Assembly (NCBI GenBank): GCA_943736015.1
Contig: OX031063.1
Coordinates: forward strand, 32,670,172-32,734,171
Direction: 5' to 3'
DNA length: 64,000 nt
Origin: Tridacna crocea
Taxonomy: Eukaryota > Mollusca > Bivalvia > Cardiida > Cardiidae
The notes under the pieces are model-generated. The model did not search any database and was not told where the DNA came from. It was given only the letters and a program-made list of their open reading frames with translations. Position numbers and translations under genes: made by a program. Below are positions 1-64,000 of the stretch, one piece after another. Positions within the stretch are counted from its first letter, which is position 1, and the number at the start of each line of letters is the position of its first letter.

Positions 1-180
1 TTAGCTAGCCTCTCAAAAGTACTTGTAATAATAGTTATGTTTATAAAAGGAGTAATTTGCATTTGGAAAATATTGTACAAAGGACTGGTTACTGAACCTA
101 CAGCAAAGTCTAGGTAGGAGCACTGGCCGCAGCGATATAATTGAAATATTGTTGAAAACGGTGTTGAACCACATGCAATC
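1..180 (+). repeat. SINE-like element alpha, 3' part only
   Basis: This is the 3' part of the element seen whole at 7044-7337; its head lies left of the window. It holds the shared core in diverged form ('ttggaaaatattgtac', then 'actggttactg') followed by a CCGC-containing stretch and 'gttgaaaacggtgtt'. The same order occurs at 447-560, which is how the relationship was recognised. Confidence 0.6.
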
Positions 181-299
181 AAGCAATTAATCGATCAACC
201 AGTTCAGTCCCCCTTCTTTTATTTACCTGATATACTTCACAGCATTTTCAAATCAACACAGTTTCTTCACCTTCCAAAGATTCTGAAAAAGGTACATGT

Positions 300-790
300 A
301 TTCGGTCCGCATTGCCCGGAACGTGAGGCACGGCTTGGCTGGTTTGTATCCCCTGCTCGGTCAGTTCTTTCCGAGAGCTGATGATACTCACTGTAGAAGC
401 ATTAATTTTTCTGAGCAGCAGTTTTGACTATAATTGTGGAAAAGTAGTCAATGGCTTGGGACGAATATCGTGAGAAGTACTAGTTACTGAAACTACAGGA
501 ACGCATAGGCAAGAGTATTGGCCCCCGCAACGTAACTCGAATATCGTTGAAAACGGTGTTAAACACATATATTTAACTCATATATTTATTTTCAGAACAC
601 TTTTTAACGCATGCCTATTAAAATAGCACGAAACCTAAATTTGTCTTTTCTGTCATTAATCTTTCCAAACTTAACAATTTCTTTATCCACAATGCAGCCC
701 TGCTACTATAAAGTAAAAGTGTCCAAATCAAATGCGCTTTCCAACTTTCCATTTAACAAGTTCTCTCTCTTTCTCTCTCTCACTGGTGAA
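300..790 (+). repeat. SINE-like element beta with AT-rich tail; probable full-length relative of the 446-bp monomer
   Basis: The head (about 300-375) lines up with the tRNA-like head of alpha: 'attcggtc' at the start, a box-B-like GGTTTGTATCC at 341-351, then 'tgctcgg' and 'tttccgag'. The body (about 440-550) carries the core ('gtcaatggcttgggacgaatat', 'gagaagtactag') and 'gttgaaaacggtgtt', as in alpha. The tail (about 600-755) matches the 446-bp monomers: 'catgcctatta', 'tctgtcatta', 'aatttctttatccaca', 'ctataaagtaaaagtgtc'. A run of five T at 406-410 would stop RNA polymerase III soon after box B, so this is probably a decayed copy. A CT-rich microsatellite (761-782) closes it. Confidence 0.6.
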
Positions 791-878
791 TAATGTTTTG
801 ATGTTTATGACATTGAGCATGTGAGACAGCAGCCAGTGGATATAATATTATGATGAGCACTAGATAAAGAAAACCATA

Positions 879-1142
879 AAAGGTTCGAGAACAGGGAGCC
901 GCTAGTTTGATTCCCGGCTCGGTCGATTTTTTCCGACAATTGCTTACAGTCATTGCGATTATGATTCATTCATTTCTCAACCTTTATCATTATTTCGACA
1001 ATTCTTATGTTGGAAAGTAGTAAGTGCCTTGGAAATGATATTGTGCGTAATACTGGTAAAAGTAATTCCAGGAGAGGATAAGTTCACGGGCCGCCGCAAT
1101 ATGAACTGAAATAATATTGTAAACGACGTTTTAACACTCTTC
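879..1142 (+). repeat. SINE-like element gamma
   Basis: Third diverged copy in the unit. The head has 'ggttcgagaacagggagcc' and a box-B-like AGTTTGATTCC at 904-914, then 'ggctcggtcg' and 'tttccgaca'. The body carries the core ('gtgccttggaaatgatattg', 'gcgtaatactggtaaaag') and a CCGCCGC stretch, and ends near 'cgacgttttaacac', matching 'aacggtgttgaacc' of alpha. Six T at 927-932, about 15 bases after box B, would end any Pol III transcript early. No flanking target-site duplication is obvious. Confidence 0.55.
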
Positions 1143-1519
1143 AATAAATACTGCATACTTATAGCATTGAGAATCTTACGTTCATTTTTATGACTTATTT
1201 TCAATAGATAGATGCTTTAGATCATAAAATGGGAACCTTGTTTTTTTCGGCATTCATTAGGTAAATAGCCGAGGTTGATACGGAATTCAAATCGGTCGTA
1301 TGTAGAAACAGGGTGATTACATAATCTTGTAAGATCTTGCCAGGATATCTAAAATGTGCAAGTAACACCATAACATTTCTTTCTGAATATTCGAAGGATA
1401 ATAGAGTTAGATTACACTCAAAATTACGGACTGAAGGATTTTTATTGTAATTTATTGTAGGAAGTACATTTTTTGGAGGAAAAGGATGGACATTGTGGTC
1501 AGAGAAGACAGTCTTTATA
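1143..1519. other. AT-rich stretch with no recognised feature
   Basis: Between element gamma and the GATA run I see no repeat internal to the unit and no credible coding. A minus-strand frame stays open across part of it and continues into the purine-rich block, but that frame is rejected as coding. The same stretch is present at the same relative position in every unit. Confidence 0.5.
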
Positions 1520-2100
1520 GATAGATAGATAGATAGATAAAATAAAAGGAAAAAAAAGCGTAAGAGATTGATAGGATGGAGAGACAAGAGTAAAGTTTGC
1601 AGGAAGGAAAGCGAAAGAAAGACAGACAGAGAGAACGTAACAGAATAGGGAGTGACAGGAAAATGAGACAGAAGATGGTGGAAGAGCGGAAGAGACAGAA
1701 AGCAACAGAGATAGGGAGACTGTGAAAGAAGGCAATGAGATACAGGTAGAAAGAGGAGAGAAATAAAAGGAGAGAAGGAAGAGAAATGGGAAGGGATAGA
1801 CAGTGATACACAGAGCGAGAGAAAGACAGAGAGCGAGAGAGACAGACAGACAGACAGAGAAACAGCGAGAGACTGAGCCTGGAAAACAGTGTTGAGAGAA
1901 AGATGAAATAAGGGACAGAGAGTAAGAAGAAAAGAGTTCGAAAGGCAGTAGATAGAAGGTGAGAGACAGAGAGAAAGAGAAACAATAGAGATACACAAAA
2001 TTAAATGGAGAGAGGTGAAGAAAGACAGAAATTGTTAAAAGAGAGACAGAAATAGATAAAGAAAAGGAGAAGAGATAGAGTGTGTGAGACGACAGAAATG
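1520..2100. repeat. Purine-rich GATA/GACA/GAGA block, (GATA)5
   Basis: It opens with five perfect GATA repeats (1520-1539) and continues for about 560 bp of plus-strand A/G-rich sequence built from GAGA, GACA and AGGA words, including a GACA run near 1850. T and C are scarce, so the minus strand is CT-rich and lacks stop codons in all three frames for about 480 bp. GATA and GACA simple repeats are a common animal microsatellite class. Long purine-rich strands can form unusual structures, but the interruptions here (GACA, TACA) make a perfect triplex unlikely. Confidence 0.9.
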
Positions 2101-2556
2101 AGGGTGATTACATTATTTCTGACTGTTCAGAATAAGAGTTAATATCATAAAGAAGACGTTGAGGACAAAGAGTTATCGGTGAAACAACAGGGGCATAGCT
2201 TTATCGTTGGATTGGAAGGAACATTCGATTAAGTAAGGTTCTAATTTGAAGGAAGCAGAATAAACAAGCTAACTGACTGGGGCTAAATTATGGGTGATAG
2301 CATAGTTGTAAATACTGGGGATATATCTGTCCAACTGATAGAAAATATTACCCACCACGGATAAAGGCATACGACATTGGTTTGAGATAATAGAAGGGAC
2401 ATTGTTACAAGATTGGAAGAAACATCGAACTGGGAATGTCTTTCACCGTCTGAAAGGAAGTACAGGGAACCAATAGAACATCTTTCCGACTGGCGTTGCA
2501 GGCTAACAGGTAGGGAGTAAAATCTCTGGAAGGACACAGGTTTATAGCTTACTGAT
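2101..2556. other. Unique-looking stretch with weak repeated words
   Basis: No gene or element recognised. Two segments about 210 bp apart, near 2210 ('gattggaaggaacattcg') and near 2420 ('gattggaagaaacatcga'), look related, and 'actggg' words recur at about 2275, 2316 and 2428, as they do further downstream. The stretch may be the decayed left end of the repeat field at 2557-3300. Confidence 0.4.
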
Positions 2557-2678
2557 ACATCTCACCAAGGCTACCATATCGATTCCTGAAATACCATAAC
2601 GCAAACTGTTGCAGTAACATCTCACCAAGGCTACCATCTCGATTCCTAAAATAACATAACGCAATCTGTTGCAGTAAC
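2557..2678 (+). repeat. 60-bp tandem duplication
   Basis: Two adjacent copies start at 2557 and 2617 with the phrase acatctcaccaaggctacc, and both end in 'ctgttgcagtaac'. They differ at a few bases ('atatcg' against 'atctcg', 'cctgaaatac' against 'cctaaaataa'). The pair is kept in all nine units, so it predates the amplification of the unit. Confidence 0.92.
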
Positions 2679-2720
2679 CAATGGACATCTTCGAACTGTT
2701 GGTACATCAACAAGGCAAGG

Positions 2721-2919
2721 GAATTGAAAACGGGTGAATTTTAAGACAGAACACAGCTTCAGGGCCTTATGGTGTATCCGAGGGACTCATAGACTGGGGG
2801 TGTTCAGTTGTTAACTTTGGAATTGAAAACGCATGCATTTTAAGACAGAACACAGCTTCAGGGCCTTATGGTGTATCAGAGGGACTCATAGACGGGGGGT
2901 GTTCAGTTGTTAACTTGGG
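2721..2919 (+). repeat. 99-bp tandem duplication
   Basis: Two adjacent copies start at 2721 and 2820 with 'gaattgaaaacg' and carry 'agacagaacacagcttca' and AGGGCC at 2761 and 2860, then 'gactgggggtgttcag'. In unit 1 the second copy reads 'gacggggg'. Copy-specific differences ('gggtgaat' against 'catgcatt', 'atccga' against 'atcaga') are kept in all units. Confidence 0.93.
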
Positions 2920-3300
2920 TTCAATGCGCTGACTAATGTTTTAAGACTGGAAGACAAGTTAAATTTGGGATTCTCTCTGAAATTACTCTTACAGATTTTA
3001 ACTACATGTCAGGAAAAAGGTGTATGGGCAAAGTGTGCAAACAATACCACGAGAGTGAGGCAGTGGTTTAGGGCCTGTGTGTACATTCAACTGAGTATAG
3101 AACAATTTCAAAGTCTACCAGGATATGAAATAGATTGGGGAAACAATCCACGAACCGAGGATACAATCTCAGGGCCCACTATGTTTGCAAAGGCCTGCTT
3201 GTTGGTTTTCGGCGCTGTGGGTATGAAATCGGCGACTGGGGGTACTGGCTTAAGAACTTGTGCAGTCAAAGAAAGGTAGAAATACAGTTTTAGGGCCTAT
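2920..3300 (+). repeat. Degenerate ~100-bp repeat with AGGGCC words
   Basis: AGGGCC recurs at 3070, 3171 and 3292, each preceded by a related phrase such as 'cagtggttt', 'acaatctc' or 'acagtttt'. Spacings are 101 and 121 bp, close to the 99-bp spacing of the duplication just upstream. GATTGGGG at 3132 and GACTGGGG at 3234 are 102 bp apart. This suggests an older ~100-bp tandem repeat of which 2721-2919 is the youngest duplication. A plus-strand frame of 104 codons crosses it but begins at TTG and is not taken as a gene. Confidence 0.5.
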
Positions 3301-3651
3301 TGACAAGCAATTTCAAGCAGTTACAGCTAAAGATGTAAACTCAAACAAAAAGAAATATTTCTCGGACTAAATGTACAACACTTCGACTTAAGGTAAATCG
3401 AGCAAACTGAAGGCGGCAACGCATGGCATTTCCTTCAAATGAAAATAAAGACAAATTTCTAGACATTTGCATTTCACAGACCGGCGATGCATCTTACAGA
3501 AACACACATATAAGGGACAAAACAATGGTTAGAAGTGGTTAATCATATCGAATAATTTCCAGAGGTAAGTTTTATCTCAGTGACTAACAGTAAACCTGAC
3601 TGAAGTACTGAAACAAGCAACTGGTTGATTCTCAAGCGTTTGTCGACTGGG
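3301..3651. other. Stretch with no recognised feature
   Basis: AT-rich sequence between the ~100-bp repeat field and the decayed 446-bp monomer. No internal repeat or coding stands out. A minus-strand frame of 75 codons overlaps its end and runs into the decayed monomer, with no recognisable product. Confidence 0.4.
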
Positions 3652-4012
3652 ATCAAAGAAGCAGCAAGTGCCAATGGGAACAATATTGTGCGAAGTACTG
3701 GTAAAAGAAGGCACTGATCTAACTCTAAATAGCGTATAACTTCTTTTTAATTGAATCCAAAACTGTCCGGAAAATATCGATCCTCTTGAAATTAACTTCT
3801 GCAAAATCTAAACACGTGGCTATCAAAATCTAGTGCTCACAAATTTCGTTTTTTCCATCATTGTTCTTTACAAACAGTTACATTGTCTTTTTGCACGTAA
3901 CAACCCTCCAGGGATAAATAATTACAGACTAGAAATGTATCTCCCCAAGTAAAATTAAAATCTGCAGACTAAGGATACATTTGCTTACACTGAGAACATG
4001 CTCTATAGAATA
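3652..4012 (+). repeat. Decayed copy of the 446-bp monomer
   Basis: The core is well preserved near 3666-3712 ('agtgccaatgggaacaatat', then 'gaagtactggtaaaag'). It lies about 426 bp before the core of the first intact monomer. The following sequence matches monomer tails loosely: 'cacgtggctatcaaaatcta' near 3813 against 'cacgtgcctattgctatcta', then 'gtttttccatcattg' and 'agtaaaattaaaatctgcag'. The join into the first intact monomer is seamless. Confidence 0.65.
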
Positions 4013-4458
4013 GATGACGATTATTGCGACAGGATTTGATCTTATCTCACCATTCGTAATTCTTTCCACGAGGCTATGTGAGAAAGGCTGCCAGTGTCAA
4101 TGGGAACAATATTGTGCGAAGTACTGGTAAAATGTTATCCCCCTGGCCTCCACCTCCCCTTACGGCCAGCCCTTTAAATCACCATCTTTTATAACAACAT
4201 GGATATCTCATTTAATGGGTCCTTCATTCAATGCAGCTAACACTTATAAAAGCCAACATGTGCCTATTACTATCTAGCACTAGTTTTTCTGTCATTACCC
4301 TTTCACAATTATTAATTTCTTCATCTACAATACAATCTTTCCTCTATATAGTAGAAATGTCAAAATCAAAACCTTTCTCAAACACCCTTCCTCAGGTGAA
4401 AGTAAAATCGCGGACTTAAGATACATTTGCTTAGACTGAGAATTCACTACATAGAATT
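4013..4458 (+). repeat. 446-bp monomer 1, type A
   Basis: Starts at 'gatgacgattattgcgacag', as all six do. The A-type signature is 'tttgatcttatctcaccatt' and 'ctttccacg'. The core lies at about 4091-4135, followed by 'ttatccccctggcctccacc'. The tail holds 'ttataacaacatgg', 'acatgtgcctatta' and 'ctgtcattacccttt', and ends with 'tcgcggactta'. Confidence 0.92.
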
Positions 4459-4905
4459 GATGACGATTATTGCGACAGGATTTAATCTTATCTCAGCACT
4501 CATAATTCTTTCGACGAGGCTATGTGAGAAAGGCTGCCAGTGTCAATGGGAACAATATTGTGCGAAGTACTGGTAAATAGTTATCACCCTGGCCTCCACC
4601 TCCCCTTACAGCCAGCCCTTTAAATCACCATCTTTTAGAACAGCATGGATATCTTATTTACTGGGTCCTTCAGTCAATGCAGGTAACACTTATTAAACCC
4701 AACACATGCCTATTACTATCTAGCACTACCTTTTCTCTCATCAGCTTCACACATTTATCAATTTCTTCATCAACAATACAATCTTTCCGCTATAAAGTAA
4801 GAATGTCAAAATCAAAAACCTTCTCAAGCTCCCTTCCTCTGGTGAAAGTAAAATCTGTAGACTAAGGATACATTTGCTTAGACTGTGAATATGCTCTACA
4901 GAATT
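4459..4905 (+). repeat. 446-bp monomer 2, type B
   Basis: The B-type signature is 'tttaatcttatctcagcact' and 'ctttcgacg', then 'ttatcaccctgg' after the core (core start about 4537). The tail is also type B: 'tttagaacagcatgg', 'cttcagtcaatgcagg' and 'ctctcatcagcttcac', where A monomers read 'ctgtcattac'. Confidence 0.92.
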
Positions 4906-5352
4906 GATGACGATTATTGCGACAGGATTTGATCTTATCTCACCATTCGTAATTCTTTCCACGAGGCTATGTGAGAAAGGCTGCCAGTGTCAATGGGAAC
5001 AATACTGTGAGAAGTACTGGTAAAATGTTATCCCCCTGGCCTCCACCTCCCCTTACAGCCAGCCCTATAAATCACCATCTTTTATAACAACATGGAAATC
5101 TCATTTAATGCATCCTTCATTCAATGCAGGTAACACTTATAAAAGCCAACATGTGCCTATTGCCATCTGGCAGTATTTTTTCTGTCATTACCCTTTAACA
5201 ATTATTAATTTCTTCATCTACAATACAATCTTTCCTCTATATAGTAGAAATGTCAAAATCAAAAACTTTCTCGAACACCCTTCCTCGGGTGAAAGTAAAA
5301 TCTGCGGACTTAAGATACATTTGCTTAGACTGAGAATTCACTACATAGAATT
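4906..5352 (+). repeat. 446-bp monomer 3, type A
   Basis: Returns to the A signature ('tttgatcttatctcaccatt', 'ctttccacg', 'ttatccccctgg'). Its core reads 'caatactgtgagaag', a change present in all units. The tail resembles monomer 1 ('acatgtgcctattgcc', 'ctgtcattacccttt') but has 'ctggcagtattt' in place of 'ctagcactagttt'. Confidence 0.92.
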
Positions 5353-5797
5353 GATGACGGTTATTGCGACAGGATTTAATCTTATCTCAGCACTCATAAT
5401 TCTTTCGACGAGGCTACGTGAGAAAGGCTGCCAGTGTCAATGGGAACAATATTGTGCGAAGTACTGGTAAAAAGTTATCACCCTGGCCTCTACCTCCCCT
5501 TACAGCCAGCTCTTTAAATCACCATCTTTTAGAACAACATGGATATCTTATTTACTGGGTCCTTCAGTCAATGCAGGTAACACTTATTAAACCCAACACA
5601 TGCCTATTACTATCTAGCACTACCTTTTCTCTCATCAGCTTCACATATTTATCAATTTCTTCATCCACAATACAATTTTTCCGCTATAAAGTAAAAGTGT
5701 CAAAATCAAAAACCTTCTCAAGCTCCCTTCCTCTGGTGAAAGTAAAATCTGTAGACTAAGGATACATTTGTTTAGACAGAATATGCTCTATAGAATT
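5353..5797 (+). repeat. 446-bp monomer 4, type B
   Basis: B signature ('tttaatcttatctcagcact', 'ctttcgacg', 'ttatcaccctgg', 'tttagaacaacatgg', 'ctctcatcagcttcac'). It is closest to monomer 2, differing by small changes such as 'gctacgtgag', 'cctctacc' and 'catattta'. Confidence 0.92.
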
Positions 5798-6244
5798 GAT
5801 GACGATTATTGCGACAGGATTTGATCTTATCTCACCATTCGCAATTCTTTCCACGAGGCTATGTGAGAAAGGCTGCCAGTGTCAATGGGAACAACATTGT
5901 GTGAAGTACTGGTAAAAAGTTATCCCCCTGGCCTCCACCTCCCCTTACAGCCAGCCCTTTAAATCACCATCTTTTATAACAACATGGATATCTCATTTAA
6001 TGGATCCTTCATTCAATGCAGCTAACACTTATTAAACCCAACACGTGCCTATTGCTATCTAGCACTAGTTTTTCTGTCATTACCATTTCACAATTATAAA
6101 TTTCTTCATCTACAATAAAATCTTTACACTATATAATAGAAGTGTCAAAATCAAAACATTCCTCAAACACTCTTCCTCTGGTGAAAGTAAAATCTGCAGA
6201 CTTAAGATACATTTGCTTAGACTGAGAATTCACTCCATAGAATT
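5798..6244 (+). repeat. 446-bp monomer 5, type A
   Basis: A signature with 'cattcgcaattc', and the core altered to 'caacattgtgtgaag'. The tail matches A monomers ('ctagcactagtttttctgtc') but shares 'attaaacccaacac' with the B monomers, hinting at past exchange between the two types. Confidence 0.9.
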
Positions 6245-6620
6245 GATGACGATTATTGCGACAGGATTTAATCTTCTCTCAGCACACATACTTCTTTCGA
6301 CGAGGCTATGTGAGAAAGGCTGCCAGTGTCAATGGGAACAATATTGTGCGAAGTACTGGTAAAAAGTTATCCCCCTGGCCTCCACCTCCCCTTACAGCCA
6401 GCCCTTTAAATCACCATCTTTTATAACAACATGCATATCGTATTTGATGGATCCTTTATTCAATGCAGGTAACACATATCGAAGCCAACACATACCTATA
6501 GAAATCTAGCACAGTATAGATATTTCGCTTTTCTGACATTAGCCTTACAAATTTAACAATTTCTTCATCCACAATACAACCTTTCCACTATTAAGTAAAA
6601 AATGATAAATTCAAAACCTT
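6245..6620 (+). repeat. 446-bp monomer 6, type B head with diverged tail (incomplete)
   Basis: The head is type B ('tttaatcttctctcagcac', 'ctttcgacg'), but after the core the sequence reads 'ttatccccctgg' and 'ttataacaacatgc', which is type A. The tail from about 6480 is strongly diverged and resembles the tail of element beta ('cttttctgacatta', 'aatttaacaatttcttcatc', 'ctattaagtaaaa'). The next expected 'gatgacg' start never comes, so the tandem run ends here. Confidence 0.8.
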
Positions 6621-7043
6621 TTCTCAAACTCACTCCCTCTCACACTCACTGCCTCTCTGTTGCTGTCTCTCGGTTTTCATGTCTCTAAAAATCCAGGGGC
6701 ACATAAGTAACATTCAAGTAATGTTCATGTCGGCCTTAAAACACCAAGAAAACAAACACATTTATCTCCACTAATAAATCCGGTATCGGCTTTGCCATCA
6801 TCATCACCAACTCAACCATCGAAACTACCATCACCATTATTATAACCATCAACATCATCATCAAAGCAATTATTAAAAAGCGTTAAAAAACACCATAGCT
6901 TTGTGTTAAGTTACAGCAAACTCTTGAACAGTTCAGGAAAACATCTTTTTCCATTCAAATCAGTTACCTTTCTTTGATTAATCTAAAAATCTTTCACACT
7001 ATTCCAAACTCAAAACTTTTCTTTGACTACAGAGATTTTCGAA
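6621..7043. repeat. CT-rich patch and imperfect CAT/ACC trinucleotide tract in AT-rich sequence
   Basis: A CT-rich patch ('ctcccctctcacactc'-like words, 6640-6680) follows the last monomer, at the position where element beta also ends in a CT-rich microsatellite. At 6796-6864 there is an imperfect trinucleotide tract of CAT and ACC words ('catcatcatcacc', 'aacatcatcatc'). The remainder up to the head of the next alpha element holds nothing I recognise. The arrangement is repeated in every unit. Confidence 0.7.
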
Positions 7044-7337
7044 AATCAATTCGGTCGATAGAGTATAGAACTTGAGACATGGGTTAGCTGGTTTGATTCC
7101 CCTACTCGGCCCTGTCTTTCCGAGGTTTGATAATAATTTTTGCGACAGGATTGATTCTTAGCTAGCCTCTCAAAAGTACTTGTAATAATAGTTATGTTTA
7201 TAAAAGGAGTAATTTGCATTTGGAAAATATTGTACAAAGGACTGGTTACTGAACCTACAGCAAAGTCTAGGTAGGAGCACTGGCCGCAGCGATATAATTG
7301 AAATATTGTTGAAAACGGTGTTGAACCACATGCAATC
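7044..7337 (+). repeat. SINE-like element alpha across the unit 1/2 boundary, tRNA-Lys-like head
   Basis: The first ~65 bases resemble a tRNA gene. 'tcaattcggtcgatagag' is comparable with the D-arm of tRNA-Lys (tcagtcggtagag). It is followed at tRNA-like spacing (about 46 bases) by GGTTTGATTCC at 7090-7100, one mismatch from the box B consensus. An unrelated-looking body with the core follows and ends near 'aacggtgttgaacc'. Five T at 7137-7141 would terminate Pol III about 40 bases after box B. I infer a decayed tRNA-derived SINE; the tRNA species assignment is tentative. The unit boundary I use is arbitrary and merely falls inside this element. Confidence 0.6.
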
Positions 7338-7456
7338 AAGCAATTAATCGATCAACCAGTTCAGTCCCCCTTCTTTTATTTACCTGATATACTTCACAGC
7401 ATTTTCAAATCAACACAGTTTCTTCACCTTCCAAAGATTCTGAAAAAGGTACATGT

Positions 7457-8299
7457 ATTCGGTCCGCATTGCCCGGAACGTGAGGCACGGCTTGGCTGGT
7501 TTGTATCCCCTGCTCGGTCAGTTCTTTCCGAGAGCTGATGATACTCACTGTAGAAGCATTAATTTTTCTGAGCAGCAGTTTTGACTATAATTGTGGAAAA
7601 GTAGTCAATGGCTTGGGACGAATATCGTGAGAAGTACTAGTTACTGAAACTACAGGAACGCATAGGCAAGAGTATTGGCCCCCGCAACGTAACTCGAATA
7701 TCGTTGAAAACGGTGTTAAACACATATAGTTAACTCATATATTTATTTTCAGAACACTTTTTAACGCATGCCTATTAAAATAGCACGAAACCTAAATTTG
7801 TCTTTTCTGTCATTAATCTTTCCAAACTTAACAATTTCTTTATCCACAATGCAGCCCTGCTACTATAAAGTAAAAGTGTCCAAATCAAATGCGCTTTCCA
7901 ACTTTCCATTTAACAAGTTCTCTCTCTTTCTCTCTCTCACTGGTGAATAATGTTTTGATGTTTATGACATTGAGCATGTGAGACAGCAGCCAGTGGATAT
8001 AATATTATGATGAGCACTAGATAAAGAAAACCATAAAAGGTTCGAGAACAGGGAGCCGCTAGTTTGATTCCCGGCTCGGTCGATTTTTTCCGACAATTGC
8101 TTACAGTCATTGCGATTATGATTCATTCATTTCTCAACCTTTATCATTATTTCGACAATTCTTATGTTGGAAAGTAGTAAGTGCCTTGGAAATGATATTG
8201 TGCGTAATACTGGTAAAAGTAATTCCAGGAGAGGATAAGTTCACGGGCCGCCGCAATATGAACTGAAATAATATTGTAAACGACGTTTTAACACTCTTC
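7457..8299 (+). repeat. SINE-like elements beta and gamma, unit 2
   Basis: Copy of 300-1142. The one difference noted is 'atatagttaac' near 7728. Confidence 0.55.
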
Positions 8300-8676
8300 A
8301 ATAAATACTGCATACTTATAGCATTGAGAATCTTACGTTCATTTTTATGACTTATTTTCAATAGATAGATGCTTTAGATCATAAAATGGGAACCTTGTTT
8401 TTTTCGGCATTCATTAGGTAAATAGCCGAGGTTGATACGGAATTCAAATCGGTCGTATGTAGAAACAGGGTGATTACATAATCTTGTAAGATCTTGCCAG
8501 GATATCTAAAATGTGCAAGTAACACCATAACATTTCTTTCTGAATATTCGAAGGATAATAGAGTTAGATTACACTCAAAATTACGGACTGAAGGATTTTT
8601 ATTGTAATTTATTGTAGGAAGTACATTTTTTGGAGGAAAAGGATGGACATTGTGGTCAGAGAAGACAGTCTTTATA

Positions 8677-9259
8677 GATAGATAGATAGATAGATAGATA
8701 AAATAAAAGGAAAAAAAAGCGTAAGAGATTGATAGGATGGAGAGACAAGAGTAAAGTTTGCAGGAAGGAAAGCGAAAGAAAGACAGACAGAGAGAACGTA
8801 ACAGAATAGGGAGTGACAGGAAAATGAGACAGAAGATGGTGGAAGAGCGGAAGAGACAGAAAGCAACAGAGATAGGGAGACTGTGAAAGAAGGCAATGAG
8901 ATACAGGTAGAAAGAGGAGAGAAATAAAAGGAGAGAAGGAAGAGAAATGGGAAGGGATAGACAGTGATACACAGAGCGAGAGAAAGACAGAGAGCGAGAG
9001 AGACAGACAGACAGACAGAGAAACAGCGAGAGACTGAGCCTGGAAAACAGTGTTGAGAGAAAGATGAAATAAGGGACAGAGAGTAAGAAGAAAAGAGTTC
9101 GAAAGGCAGTAGATAGAAGGTGAGAGACAGAGAGAAAGAGAAACAATAGAGATACACAAAATTAAATGGAGAGAGGTGAAGAAAGACAGAAATTGTTAAA
9201 AGAGAGACAGAAATAGATAAAGAAAAGGAGAAGAGATAGAGTGTGAGACGACAGAAATG
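8677..9259. repeat. Purine-rich block, (GATA)6, unit 2
   Basis: GATA run at 8677-8700. Short TG form near 9240, two bases less than unit 1. Confidence 0.9.
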
Positions 9260-9715
9260 AGGGTGATTACATTATTTCAGACTGTTCAGAATAAGAGTTA
9301 ATATCATAAAGAAGACGTTGAGGACAAAGAGTTATCGGTGAAACAACAGGGGCATAGCTTTATCGTTGGATTGGAAGGAACATTCGATTAAGTAAGGTTC
9401 TAATTTGAAGGAAGCAGAATAAACAAGCTAACTGACTGGGGCTAAATTATGGGTGATAGCATAGTTGTAAATACTGGGGATATATCTGTCCAATTGATAG
9501 AAAATATTACCCACCACGGATAAAGGCATACGACATTGGTTTGAGATAATAGAAGGGACATTGTTACAAGATTGGAAGAAACATCGAACTGGGAATGTCT
9601 TTCACCGTCTGAAAGGAAGTACAGGGAACCAATAGAACATCTTTCCGACTGGCGTTGCAGGCTAACAGGTAGGGAGTAAAATCTCTGTAAGGACACAGGT
9701 TTATAGCTTACTGAT

Positions 9716-10459
9716 ACATCTCACCAAGGCTACCATATCGATTCCTGAAATACCATAACGCAAACTGTTGCAGTAACATCTCACCAAGGCTACCATCTCG
9801 ATTCCTAAAATAACATAACGCAATCTGTTGCAGTAACCAATGGACATCTTCGAACTGTTGGTACATCAACAAGGCAAGGGAATTGAAAACGGGTGAATTT
9901 TAAGACAGAACACAGCTTCAGGGCCTTATGGTGTATCCGAGGGACTCATAGACTGGGGGTGTTCAGTTGTTAACTTTGGAATTGAAAACGCATGCATTTT
10001 AAGACAGAACACAGCTTCAGGGCCTTATGGTGTATCAGAGGGACTCATAGACTGGGGGTGTTCAGTTGTTAACTTGGGTTCAATGCGCTGACTAATGTTT
10101 TAAGACTGGAAGACAAGTTAAATTTGGGATTCTCTCTGAAATTACTCTTACAGATTTTAACTACATGTCAGGAAAAAGGTGTATGGGCAAAGTGTGCAAA
10201 CAATACCACGAGAGTGAGGCAGTGGTTTAGGGCCTGTGTGTACATTCAACTGCGTATAGAACAATTTCAAAGTCTACCAGGATATGAAATAGATTGGGGA
10301 AACAATCCACGAACCGAGGATACAATCTCAGGGCCCACTATGTTTGCAAAGGCCTGCTTGTTGGTTTTCGGCGCTGTGGGTATGAAATCGGCGACTGGGG
10401 GTACTGGCTTAAGAACTTGTGCAGTCAAAGAAAGGTAGAAATACAGTTTTAGGGCCTAT
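9716..10459 (+). repeat. 60-bp, 99-bp and ~100-bp repeat field, unit 2
   Basis: Same arrangement as 2557-3300. Here the second 99-bp copy reads 'gactggggg', like the first copy. Confidence 0.85.
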
Positions 10460-11171
10460 TGACAAGCAATTTCAAGCAGTTACAGCTAAAGATGTAAACT
10501 CAAACAAAAAGAAATATTTCTCGGACTAAATGTACAACACTTCGACTTAAGGTAAATCGAGCAAACTGAAGGCGGCAACGCATGGCATTTCCTTCAAATG
10601 AAAATAAAGACAAATTTCTAGACATTTGCATTTCACAGACCGGCGATGCATCTTACAGAAACACACATATAAGGGACAAAACAATGGTTAGAAGTGGTTA
10701 ATCATATCGAATAATTTCCAGAGGTAAGTTTTATCTCAGTGACTAACAGTAAACCTGACTGAAGTACTGAAACAAGCAACTGGTTGATTTTCAAGCGTTT
10801 GTCGACTGGGATCAAAGAAGCAGCAAGTGCCAATGGGAACAATATTGTGCGAAGTACTGGTAAAAGAAGGCACTGATCTAACTCTAAATAGCGTATAACT
10901 TCTTTTTAATTGAATCCAAAACTGTCCGGAAAATATCGATCCTCTTGAAATTAACTTCTGCAAAATCTAAACACGTGGCTATCAAAATCTAGTGCTCACA
11001 AATTTCGTTTTTTCCATCATTGTTCTTTACAAACAGTTACATTGTCTTTTTGCACATAACAACCCTCCAGGGATAAATAATTACAGACTAGAAATGTATC
11101 TCCCCAAGTAAAATTAAAATCTGCAGACTAAGGATACATTTGCTTACACTGAGAACATGCTCTATAGAATA

Positions 11172-13779
11172 GATGACGATTATTGCGACAGGATTTGATC
11201 TTATCTCACCATTCGTAATTCTTTCCACGAGGCTATGTGAGAAAGGCTGCCAGTGTCAATGGGAACAATATTGTGCGAAGTACTGGTAAAATGTTATCCC
11301 CCTGGCCTCCACCTCCCCTTACGGCCAGCCCTTTAAATCACCATCTTTTATAACAACATGGATATCTCATTTAATGGGTCCTTCATTCAATGCAGCTAAC
11401 ACTTATAAAAGCCAACATGTGCCTATTACTATCTAGCACTAGTTTTTCTGTCATTACCCTTTCACAATTATTAATTTCTTCATCTACAATACAATCTTTC
11501 CTCTATATAGTAGAAATGTCAAAATCAAAACCTTTCTCAAACACCCTTCCTCAGGTGAAAGTAAAATCGCGGACTTAAGATACATTTGCTTAGACTGAGA
11601 ATTCACTACATAGAATTGATGACGATTATTGCGACAGGATTTAATCTTATCTCAGCACTCATAATTCTTTCGACGAGGCTATGTGAGAAAGGCTGCCAGT
11701 GTCAATGGGAACAATATTGTGCGAAGTACTGGTAAATAGTTATCACCCTGGCCTCCACCTCCCCTTACAGCCAGCCCTTTAAATCACCATCTTTTAGAAC
11801 AGCATGGATATCTTATTTACTCGGTCCTTCAGTCAATGCAGGTAACACTTATTAAACCCAACACATGCCTATTACTATCTAGCACTACCTTTTCTCTCAT
11901 CAGCTTCACACATTTATCAATTTCTTCATCAACAATACAATCTTTCCGCTATAAAGTAAGAATGTCAAAATCAAAAACCTTCTCATGCTCCCTTCCTCTG
12001 GTGAAAGTAAAATCTGTAGACTAAGGATACATTTGCTTAGACTGTGAATATGCTCTACAGAATTGATGACGATTATTGCGACAGGATTTGATCTTATCTC
12101 ACCATTCGTAATTCTTTCCACGAGGCTATGTGAGAAAGGCTGCCAGTGTCAATGGGAACAATACTGTGAGAAGTACTGGTAAAATGTTATCCCCCTGGCC
12201 TCCACCTCCCCTTACAGCCAGCCCTATAAATCACCATCTTTTATAACAACATGGAAATCTCATTTAATGCATCCTTCATTCAATGCAGGTAACACTTATA
12301 AAAGCCAACATGTGCCTATTGCCATCTGGCAGTATTTTTTCTGTCATTACCCTTTAACAATTATTAATTTCTTCATCTACAATACAATCTTTCCTCTATA
12401 TAGTAGAAATGTCAAAATCAAAACCTTTCTCGAACACCCTTCCTCGGGTGAAAGTAAAATCTGCGGACTTAAGATACATTTGCTTAGACTGAGAATTCAC
12501 TCCATAGAATTGATGACGGTTATTGCGACAGGATTTAATCTTATCTCAGCACTCATAATTCTTTCGACGAGGCTACGTGAGAAAGGCTGCCAGTGTCAAT
12601 GGGAACAATATTGTGCGAAGTACTGGTAAAAAGTTATCACCCTGGCCTCTACCTCCCCTTACAGCCAGCCCTTTAAATCACCATCTTTTAGAACAACATG
12701 GATATCTTATTTACTGGGTCCTTCAGTCAATGCAGGTAACACTTATTAAACCCAACACATGCCTATTACTATCTAGCACTACCTTTTCTCTCATCAGCTT
12801 CACATATTTATCAATTTCTTCATCCACAATACAATTTTTCCGCTATAAAGTAAAAGTGTCAAAATCAAAAACCTTCTCAAGCTCCCTTCCTCTGGTGAAA
12901 GTAAAATCTGTAGACTAAGGATACATTTGTTTAGACAGAATATGCTCTATAGAATTGATGACGATTATTGCGACAGGATTTGATCTTATCTCACCATTCG
13001 CAATTCTTTCCACGAGGCTATGTGAGAAAGGCTGCCAGTGTCAATGGGAACAACATTGTGTGAAGTACTGGTAAAAAGTTATCCCCCTGGCCTCCACCTC
13101 CCCTTACAGCCAGCCCTTTAAATCACCATCTTTTATAACAACATGGATATCTCATTTAATGGATCCTTCATTCAATGCAGCTAACACTTATTAAACCCAA
13201 CACGTGCCTATTGCTATCTAGCACTAGTTTTTCTGTCATTACCCTTTCACAATTATAAATTTCTTCATCTACAATAAAATCTTTACACTATATAATAGAA
13301 GTGTCAAAATCAAAACATTCCTCAAACACTCTTCCTCTGGTGAAAGTAAAATCTGCAGACTTAAGATACATTTGCTTAGACTGAGAATTCACTCCATAGA
13401 ATTGATGACGATTATTGCGACAGGATTTAATCTTCTCTCAGCACACATACTTCTTTCGACGAGGCTATGTGAGAAAGGCTGCCAGTGTCAATGGGAACAA
13501 TATTGTGCGAAGTACTGGTAAAAAGTTATCCCCCTGGCCTCCACCTCCCCTTACAGCCAGCCCTTTAAATCACCATCTTTTATAACAACATGCATATCGT
13601 ATTTGATGGATCCTTTATTCAATGCAGGTAACACATATCGAAGCCAACACATACCTATAGAAATCTAGCACAGTATAGATATTTCGCTTTTCTGACATTA
13701 GCCTTACAAATTTAACAATTTCTTCATCCACAATACAACCTTTCCACTATAAAGTAAAAAATGATAAATTCAAAACCTT
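11172..13779 (+). repeat. Six 446-bp monomers (ABABAB), unit 2
   Basis: B-type unit alleles: 'catgctc' near 11985, 'cactccatag' near 12500 and 'taccctttc' near 13243. The decayed monomer precedes the run, as in unit 1. Confidence 0.92.
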
Positions 13780-14202
13780 TTCTCAAACTCACTCCCTCTC
13801 ACACTCACTGCCTCTCTGTTGCTGTCTCTCGGTTTTCATGTCTCTAAAAATCCAGGGGCACATAAGTAACATTCAAGTAATGTTCATGTCGGCCTTAAAA
13901 CACCAAGAAAACAAACACATTTATCTCCACTAATAAATCCGGTATCGGCTTTGCCATCATCATCACCAACTCAACCATCGAAACTACCATCACCATTATT
14001 ATAACCATCAACATCATCATCAAAGCAATTATTAAAAAGCGTTAAAAAACACCATAGCTTTGTGTTAAGTTACAGCAAACTCTTGAAGAGTTCAGGAAAA
14101 CATCTTTTTCCATTCAAATCAGTTACCTTTCTTTGATTAATCTAAAAATCTTTCACACCATTCCAAACTCAAAACTTTTCTTTGACTACAGAGATTTTCG
14201 AA

Positions 14203-14496
14203 AATCAATTCGGTCGATAGAGTATAGAACTTGAGACATGGGTTAGCTGGTTTGATTCCCCTACTCGGCCCTGTCTTTCCGAGGTTTGATAATAATTTTT
14301 GCGACAGGATTGATTCTTAGCTAGCCTCTCAAAAGTACTTGTAATAATAGTTATGTTTATAAAAGGAGTAATTTGCATTTGGAAAATATTGTACAAAGGA
14401 CTGGTTACTGAACCTACAGCAAAGTCTAGGTAGGAGCACTGGCCGCAGCGATATAATTGAAATATTGTTGAAAACGGTGTTGAACCACATGCAATC
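14203..14496 (+). repeat. SINE-like element alpha, unit 2/3 boundary
   Basis: Copy of 7044-7337 with no difference noticed. Confidence 0.6.
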
Positions 14497-14615
14497 AAGC
14501 AATTAATCGATCAACCAGTTCAGTCCCCCTTCTTTTATTTACCTGATATACTTCACAGCATTTTCAAATCAACACAGTTTCTTCACCTTCCAAAGATTCT
14601 GAAAAAGGTACATGT

Positions 14616-15458
14616 ATTCGGTCCGCATTGCCCGGAACGCGAGGCACGGCTTGGCTGGTTTGTATCCCCTGCTCGGTCAGTTCTTTCCGAGAGCTGATGA
14701 TACTCACTGTAGAAGCATTAATTTTTCTGAGCAGCAGTTTTGACTATAATTGTGGAAAAGTAGTCAATGGCTTGGGACGAATATCGTGAGAAGTACTAGT
14801 TACTGAAACTACAGGAACGCATAGGCAAGAGTATTGGCCCCCGCAACGTAACTCGAATATCGTTGAAAACGGTGTTAAACACATATATTTAACTCATATA
14901 TTTATTTTCAGAACACTTTTTAACGCATGCCTATTAAAATAGCACGAAACCTAAATTTGTCTTTTCTGTCATTAATCTTTCCAAACTTAACAATTTCTTT
15001 ATCCACAATGCAGCCCTGCTACTATAAAGTAAAAGTGTCCAAATCAAATGCGCTTTCCAACTTTCCATTTAACAAGTTCTCTCTCTTTCTCTCTCTCACT
15101 GGTGAATAATGTTTTGATGTTTATGACATTGAGCATGTGAGACAGCAGCCAGTGGATATAATATTATGATGAGCACTAGATAAAGAAAACCATAAAAGGT
15201 TCGAGAACAGGGAGCCGCTAGTTTGATTCCCGGCTCGGTCGATTTTTTCCGACAATTGCTTACAGTCATTGCGATTATGATTCATTCATTTCTCAACCTT
15301 TATCATTATTTCGACAATTCTTATGTTGGAAAGTAGTAAGTGCCTTGGAAATGATATTGTGCGTAATACTGGTAAAAGTAATTCCAGGAGAGGATAAGTT
15401 CACGGGCCGCCGCAATATGAACTGAAATAATATTGTAAACGACGTTTTAACACTCTTC
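14616..15458 (+). repeat. SINE-like elements beta and gamma, unit 3
   Basis: Carries 'acgcgagg' in the tRNA-like head of beta near 14639, a variant otherwise seen only in unit 7. Confidence 0.55.
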
Positions 15459-15835
15459 AATAAATACTGCATACTTATAGCATTGAGAATCTTACGTTCA
15501 TTTTTATGACTTATTTTCAATAGATAGATGCTTTAGATCATAAAATGGGAACCTTGTTTTTTTCGGCATTCATTAGGTAAATAGCCGAGGTTGATACGGA
15601 ATTCAAATCGGTCGTATGTAGAAACAGGGTGATTACATAATCTTGTAAGATCTTGCCAGGATATCTAAAATGTGCAAGTAACACCATAACATTTCTTTCT
15701 GAATATTCGAAGGATAATAGAGTTAGATTACACTCAAAATTACGGACTGAAGGATTTTTATTGTAATTTATTGTAGGAAGTACATTTTTTGGGGGAAAAG
15801 GATGGACATTGTGGTCAGAGAAGACAGTCTTTATA

Positions 15836-16420
15836 GATAGATAGATAGATAGATAGATAAAATAAAAGGAAAAAAAAGCGTAAGAGATTGATAGGATGGA
15901 GAGACAAGAGTAAAGTTTGCAGGAAGGAAAGCGAAAGAAAGACAGACAGAGAGAACGTAACAGAATAGGGAGTGACAGGAAAATGAGACAGAAGATGGTG
16001 GAAGAGCGGAAGAGACAGAAAGCAACAGAGATAGGGAGACTGTGAAAGAAGGCAATGAGATACAGGTAGAAAGAGGAGAGAAATAAAAGGAGAGAAGGAA
16101 GAGAAATGGGAAGGGATAGACAGTGATACACAGAGCGAGAGAAAGACAGAGAGCGAGAGAGACAGACAGACAGACAGAGAAACAGCGAGAGACTGAGCCT
16201 GGAAAACAGTGTTGAGAGAAAGATGAAATAAGGGACAGAGAGTAAGAAGAAAAGAGTTCGAAAGGCAGTAGATAGAAGGTGAGAGACAGAGAGAAAGAGA
16301 AACAATAGAGATACACAAAATTAAATGGAGAGAGGTGAAGAAAGACAGAAATTGTTAAAAGAGAGACAGAAATAGATAAAGAAAAGGAGAAGAGATAGAG
16401 TGTGTGAGACGACAGAAATG
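15836..16420. repeat. Purine-rich block, (GATA)6, unit 3
   Basis: GATA run at 15836-15859 with the long TG form. The preceding sequence reads 'ttgggggaaaagg', shared with units 7 and 8. Confidence 0.9.
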
Positions 16421-16876
16421 AGGGTGATTACATTATTTCAGACTGTTCAGAATAAGAGTTAATATCATAAAGAAGACGTTGAGGACAAAGAGTTATCGGT
16501 GAAACAACAGGGGCATAGCTTTATCGTTGGATTGGAAGGAACATTCGATTAAGTAAGGTTCTAATTTGAAGGAAGCAGAATAAACAAGCTAACTGACTGG
16601 GGCTAAATTATGGGTGATAGCATAGTTGTAAATACTGGGGATATATCTGTCCAACTGATAGAAAATATTACCCACCACGGATAAAGGCATACGACATTGG
16701 TTTGAGATAATAGAAGGGACATTGTTACAAGATTGGAAGAAACATCGAACTGGGAATGTCTTTCACCGTCTGAAAGGAAGTACAGGGAACCAATAGAACA
16801 TCTTTCCGACTGGCGTTGCAGGCTAACAGGTAGGGAGTAAAATCTCTGGAAGGACACAGGTTTATAGCTTACTGAT

Positions 16877-17620
16877 ACATCTCACCAAGGCTACCATATC
16901 GATTCCTGAAATACCATAACGCAAACTGTTGCAGTAACATCTCACCAAGGCTACCATCTCGATTCCTAAAATAACATAACGCAATCTGTTGCAGTAACCA
17001 ATGGACATCTTCGAACTGTTGGTACATCAACAAGGCAAGGGAATTGAAAACGGGTGAATTTTAAGACAGAACACAGCTTCAGGGCCTTATGGTGTATCCG
17101 AGGGACTCATACACTGGGGGTGTTCAGTTGTTAACTTTGGAATTCAAAACGCATGCATTTTAAGACAGAACACAGCTTCAGGGCCTTATGGTGTATCAGA
17201 GGGACTCATAGACTGGGGGTGTTCAGTTGTTAACTTGGGTTCAATGCGCTGACTAATGTTTTAAGACTGGAAGACAAGTTAAATTTGGGATTCTCTCTGA
17301 AATTACTCTTACAGATTTTAACTACATGTCAGGAAAAAGGTGTATGGGCAAAGTGTGCAAACAATACCACGAGAGTGAGGCAGTGGTTTAGGGCCTGTGT
17401 GTACATTCAACTGAGTATAGAACAATTTCAAAGTCTACCAGGATATGAAATAGATTGGGGAAACAATCCACGAACCGAGGATACAATCTCAGGGCCCACT
17501 ATGTTTGCAAAGGCCTGCTTGTTGGTTTTCGGCGCTGTGGGTATGAAATCGGCGACTGGGGGTACTGGCTTAAGAACTTGTGCAGTCAAAGAAAGGTAGA
17601 AATACAGTTTTAGGGCCTAT
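16877..17620 (+). repeat. 60-bp, 99-bp and ~100-bp repeat field, unit 3
   Basis: The first 99-bp copy reads 'tacactggggg', shared with unit 7 only, and the second starts 'gaattcaaaac', a private change. Confidence 0.85.
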
Positions 17621-18332
17621 TGACAAGCAATTTCAAGCAGTTACAGCTAAAGATGTAAACTCAAACAAAAAGAAATATTTCTCGGACTAAATGTACAACA
17701 CTTCGACTTAAGGTAAATCGAGCAAACTGAAGGCGGCAACGCATGGCATTTCCTTCAAATGAAAATAAAGACAAATTTCTAGACATTTGCATTTCACAGA
17801 CCGGCGATGCATCTTACAGAAACACACATATAAGGGACAAAACAATGGTTAGAAGTGGTTAATCATATCGAATAATTTCCAGAGGTAAGTTTTATCTCAG
17901 TGACTAACAGTAAACCTGACTGAAGTACTGAAACAAGCAACTGGTTGATTCTCAAGCGTTTGTCGACTGGGATCAAAGAAGCAGCAAGTGCCAATGGGAA
18001 CAATATTGTGCGAAGTACTGGTAAAAGAAGGCACTGATCTAACTCTAAATAGCGTATAACTTCTTTTTAATTGAATCCAAAACTGTCCGGAAAATATCGA
18101 TCCTCTTGAAATTAACTTCTGCAAAATCTAAACACGTGGCTATCAAAATCTAGTGCTCACAAATTTCGTTTTTTCCATCATTGTTCTTTACAAACAGTTA
18201 CATTGTCTTTTTGCACATAACAACCCTCCAGGGATAAATAATTACAGACTAGAAATGTATCTCCCCAAGTAAAATTAAAATCTGCAGACTAAGGATACAT
18301 TTGCTTACACTGAGAACATGCTCTATAGAATA

Positions 18333-20940
18333 GATGACGATTATTGCGACAGGATTTGATCTTATCTCACCATTCGTAATTCTTTCCACGAGGCTATGTG
18401 AGAAAGGCTGCCAGTGTCAATGGGAACAATATTGTGCGAAGTACTGGTAAAATGTTATCCCCCTGGCCTCCATCTCCCCTTACGGCCAGCCCTTTAAATC
18501 ACCATCTTTTATAACAACATGGATATCTCATTTAATGGGTCCTTCATTCAATGCAGCTAACACTTATAAAAGCCAACATGTGCCTATTACTATCTAGCAC
18601 TAGTTTTTCTGTCATTACCCTTTCACAATTATTAATTTCTTCATCTACAATACAATCTTTCCTCTATATAGTAGAAATGTCAAAATCAAAACCTTTCTCA
18701 AACACCCTTCCTCAGGTGAAAGTAAAATCGCGGACTTAAGATACATTTGCTTAGACTGAGAATTCACTACATAGAATTGATGACGATTATTGCGACAGGA
18801 TTTAATCTTATCTCAGCACTCATAATTCTTTCGACGAGGCTATGTGAGAAAGGCTGCCAGTGTCAATGGGAACAATATTGTGCGAAGTACTGGTAAATAG
18901 TTATCACCCTGGCCTCCACCTCCCCTTACAGCCAGCCCTTTAAATCACCATCTTTTAGAACAGCATGGATATCTTATTTACTGGGTCCTTCAGTCAATGC
19001 AGGTAACACTTATTAAACCCAACACATGCCTATTACTATCTAGCACTACCTTTTCTCTCATCAGCTTCACACATTTATCAATTTCTTCATCAACAATACA
19101 ATCTTTCCGCTATAAAGTAAGAATGTCAAAATCAAAAACCTTCTCAAGCTCCCTTCCTCTGGTGAAAGTAAAATCTGTAGACTAAGGATACATTTGCTTA
19201 GACTGTGAATATGCTCTACAGAATTGATGACGATTATTGCGACAGGATTTGATCTTATCTCACCATTCGTAATTCTTTCCACGAGGCTATGTGAGAAAGG
19301 CTGCCAGTGTCAATGGGAACAATACTGTGAGAAGTACTGGTAAAATGTTATCCCCCTGGCCTCCACCTCCCCTTACAGCCAGCCCTATAAATCACCATCT
19401 TTTATAACAACATGGAAATCTCATTTAATGCATCCTTCATTCAATGCAGGTAACACTTATAAAAGCCAACATGTGCCTATTGCCATCTGGCAGTATTTTT
19501 TCTGTCATTACCCTTTAACAATTATTAATTTCTTCATCTACAATACAATCTTTCCTCTATATAGTAGAAATGTCAAAATCAAAACCTTTCTCGAACACCC
19601 TTCCTCGGGTGAAAGTAAAATCTGCGGACTTAAGATACATTTGCTTAGACTGAGAATTCACTACATAGAATTGATGACGGTTATTGCGACAGGATTTAAT
19701 CTTATCTCAGCACTCATAATTCTTTCGACGAGGCTACGTGAGAAAGGCTGCCAGTGTCAATGGGAACAATATTGTGCGAAGTACTGGTAAAAAGTTATCA
19801 CCCTGGCCTCTACCTCCCCTTACAGCCAGCCCTTTAAATCACCATCTTTTAGAACAACATGGATATCTTATTTACTGGGTCCTTCAGTCAATGCAGGTAA
19901 CACTTATTAAACCCAACACATGCCTATTACTATCTAGCACTACCTTTTCTCTCATCAGCTTCACATATTTATCAATTTCTTCATCCACAATACAATTTTT
20001 CCGCTATAAAGTAAAAGTGTCAAAATCAAAAACCTTCTCAAGCTCCCTTCCTCTGGTGAAAGTAAAATCTGTAGACTAAGGATACATTTGTTTAGACAGA
20101 ATATGCTCTATAGAATTGATGACGATTATTGCGACAGGATTTGATCTTATCTCACCATTCGCAATTCTTTCCACGAGGCTATGTGAGAAAGGCTGCCAGT
20201 GTCAATGGGAACAACATTGTGTGAAGTACTGGTAAAAAGTTATCCCCCTGGCCTCCACCTCCCCTTACAGCCAGCCCTTTAAATCACCATCTTTTATAAC
20301 AACATGGATATCTCATTTAATGGATCCTTCATTCAATGCAGCTAACACTTATTAAACCCAACACGTGCCTATTGCTATCTAGCACTAGTTTTTCTGTCAT
20401 TACCATTTCACAATTATAAATTTCTTCATCTACAATAAAATCTTTACACTATATAATAGAAGTGTCAAAATCAAAACATTCCTCAAACACTCTTCCTCTG
20501 GTGAAAGTAAAATCTGCAGACTTAAGATACATTTGCTTAGACTGAGAATTCACTCCATAGAATTGATGACGATTATTGCGACAGGATTTAATCTTCTCTC
20601 AGCACACATACTTCTTTCGACGAGGCTATGTGAGAAAGGCTGCCAGTGTCAATGGGAACAATATTGTGCGAAGTACTGGTAAAAAGTTATCCCCCTGGCC
20701 TCCACCTCCCCTTACAGCCAGCCCTTTAAATCACCATCTTTTATAACAACATGCATATCGTATTTGATGGATCCTTTATTCAATGCAGGTAACACATATC
20801 GAAGCCAACACATACCTATAGAAATCTAGCACAGTATAGATATTTCGCTTTTCTGACATTAGCCTTACAAATTTAACAATTTCTTCATCCACAATACAAC
20901 CTTTCCACTATAAAGTAAAAAATGATAAATTCAAAACCTT
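18333..20940 (+). repeat. Six 446-bp monomers (ABABAB), unit 3
   Basis: A-type unit alleles like units 1, 4 and 5: 'caagctc' near 19146, 'cactacatag' near 19660 and 'taccatttc' near 20402. One private 'ccatctcc' near 18474. Confidence 0.92.
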
Positions 20941-21363
20941 TTCTCAAACTCACTCCCTCTCACACTCACTGCCTCTCTGTTGCTGTCTCTCGGTTTTCAT
21001 GTCTCTAAAAATCCAGGGGCACATAAGTAACATTCAAGTAATGTTCATGTCGGCCTTAAAACACCAAGAAAACAAACACATTTATCTCCACTAATAAATC
21101 CGGTATCGGCTTTGCCATCATCATCACCAACTCAACCATCGAAACTACCATCACCATTATTATAACCATCAACATCATCATCAAAGCAATTATTAAAAAG
21201 CGTAAAAAAACACCATAGCTTTGTGTTAAGTTACAGCAAACTCTTGAACAGTTCAGGAAAACATCTTTTTCCATTCAAATCAGTTACCTTTCTTTGATTA
21301 ATCTAAAAATCTTTCACACTATTCCAAACTCAAAACTTTTCTTTGACTACAGAGATTTTCGAA

Positions 21364-21657
21364 AATCAATTCGGTCGATAGAGTATAGAACTTGAGACAT
21401 GGGTTAGCTGGTTTGATTCCCCTACTCGGCCCTGTCTTTCCGAGGTTTGATAATAATTTTTGCGACAGGATTGATTCTTAGCTAGCCTCTCAAAAGTACT
21501 TGTAATAATAGTTATGTTTATAAAAGGAGTAATTTGCATTTGGAAAATATTGTACAAAGGACTGGTTACTGAACCTACAGCAAAGTCTAGGTAGGAGCAC
21601 TGGCCGCAGCGATATAATTGAAATATTGTTGAAAACGGTGTTGAACCACATGCAATC
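21364..21657 (+). repeat. SINE-like element alpha, unit 3/4 boundary
   Basis: Copy of 7044-7337 with no difference noticed. Upstream, 'gcgtaaaaaaac' near 21202 is shared with unit 4 only. Confidence 0.6.
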
Positions 21658-21776
21658 AAGCAATTAATCGATCAACCAGTTCAGTCCCCCTTCTTTTATT
21701 TACCTGATATACTTCACAGCATTTTCAAATCAACACAGTTTCTTCACCTTCCAAAGATTCTGAAAAAGGTACATGT

Positions 21777-22619
21777 ATTCGGTCCGCATTGCCCGGAACG
21801 TGAGGCACGGCTTGGCTGGTTTGTATCCCCTGCTCGGTCAGTTCTTTCCGAGAGCTGATGATACTCACTGTAGAAGCATTAATTTTTCTGAGCAGCAGTT
21901 TTGACTATAATTGTGGAAAAGTAGTCAATGGCTTGGGACGAATATCGTGAGAAGTACTAGTTACTGAAACTACAGGAACGCATAGGCAAGAGTATTGGCC
22001 CCCGCAACGTAACTCGAATATCGTTGAAAACGGTGTTAAACACATATATTTAACTCATATATTTATTTTCAGAACACTTTTTAACGCATGCCTATTAAAA
22101 TAGCACGAAACCTAAATTTGTCTTTTCTGTCATTAATCTTTCCAAACTTAACAATTTCTTTATCCACAATGCAGCCCTGCTACTATAAAGTAAAAGTGTC
22201 CAAATCAAATGCGCTTTCCAACTTTCCATTTAACAAGTTCTCTCTCTTTCTCTCTCTCACTGGTGAATAATGTTTTGATGTTTATGACATTGAGCATGTG
22301 AGACAGCAGCCAGTGGATATAATATTATGATGAGCACTAGATAAAGAAAACCATAAAAGGTTCGAGAACAGGGAGCCGCTAGTTTGATTCCCGGCTCGGT
22401 CGATTTTTTCCGACAATTGCTTACAGTCATTGCGATTATGATTCATTCATTTCTCAACCTTTATCATTATTTCGACAATTCTTATGTTGGAAAGTAGTAA
22501 GTGCCTTGGAAATGATATTGTGCGTAATACTGGTAAAAGTAATTCCAGGAGAGGATAAGTTCACGGGCCGCCGCAATATGAACTGAAATAATATTGTAAA
22601 CGACGTTTTAACACTCTTC
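21777..22619 (+). repeat. SINE-like elements beta and gamma, unit 4
   Basis: Matches unit 1 at every site compared. Confidence 0.55.
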
Positions 22620-22996
22620 AATAAATACTGCATACTTATAGCATTGAGAATCTTACGTTCATTTTTATGACTTATTTTCAATAGATAGATGCTTTAGATC
22701 ATAAAATGGGAACCTTGTTTTTTTCGGCATTCATTAGGTAAATAGCCGAGGTTGATACGGAATTCAAATCGGTCGTATGTAGAAACAGGGTGATTACATA
22801 ATCTTGTAAGATCTTGCCAGGATATCTAAAATGTGCAAGTAACACCATAACATTTCTTTCTGAATATTCGAAGGATAATAGAGTTAGATTACACTCAAAA
22901 TTACGGACTGAAGGATTTTTATTGTAATTTATTGTAGGAAGTACATTTTTTGGAGGAAAAGGATGGACATTGTGGTCAGAGAAGACAGTCTTTATA

Positions 22997-23575
22997 GATA
23001 GATAGATAGATAGATAAAATAAAAGGAAAAAAAAGCGTAAGAGATTGATAGGATGGAGAGACAAGAGTAAAGTTTGCAGGAAGGAAAGCGAAAGAAAGAC
23101 AGACAGAGAGAACGTAACAGAATAGGGAGTGACAGGAAAATGAGACAGAAGATGGTGGAAGAGCGGAAGAGACAGAAAGCAACAGAGATAGGGAGACTGT
23201 GAAAGAAGGCAATGAGATACAGGTAGAAAGAGGAGAGAAATAAAAGGAGAGAAGGAAGAGAAATGGGAAGGGATAGACAGTGATACACAGAGCGAGAGAA
23301 AGACAGAGAGCGAGAGAGACAGACAGACAGACAGAGAAACAGCGAGAGACTGAGCCTGGAAAACAGTGTTGAGAGAAAGATGAAATAAGGGACAGAGAGT
23401 AAGAAGAAAAGAGTTCGAAAGGCAGTAGATAGAAGGTGAGAGACAGAGAGAAAGAGAAACAATAGAGATACACAAAATTAAATGGAGAGAGGTGAAGAAA
23501 GACAGAAATTGTTAAAAGAGAGACAGAAATAGATAAAGAAAAGGAGAAGAGATAGAGTGTGAGACGACAGAAATG
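22997..23575. repeat. Purine-rich block, (GATA)5, unit 4
   Basis: GATA run at 22997-23016 with the short TG form; the shortest version of the block in the window. Confidence 0.9.
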
Positions 23576-24031
23576 AGGGTGATTACATTATTTCAGACTG
23601 TTCAGAATAAGAGTTAATATCATAAAGAAGACGTTGAGGACAAAGAGTTATCGGTGAAACAACAGGGGCATAGCTTTATCGTTGGATTGGAAGGAACATT
23701 CGATTAAGTAAGGTTCTAATTTGAAGGAAGCAGAATAAACAAGCTAACTGACTGGGGCTAAATTATGGGTGATAGCATAGTTGTAAATACTGGGGATATA
23801 TCTGTCCAACTGATAGAAAATATTACCCACCACGGATAAAGGCATACGACATTGGTTTGAGATAATAGAAGGGACATTGTTACAAGATTGGAAGAAACAT
23901 CGAACTGGGAATGTCTTTCACCGTCTGAAAGGAAGTACAGGGAACCAATAGAACATCTTTCCGACTGGCGTTGCAGGCTAACAGGTAGGGAGTAAAATCT
24001 CTGGAAGGACACAGGTTTATAGCTTACTGAT

Positions 24032-24775
24032 ACATCTCACCAAGGCTACCATATCGATTCCTGAAATACCATAACGCAAACTGTTGCAGTAACATCTCAC
24101 CAAGGCTACCATCTCGATTCCTAAAATAACATAACGCAATCTGTTGCAGTAACCAATGGACATCTTCGAACTGTTGGTACATCAACAAGGCAAGGGAATT
24201 GAAAACGGGTGAATTTTAAGACAGAACACAGCTTCAGGGCCTTATGGTGTATCCGAGGGACTCATAGACTGGGGGTGTTCAGTTGTTAACTTTGGAATTG
24301 AAAACGCATGCATTTTAAGACAGAACACAGCTTCAGGGCCTTATGGTGTATCAGAGGGACTCATAGACGGGGGGTGTTCAGTTGTTAACTTGGGTTCAAT
24401 GCGCTGACTAATGTTTTAAGACTGGAAGACAAGTTAAATTTGGGATTCTCTCTGAAATTACTCTTACAGATTTTAACTACATGTCAGGAAAAAGGTGTAT
24501 GGGCAAAGTGTGCAAACAATACCACGAGAGTGAGGCAGTGGTTTAGGGCCTGTGTGTACATTCAACTGAGTATAGAACAATTTCAAAGTCTACCAGGATA
24601 TGAAATAGATTGGGGAAACAATCCACGAACCGAGGATACAATCTCAGGGCCCACTATGTTTGCAAAGGCCTGCTTGTTGGTTTTCGGCGCTGTGGGTATG
24701 AAATCGGCGACTGGGGGTACTGGCTTAAGAACTTGTGCAGTCAAAGAAAGGTAGAAATACAGTTTTAGGGCCTAT
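24032..24775 (+). repeat. 60-bp, 99-bp and ~100-bp repeat field, unit 4
   Basis: The second 99-bp copy reads 'gacggggg', as in units 1, 5 and 6. Confidence 0.85.
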
Positions 24776-25487
24776 TGACAAGCAATTTCAAGCAGTTACA
24801 GCTAAAGATGTAAACTCAAACAAAAAGAAATATTTCTCGGACTAAATGTACAACACTTCGACTTAAGGTAAATCGAGCAAACTGAAGGCGGCAACGCATG
24901 GCATTTCCTTCAAATGAAAATAAAGACAAATTTCTAGACATTTGCATTTCACAGACCGGCGATGCATCTTACAGAAACACACATATAAGGGACAAAACAA
25001 TGGTTAGAAGTGGTTAATCATATCGAATAATTTCCAGAGGTAAGTTTTATCTCAGTGACTAACAGTAAACCTGACTGAAGTACTGAAACAAGCAACTGGT
25101 TGATTCTCAAGCGTTTGTCGACTGGGATCAAAGAAGCAGCAAGTGCCAATGGGAACAATATTGTGCGAAGTACTGGTAAAAGAAGGCACTGATCTAACTC
25201 TAAATAGCGTATAACTTCTTTTTAATTGAATCCAAAACTGTCCGGAAAATATCGATCCTCTTGAAATTAACTTCTGCAAAATCTAAACACGTGGCTATCA
25301 AAATCTAGTGCTCACAAATTTCGTTTTTTCCATCATTGTTCTTTACAAACAGTTACATTGTCTTTTTGCACGTAACAACCCTCCAGGGATAAATAATTAC
25401 AGACTAGAAATGTATCTCCCCAAGTAAAATTAAAATCTGCAGACTAAGGATACATTTGCTTACACTGAGAACATGCTCTATAGAATA

Positions 25488-28095
25488 GATGACGATTATT
25501 GCGACAGGATTTGATCTTATCTCACCATTCGTAATTCTTTCCACGAGGCTATGTGAGAAAGGCTGCCAGTGTCAATGGGAACAATATTGTGCGAAGTACT
25601 GGTAAAATGTTATCCCCCTGGCCTCCACCTCCCCTTACGGCCAGCCCTTTAAATCACCATCTTTTATAACAACATGGATATCTCATTTAATGGGTCCTTC
25701 ATTCAATGCAGCTAACACTTATAAAAGCCAACATGTGCCTATTACTATCTAGCACTAGTTTTTCTGTCATTACCCTTTCACAATTATTAATTTCTTCATC
25801 TACAATACAATCTTTCCTCTATATAGTAGAAATGTCAAAATCAAAACCTTTCTCAAACACCCTTCCTCAGGTGAAAGTAAAATCGCGGACTTAAGATACA
25901 TTTGCTTAGACTGAGAATTCACTACATAGAATTGATGACGATTATTGCGACAGGATTTAATCTTATCTCAGCACTCATAATTCTTTCGACGAGGCTATGT
26001 GAGAAAGGCTGCCAGTGTCAATGGGAACAATATTGTGCGAAGTACTGGTAAATAGTTATCACCCTGGCCTCCACCTCCCCTTACAGCCAGCCCTTTAAAT
26101 CACCATCTTTTAGAACAGCATGGATATCTTATTTACTGGGTCCTTCAGTCAATGCAGGTAACACTTATTAAACCCAACACATGCCTATTACTATCTAGCA
26201 CTACCTTTTCTCTCATCAGCTTCACACATTTATCAATTTCTTCATCAACAATACAATCTTTCCGCTATAAAGTAAGAATGTCAAAATCAAAAACCTTCTC
26301 AAGCTCCCTTCCTCTGGTGAAAGTAAAATCTGTAGACTAAGGATACATTTGCTTAGACTGTGAATATGCTCTACAGAATTGATGACGATTATTGCGACAG
26401 GATTTGATCTTATCTCACCATTCGTAATTCTTTCCACGAGGCTATGTGAGAAAGGCTGCCAGTGTCAATGGGAACAATACTGTGAGAAGTACTGGTAAAA
26501 TGTTATCCCCCTGGCCTCCACCTCCCCTTACAGCCAGCCCTATAAATCACCATCTTTTATAACAACATGGAAATCTCATTTAATGCATCCTTCATTCAAT
26601 GCAGGTAACACTTATAAAAGCCAACATGTGCCTATTGCCATCTGGCAGTATTTTTTCTGTCATTACCCTTTAACAATTATTAATTTCTTCATCTACAATA
26701 CAATCTTTCCTCTATATAGTAGAAATGTCAAAATCAAAACCTTTCTCGAACACCCTTCCTCGGGTGAAAGTAAAATCTGCGGACTTAAGATACATTTGCT
26801 TAGACTGAGAATTCACTACATAGAATTGATGACGGTTATTGCGACAGGATTTAATCTTATCTCAGCACTCATAATTCTTTCGACGAGGCTACGTGAGAAA
26901 GGCTGCCAGTGTCAATGGGAACAATATTGTGCGAAGTACTGGTAAAAAGTTATCACCCTGGCCTCTACCTCCCCTTACAGCCAGCCCTTTAAATCACCAT
27001 CTTTTAGAACAACATGGATATCTTATTTACTGGGTCCTTCAGTCAATGCAGGTAACACTTATTAAACCCAACACATGCCTATTACTATCTAGCACTACCT
27101 TTTCTCTCATCAGCTTCACATATTTATCAATTTCTTCATCCACAATACAATTTTTCCGCTATAAAGTAAAAGTGTCAAAATCAAAAACCTTCTCAAGCTC
27201 CCTTCCTCTGGTGAAAGTAAAATCTGTAGACTAAGGATACATTTGTTTAGACAGAATATGCTCTATAGAATTGATGACGATTATTGCGACAGGATTTGAT
27301 CTTATCTCACCATTCGCAATTCTTTCCACGAGGCTATGTGAGAAAGGCTGCCAGTGTCAATGGGAACAACATTGTGTGAAGTACTGGTAAAAAGTTATCC
27401 CCCTGGCCTCCACCTCCCCTTACAGCCAGCCCTTTAAATCACCATCTTTTATAACAACATGGATATCTCATTTAATGGATCCTTCATTCAATGCAGCTAA
27501 CACTTATTAAACCCAACACGTGCCTATTGCTATCTAGCACTAGTTTTTCTGTCATTACCATTTCACAATTATAAATTTCTTCATCTACAATAAAATCTTT
27601 ACACTATATAATAGAAGTGTCAAAATCAAAACATTCCTCAAACACTCTTCCTCTGGTGAAAGTAAAATCTGCAGACTTAAGATACATTTGCTTAGACTGA
27701 GAATTCACTCCATAGAATTGATGACGATTATTGCGACAGGATTTAATCTTCTCTCAGCACACATACTTCTTTCGACGAGGCTATGTGAGAAAGGCTGCCA
27801 GTGTCAATGGGAACAATATTGTGCGAAGTACTGGTAAAAAGTTATCCCCCTGGCCTCCACCTCCCCTTACAGCCAGCCCTTTAAATCACCATCTTTTATA
27901 ACAACATGCATATCGTATTTGATGGATCCTTTATTCAATGCAGGTAACACATATCGAAGCCAACACATACCTATAGAAATCTAGCACAGTATAGATATTT
28001 CGCTTTTCTGACATTAGCCTTACAAATTTAACAATTTCTTCATCCACAATACAACCTTTCCACTATAAAGTAAAAAATGATAAATTCAAAACCTT
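25488..28095 (+). repeat. Six 446-bp monomers (ABABAB), unit 4
   Basis: A-type unit alleles. The monomer 6 tail reads 'ctataaagtaaaa' where units 1, 5 and 7 read 'ctattaagtaaaa'. Confidence 0.92.
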
Positions 28096-28518
28096 TTCTC
28101 AAACTCACTCCCTCTCACACTCACTGCCTCTCTGTTGCTGTCTCTCGGTTTTCATGTCTCTAAAAATCCAGGGGCACATAAGTAACATTCAAGTAATGTT
28201 CATGTCGGCCTTAAAACACCAAGAAAACAAACACATTTATCTCCACTAATAAATCCGGTATCGGCTTTGCCATCATCATCACCAACTCAACCATCGAAAC
28301 TACCATCACCATTATTATAACCATCAACATCATCATCAAAGCAATTATTAAAAAGCGTAAAAAAACACCATAGCTTTGTGTTAAGTTACAGCAAACTCTT
28401 GAACAGTTCAGGAAAACATCTTTTTCCATTCAAATCAGTTACCTTTCTTTGATTAATCTAAAAATCTTTCACACTATTCCAAACTCAAAACTTTTCTTTG
28501 ACTACAGAGATTTTCGAA

Positions 28519-28812
28519 AATCAATTCGGTCGATAGAGTATAGAACTTGAGACATGGGTTAGCTGGTTTGATTCCCCTACTCGGCCCTGTCTTTCCGAGG
28601 TTTGATAATAATTTTTGCGACAGGATTGATTCTTAGCTAGCCTCTCAAAAGTACTTGTAATAATAGTTATGTTTATAAAAGGAGTAATTTGCATTTGGAA
28701 AATATTGTACAAAGGACTGGTTACTGAACCTACAGCAAAGTCTAGGTAGGAGCACTGGCCGCAGCGATATAATTGAAATATTGTTGAAAACGGTGTTGAA
28801 CCACATGCAATC
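28519..28812 (+). repeat. SINE-like element alpha, unit 4/5 boundary
   Basis: Copy of 7044-7337 with no difference noticed. Confidence 0.6.
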
Positions 28813-28931
28813 AAGCAATTAATCGATCAACCAGTTCAGTCCCCCTTCTTTTATTTACCTGATATACTTCACAGCATTTTCAAATCAACACAGTTTCTTC
28901 ACCTTCCAAAGATTCTGAAAAAGGTACATGT

Positions 28932-29774
28932 ATTCGGTCCGCATTGCCCGGAACGTGAGGCACGGCTTGGCTGGTTTGTATCCCCTGCTCGGTCAGTTCT
29001 TTCCGAGAGCTGATGATACTCACTGTAGAAGCATTAATTTTTCTGAGCAGCAGTTTTGACTATAATTGTGGAAAAGTAGTCAATGGCTTGGGACGAATAT
29101 CGTGAGAAGTACTAGTTACTGAAACTACAGGAACGCATAGGCAAGAGTATTGGCCCCCGCAACGTAACTCGAATATCGTTGAAAACGGTGTTAAACACAT
29201 ATATTTAACTCATATATTTATTTTCAGAACACTTTTTAACGCATGCCTATTAAAATAGCACGAAACCTAAATTTGTCTTTTCTGTCATTAATCTTTCCAA
29301 ACTTAACAATTTCTTTATCCACAATGCAGCCCTGCTACTATAAAGTAAAAGTGTCCAAATCAAATGCGCTTTCCAACTTTCCATTTAACAAGTTCTCTCT
29401 CTTTCTCTCTCTCACTGGTGAATAATGTTTTGATGTTTATGACATTGAGCATGTGAGACAGCAGCCAGTGGATATAATATTATGATGAGCACTAGATAAA
29501 GAAAACCATAAAAGGTTCGAGAACAGGGAGCCGCTAGTTTGATTCCCGGCTCGGTCGATTTTTTCCGACAATTGCTTACAGTCATTGCGATTATGATTCA
29601 TTCATTTCTCAACCTTTATCATTATTTCGACAATTCTTATGTTGGAAAGTAGTAAGTGCCTTGGAAATGATATTGTGCGTAATACTGGTAAAAGTAATTC
29701 CAGGAGAGGATAAGTTCACGGGCCGCCGCAATATGAACTGAAATAATATTGTAAACGACGTTTTAACACTCTTC
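28932..29774 (+). repeat. SINE-like elements beta and gamma, unit 5
   Basis: Matches unit 1 at every site compared. Confidence 0.55.
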
Positions 29775-30151
29775 AATAAATACTGCATACTTATAGCATT
29801 GAGAATCTTACGTTCATTTTTATGACTTATTTTCAATAGATAGATGCTTTAGATCATAAAATGGGAACCTTGTTTTTTTCGGCATTCATTAGGTAAATAG
29901 CCGAGGTTGATACGGAATTCAAATCGGTCGTATGTAGAAACAGGGTGATTACATAATCTTGTAAGATCTTGCCAGGATATCTAAAATGTGCAAGTAACAC
30001 CATAACATTTCTTTCTGAATATTCGAAGGATAATAGAGTTAGATTACACTCAAAATTACGGACTGAAGGATTTTTATTGTAATTTATTGTAGGAAGTACA
30101 TTTTTTGGAGGAAAAGGATGGACATTGTGGTCAGAGAAGACAGTCTTTATA

Positions 30152-30732
30152 GATAGATAGATAGATAGATAAAATAAAAGGAAAAAAAAGCGTAAGAGAT
30201 TGATAGGATGGAGAGACAAGAGTAAAGTTTGCAGGAAGGAAAGCGAAAGAAAGACAGACAGAGAGAACGTAACAGAATAGGGAGTGACAGGAAAATGAGA
30301 CAGAAGATGGTGGAAGAGCGGAAGAGACAGAAAGCAACAGAGATAGGGAGACTGTGAAAGAAGGCAATGAGATACAGGTAGAAAGAGGAGAGAAATAAAA
30401 GGAGAGAAGGAAGAGAAATGGGAAGGGATAGACAGTGATACACAGAGCGAGAGAAAGACAGAGAGCGAGAGAGACAGACAGACAGACAGAGAAACAGCGA
30501 GAGACTGAGCCTGGAAAACAGTGTTGAGAGAAAGATGAAATAAGGGACAGAGAGTAAGAAGAAAAGAGTTCGAAAGGCAGTAGATAGAAGGTGAGAGACA
30601 GAGAGAAAGAGAAACAATAGAGATACACAAAATTAAATGGAGAGAGGTGAAGAAAGACAGAAATTGTTAAAAGAGAGACAGAAATAGATAAAGAAAAGGA
30701 GAAGAGATAGAGTGTGTGAGACGACAGAAATG
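30152..30732. repeat. Purine-rich block, (GATA)5, unit 5
   Basis: GATA run at 30152-30171 with the long TG form, as in unit 1. Confidence 0.9.
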
Positions 30733-31188
30733 AGGGTGATTACATTATTTCTGACTGTTCAGAATAAGAGTTAATATCATAAAGAAGACGTTGAGGACAA
30801 AGAGTTATCGGTGAAACAACAGGGGCATAGCTTTATCGTTGGATTGGAAGGAACATTCGATTAAGTAAGGTTCTAATTTGAAGGAAGCAGAATAAACAAG
30901 CTAACTGACTGGGGCTAAATTATGGGTGATAGCATAGTTGTAAATACTGGGGATATATCTGTCCAACTGATAGAAAATATTACCCACCACGGATAAAGGC
31001 ATACGACATTGGTTTGAGATAATAGAAGGGACATTGTTACAAGATTGGAAGAAACATCGAACTGGGAATGTCTTTCACCGTCTGAAAGGAAGTACAGGGA
31101 ACCAATAGAACATCTTTCCGACTGGCGTTGCAGGCTAACAGGTAGGGAGTAAAATCTCTGGAAGGACACAGGTTTATAGCTTACTGAT

Positions 31189-31932
31189 ACATCTCACCAA
31201 GGCTACCATATCGATTCCTGAAATACCATAACGCAAACTGTTGCAGTAACATCTCACCAAGGCTACCATCTCGATTCCTAAAATAACATAACGCAATCTG
31301 TTGCAGTAACCAATGGACATCTTCGAACTGTTGGTACATCAACAAGGCAAGGGAATTGAAAACGGGTGAATTTTAAGACAGAACACAGCTTCAGGGCCTT
31401 ATGGTGTATCCGAGGGACTCATAGACTGGGGGTGTTCAGTTGTTAACTTTGGAATTGAAAACGCATGCATTTTAAGACAGAACACAGCTTCAGGGCCTTA
31501 TGGTGTATCAGAGGGACTCATAGACGGGGGGTGTTCAGTTGTTAACTTGGGTTCAATGCGCTGACTAATGTTTTAAGACTGGAAGACAAGTTAAATTTGG
31601 GATTCTCTCTGAAATTACTCTTACAGATTTTAACTACATGTCAGGAAAAAGGTGTATGGGCAAAGTGTGCAAACAATACCACGAGAGTGAGGCAGTGGTT
31701 TAGGGCCTGTGTGTACATTCAACTGAGTATAGAACAATTTCAAAGTCTACCAGGATATGAAATAGATTGGGGAAACAATCCACGAACCGAGGATACAATC
31801 TCAGGGCCCACTATGTTTGCAAAGGCCTGCTTGTTGGTTTTCGGCGCTGTGGGTATGAAATCGGCGACTGGGGGTACTGGCTTAAGAACTTGTGCAGTCA
31901 AAGAAAGGTAGAAATACAGTTTTAGGGCCTAT
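31189..31932 (+). repeat. 60-bp, 99-bp and ~100-bp repeat field, unit 5
   Basis: Same alleles as unit 1, including 'gacggggg' in the second 99-bp copy. Confidence 0.85.
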
Positions 31933-32644
31933 TGACAAGCAATTTCAAGCAGTTACAGCTAAAGATGTAAACTCAAACAAAAAGAAATATTTCTCGGACT
32001 AAATGTACAACACTTCGACTTAAGGTAAATCGAGCAAACTGAAGGCGGCAACGCATGGCATTTCCTTCAAATGAAAATAAAGACAAATTTCTAGACATTT
32101 GCATTTCACAGACCGGCGATGCATCTTACAGAAACACACATATAAGGGACAAAACAATGGTTAGAAGTGGTTAATCATATCGAATAATTTCCAGAGGTAA
32201 GTTTTATCTCAGTGACTAACAGTAAACCTGACTGAAGTACTGAAACAAGCAACTGGTTGATTCTCAAGCGTTTGTCGACTGGGATCAAAGAAGCAGCAAG
32301 TGCCAATGGGAACAATATTGTGCGAAGTACTGGTAAAAGAAGGCACTGATCTAACTCTAAATAGCGTATAACTTCTTTTTAATTGAATCCAAAACTGTCC
32401 GGAAAATATCGATCCTCTTGAAATTAACTTCTGCAAAATCTAAACACGTGGCTATCAAAATCTAGTGCTCACAAATTTCGTTTTTTCCATCATTGTTCTT
32501 TACAAACAGTTACATTGTCTTTTTGCACGTAACAACCCTCCAGGGATAAATAATTACAGACTAGAAATGTATCTCCCCAAGTAAAATTAAAATCTGCAGA
32601 CTAAGGATACATTTGCTTACACTGAGAACATGCTCTATAGAATA

Positions 32645-35252
32645 GATGACGATTATTGCGACAGGATTTGATCTTATCTCACCATTCGTAATTCTTTCCA
32701 CGAGGCTATGTGAGAAAGGCTGCCAGTGTCAATGGGAACAATATTGTGCGAAGTACTGGTAAAATGTTATCCCCCTGGCCTCCACCTCCCCTTACGGCCA
32801 GCCCTTTAAATCACCATCTTTTATAACAACATGGATATCTCATTTAATGGGTCCTTCATTCAATGCAGCTAACACTTATAAAAGCCAACATGTGCCTATT
32901 ACTATCTAGCACTAGTTTTTCTGTCATTACCCTTTCACAATTATTAATTTCTTCATCTACAATACAATCTTTCCTCTATATAGTAGAAATGTCAAAATCA
33001 AAACCTTTCTCAAACACCCTTCCTCAGGTGAAAGTAAAATCGCGGACTTAAGATACATTTGCTTAGACTGAGAATTCACTACATAGAATTGATGACGATT
33101 ATTGCGACAGGATTTAATCTTATCTCAGCACTCATAATTCTTTCGACGAGGCTATGTGAGAAAGGCTGCCAGTGTCAATGGGAACAATATTGTGCGAAGT
33201 ACTGGTAAATAGTTATCACCCTGGCCTCCACCTCCCCTTACAGCCAGCCCTTTAAATCACCATCTTTTAGAACAGCATGGATATCTTATTTACTGGGTCC
33301 TTCAGTCAATGCAGGTAACACTTATTAAACCCAACACATGCCTATTACTATCTAGCACTACCTTTTCTCTCATCAGCTTCACACATTTATCAATTTCTTC
33401 ATCAACAATACAATCTTTCCGCTATAAAGTAAGAATGTCAAAATCAAAAACCTTCTCAAGCTCCCTTCCTCTGGTGAAAGTAAAATCTGTAGACTAAGGA
33501 TACATTTGCTTAGACTGTGAATATGCTCTACAGAATTGATGACGATTATTGCGACAGGATTTGATCTTATCTCACCATTCGTAATTCTTTCCACGAGGCT
33601 ATGTGAGAAAGGCTGCCAGTGTCAATGGGAACAATACTGTGAGAAGTACTGGTAAAATGTTATCCCCCTGGCCTCCACCTCCCCTTACAGCCAGCCCTAT
33701 AAATCACCATCTTTTATAACAACATGGAAATCTCATTTAATGCATCCTTCATTCAATGCAGGTAACACTTATAAAAGCCAACATGTGCCTATTGCCATCT
33801 GGCAGTATTTTTTCTGTCATTACCCTTTAACAATTATTAATTTCTTCATCTACAATACAATCTTTCCTCTATATAGTAGAAATGTCAAAATCAAAACCTT
33901 TCTCGAACACCCTTCCTCGGGTGAAAGTAAAATCTGCGGACTTAAGATACATTTGCTTAGACTGAGAATTCACTACATAGAATTGATGACGGTTATTGCG
34001 ACAGGATTTAATCTTATCTCAGCACTCATAATTCTTTCGACGAGGCTACGTGAGAAAGGCTGCCAGTGTCAATGGGAACAATATTGTGCGAAGTACTGGT
34101 AAAAAGTTATCACCCTGGCCTCTACCTCCCCTTACAGCCAGCCCTTTAAATCACCATCTTTTAGAACAACATGGATATCTTATTTACTGGGTCCTTCAGT
34201 CAATGCAGGTAACACTTATTAAACCCAACACATGCCTATTACTATCTAGCACTACCTTTTCTCTCATCAGCTTCACATATTTATCAATTTCTTCATCCAC
34301 AATACAATTTTTCCGCTATAAAGTAAAAGTGTCAAAATCAAAAACCTTCTCAAGCTCCCTTCCTCTGGTGAAAGTAAAATCTGTAGACTAAGGATACATT
34401 TGTTTAGACAGAATATGCTCTATAGAATTGATGACGATTATTGCGACAGGATTTGATCTTATCTCACCATTCGCAATTCTTTCCACGAGGCTATGTGAGA
34501 AAGGCTGCCAGTGTCAATGGGAACAACATTGTGTGAAGTACTGGTAAAAAGTTATCCCCCTGGCCTCCACCTCCCCTTACAGCCAGCCCTTTAAATCACC
34601 ATCTTTTATAACAACATGGATATCTCATTTAATGGATCCTTCATTCAATGCAGCTAACACTTATTAAACCCAACACGTGCCTATTGCTATCTAGCACTAG
34701 TTTTTCTGTCATTACCATTTCACAATTATAAATTTCTTCATCTACAATAAAATCTTTACACTATATAATAGAAGTGTCAAAATCAAAACATTCCTCAAAC
34801 ACTCTTCCTCTGGTGAAAGTAAAATCTGCAGACTTAAGATACATTTGCTTAGACTGAGAATTCACTCCATAGAATTGATGACGATTATTGCGACAGGATT
34901 TAATCTTCTCTCAGCACACATACTTCTTTCGACGAGGCTATGTGAGAAAGGCTGCCAGTGTCAATGGGAACAATATTGTGCGAAGTACTGGTAAAAAGTT
35001 ATCCCCCTGGCCTCCACCTCCCCTTACAGCCAGCCCTTTAAATCACCATCTTTTATAACAACATGCATATCGTATTTGATGGATCCTTTATTCAATGCAG
35101 GTAACACATATCGAAGCCAACACATACCTATAGAAATCTAGCACAGTATAGATATTTCGCTTTTCTGACATTAGCCTTACAAATTTAACAATTTCTTCAT
35201 CCACAATACAACCTTTCCACTATTAAGTAAAAAATGATAAATTCAAAACCTT
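32645..35252 (+). repeat. Six 446-bp monomers (ABABAB), unit 5
   Basis: A-type unit alleles, with the monomer 6 tail reading 'ctattaagtaaaa' as in units 1 and 7. Confidence 0.92.
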
Positions 35253-35675
35253 TTCTCAAACTCACTCCCTCTCACACTCACTGCCTCTCTGTTGCTGTCT
35301 CTCGGTTTTCATGTCTCTAAAAATCCAGGGGCACATAAGTAACATTCAAGTAATGTTCATGTCGGCCTTAAAACACCAAGAAAACAAACACATTTATCTC
35401 CACTAATAAATCCGGTATCGGCTTTGCCATCATCATCACCAACTCAACCATCGAAACTACCATCACCATTATTATAACCATCAACATCATCATCAAAGCA
35501 ATTATTAAAAAGCGTTAAAAAACACCATAGCTTTGTGTTAAGTTACAGCAAACTCTTGAACAGTTCAGGAAAACATCTTTTTCCATTCAAATCAGTTACC
35601 TTTCTTTGATTAATCTAAAAATCTTTCACACTATTCCAAACTCAAAACTTTTCTTTGACTACAGAGATTTTCGAA

Positions 35676-35969
35676 AATCAATTCGGTCGATAGAGTATAG
35701 AACTTGAGACATGGGTTAGCTGGTTTGATTCCCCTACTCGGCCCTGTCTTTCCGAGGTTTGATAATAATTTTTGCGACAGGATTGATTCTTAGCTAGCCT
35801 CTCAAAAGTACTTGTAATAATAGTTATGTTTATAAAAGGAGTAATTTGCATTTGGAAAATATTGTACAAAGGACTGGTTACTGAACCTACAGCAAAGTCT
35901 AGGTAGGAGCACTGGCCGCAGCGATATAATTGAAATATTGTTGAAAACGGTGTTGAACCACATGCAATC
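35676..35969 (+). repeat. SINE-like element alpha, unit 5/6 boundary
   Basis: Copy of 7044-7337 with no difference noticed. Confidence 0.6.
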
Positions 35970-36088
35970 AAGCAATTAATCGATCAACCAGTTCAGTCCC
36001 CCTTCTTTTATTTACCTGATATACTTCACAGCATTTTCAAATCAACACAGTTTCTTCACCTTCCAAAGATTCTGAAAAAGGTACATGT

Positions 36089-36931
36089 ATTCGGTCCGCA
36101 TTGCCCGGAACGTGAGGCACGGCTTGGCTGGTTTGTATCCCCTGCTCGGTCAGTTCTTTCCGAGAGCTGATGATACTCACTGTAGAAGCATTAATTTTTC
36201 TGAGCAGCAGTTTTGACTATAATTGTGGAAAAGTAGTCAATGGCTTGGGACGAATATCGTGAGAAGTACTAGTTACTGAAACTACAGGAACGCATAGGCA
36301 AGAGTATTGGCCCCCGCAACGTAACTCGAATATCGTTGAAAACGGTGTTAAACACATATATTTAACTCATATATTTATTTTCAGAACACTTTTTAACGCA
36401 TGCCTATTAAAATAGCACGAAACCTAAATTTGTCTTTTCTGTCATTAATCTTTCCAAACTTAACAATTTCTTTATCCACAATGCAGCCCTGCTACTATAA
36501 AGTAAAAGTGTCCAAATCAAATGCGCTTTCCAACTTTCCATTTAACAAGTTCTCTCTCTTTCTCTCTCTCACTGGTGAATAATGTTTTGATGTTTATGAC
36601 ATTGAGCATGTGAGACAGCAGCCAGTGGATATAATATTATGATGAGCACTAGATAAAGAAAACCATAAAAGGTTCGAGAACAGGGAGCCGCTAGTTTGAT
36701 TCCCGGCTCGGTCGATTTTTTCCGACAATTGCTTACAGTCATTGCGATTATGATTCATTCATTTCTCAACCTTTATCATTATTTCGACAATTCTTATGTT
36801 GGAAAGTAGTAAGTGCCTTGGAAATGATATTGTGCGTAATACTGGTAAAAGTAATTCCAGGAGAGGATAAGTTCACGGGCCGCCGCAATATGAACTGAAA
36901 TAATATTGTAAACGACGTTTTAACACTCTTC
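36089..36931 (+). repeat. SINE-like elements beta and gamma, unit 6
   Basis: Matches unit 1 at every site compared. Confidence 0.55.
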
Positions 36932-37305
36932 AATAAATACTGCATACTTATAGCATTGAGAATCTTACGTTCATTTTTATGACTTATTTTCAATAGATAG
37001 ATGCTTTAGATCATAAAATGGGAACCTTGTTTTTTTCGGCATTCATTAGGTAAATAGCCGAGGTTGATACGGAATTCAAATCGGTCGTATGTAGAAACAG
37101 GGTGATTACATAATCTTGTAAGATCTTGCCAGGATATCTAAAATGTGCAAGTAACACCATAACATTTCTTTCTGAATATTCGAAGGATAATAGAGTTAGA
37201 TTACACTCAAAATTACGGACTGAAGGATTTTTATTGTAATTTATTGTAGGAAGTACATTTTTTGGAGGAAAAGGATGGACATTGTGGTCAGAGAAGACAG
37301 TCTTT

Positions 37306-37308
<3 letters not shown>

Positions 37309-37337
<29 letters not shown>

Positions 37338-37897
37338 AATAAAAGGAAAAAAAAGCGTAAGAGATTGATAGGATGGAGAGACAAGAGTAAAGTTTGCAGG
37401 AAGGAAAGCGAAAGAAAGACAGACAGAGAGAACGTAACAGAATAGGGAGTGACAGGAAAATGAGACAGAAGATGGTGGAAGAGCGGAAGAGACAGAAAGC
37501 AACAGAGATAGGGAGACTGTGAAAGAAGGCAATGAGATACAGGTAGAAAGAGGAGAGAAATAAAAGGAGAGAAGGAAGAGAAATGGGAAGGGATAGACAG
37601 TGATACACAGAGCGAGAGAAAGACAGAGAGCGAGAGAGACAGACAGACAGACAGAGAAACAGCGAGAGACTGAGCCTGGAAAACAGTGTTGAGAGAAAGA
37701 TGAAATAAGGGACAGAGAGTAAGAAGAAAAGAGTTCGAAAGGCAGTAGATAGAAGGTGAGAGACAGAGAGAAAGAGAAACAATAGAGATACACAAAATTA
37801 AATGGAGAGAGGTGAAGAAAGACAGAAATTGTTAAAAGAGAGACAGAAATAGATAAAGAAAAGGAGAAGAGATAGAGTGTGTGAGACGACAGAAATG
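37309..37897. repeat. Purine-rich block, (GATA)7, unit 6
   Basis: GATA run at 37309-37336, eight bases longer than in units 4 and 5; long TG form. Confidence 0.9.
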
Positions 37898-38353
37898 AGG
37901 GTGATTACATTATTTCTGACTGTTCAGAATAAGAGTTAATATCATAAAGAAGACGTTGAGGACAAAGAGTTATCGGTGAAACAACAGGGGCATAGCTTTA
38001 TCGTTGGATTGGAAGGAACATTCGATTAAGTAAGGTTCTAATTTGAAGGAAGCAGAATAAACAAGCTAACTGACTGGGGCTAAATTATGGGTGATAGCAT
38101 AGTTGTAAATACTGGGGATATATCTGTCCAACTGATAGAAAATATTACCCACCACGGATAAAGGCATACGACATTGGTTTGAGATAATAGAAGGGACATT
38201 GTTACAAGATTGGAAGAAACATCGAACTGGGAATGTCTTTCACCGTCTGAAAGGAAGTACAGGGAACCAATAGAACATCTTTCCGACTGGCGTTGCAGTT
38301 TAACAGGTAGGGAGTAAAATCTCTGGAAGGACACAGGTTTATAGCTTACTGAT

Positions 38354-39097
38354 ACATCTCACCAAGGCTACCATATCGATTCCTGAAATACCATAACGCA
38401 AACTGTTGCAGTAACATCTCACCAAGGCTACCATCTCGATTCCTAAAATAACATAACGCAATCTGTTGCAGTAACCAATGGACATCTTCGAACTGTTGGT
38501 ACATCAACAAGGCAAGGGAATTGAAAACGGGTGAATTTTAAGACAGAACACAGCTTCAGGGCCTTATGGTGTATCCGAGGGACTCATAGACTGGGGGTGT
38601 TCAGTTGTTAACTTTGGAATTGAAAACGCATGCATTTTAAGACAGAACACAGCTTCAGGGCCTTATGGTGTATCAGAGGGACTCATAGACGGGGGGTGTT
38701 CAGTTGTTAACTTGGGTTCAATGCGCTGACTAATGTTTTAAGACTGGAAGACAAGTTAAATTTGGGATTCTCTCTGAAATTACTCTTACAGATTTTAACT
38801 ACATGTCAGGAAAAAGGTGTATGGGCAAAGTGTGCAAACAATACCACGAGAGTGAGGCAGTGGTTTAGGGCCTGTGTGTACATTCAACTGAGTATAGAAC
38901 AATTTCAAAGTCTACCAGGATATGAAATAGATTGGGGAAACAATCCACGAACCGAGGATACAATCTCAGGGCCCACTATGTTTGCAAAGGCCTGCTTGTT
39001 GGTTTTCGGCGCTGTGGGTATGAAATCGGCGACTGGGGGTACTGGCTTAAGAACTTGTGCAGTCAAAGAAAGGTAGAAATACAGTTTTAGGGCCTAT
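38354..39097 (+). repeat. 60-bp, 99-bp and ~100-bp repeat field, unit 6
   Basis: Just upstream, near 38298, lies the two-base 'gcagttta' change shared with unit 8. The second 99-bp copy reads 'gacggggg'. Confidence 0.85.
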
Positions 39098-39809
39098 TGA
39101 CAAGCAATTTCAAGCAGTTACAGCTAAAGATGTAAACTCAAACAAAAAGAAATATTTCTCGGACTAAATGTACAACACTTCGACTTAAGGTAAATCGAGC
39201 AAACTGAAGGCGGCAACGCATGGCATTTCCTTCAAATGAAAATAAAGACAAATTTCTAGACATTTGCATTTCACAGACCGGCGATGCATCTTACAGAAAC
39301 ACACATATAAGGGACAAAACAATGGTTAGAAGTGGTTAATCATATCGAATAATTTCCAGAGGTAAGTTTTATCTCAGTGACTAACAGTAAACCTGACTGA
39401 AGTACTGAAACAAGCAACTGGTTGATTTTCAAGCGTTTGTCGACTGGGATCAAAGAAGCAGCAAGTGCCAATGGGAACAATATTGTGCGAAGTACTGGTA
39501 AAAGAAGGCACTGATCTAACTCTAAATAGCGTATAACTTCTTTTTAATTGAATCCAAAACTGTCCGGAAAATATCGATCCTCTTGAAATTAACTTCTGCA
39601 AAATCTAAACACGTGGCTATCAAAATCTAGTGCTCACAAATTTCGTTTTTTCCATCATTGTTCTTTACAAACAGTTACATTGTCTTTTTGCACATAACAA
39701 CCCTCCAGGGATAAATAATTACAGACTAGAAATGTATCTCCCCAAGTAAAATTAAAATCTGCAGACTAAGGATACATTTGCTTACACTGAGAACATGCTC
39801 TATAGAATA

Positions 39810-42417
39810 GATGACGATTATTGCGACAGGATTTGATCTTATCTCACCATTCGTAATTCTTTCCACGAGGCTATGTGAGAAAGGCTGCCAGTGTCAATGG
39901 GAACAATATTGTGCGAAGTACTGGTAAAATGTTATCCCCCTGGCCTCCACCTCCCCTTACGGCCAGCCCTTTAAATCACCATCTTTTATAACAACATGGA
40001 TATCTCATTTAATGGGTCCTTCATTCAATGCAGCTAACACTTATAAAAGCCAACATGTGCCTATTACTATCTAGCACTAGTTTTTCTGTCATTACCCTTT
40101 CACAATTATTAATTTCTTCATCTACAATACAATCTTTCCTCTATATAGTAGAAATGTCAAAATCAAAACCTTTCTCAAACACCCTTCCTCAGGTGAAAGT
40201 AAAATCGCGGACTTAAGATACATTTGCTTAGACTGAGAATTCACTACATAGAATTGATGACGATTATTGCGACAGGATTTAATCTTATCTCAGCACTCAT
40301 AATTCTTTCGACGAGGCTATGTGAGAAAGGCTGCCAGTGTCAATGGGAACAATATTGTGCGAAGTACTGGTAAATAGTTATCACCCTGGCCTCCACCTCC
40401 CCTTACAGCCAGCCCTTTAAATCACCATCTTTTAGAACAGCATGGATATCTTATTTACTGGGTCCTTCAGTCAATGCAGGTAACACTTATTAAACCCAAC
40501 ACATGCCTATTACTATCTAGCACTACCTTTTCTCTCATCAGCTTCACACATTTATCAATTTCTTCATCAACAATACAATCTTTCCGCTATAAAGTAAGAA
40601 TGTCAAAATCAAAAACCTTCTCATGCTCCCTTCCTCTGGTGAAAGTAAAATCTGTAGACTAAGGATACATTTGCTTAGACTGTGAATATGCTCTACAGAA
40701 TTGATGACGATTATTGCGACAGGATTTGATCTTATCTCACCATTCGTAATTCTTTCCACGAGGCTATGTGAGAAAGGCTGCCAGTGTCAATGGGAACAAT
40801 ACTGTGAGAAGTACTGGTAAAATGTTATCCCCCTGGCCTCCACCTCCCCTTACAGCCAGCCCTATAAATCACCATCTTTTATAACAACATGGAAATCTCA
40901 TTTAATGCATCCTTCATTCAATGCAGGTAACACTTATAAAAGCCAACATGTGCCTATTGCCATCTGGCAGTATTTTTTCTGTCATTACCCTTTAACAATT
41001 ATTAATTTCTTCATCTACAATACAATCTTTCCTCTATATAGTAGAAATGTCAAAATCAAAACCTTTCTCGAACACCCTTCCTCGGGTGAAAGTAAAATCT
41101 GCGGACTTAAGATACATTTGCTTAGACTGAGAATTCACTCCATAGAATTGATGACGGTTATTGCGACAGGATTTAATCTTATCTCAGCACTCATAATTCT
41201 TTCGACGAGGCTACGTGAGAAAGGCTGCCAGTGTCAATGGGAACAATATTGTGCGAAGTACTGGTAAAAAGTTATCACCCTGGCCTCTACCTCCCCTTAC
41301 AGCCAGCCCTTTAAATCACCATCTTTTAGAACAACATGGATATCTTATTTACTGGGTCCTTCAGTCAATGCAGGTAACACTTATTAAACCCAACACATGC
41401 CTATTACTATCTAGCACTACCTTTTCTCTCATCAGCTTCACATATTTATCAATTTCTTCATCCACAATACAATTTTTCCGCTATAAAGTAAAAGTGTCAA
41501 AATCAAAAACCTTCTCAAGCTCCCTTCCTCTGGTGAAAGTAAAATCTGTAGACTAAGGATACATTTGTTTAGACAGAATATGCTCTATAGAATTGATGAC
41601 GATTATTGCGACAGGATTTGATCTTATCTCACCATTCGCAATTCTTTCCACGAGGCTATGTGAGAAAGGCTGCCAGTGTCAATGGGAACAACATTGTGTG
41701 AAGTACTGGTAAAAAGTTATCCCCCTGGCCTCCACCTCCCCTTACAGCCAGCCCTTTAAATCACCATCTTTTATAACAACATGGATATCTCATTTAATGG
41801 ATCCTTCATTCAATGCAGCTAACACTTATTAAACCCAACACGTGCCTATTGCTATCTAGCACTAGTTTTTCTGTCATTACCCTTTCACAATTATAAATTT
41901 CTTCATCTACAATAAAATCTTTACACTATATAATAGAAGTGTCAAAATCAAAACATTCCTCAAACACTCTTCCTCTGGTGAAAGTAAAATCTGCAGACTT
42001 AAGATACATTTGCTTAGACTGAGAATTCACTCCATAGAATTGATGACGATTATTGCGACAGGATTTAATCTTCTCTCAGCACACATACTTCTTTCGACGA
42101 GGCTATGTGAGAAAGGCTGCCAGTGTCAATGGGAACAATATTGTGCGAAGTACTGGTAAAAAGTTATCCCCCTGGCCTCCACCTCCCCTTACAGCCAGCC
42201 CTTTAAATCACCATCTTTTATAACAACATGCATATCGTATTTGATGGATCCTTTATTCAATGCAGGTAACACATATCGAAGCCAACACATACCTATAGAA
42301 ATCTAGCACAGTATAGATATTTCGCTTTTCTGACATTAGCCTTACAAATTTAACAATTTCTTCATCCACAATACAACCTTTCCACTATAAAGTAAAAAAT
42401 GATAAATTCAAAACCTT
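39810..42417 (+). repeat. Six 446-bp monomers (ABABAB), unit 6
   Basis: B-type unit alleles: 'catgctc' near 40623, 'cactccatag' near 41138 and 'taccctttc' near 41881. Confidence 0.92.
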
Positions 42418-42840
42418 TTCTCAAACTCACTCCCTCTCACACTCACTGCCTCTCTGTTGCTGTCTCTCGGTTTTCATGTCTCTAAAAATCCAGGGGCACA
42501 TAAGTAACATTCAAGTAATGTTCATGTCGGCCTTAAAACACCAAGAAAACAAACACATTTATCTCCACTAATAAATCCGGTATCGGCTTTGCCATCATCA
42601 TCACCAACTCAACCATCGAAACTACCATCACCATTATTATAACCATCAACATCATCATCAAAGCAATTATTAAAAAGCGTTAAAAAACACCATAGCTTTG
42701 TGTTAAGTTACAGCAAACTCTTGAACAGTTCAGGAAAACATCTTTTTCCATTCAAATCAGTTACCTTTCTTTGATTAATCTAAAAATCTTTCACACCATT
42801 CCAAACTCAAAACTTTTCTTTGACTACAGAGATTTTCGAA

Positions 42841-43134
42841 AATCAATTCGGTCGATAGAGTATAGAACTTGAGACATGGGTTAGCTGGTTTGATTCCCCT
42901 ACTCGGCCCTGTCTTTCCGAGGTTTGATAATAATTTTTGCGACAGGATTGATTCTTAGCTAGCCTCTCAAAAGTACTTGTAATAATAGTTATGTTTATAA
43001 AAGGAGTAATTTGCATTTGGAAAATATTGTACAAAGGACTGGTTACTGAACCTACAGCAAAGTCTAGGTAGGAGCACTGGCCGCAGCGATATAATTGAAA
43101 TATTGTTGAAAACGGTGTTGAACCACATGCAATC
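42841..43134 (+). repeat. SINE-like element alpha, unit 6/7 boundary
   Basis: Copy of 7044-7337. The sequence just upstream reads 'cacaccattcc', shared with units 2 and 8. Confidence 0.6.
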
Positions 43135-43253
43135 AAGCAATTAATCGATCAACCAGTTCAGTCCCCCTTCTTTTATTTACCTGATATACTTCACAGCATT
43201 TTCAAATCAACACAGTTTCTTCACCTTCCAAAGATTCTGAAAAAGGTACATGT

Positions 43254-44096
43254 ATTCGGTCCGCATTGCCCGGAACGCGAGGCACGGCTTGGCTGGTTTG
43301 TATCCCCTGCTCGGTCAGTTCTTTCCGAGAGCTGATGATACTCACTGTAGAAGCATTAATTTTTCTGAGCAGCAGTTTTGACTATAATTGTGGAAAAGTA
43401 GTCAATGGCTTGGGACGAATATCGTGAGAAGTACTAGTTACTGAAACTACAGGAACGCATAGGCAAGAGTATTGGCCCCCGCAACGTAACTCGAATATCG
43501 TTGAAAACGGTGTTAAACACATATATTTAACTCATATATTTATTTTCAGAACACTTTTTAACGCATGCCTATTAAAATAGCACGAAACCTAAATTTGTCT
43601 TTTCTGTCATTAATCTTTCCAAACTTAACAATTTCTTTATCCACAATGCAGCCCTGCTACTATAAAGTAAAAGTGTCCAAATCAAATGCGCTTTCCAACT
43701 TTCCATTTAACAAGTTCTCTCTCTTTCTCTCTCTCACTGGTGAATAATGTTTTGATGTTTATGACATTGAGCATGTGAGACAGCAGCCAGTGGATATAAT
43801 ATTATGATGAGCACTAGATAAAGAAAACCATAAAAGGTTCGAGAACAGGGAGCCGCTAGTTTGATTCCCGGCTCGGTCGATTTTTTCCGACAATTGCTTA
43901 CAGTCATTGCGATTATGATTCATTCATTTCTCAACCTTTATCATTATTTCGACAATTCTTATGTTGGAAAGTAGTAAGTGCCTTGGAAATGATATTGTGC
44001 GTAATACTGGTAAAAGTAATTCCAGGAGAGGATAAGTTCACGGGCCGCCGCAATATGAACTGAAATAATATTGTAAACGACGTTTTAACACTCTTC
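43254..44096 (+). repeat. SINE-like elements beta and gamma, unit 7
   Basis: Carries 'acgcgagg' in the beta head near 43277, shared with unit 3 only. Confidence 0.55.
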
Positions 44097-44470
44097 AATA
44101 AATACTGCATACTTATAGCATTGAGAATCTTACGTTCATTTTTATGACTTATTTTCAATAGATAGATGCTTTAGATCATAAAATGGGAACCTTGTTTTTT
44201 TCGGCATTCATTAGGTAAATAGCCGAGGTTGATACGGAATTCAAATCGGTCGTATGTAGAAACAGGGTGATTACATAATCTTGTAAGATCTTGCCAGGAT
44301 ATCTAAAATGTGCAAGTAACACCATAACATTTCTTTCTGAATATTCGAAGGATAATAGAGTTAGATTACACTCAAAATTACGGACTGAAGGATTTTTATT
44401 GTAATTTATTGTAGGAAGTACATTTTTTGGGGGAAAAGGATGGACATTGTGGTCAGAGAAGACAGTCTTT

Positions 44471-44473
<3 letters not shown>

Positions 44474-44502
<29 letters not shown>

Positions 44503-45062
44503 AATAAAAGGAAAAAAAAGCGTAAGAGATTGATAGGATGGAGAGACAAGAGTAAAGTTTGCAGGAAGGAAAGCGAAAGAAAGACAGACAGAGAGAACGT
44601 AACAGAATAGGGAGTGACAGGAAAATGAGACAGAAGATGGTGGAAGAGCGGAAGAGACAGAAAGCAACAGAGATAGGGAGACTGTGAAAGAAGGCAATGA
44701 GATACAGGTAGAAAGAGGAGAGAAATAAAAGGAGAGAAGGAAGAGAAATGGGAAGGGATAGACAGTGATACACAGAGCGAGAGAAAGACAGAGAGCGAGA
44801 GAGACAGACAGACAGACAGAGAAACAGCGAGAGACTGAGCCTGGAAAACAGTGTTGAGAGAAAGATGAAATAAGGGACAGAGAGTAAGAAGAAAAGAGTT
44901 CGAAAGGCAGTAGATAGAAGGTGAGAGACAGAGAGAAAGAGAAACAATAGAGATACACAAAATTAAATGGAGAGAGGTGAAGAAAGACAGAAATTGTTAA
45001 AAGAGAGACAGAAATAGATAAAGAAAAGGAGAAGAGATAGAGTGTGTGAGACGACAGAAATG
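44474..45062. repeat. Purine-rich block, (GATA)7, unit 7
   Basis: GATA run at 44474-44501, preceded by 'ttgggggaaaagg' as in units 3 and 8. Confidence 0.9.
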
Positions 45063-45518
45063 AGGGTGATTACATTATTTCAGACTGTTCAGAATAAGAG
45101 TTAATATCATAAAGAAGACGTTGAGGACAAAGAGTTATCGGTGAAACAACAGGGGCATAGCTTTATCGTTGGATTGGAAGGAACATTCGATTAAGTAAGG
45201 TTCTAATTTGAAGGAAGCAGAATAAACAAGCTAACTGACTGGGGCTAAATTATGGGTGATAGCATAGTTGTAAATACTGGGGATATATCTGTCCAACTGA
45301 TAGAAAATATTACCCACCACGGATAAAGGCATACGACATTGGTTTGAGATAATAGAAGGGACATTGTTACAAGATTGGAAGAAACATCGAACTGGGAATG
45401 TCTTTCACCGTCTGAAAGGAAGTACAGGGAACCAATAGAACATCTTTCCGACTGGCGTTGCAGGCTAACAGGTAGGGAGTAAAATCTCTGGAAGGACACA
45501 GGTTTATAGCTTACTGAT

Positions 45519-46262
45519 ACATCTCACCAAGGCTACCATATCGATTCCTGAAATACCATAACGCAAACTGTTGCAGTAACATCTCACCAAGGCTACCATC
45601 TCGATTCCTAAAATAACATAACGCAATCTGTTGCAGTAACCAATGGACATCTTCGAACTGTTGGTACATCAACAAGGCAAGGGAATTGAAAACGGGTGAA
45701 TTTTAAGACAGAACACAGCTTCAGGGCCTTATGGTGTATCCGAGGGACTCATACACTGGGGGTGTTCAGTTGTTAACTTTGGAATTGAAAACGCATGCAT
45801 TTTAAGACAGAACACAGCTTCAGGGCCTTATGGTGTATCAGAGGGACTCATAGACTGGGGGTGTTCAGTTGTTAACTTGGGTTCAATGCGCTGACTAATG
45901 TTTTAAGACTGGAAGACAAGTTAAATTTGGGATTCTCTCTGAAATTACTCTTACAGATTTTAACTACATGTCAGGAAAAAGGTGTATGGGCAAAGTGTGC
46001 AAACAATACCACGAGAGTGAGGCAGTGGTTTAGGGCCTGTGTGTACATTCAACTGAGTATAGAACAATTTCAAAGTCTACCAGGATATGAAATAGATTGG
46101 GGAAACAATCCACGAACCGAGGATACAATCTCAGGGCCCACTATGTTTGCAAAGGCCTGCTTGTTGGTTTTCGGCGCTGTGGGTATGAAATCGGCGACTG
46201 GGGGTACTGGCTTAAGAACTTGTGCAGTCAAAGAAAGGTAGAAATACAGTTTTAGGGCCTAT
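45519..46262 (+). repeat. 60-bp, 99-bp and ~100-bp repeat field, unit 7
   Basis: The first 99-bp copy reads 'tacactggggg', shared with unit 3 only; the second reads 'gactggggg'. Confidence 0.85.
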
Positions 46263-46974
46263 TGACAAGCAATTTCAAGCAGTTACAGCTAAAGATGTAA
46301 ACTCAAACAAAAAGAAATATTTCTCGGACTAAATGTACAACACTTCGACTTAAGGTAAATCGAGCAAACTGAAGGCGGCAACGCATGGCATTTCCTTCAA
46401 ATGAAAATAAAGACAAATTTCTAGACATTTGCATTTCACAGACCGGCGATGCATCTTACAGAAACACACATATAAGGGACAAAACAATGGTTAGAAGTGG
46501 TTAATCATATCGAATAATTTCCAGAGGTAAGTTTTATCTCAGTGACTAACAGTAAACCTGACTGAAGTACTGAAACAAGCAACTGGTTGATTCTCAAGCG
46601 TTTGTCGACTGGGATCAAAGAAGCAGCAAGTGCCAATGGGAACAATATTGTGCGAAGTACTGGTAAAAGAAGGCACTGATCTAACTCTAAATAGCGTATA
46701 ACTTCTTTTTAATTGAATCCAAAACTGTCCGGAAAATATCGATCCTCTTGAAATTAACTTCTGCAAAATCTAAACACGTGGCTATCAAAATCTAGTGCTC
46801 ACAAATTTCGTTTTTTCCATCATTGTTCTTTACAAACAGTTACATTGTCTTTTTGCACATAACAACCCTCCAGGGATAAATAATTACAGACTAGAAATGT
46901 ATCTCCCCAAGTAAAATTAAAATCTGCAGACTAAGGATACATTTGCTTACACTGAGAACATGCTCTATAGAATA

Positions 46975-49582
46975 GATGACGATTATTGCGACAGGATTTG
47001 ATCTTATCTCACCATTCGTAATTCTTTCCACGAGGCTATGTGAGAAAGGCTGCCAGTGTCAATGGGAACAATATTGTGCGAAGTACTGGTAAAATGTTAT
47101 CCCCCTGGCCTCCACCTCCCCTTACGGCCAGCCCTTTAAATCACCATCTTTTATAACAACATGGATATCTCATTTAATGGGTCCTTCATTCAATGCAGCT
47201 AACACTTATAAAAGCCAACATGTGCCTATTACTATCTAGCACTAGTTTTTCTGTCATTACCCTTTCACAATTATTAATTTCTTCATCTACAATACAATCT
47301 TTCCTCTATATAGTAGAAATGTCAAAATCAAAACCTTTCTCAAACACCCTTCCTCAGGTGAAAGTAAAATCGCGGACTTAAGATACATTTGCTTAGACTG
47401 AGAATTCACTACATAGAATTGATGACGATTATTGCGACAGGATTTAATCTTATCTCAGCACTCATAATTCTTTCGACGAGGCTATGTGAGAAAGGCTGCC
47501 AGTGTCAATGGGAACAATATTGTGCGAAGTACTGGTAAATAGTTATCACCCTGGCCTCCACCTCCCCTTACAGCCAGCCCTTTAAATCACCATCTTTTAG
47601 AACAGCATGGATATCTTATTTACTGGGTCCTTCAGTCAATGCAGGTAACACTTATTAAACCCAACACATGCCTATTACTATCTAGCACTACCTTTTCTCT
47701 CATCAGCTTCACACATTTATCAATTTCTTCATCAACAATACAATCTTTCCGCTATAAAGTAAGAATGTCAAAATCAAAAACCTTCTCATGCTCCCTTCCT
47801 CTGGTGAAAGTAAAATCTGTAGACTAAGGATACATTTGCTTAGACTGTGAATATGCTCTACAGAATTGATGACGATTATTGCGACAGGATTTGATCTTAT
47901 CTCACCATTCGTAATTCTTTCCACGAGGCTATGTGAGAAAGGCTGCCAGTGTCAATGGGAACAATACTGTGAGAAGTACTGGTAAAATGTTATCCCCCTG
48001 GCCTCCACCTCCCCTTACAGCCAGCCCTATAAATCACCATCTTTTATAACAACATGGAAATCTCATTTAATGCATCCTTCATTCAATGCAGGTAACACTT
48101 ATAAAAGCCAACATGTGCCTATTGCCATCTGGCAGTATTTTTTCTGTCATTACCCTTTAACAATTATTAATTTCTTCATCTACAATACAATCTTTCCTCT
48201 ATATAGTAGAAATGTCAAAATCAAAACCTTTCTCGAACACCCTTCCTCGGGTGAAAGTAAAATCTGCGGACTTAAGATACATTTGCTTAGACTGAGAATT
48301 CACTCCATAGAATTGATGACGGTTATTGCGACAGGATTTAATCTTATCTCAGCACTCATAATTCTTTCGACGAGGCTACGTGAGAAAGGCTGCCAGTGTC
48401 AATGGGAACAATATTGTGCGAAGTACTGGTAAAAAGTTATCACCCTGGCCTCTACCTCCCCTTACAGCCAGCCCTTTAAATCACCATCTTTTAGAACAAC
48501 ATGGATATCTTATTTACTGGGTCCTTCAGTCAATGCAGGTAACACTTATTAAACCCAACACATGCCTATTACTATCTAGCACTACCTTTTCTCTCATCAG
48601 CTTCACATATTTATCAATTTCTTCATCCACAATACAATCTTTCCGCTATAAAGTAAAAGTGTCAAAATCAAAAACCTTCTCAAGCTCCCTTCCTCTGGTG
48701 AAAGTAAAATCTGTAGACTAAGGATACATTTGTTTAGACAGAATATGCTCTATAGAATTGATGACGATTATTGCGACAGGATTTGATCTTATCTCACCAT
48801 TCGCAATTCTTTCCACGAGGCTATGTGAGAAAGGCTGCCAGTGTCAATGGGAACAACATTGTGTGAAGTACTGGTAAAAAGTTATCCCCCTGGCCTCCAC
48901 CTCCCCTTACAGCCAGCCCTTTAAATCACCATCTTTTATAACAACATGGATATCTCATTTAATGGATCCTTCATTCAATGCAGCTAACACTTATTAAACC
49001 CAACACGTGCCTATTGCTATCTAGCACTAGTTTTTCTGTCATTACCCTTTCACAATTATAAATTTCTTCATCTACAATAAAATCTTTACACTATATAATA
49101 GAAGTGTCAAAATCAAAACATTCCTCAAACACTCTTCCTCTGGTGAAAGTAAAATCTGCAGACTTAAGATACATTTGCTTAGACTGAGAATTCACTCCAT
49201 AGAATTGATGACGATTATTGCGACAGGATTTAATCTTCTCTCAGCACACATACTTCTTTCGACGAGGCTATGTGAGAAAGGCTGCCAGTGTCAATGGGAA
49301 CAATATTGTGCGAAGTACTGGTAAAAAGTTATCCCCCTGGCCTCCACCTCCCCTTACAGCCAGCCCTTTAAATCACCATCTTTTATAACAACATGCATAT
49401 CGTATTTGATGGATCCTTTATTCAATGCAGGTAACACATATCGAAGCCAACACATACCTATAGAAATCTAGCACAGTATAGATATTTCGCTTTTCTGACA
49501 TTAGCCTTACAAATTTAACAATTTCTTCATCCACAATACAACCTTTCCACTATTAAGTAAAAAATGATAAATTCAAAACCTT
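46975..49582 (+). repeat. Six 446-bp monomers (ABABAB), unit 7
   Basis: B-type unit alleles in monomers 2-5, but the monomer 6 tail reads 'ctattaagtaaaa' as in units 1 and 5. Private 'caatcttt' near 48640 in monomer 4. Confidence 0.92.
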
Positions 49583-50005
49583 TTCTCAAACTCACTCCCT
49601 CTCACACTCACTGCCTCTCTGTTGCTGTCTCTCGGTTTTCATGTCTCTAAAAATCCAGGGGCACATAAGTAACATTCAAGTAATGTTCATGTCGGCCTTA
49701 AAACACCAAGAAAACAAACACATTTATCTCCACTAATAAATCCGGTATCGGCTTTGCCATCATCATCACCAACTCAACCATCGAAACTACCATCACCATT
49801 ATTATAACCATCAACATCATCATCAAAGCAATTATTAAAAAGCGTTAAAAAACACCATAGCTTTGTGTTAAGTTACAGCAAACTCTTGAACAGTTCAGGA
49901 AAACATCTTTTTCCATTCAAATCAGTTACCTTTCTTTGATTAATCTAAAAATCTTTCACACTATTCCAAACTCAAAACTTTTCTTTGACTACAGAGATTT
50001 TCGAA

Positions 50006-50299
50006 AATCAATTCGGTCGATAGAGTATAGAACTTGAGACATGGGTTAGCTGGTTTGATTCCCCTACTCGGCCCTGTCTTTCCGAGGTTTGATAATAATT
50101 TTTGCGACAGGATTGATTCTTAGCTAGCCTCTCAAAAGTACTTGTAATAATAGTTATGTTTATAAAAGGAGTAATTTGCATTTGGAAAATATTGTACAAA
50201 GGACTGGTTACTGAACCTACAGCAAAGTCTAGGTAGGAGCACTGGCCGCAGCGATATAATTGAAATATTGTTGAAAACGGTGTTGAACCACATGCAATC
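50006..50299 (+). repeat. SINE-like element alpha, unit 7/8 boundary
   Basis: Copy of 7044-7337; the upstream site reads 'cacactattcc', the state of units 1 and 3-5. Confidence 0.6.
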
Positions 50300-50418
50300 A
50301 AGCAATTAATCGATCAACCAGTTCAGTCCCCCTTCTTTTATTTACCTGATATACTTCACAGCATTTTCAAATCAACACAGTTTCTTCACCTTCCAAAGAT
50401 TCTGAAAAAGGTACATGT

Positions 50419-51261
50419 ATTCGGTCCGCATTGCCCGGAACGTGAGGCACGGCTTGGCTGGTTTGTATCCCCTGCTCGGTCAGTTCTTTCCGAGAGCTGA
50501 TGATACTCACTGTAGAAGCATTAATTTTTCTGAGCAGCAGTTTTGACTATAATTGTGGAAAAGTAGTCAATGGCTTGGGACGAATATCGTGAGAAGTACT
50601 AGTTACTGAAACTACAGGAACGCATAGGCAAGAGTATTGGCCCCCGCAACGTAACTCGAATATCGTTGAAAACGGTGTTAAACACATATATTTAACTCAT
50701 ATATTTATTTTCAGAACACTTTTTAACTCATGCCTATTAAAATAGCACGAAACCTAAATTTGTCTTTTCTGTCATTAATCTTTCCAAACTTAACAATTTC
50801 TTTATCCACAATGCAGCCCTGCTACTATAAAGTAAAAGTGTCCAAATCAAATGCGCTTTCCAACTTTCCATTTAACAAGTTCTCTCTCTTTCTCTCTCTC
50901 ACTGGTGAATAATGTTTTGATGTTTATGACATTGAGCATGTGAGACAGCAGCCAGTGGATATAATATTATGATGAGCACTAGATAAAGAAAACCATAAAA
51001 GGTTCGAGAACAGGGAGCCGCTAGTTTGATTCCCGGCTCGGTCGATTTTTTCCGACAATTGCTTACAGTCATTGCGATTATGATTCATTCATTTCTCAAC
51101 CTTTATCATTATTTCGACAATTCTTATGTTGGAAAGTAGTAAGTGCCTTGGAAATGATATTGTGCGTAATACTGGTAAAAGTAATTCCAGGAGAGGATAA
51201 GTTCACGGGCCGCCGCAATATGAACTGAAATAATATTGTAAACGACGTTTTAACACTCTTC
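50419..51261 (+). repeat. SINE-like elements beta and gamma, unit 8
   Basis: Private 'taactcatgcc' near 50730 in the tail of beta. Confidence 0.55.
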
Positions 51262-51635
51262 AATAAATACTGCATACTTATAGCATTGAGAATCTTACGT
51301 TCATTTTTATGACTTATTTTCAATAGATAGATGCTTTAGATCATAAAATGGGAACCTTGTTTTTTTCGGCATTCATTAGGTAAATAGCCGAGGTTGATAC
51401 GGAATTCAAATCGGTCGTATGTAGAAACAGGGTGATTACATAATCTTGTAAGATCTTGCCAGGATATCTAAAATGTGCAAGTAACACCATAACATTTCTT
51501 TCTGAATATTCGAAGGATAATAGAGTTAGATTACACTCAAAATTACGGACTGAAGGATTTTTATTGTAATTTATTGTAGGAAGTACATTTTTTGGGGGAA
51601 AAGGATGGACATTGTGGTCAGAGAAGACAGTCTTT

Positions 51636-51638
<3 letters not shown>

Positions 51639-51667
<29 letters not shown>

Positions 51668-52226
51668 AATAAAAGAAAAAAAAGCGTAAGAGATTGATAG
51701 GATGGAGAGACAAGAGTAAAGTTTGCAGGAAGGAAAGCGAAAGAAAGACAGACAGAGAGAACGTAACAGAATAGGGAGTGACAGGAAAATGAGACAGAAG
51801 ATGGTGGAAGAGCGGAAGAGACAGAAAGCAACAGAGATAGGGAGACTGTGAAAGAAGGCAATGAGATACAGGTAGAAAGAGGAGAGAAATAAAAGGAGAG
51901 AAGGAAGAGAAATGGGAAGGGATAGACAGTGATACACAGAGCGAGAGAAAGACAGAGAGCGAGAGAGACAGACAGACAGACAGAGAAACAGCGAGAGACT
52001 GAGCCTGGAAAACAGTGTTGAGAGAAAGATGAAATAAGGGACAGAGAGTAAGAAGAAAAGAGTTCGAAAGGCAGTAGATAGAAGGTGAGAGACAGAGAGA
52101 AAGAGAAACAATAGAGATACACAAAATTAAATGGAGAGAGGTGAAGAAAGACAGAAATTGTTAAAAGAGAGACAGAAATAGATAAAGAAAAGGAGAAGAG
52201 ATAGAGTGTGTGAGACGACAGAAATG
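51639..52226. repeat. Purine-rich block, (GATA)7 with 1-bp deletion, unit 8
   Basis: GATA run at 51639-51666. One base is missing from the following purine run ('aaaagaaaaa'). Confidence 0.9.
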
Positions 52227-52682
52227 AGGGTGATTACATTATTTCTGACTGTTCAGAATAAGAGTTAATATCATAAAGAAGACGTTGAGGACAAAGAGTT
52301 ATCGGTGAAACAACAGGGGCATAGCTTTATCGTTGGATTGGAAGGAACATTCGATTAAGTAAGGTTCTAATTTGAAGGAAGCAGAATAAACAAGCTAACT
52401 GACTGGGGCTAAATTATGGGTGATAGCATAGTTGTAAATACTGGGGATATATCTGTCCAACTGATAGAAAATATTACCCACCACGGATAAAGGCATACGA
52501 CATTGGTTTGAGATAATAGAAGGGACATTGTTACAAGATTGGAAGAAACATCGAACTGGGAATGTCTTTCACCGTCTGAAAGGAAGTACAGGGAACCAAT
52601 AGAACATCTTTCCGACTGGCGTTGCAGTTTAACAGGTAGGGAGTAAAATCTCTGGAAGGACACAGGTTTATAGCTTACTGAT

Positions 52683-53426
52683 ACATCTCACCAAGGCTAC
52701 CATATCGATTCCTGAAATACCATAACGCAAACTGTTGCAGTAACATCTCACCAAGGCTACCATCTCGATTCCTAAAATAACATAACGCAATCTGTTGCAG
52801 TAACCAATGGACATCTTCGAACTGTTGGTACATCAACAAGGCAAGGGAATTGAAAACGGGTGAATTTTAAGACAGAACACAGCTTCAGGGCCTTATGGTG
52901 TATCCGAGGGACTCATAGACTGGGGGTGTTCAGTTGTTAACTTTGGAATTGAAAACGCATGCATTTTAAGACAGAACACAGCTTCAGGGCCTTATGGTGT
53001 ATCAGAGGGACTCATAGACTGGGGGTGTTCAGTTGTTAACTTGGGTTCAATGCGCTGACTAATGTTTTAAGACTGGAAGACAAGTTAAATTTGGGATTCT
53101 CTCTGAAATTACTCTTACAGATTTTAACTACATGTCAGGAAAAAGGTGTATGGGCAAAGTGTGCAAACAATACCACGAGAGTGAGGCAGTGGTTTAGGGC
53201 CTGTGTGTACATTCAACTGAGTATAGAACAATTTCAAAGTCTACCAGGATATGAAATAGATTGGGGAAACAATCCACGAACCGAGGATACAATCTCAGGG
53301 CCCACTATGTTTGCAAAGGCCTGCTTGTTGGTTTTCGGCGCTGTGGGTATGAAATCGGCGACTGGGGGTACTGGCTTAAGAACTTGTGCAGTCAAAGAAA
53401 GGTAGAAATACAGTTTTAGGGCCTAT
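52683..53426 (+). repeat. 60-bp, 99-bp and ~100-bp repeat field, unit 8
   Basis: Upstream 'gcagttta' near 52628 is shared with unit 6, but the second 99-bp copy reads 'gactggggg', unlike unit 6. Confidence 0.85.
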
Positions 53427-54138
53427 TGACAAGCAATTTCAAGCAGTTACAGCTAAAGATGTAAACTCAAACAAAAAGAAATATTTCTCGGACTAAATGT
53501 ACAACACTTCGACTTAAGGTAAATCGAGCAAACTGAAGGCGGCAACGCATGGCATTTCCTTCAAATGAAAATAAAGACAAATTTCTAGACATTTGCATTT
53601 CACAGACCGGCGATGCATCTTACAGAAACACACATATAAGGGACAAAACAATGGTTAGAAGTGGTTAATCATATCGAATAATTTCCAGAGGTAAGTTTTA
53701 TCTCAGTGACTAACAGTAAACCTGACTGAAGTACTGAAACAAGCAACTGGTTGATTTTCAAGCGTTTGTCGACTGGGATCAAAGAAGCAGCAAGTGCCAA
53801 TGGGAACAATATTGTGCGAAGTACTGGTAAAAGAAGGCACTGATCTAACTCTAAATAGCGTATAACTTCTTTTTAATTGAATCCAAAACTGTCCGGAAAA
53901 TATCGATCCTCTTGAAATTAACTTCTGCAAAATCTAAACACGTGGCTATCAAAATCTAGTGCTCACAAATTTCGTTTTTTCCATCATTGTTCTTTACAAA
54001 CAGTTACATTGTCTTTTTGCACATAACAACCCTCCAGGGATAAATAATTACAGACTAGAAATGTATCTCCCCAAGTAAAATTAAAATCTGCAGACTAAGG
54101 ATACATTTGCTTACACTGAGAACATGCTCTATAGAATA

Positions 54139-56746
54139 GATGACGATTATTGCGACAGGATTTGATCTTATCTCACCATTCGTAATTCTTTCCACGAGGC
54201 TATGTGAGAAAGGCTGCCAGTGTCAATGGGAACAATATTGTGCGAAGTACTGGTAAAATGTTATCCCCCTGGCCTCCACCTCCCCTTACGGCCAGCCCTT
54301 TAAATCACCATCTTTTATAACAACATGGATATCTCATTTAATGGGTCCTTCATTCAATGCAGCTAACACTTATAAAAGCCAACATGTGCCTATTACTATC
54401 TAGCACTAGTTTTTCTGTCATTACCCTTTCACAATTATTAATTTCTTCATCTACAATACAATCTTTCCTCTATATAGTAGAAATGTCAAAATCAAAACCT
54501 TTCTCAAACACCCTTCCTCAGGTGAAAGTAAAATCGCGGACTTAAGATACATTTGCTTAGACTGAGAATTCACTACATAGAATTGATGACGATTATTGCG
54601 ACAGGATTTAATCTTATCTCAGCACTCATAATTCTTTCGACGAGGCTATGTGAGAAAGGCTGCCAGTGTCAATGGGAACAATATTGTGCGAAGTACTGGT
54701 AAATAGTTATCACCCTGGCCTCCACCTCCCCTTACAGCCAGCCCTTTAAATCACCATCTTTTAGAACAGCATGGATATCTTATTTACTGGGTCCTTCAGT
54801 CAATGCAGGTAACACTTATTAAACCCAACACATGCCTATTACTATCTAGCACTACCTTTTCTCTCATCAGCTTCACACATTTATCAATTTCTTCATCAAC
54901 AATACAATCTTTCCGCTATAAAGTAAGAATGTCAAAATCAAAAACCTTCTCATGCTCCCTTCCTCTGGTGAAAGTAAAATCTGTAGACTAAGGATACATT
55001 TGCTTAGACTGTGAATATGCTCTACAGAATTGATGACGATTATTGCGACAGGATTTGATCTTATCTCACCATTCGTAATTCTTTCCACGAGGCTATGTGA
55101 GAAAGGCTGCCAGTGTCAATGGGAACAATACTGTGAGAAGTACTGGTAAAATGTTATCCCCCTGGCCTCCACCTCCCCTTACAGCCAGCCCTATAAATCA
55201 CCATCTTTTATAACAACATGGAAATCTCATTTAATGCATCCTTCATTCAATGCAGGTAACACTTATAAAAGCCAACATGTGCCTATTGCCATCTGGCAGT
55301 ATTTTTTCTGTCATTACCCTTTAACAATTATTAATTTCTTCATCTACAATACAATCTTTCCTCTATATAGTAGAAATGTCAAAATCAAAACCTTTCTCGA
55401 ACACCCTTCCTCGGGTGAAAGTAAAATCTGCGGACTTAAGATACATTTGCTTAGACTGAGAATTCACTCCATAGAATTGATGACGGTTATTGCGACAGGA
55501 TTTAATCTTATCTCAGCACTCATAATTCTTTCGACGAGGCTACGTGAGAAAGGCTGCCAGTGTCAATGGGAACAATATTGTGCGAAGTACTGGTAAAAAG
55601 TTATCACCCTGGCCTCTACCTCCCCTTACAGCCAGCCCTTTAAATCACCATCTTTTAGAACAACATGGATATCTTATTTACTGGGTCCTTCAGTCAATGC
55701 AGGTAACACTTATTAAACCCAACACATGCCTATTACTATCTAGCACTACCTTTTCTCTCATCAGCTTCACATATTTATCAATTTCTTCATCCACAATACA
55801 ATTTTTCCGCTATAAAGTAAAAGTGTCAAAATCAAAAACCTTCTCAAGCTCCCTTCCTCTGGTGAAAGTAAAATCTGTAGACTAAGGATACATTTGTTTA
55901 GACAGAATATGCTCTATAGAATTGATGACGATTATTGCGACAGGATTTGATCTTATCTCACCATTCGCAATTCTTTCCACGAGGCTATGTGAGAAAGGCT
56001 GCCAGTGTCAATGGGAACAACATTGTGTGAAGTACTGGTAAAAAGTTATCCCCCTGGCCTCCACCTCCCCTTACAGCCAGCCCTTTAAATCACCATCTTT
56101 TATAACAACATGGATATCTCATTTAATGGATCCTTCATTCAATGCAGCTAACACTTATTAAACCCAACACGTGCCTATTGCTATCTAGCACTAGTTTTTC
56201 TGTCATTACCCTTTCACAATTATAAATTTCTTCATCTACAATAAAATCTTTACACTATATAATAGAAGTGTCAAAATCAAAACATTCCTCAAACACTCTT
56301 CCTCTGGTGAAAGTAAAATCTGCAGACTTAAGATACATTTGCTTAGACTGAGAATTTACTCCATAGAATTGATGACGATTATTGCGACAGGATTTAATCT
56401 TCTCTCAGCACACATACTTCTTTCGACGAGGCTATGTGAGAAAGGCTGCCAGTGTCAATGGGAACAATATTGTGCGAAGTACTGGTAAAAAGTTATCCCC
56501 CTGGCCTCCACCTCCCCTTACAGCCAGCCCTTTAAATCACCATCTTTTATAACAACATGCATATCGTATTTGATGGATCCTTTATTCAATGCAGGTAACA
56601 CATATCGAAGCCAACACATACCTATAGAAATCTAGCACAGTATAGATATTTCGCTTTTCTGACATTAGCCTTACAAATTTAACAATTTCTTCATCCACAA
56701 TACAACCTTTCCACTATAAAGTAAAAAATGATAAATTCAAAACCTT
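54139..56746 (+). repeat. Six 446-bp monomers (ABABAB), unit 8
   Basis: B-type unit alleles. Private 'gaatttactcc' near 56352 at the end of monomer 5. Confidence 0.92.
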
Positions 56747-57169
56747 TTCTCAAACTCACTCCCTCTCACACTCACTGCCTCTCTGTTGCTGTCTCTCGGT
56801 TTTCATGTCTCTAAAAATCCAGGGGCACATAAGTAACATTCAAGTAATGTTCATGTCGGCCTTAAAACACCAAGAAAACAAACACATTTATCTCCACTAA
56901 TAAATCCGGTATCGGCTTTGCCATCATCATCACCAACTCAACCATCGAAACTACCATCACCATTATTATAACCATCAACATCATCATCAAAGCAATTATT
57001 AAAAAGCGTTAAAAAACACCATAGCTTTGTGTTAAGTTACAGCAAACTCTTGAACAGTTCAGGAAAACATCTTTTTCCATTCAAATCAGTTACCTTTCTT
57101 TGATTAATCTAAAAATCTTTCACACCATTCCAAACTCAAAACTTTTCTTTGACTACAGAGATTTTCGAA

Positions 57170-57463
57170 AATCAATTCGGTCGATAGAGTATAGAACTTG
57201 AGACATGGGTTAGCTGGTTTGATTCCCCTACTCGGCCCTGTCTTTCCGAGGTTTGATAATAATTTTTGCGACAGGATTGATTCTTAGCTAGCCTCTCAAA
57301 AGTACTTGTAATAATAGTTATGTTTATAAAAGGAGTAATTTGCATTTGGAAAATATTGTACAAAGGACTGGTTACTGAACCTACAGCAAAGTCTAGGTAG
57401 GAGCACTGGCCGCAGCGATATAATTGAAATATTGTTGAAAACGGTGTTGAACCACATGCAATC
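57170..57463 (+). repeat. SINE-like element alpha, unit 8/9 boundary
   Basis: Copy of 7044-7337; the upstream site reads 'cacaccattcc' as in units 2 and 6. Confidence 0.6.
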
Positions 57464-57582
57464 AAGCAATTAATCGATCAACCAGTTCAGTCCCCCTTCT
57501 TTTATTTACCTGATATACTTCACAGCATTTTCAAATCAACACAGTTTCTTCACCTTCCAAAGATTCTGAAAAAGGTACATGT

Positions 57583-58425
57583 ATTCGGTCCGCATTGCCC
57601 GGAACGTGAGGCACGGCTTGGCTGGTTTGTATCCCCTGCTCGGTCAGTTCTTTCCGAGAGCTGATGATACTCACTGTAGAAGCATTAATTTTTCTGAGCA
57701 GCAGTTTTGACTATAATTGTGGAAAAGTAGTCAATGGCTTGGGACGAATATCGTGAGAAGTACTAGTTACTGAAACTACAGGAACGCATAGGCAAGAGTA
57801 TTGGCCCCCGCAACGTAACTCGAATATCGTTGAAAACGGTGTTAAACACATATATTTAACTCATATATTTATTTTCAGAACACTTTTTAACGCATGCCTA
57901 TTAAAATAGCACGAAACCTAAATTTGTCTTTTCTGTCATTAATCTTTCCAAACTTAACAATTTCTTTATCCACAATGCAGCCCTGCTACTATAAAGTAAA
58001 AGTGTCCAAATCAAATGCGCTTTCCAACTTTCCATTTAACAAGTTCTCTCTCTTTCTCTCTCTCACTGGTGAATAATGTTTTGATGTTTATGACATTGAG
58101 CATGTGAGACAGCAGCCAGTGGATATAATATTATGATGAGCACTAGATAAAGAAAACCATAAAAGGTTCGAGAACAGGGAGCCGCTAGTTTGATTCCCGG
58201 CTCGGTCGATTTTTTCCGACAATTGCTTACAGTCATTGCGATTATGATTCATTCATTTCTCAACCTTTATCATTATTTCGACAATTCTTATGTTGGAAAG
58301 TAGTAAGTGCCTTGGAAATGATATTGTGCGTAATACTGGTAAAAGTAATTCCAGGAGAGGATAAGTTCACGGGCCGCCGCAATATGAACTGAAATAATAT
58401 TGTAAACGACGTTTTAACACTCTTC
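57583..58425 (+). repeat. SINE-like elements beta and gamma, unit 9
   Basis: Matches unit 1 at every site compared. A private 'atgagtta' near 58474 lies just downstream. Confidence 0.55.
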
Positions 58426-58802
58426 AATAAATACTGCATACTTATAGCATTGAGAATCTTACGTTCATTTTTATGAGTTATTTTCAATAGATAGATGCTT
58501 TAGATCATAAAATGGGAACCTTGTTTTTTTCGGCATTCATTAGGTAAATAGCCGAGGTTGATACGGAATTCAAATCGGTCGTATGTAGAAACAGGGTGAT
58601 TACATAATCTTGTAAGATCTTGCCAGGATATCTAAAATGTGCAAGTAACACCATAACATTTCTTTCTGAATATTCGAAGGATAATAGAGTTAGATTACAC
58701 TCAAAATTACGGACTGAAGGATTTTTATTGTAATTTATTGTAGGAAGTACATTTTTTGGAGGAAAAGGATGGACATTGTGGTCAGAGAAGACAGTCTTTA
58801 TA

Positions 58803-59387
58803 GATAGATAGATAGATAGATAGATAAAATAAAAGGAAAAAAAAGCGTAAGAGATTGATAGGATGGAGAGACAAGAGTAAAGTTTGCAGGAAGGAAAGCG
58901 AAAGAAAGACAGACAGAGAGAACGTAACAGAATAGGGAGTGACAGGAAAATGAGACAGAAGATGGTGGAAGAGCGGAAGAGACAGAAAGCAACAGAGATA
59001 GGGAGACTGTGAAAGAAGGCAATGAGATACAGGTAGAAAGAGGAGAGAAATAAAAGGAGAGAAGGAAGAGAAATGGGAAGGGATAGACAGTGATACACAG
59101 AGCGAGAGAAAGACAGAGAGCGAGAGAGACAGACAGACAGACAGAGAAACAGCGAGAGACTGAGCCTGGAAAACAGTGTTGAGAGAAAGATGAAATAAGG
59201 GACAGAGAGTAAGAAGAAAAGAGTTCGAAAGGCAGTAGATAGAAGGTGAGAGACAGAGAGAAAGAGAAACAATAGAGATACACAAAATTAAATGGAGAGA
59301 GGTGAAGAAAGACAGAAATTGTTAAAAGAGAGACAGAAATAGATAAAGAAAAGGAGAAGAGATAGAGTGTGTGAGACGACAGAAATG
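58803..59387. repeat. Purine-rich block, (GATA)6, unit 9
   Basis: GATA run at 58803-58826 with the long TG form. Confidence 0.9.
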
Positions 59388-59843
59388 AGGGTGATTACAT
59401 TATTTCTGACTGTTCAGAATAAGAGTTAATATCATAAAGAAGACGTTGAGGACAAAGAGTTATCGGTGAAACAACAGGGGCATAGCTTTATCGTTGGATT
59501 GGAAGGAACATTCGATTAAGTAAGGTTCTAATTTGAAGGAAGCAGAATAAACAAGCTAACTGACTGGGGCTAAATTATGGGTGATAGCATAGTTGTAAAT
59601 ACTGGGGATATATCTGTCCAACTGATAGAAAATATTACCCACCACGGATAAAGGCATACGACATTGGTTTGAGATAATAGAAGGGACATTGTTACAAGAT
59701 TGGAAGAAACATCGAACTGGGAATGTCTTTCACCGTCTGAAAGGAAGTACAGGGAACCAATAGAACATCTTTCCGACTGGCGTTGCAGGCTAACAGGTAG
59801 GGAGTAAAATCTCTGGAAGGACACAGGTTTATAGCTTACTGAT

Positions 59844-60587
59844 ACATCTCACCAAGGCTACCATATCGATTCCTGAAATACCATAACGCAAACTGTTGCA
59901 GTAACATCTCACCAAGGCTACCATCTCGATTCCTAAAATAACATAACGCAATCTGTTGCAGTAACCAATGGACATCTTCGAACTGTTGGTACATCAACAA
60001 GGCAAGGGAATTGAAAACGGGTGAATTTTAAGACAGAACACAGCTTCAGGGCCTTATGGTGTATCCGAGGGACTCATAGACTGGGGGTGTTCAGTTGTTA
60101 ACTTTGGAATTGAAAACGCATGCATTTTAAGACAGAACACAGCTTCAGGGCCTTATGGTGTATCAGAGGGACTCATAGACTGGGGGTGTTCAGTTGTTAA
60201 CTTGGGTTCAATGCGCTGACTAATGTTTTAAGACTGGAAGACAAGTTAAATTTGGGATTCTCTCTGAAATTACTCTTACAGATTTTAACTACATGTCAGG
60301 AAAAAGGTGTATGGGCAAAGTGTGCAAACAATACCACGAGAGTGAGGCAGTGGTTTAGGGCCTGTGTGTACATTCAACTGAGTATAGAACAATTTCAAAG
60401 TCTACCAGGATATGAAATAGATTGGGGAAACAATCCACGAACCGAGGATACAATCTCAGGGCCCACTATGTTTGCAAAGGCCTGCTTGTTGGTTTTCGGC
60501 GCTGTGGGTATGAAATCGGCGACTGGGGGTACTGGCTTAAGAACTTGTGCAGTCAAAGAAAGGTAGAAATACAGTTTTAGGGCCTAT
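59844..60587 (+). repeat. 60-bp, 99-bp and ~100-bp repeat field, unit 9
   Basis: The second 99-bp copy reads 'gactggggg', as in units 2, 3, 7 and 8. Confidence 0.85.
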
Positions 60588-61299
60588 TGACAAGCAATTT
60601 CAAGCAGTTACAGCTAAAGATGTAAACTCAAACAAAAAGAAATATTTCTCGGACTAAATGTACAACACTTCGACTTAAGGTAAATCGAGCAAACTGAAGG
60701 CGGCAACGCATGGCATTTCCTTCAAATGAAAATAAAGACAAATTTCTAGACATTTGCATTTCACAGACCGGCGATGCATCTTACAGAAACACACATATAA
60801 GGGACAAAACAATGGTTAGAAGTGGTTAATCATATCGAATAATTTCCAGAGGTAAGTTTTATCTCAGTGACTAACAGTAAACCTGACTGAAGTACTGAAA
60901 CAAGCAACTGGTTGATTCTCAAGCGTTTGTCGACTGGGATCAAAGAAGCAGCAAGTGCCAATGGGAACAATATTGTGCGAAGTACTGGTAAAAGAAGGCA
61001 CTGATCTAACTCTAAATAGCGTATAACTTCTTTTTAATTGAATCCAAAACTGTCCGGAAAATATCGATCCTCTTGAAATTAACTTCTGCAAAATCTAAAC
61101 ACGTGGCTATCAAAATCTAGTGCTCACAAATTTCGTTTTTTCCATCATTGTTCTTTACAAACAGTTACATTGTCTTTTTGCACATAACAACCCTCCAGGG
61201 ATAAATAATTACAGACTAGAAATGTATCTCCCCAAGTAAAATTAAAATCTGCAGACTAAGGATACATTTGCTTACACTGAGAACATGCTCTATAGAATA

Positions 61300-63907
61300 G
61301 ATGACGATTATTGCGACAGGATTTGATCTTATCTCACCATTCGTAATTCTTTCCACGAGGCTATGTGAGAAAGGCTGCCAGTGTCAATGGGAACAATATT
61401 GTGCGAAGTACTGGTAAAATGTTATCCCCCTGGCCTCCACCTCCCCTTACGGCCAGCCCTTTAAATCACCATCTTTTATAACAACATGGATATCTCATTT
61501 AATGGGTCCTTCATTCAATGCAGCTAACACTTATAAAAGCCAACATGTGCCTATTACTATCTAGCACTAGTTTTTCTGTCATTACCCTTTCACAATTATT
61601 AATTTCTTCATCTACAATACAATCTTTCCTCTATATAGTAGAAATGTCAAAATCAAAACCTTTCTCAAACACCCTTCCTCAGGTGAAAGTAAAATCGCGG
61701 ACTTAAGATACATTTGCTTAGACTGAGAATTCACTACATAGAATTGATGACGATTATTGCGACAGGATTTAATCTTATCTCAGCACTCATAATTCTTTCG
61801 ACGAGGCTATGTGAGAAAGGCTGCCAGTGTCAATGGGAACAATATTGTGCGAAGTACTGGTAAATAGTTATCACCCTGGCCTCCACCTCCCCTTACAGCC
61901 AGCCCTTTAAATCACCATCTTTTAGAACAGCATGGATATCTTATTTACTGGGTCCTTCAGTCAATGCAGGTAACACTTATTAAACCCAACACATGCCTAT
62001 TACTATCTAGCACTACCTTTTCTCTCATCAGCTTCACACATTTATCAATTTCTTCATCAACAATACAATCTTTCCGCTATAAAGTAAGAATGTCAAAATC
62101 AAAAACCTTCTCATGCTCCCTTCCTCTGGTGAAAGTAAAATCTGTAGACTAAGGATACATTTGCTTAGACTGTGAATATGCTCTACAGAATTGATGACGA
62201 TTATTGCGACAGGATTTGATCTTATCTCACCATTCGTAATTCTTTCCACGAGGCTATGTGAGAAAGGCTGCCAGTGTCAATGGGAACAATACTGTGAGAA
62301 GTACTGGTAAAATGTTATCCCCCTGGCCTCCACCTCCCCTTACAGCCAGCCCTATAAATCACCATCTTTTATAACAACATGGAAATCTCATTTAATGCAT
62401 CCTTCATTCAATGCAGGTAACACTTATAAAAGCCAACATGTGCCTATTGCCATCTGGCAGTATTTTTTCTGTCATTACCCTTTAACAATTATTAATTTCT
62501 TCATCTACAATACAATCTTTCCTCTATATAGTAGAAATGTCAAAATCAAAACCTTTCTCGAACACCCTTCCTCGGGTGAAAGTAAAATCTGCGGACTTAA
62601 GATACATTTGCTTAGACTGAGAATTCACTCCATAGAATTGATGACGGTTATTGCGACAGGATTTAATCTTATCTCAGCACTCATAATTCTTTCGACGAGG
62701 CTACGTGAGAAAGGCTGCCAGTGTCAATGGGAACAATATTGTGCGAAGTACTGGTAAAAAGTTATCACCCTGGCCTCTACCTCCCCTTACAGCCAGCCCT
62801 TTAAATCACCATCTTTTAGAACAACATGGATATCTTATTTACTGGGTCCTTCAGTCAATGCAGGTAACACTTATTAAACCCAACACATGCCTATTACTAT
62901 CTAGCACTACCTTTTCTCTCATCAGCTTCACATATTTATCAATTTCTTCATCCACAATACAATTTTTCCGCTATAAAGTAAAAGTGTCAAAATCAAAAAC
63001 CTTCTCAAGCTCCCTTCCTCTGGTGAAAGTAAAATCTGTAGACTAAGGATACATTTGTTTAGACAGAATATGCTCTATAGAATTGATGACGATTATTGCG
63101 ACAGGATTTGATCTTATCTCACCATTCGCAATTCTTTCCACGAGGCTATGTGAGAAAGGCTGCCAGTGTCAATGGGAACAACATTGTGTGAAGTACTGGT
63201 AAAAAGTTATCCCCCTGGCCTCCACCTCCCCTTACAGCCAGCCCTTTAAATCACCATCTTTTATAACAACATGGATATCTCATTTAATGGATCCTTCATT
63301 CAATGCAGCTAACACTTATTAAACCCAACACGTGCCTATTGCTATCTAGCACTAGTTTTTCTGTCATTACCCTTTCACAATTATAAATTTCTTCATCTAC
63401 AATAAAATCTTTACACTATATAATAGAAGTGTCAAAATCAAAACATTCCTCAAACACTCTTCCTCTGGTGAAAGTAAAATCTGCAGACTTAAGATACATT
63501 TGCTTAGACTGAGAATTCACTCCATAGAATTGATGACGATTATTGCGACAGGATTTAATCTTCTCTCAGCACACATACTTCTTTCGACGAGGCTATGTGA
63601 GAAAGGCTGCCAGTGTCAATGGGAACAATATTGTGCGAAGTACTGGTAAAAAGTTATCCCCCTGGCCTCCACCTCCCCTTACAGCCAGCCCTTTAAATCA
63701 CCATCTTTTATAACAACATGCATATCGTATTTGATGGATCCTTTATTCAATGCAGGTAACACATATCGAAGCCAACACATACCTATAGAAATCTAGCACA
63801 GTATAGATATTTCGCTTTTCTGACATTAGCCTTACAAATTTAACAATTTCTTCATCCACAATACAACCTTTCCACTATAAAGTAAAAAATGATAAATTCA
63901 AAACCTT
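61300..63907 (+). repeat. Six 446-bp monomers (ABABAB), unit 9
   Basis: B-type unit alleles: 'catgctc' near 62113, 'cactccatag' near 62628 and 'taccctttc' near 63370. Complete; the window edge falls shortly after it. Confidence 0.92.
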
Positions 63908-64000
63908 TTCTCAAACTCACTCCCTCTCACACTCACTGCCTCTCTGTTGCTGTCTCTCGGTTTTCATGTCTCTAAAAATCCAGGGGCACATAAGTAACAT

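Follow-up and report, generated by a model that had tools for sequence, protein, structure and literature searches.

The 64,000-bp stretch of DNA analysed here (the window) is very probably part of a non-coding megasatellite (macrosatellite) family, whose repeated block combines a ~4.1-kb body with 447-bp satellite monomers in variable number. A period of 7,155-7,165 bp was found across the entire window, which held 8.94 head-to-tail copies and just 6,839 distinct 21-mers; the top 21-mer spacings were 7165, 7161 and 7157. Phasing by an anchor delimited nine copies, one partial and eight complete:

1..6688 (+), copy c0, partial, cut by the start of the window
6689..13847 (+), copy c1, 7159 bp, used as reference for module positions
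13848..21008 (+), copy c2, 7161 bp
21009..28163 (+), copy c3, 7155 bp
28164..35320 (+), copy c4, 7157 bp
35321..42485 (+), copy c5, 7165 bp
42486..49650 (+), copy c6, 7165 bp
49651..56814 (+), copy c7, 7164 bp
56815..63975 (+), copy c8, 7161 bp, its end deduced from the 25 anchor bases closing the window

As stated in the original prediction, the 7.16-kb unit filled the window, and no boundary of the array was found within the 64 kb; the edges lie outside. The unit length falls in the size range of megasatellites (~2 to >12 kb). Identity, with only substitutions counted, was 99.776-99.972% in 36 of 36 copy pairs; the closest pairs still differed by 2, and every copy was distinguishable. It is extremely unlikely that one or few copies were multiplied during assembly, since all 36 pairs differed, the copies of the larger array formed a nested phylogeny over ~200 kb, one edge copy carried a transposon-like insertion of 1,095 bp that was absent at the homologous site in c1, and arrays on other contigs had unit spacings of their own. 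The earlier claim that the copies are distinct was therefore confirmed.

The window contained 29 biallelic SNPs, 15 of them informative, and the four-gamete test failed in 42 of the 105 informative pairs. Therefore, variants were reshuffled among copies, although these failures could in part reflect recurrent mutation or assembly mosaicism. Within the window, neighbouring copies were not more alike than distant ones (permutation p 0.51). Copies at a separation of four differed at 8.2 positions versus a mean of 10.3 (p 0.083).

The following modules were delimited in c1:

6960..8305 (+), one ~400-bp repeat present as three old, diverged relatives (~65% identical), which have a ~120-bp core in common with the 447-bp monomers
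8700..9263 (+), purine-rich tract of 564 bp with 82% purine (its maximal-segment score was 164, whereas none of 500 shuffles exceeded 24)
9290..10780 (+), module serving as genome probe and for the copy tree
9716..9837 (+), tandem duplicate of a 60-bp sequence
9879..10075 (+), tandem duplicate of a 99-bp sequence, with one copy fewer in the unit at C3:12.84 Mb
10820..11184 (+), first stretch of the 447-bp array, degenerate in part
11185..13863 (+), six 445-447-bp monomers, m1-m6, the last of which, as cut, reaches 16 bp into the next unit

The predicted unit length thus stood, but the unit was not a simple monomer: it was a composite of the ~4.1-kb body and six copies of an older 447-bp satellite in A/B order. 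Monomers m1, m3 and m5 belonged to type A (93-96% identical inside the unit) and m2 and m4 to type B (97%), whereas m6 was a diverged edge monomer (80-82%). The window contained 54 monomer cores, that is, 6 x 9. Between units, monomers that occupy equivalent positions were 99.74-100% alike, versus 80-97% for monomers inside one unit, which is the pattern of a higher-order repeat and sets the register of exchange in the window at 7.16 kb. A B-box-like string in the ~400-bp repeat had suggested a tRNA/SINE origin of these repeats; this origin was not supported, as Rfam (E<=10, 7030-8320) gave no match, tRNA included, and only the string itself spoke for it.

The gene content of the unit was studied. 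Rfam at the gathering threshold gave no match in the whole window, and relaxed searching (E<=5, 6600-14300) yielded just four weak snoRNA-family matches (E 0.96-3.9). ARAGORN found no tRNA. Pfam searches of 93 stop-free segments of at least 38 codons (6689-14100) returned nothing convincing (11 families matched once each, best E 0.019), nor did those of a smaller set of 10 segments. The longest ATG frame was 120 aa versus a 95th percentile of 135 aa in 200 shuffles of the unit minus the purine tract, and the frame at 10073-10435 was broken in the related C3 unit. In the left flank of the array, 22 frames of at least 90 codons were present, and Pfam analysis of 10 of these gave one weak match. 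Relatives of the unit were absent from four of five scans of viral contigs and one of two scans of genome contigs; the other two scans yielded 6 and 1 stretches, which, among the matches listed, matched the unit over only 19-30 nt. Judged by its sequence, the unit is apparently gene-free, although it might hold short exons or an RNA gene outside Rfam. The repeats, the gene-poverty and the CpG depletion point to a eukaryotic host. These results agree with the earlier statements that the array has no gene and is not recognisable as rDNA, a histone cluster or another known tandem gene array. Repeat lengths of rDNA and histone genes span a range that includes ~7 kb, and the unit falls within it. 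Additionally, a 5.9-kb potato satellite, 2D8, is spacer-related according to an excerpt of PMC8122249. Nevertheless, if a known gene for an RNA or a protein made up the array, each unit would hold that gene, and with no Rfam match at the gathering threshold, no tRNA and no histone or other convincing domain, such an array, or a ribosomal intergenic spacer, is hardly credible.

The search of the host assembly proposed with the original prediction located the family well beyond the array on contig C8. Tags of the unit were found at 240 places (150 + 90), versus 0 + 0 in the reversed control; 100 of these were listed, all exact, and places with 1-3 mismatches were counted only. Genome scans scored the best 40 of 1225 candidates (169 matches), 40 of 569 and 40 of 625. 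Because the listing of places is partial, the list of arrays is a minimum. At least seven contigs carried the family (C1, C3, C4, C6, C7, C8 and C13; 7 of 31 among the matches listed), in both orientations and in groups of 1 to ~40 copies among the matches listed; the single tag on C6 is an exact place and may have inexact neighbours. Candidates for isolated places are C6:4.85 Mb and C13:17.76 Mb. Unit lengths and spacings were array-specific. The unit at C3:12.84 Mb, the sole one compared in full, was 8,075 bp long and 91% identical over its whole length. Head-to-tail order was read directly at C3:12.84 Mb, at C3:29.45 Mb and in the array of the window. At C8:15.06 Mb, the 447-bp array adjoined the body on either side, and at least 12 monomers followed it. 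On the remaining contigs the family was recognised from tags and tag spacing. Macrosatellites in the narrow sense are confined to one or few chromosomes; with at least seven contigs, this family fits the multi-chromosome megasatellite type.

The array that includes the window was finite. Its head-to-tail, near-identical units (99.78-99.97% in the window) formed at least 40 copies over ~306 kb (C8:32,621,076-32,927,208), of which 67 kb (C8:32,845,001-32,912,000) is known by probe spacing and the rest by sequence. A young homogeneous interior was bordered by older copies on both sides. In a nested tree of 32 of the 42 copies counted on C8:32.6-32.9 Mb (those left out are one truncated copy close to 32,812,000 and nine lying in 32,845,001-32,912,000), 25 interior copies grouped with support of 100/99. 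Two flanking copies joined next (100/97); they lie 188 kb apart yet had 4 differences in 1491 bp. The bootstrap had not settled (correlation 0.987), and the support of the right-hand block was weak (60/75).

Since this array lies near the middle of its contig (53.9% along it) and measures ~306 kb, it was considered as the centromere of that chromosome, which seems quite unlikely. CENP-B-like motifs were not in excess (8 versus ~7.3 expected from 60 shuffles). Among the matches listed, the family occupied at least three places on C8 (15.06, 20.10-20.22 and 32.6-32.9 Mb), two on C3 and two on C13, which argues against a simple centromere, as does its presence on 7 of the 31 contigs among these matches. 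In the parts of the sources considered, a young core with older flanks is described for human active arrays (PMC11266386), and the centromeres of sub/metacentric macrochromosomes in chicken usually have tandem repeats specific to the chromosome (PMC9974502). The A/B monomer order, the array-specific unit, the young core and the old flanks likewise resemble layered higher-order centromeric satellites as portrayed there (PMC11266386, PMC9974502); unlike them, the family has a ~4.1-kb body beside the satellite and several sites per contig.

The block could also be a non-autonomous transposable element, for example of the rolling-circle type or enclosing a satellite; it would insert as body plus 447-bp array and then be amplified in tandem. 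The scatter of the block or its tags over at least seven contigs, in both orientations and in groups of 1 to ~40 (among the matches listed), would suit such an element, and satellites are documented to arise from tandem arrays within elements (PMC7004042, in excerpt). The satellites born inside LTR-retrotransposons in that excerpt (PMC7004042) likewise join a tandem array to a longer dispersed body; in contrast to them, no retrotransposon domains were found in the body (Pfam, 93 segments). Neither transposase, reverse transcriptase nor Rep domain was found in these segments, although a non-autonomous element needs none. The unit had no long terminal inverted repeats (its longest inverted pair was 35 nt at 74%), the body at C8:15.06 Mb was again flanked by the 447-bp array with no free end seen, and the main C8 array started at unit position 7929, adjoining an inverted 106-bp piece, with no evident element end. 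An element origin is considered unlikely.

A functional macrosatellite locus, with a putative ncRNA or DXZ4-like chromatin organiser, would agree with the unit size and tandem form, the strand-asymmetric purine tract and the folding of RNA from eight pieces, two of which were mildly more stable than shuffles (z -2.3, -2.0) while six lay between -1.2 and +1.4. However, identity between the window unit and the C3:12.84 Mb unit was 76-97% per 200-bp bin with no one sharply conserved island, and SNPs were evenly spread along the unit (KS p 0.96). The unit had a GC content of 38% and CpG at 0.58 of expectation, whereas DXZ4 is GC-rich (PMC3218863, in part) and has a promoter and a CTCF site (PMC3218863, PMC8122249, both in part). 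Such a locus is very unlikely. Because the centromeric, element and functional explanations are all compatible with the megasatellite reading, their probabilities overlap with it.

The megasatellite reading has close precedents in human megasatellites as far as PMC2588610 was covered: ~6.0-kb Acro repeats in a 51.4-kb array, 5.4-kb repeats with Mer33 in each in a 54.5-kb array, 12-kb repeats on chromosome 8 in an array of 600 kb to 1.7 Mb, and more than 25 arrays of one family (from the context, seemingly the LTR-based one of ~3.5 kb) distributed over 11 chromosomes. A unit this long, called uncommon in the original prediction, thus has documented counterparts elsewhere. Compared by description, these families share with the present one a multi-kb unit, tandem order, high identity, higher-order structure and presumed unequal crossing over, and one of them also occupies several chromosomes. 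The ~306-kb array is larger than the human 5.4- and 6.0-kb-unit arrays and smaller than the 12-kb-unit array, and its nested part is a 447-bp satellite in place of recognised transposon pieces (PMC2588610, in part). The macrosatellites D4Z4, DXZ4 and RS447 are also tandem, with units of 2 to >12 kb; unlike these, the family is found at many loci, and in contrast to the conserved open frames of D4Z4 and RS447 it has no open frame beyond chance (PMC3218863, PMC8122249, in the portions considered).

In the megasatellite reading, the unit of turnover would be the body together with its 447-bp array, and unequal crossing over, gene conversion or both would keep the copies locally homogeneous. Arrays would grow from within through local tandem expansion ("layered expansion"), and spread between sites may have involved segmental duplication, an extrachromosomal circle or transposition. 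The role of the family may be structural or heterochromatic, or there may be none. The many sites on at least seven contigs exceed what a strictly local satellite would require, which hints at mobility. It is conceivable, though doubtful, that the megasatellite is self-spreading: the gene-free composite block would pass as a whole from one chromosome to another, perhaps through extrachromosomal circles or with borrowed transposition machinery, and seed arrays that grow from the middle, each fixing its own unit length.

The array is a real, well-resolved example of an already known kind of giant satellite DNA, and the window taken singly is otherwise ordinary repeat DNA. Within one assembly, however, several arrays of the family are resolved; each has its own unit length, and the array on C8 is clearly layered old-young-old. 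The family is therefore well suited to tests of how satellites with long units arise, spread and become homogeneous, with no reliance on short monomers, which are hard to assemble.

The window was found to be a single unbroken tandem array over all 64 kb, with a period of 7,155-7,165 bp by both autocorrelation and 21-mer spacing. Phasing on an anchor occurring once per unit gave 8.94 copies, eight whole and one partial, which bore out the original prediction of a 7.16-kb unit repeated without interruption. Copy identity, counted on substitutions only, was 99.776-99.972% for 36/36 pairs in the window. The closest pairs differed by 2 substitutions and all 36 pairs fell below 100%, so the copies were distinct by small differences, as had been proposed. 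The 29 biallelic substitutions among the window copies (11/29 transitions) were spread evenly along the unit (KS p 0.96), and the few indels lay chiefly in an ATAG microsatellite.

The unit is composite, not a simple monomer, and consists of a body of about 4.1 kb and an array of a 447-bp satellite. Its features are as follows, at positions of the reference copy c1 (6689-13847):

8700-9263, strand-asymmetric: purine-rich tract, 564 bp, 82% purine
10,820-13,847: 447-bp satellite part, ~42% of the unit, six whole monomers (m1-m6)
body: three old ~400-bp repeat copies, ~65% alike, with a ~120-bp core in common with the 447-bp monomer
body: 60-bp and 99-bp duplications

The 447-bp part is organised as a higher-order array of dimers, and its edge has diverged. 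Monomers m1, m3 and m5 were mutually 93-96% identical, m2 and m4 were 97% identical, and the two types shared 86-89% identity; the edge monomer m6 was only 80-82% identical to every other monomer. Same-position monomers of different units in the window were 99.74-100% identical, and the six monomer cores were kept in 9/9 copies (54 in total). Therefore, exchange in the window proceeds in the 7.16-kb register and not in the 447-bp one. Because the old ~400-bp repeats of the body share a core with the 447-bp monomer, it may be concluded that an older repeat family belonging to the block itself supplied part of it.

All four combinations were present in 42/105 pairs of informative sites in the window (four-gamete test), and neighbouring copies were not more similar than distant ones (p 0.51). 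This pattern is compatible with unequal exchange or with gene conversion, although some of the four-combination pairs may stem from recurrent mutation or from mosaics in the assembly. There is a hint that copies four apart are more similar (p 0.083).

The unit had also been described as gene-poor, and no gene was found in the following searches. Rfam at the gathering threshold gave zero matches in the whole window; at relaxed settings, the matches in 6600-14300 were limited to four weak ones, from two snoRNA families (E 0.96-3.9). ARAGORN found no tRNA genes. One unit contains 93 segments that run for 38 codons or more free of stops, and among these no Pfam match was convincing (11 families, one match apiece, best E 0.019). 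The longest ATG frame in the unit, 120 aa, did not exceed chance (shuffle 95th percentile, 135), and the frame at 10073-10435 was interrupted in the related C3 unit. Long antisense frames at 8,380-9,270 lacked stops because they overlie the 564-bp purine tract, which could favour a triplex or an RNA-DNA hybrid if transcribed. GC content was 38%, and CpG stood at 0.58 of expectation.

Related arrays were sought in the genome assembly (1.049 Gb, 31 contigs). A 47-bp tag with up to 3 mismatches occurred at 240 places (150 + 90), compared with 0 for a reversed control; 100 of the 240 were located, all exact, and sites not fetched are represented by the tag or probe alone. Sites come from the matches listed, so the family extent is a lower bound. 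At C3:12.84 Mb, the whole unit was present module by module at 91% identity to the window unit, and neighbours were 100% identical over 1,925 bp; probe spacing indicated that 16 copies follow one another at C3:12.73-12.86 Mb, at intervals of ~8.53 kb and then ~8.08 kb. The C3:29.45 Mb unit was 89-92% identical in longer pieces, with a shorter 447-bp array. Self-comparison of this locus revealed a ~157-bp tandem repeat between unit parts (L039:4883-5829). At C8:15.06 Mb, the body was followed by at least 12 monomers and also preceded by a 447-bp array.

Among the 100 tags listed, 18 lay at C7:12.38-12.51 Mb, 16 at C8:20.10-20.22 Mb, 9 at C3:29.42-29.47 Mb, 3 on C4 and one at C6:4.85 Mb. Listed tag spacings at C7:12.43-12.51 Mb alternated (~6,492/5,844, then ~6,093/7,129 bp); therefore, two units make one higher-order unit of 12-13 kb. 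Further C3-unit probe matches among those listed lay at C13:17.76, C4:16.94-16.96 and C1:31.2 Mb, the last with body parts rearranged in the 2.5-kb piece read. At C13:42.67-42.82 Mb, 13 minus and 5 plus matches were listed. The two oppositely oriented groups (42.667-42.819 Mb), with nearest probe positions ~5.1 kb apart, possibly form a large palindrome.

The units at C3:12.84 (L037:4123-4304), C8:15.06 (L040:770-971) and C1:31.2 Mb (L042:1289-1484) are longer by ~180-200 bp at unit position 7730, a stretch that is missing from the window's array and the C3:29.45 Mb unit and that marks the history of the arrays. The differences that separate the C8 unit from the C3 unit were spread throughout (76-97% identity per 200-bp bin), with no sharply conserved island in these bins. 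This fits non-coding DNA whose sequence is constrained weakly or not at all, although the unit may still have a structural role. An origin of the block as a transposable element is kept alive by its dispersal over contigs, but has neither domains nor long terminal repeats nor free ends to speak for it.

On C8 the window occupies 32,670,172-32,734,171. The array containing it began at 32,621,076, mid-unit (position 7929), adjoining an inverted 106-bp piece; no unit pieces occurred in the 40.9 kb read to its left. A fragment in this flank (L017:4633-5043) matched Pfam YqaJ (E 9.4e-05), and nine other left-flank frames gave zero Pfam matches. On the right, where reading extended to 32,932,000, the array decayed into degraded copies, and the last match seen ended at 32,927,208. 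Module 9290-10780 of the body had at least 40 matches in the array, or 42 with two further tag places. Most of the array consisted of 7.16-kb units, followed by 6,647-bp units (missing ~517 bp of the 447-bp array) together with one 4.2-kb unit, and finally 7.19-7.22-kb units; C8:32,845,001-32,912,000 is represented by probe positions alone. One left-edge copy carried a 1,095-bp insert at a TA site (C8:32627145-32628239; L020:7145-8239). Its inverted ends match at 23/24 bases, and it is probably a non-autonomous DNA transposon.

Phylogenetic analysis of the 1,491-bp module covered 32 C8 copies, with C3 sequence as the outgroup. With the bootstrap not fully settled, 25 interior copies formed one clade (100/99), next to which branched two flanking copies (100/97). 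These copies, at 32,629,790 (left) and 32,818,074 (right), are 188 kb apart and differ by just 4 substitutions. Outside them fell the outermost left copy and also the block on the right, whose own grouping had weak support (60/75). This nesting is a pattern of expansion from within, termed layered expansion for human centromeric satellite in PMC11266386. The age layering, together with the mid-contig position of the array (53.9%), keeps alive the view that it is a centromere, a view weakened by the several family places on each of C8, C3 and C13.

Long units have precedents in earlier papers, which describe human tandem arrays with 5.4-, 6.0- and 12-kb units, one family having >25 arrays on 11 chromosomes (PMC2588610), a macrosatellite unit range of 2 to >12 kb (PMC3218863), a definition by monomers >500 bp (PMC12692304) and a plant 5.9-kb satellite homologous to ribosomal spacer (PMC8122249). 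The family was not recognised in the portions available of the literature on octopus, cephalopod and mollusc satellites, macrosatellites and long-unit satellites, and it is not claimed to be unpublished. The megasatellite, transposable-element and centromere readings overlap, so that their probabilities may add up to something other than one. The sequence is best explained as a non-coding megasatellite family that turns over in units of the body plus the 447-bp array, and the data support local homogenisation and inside-out expansion.
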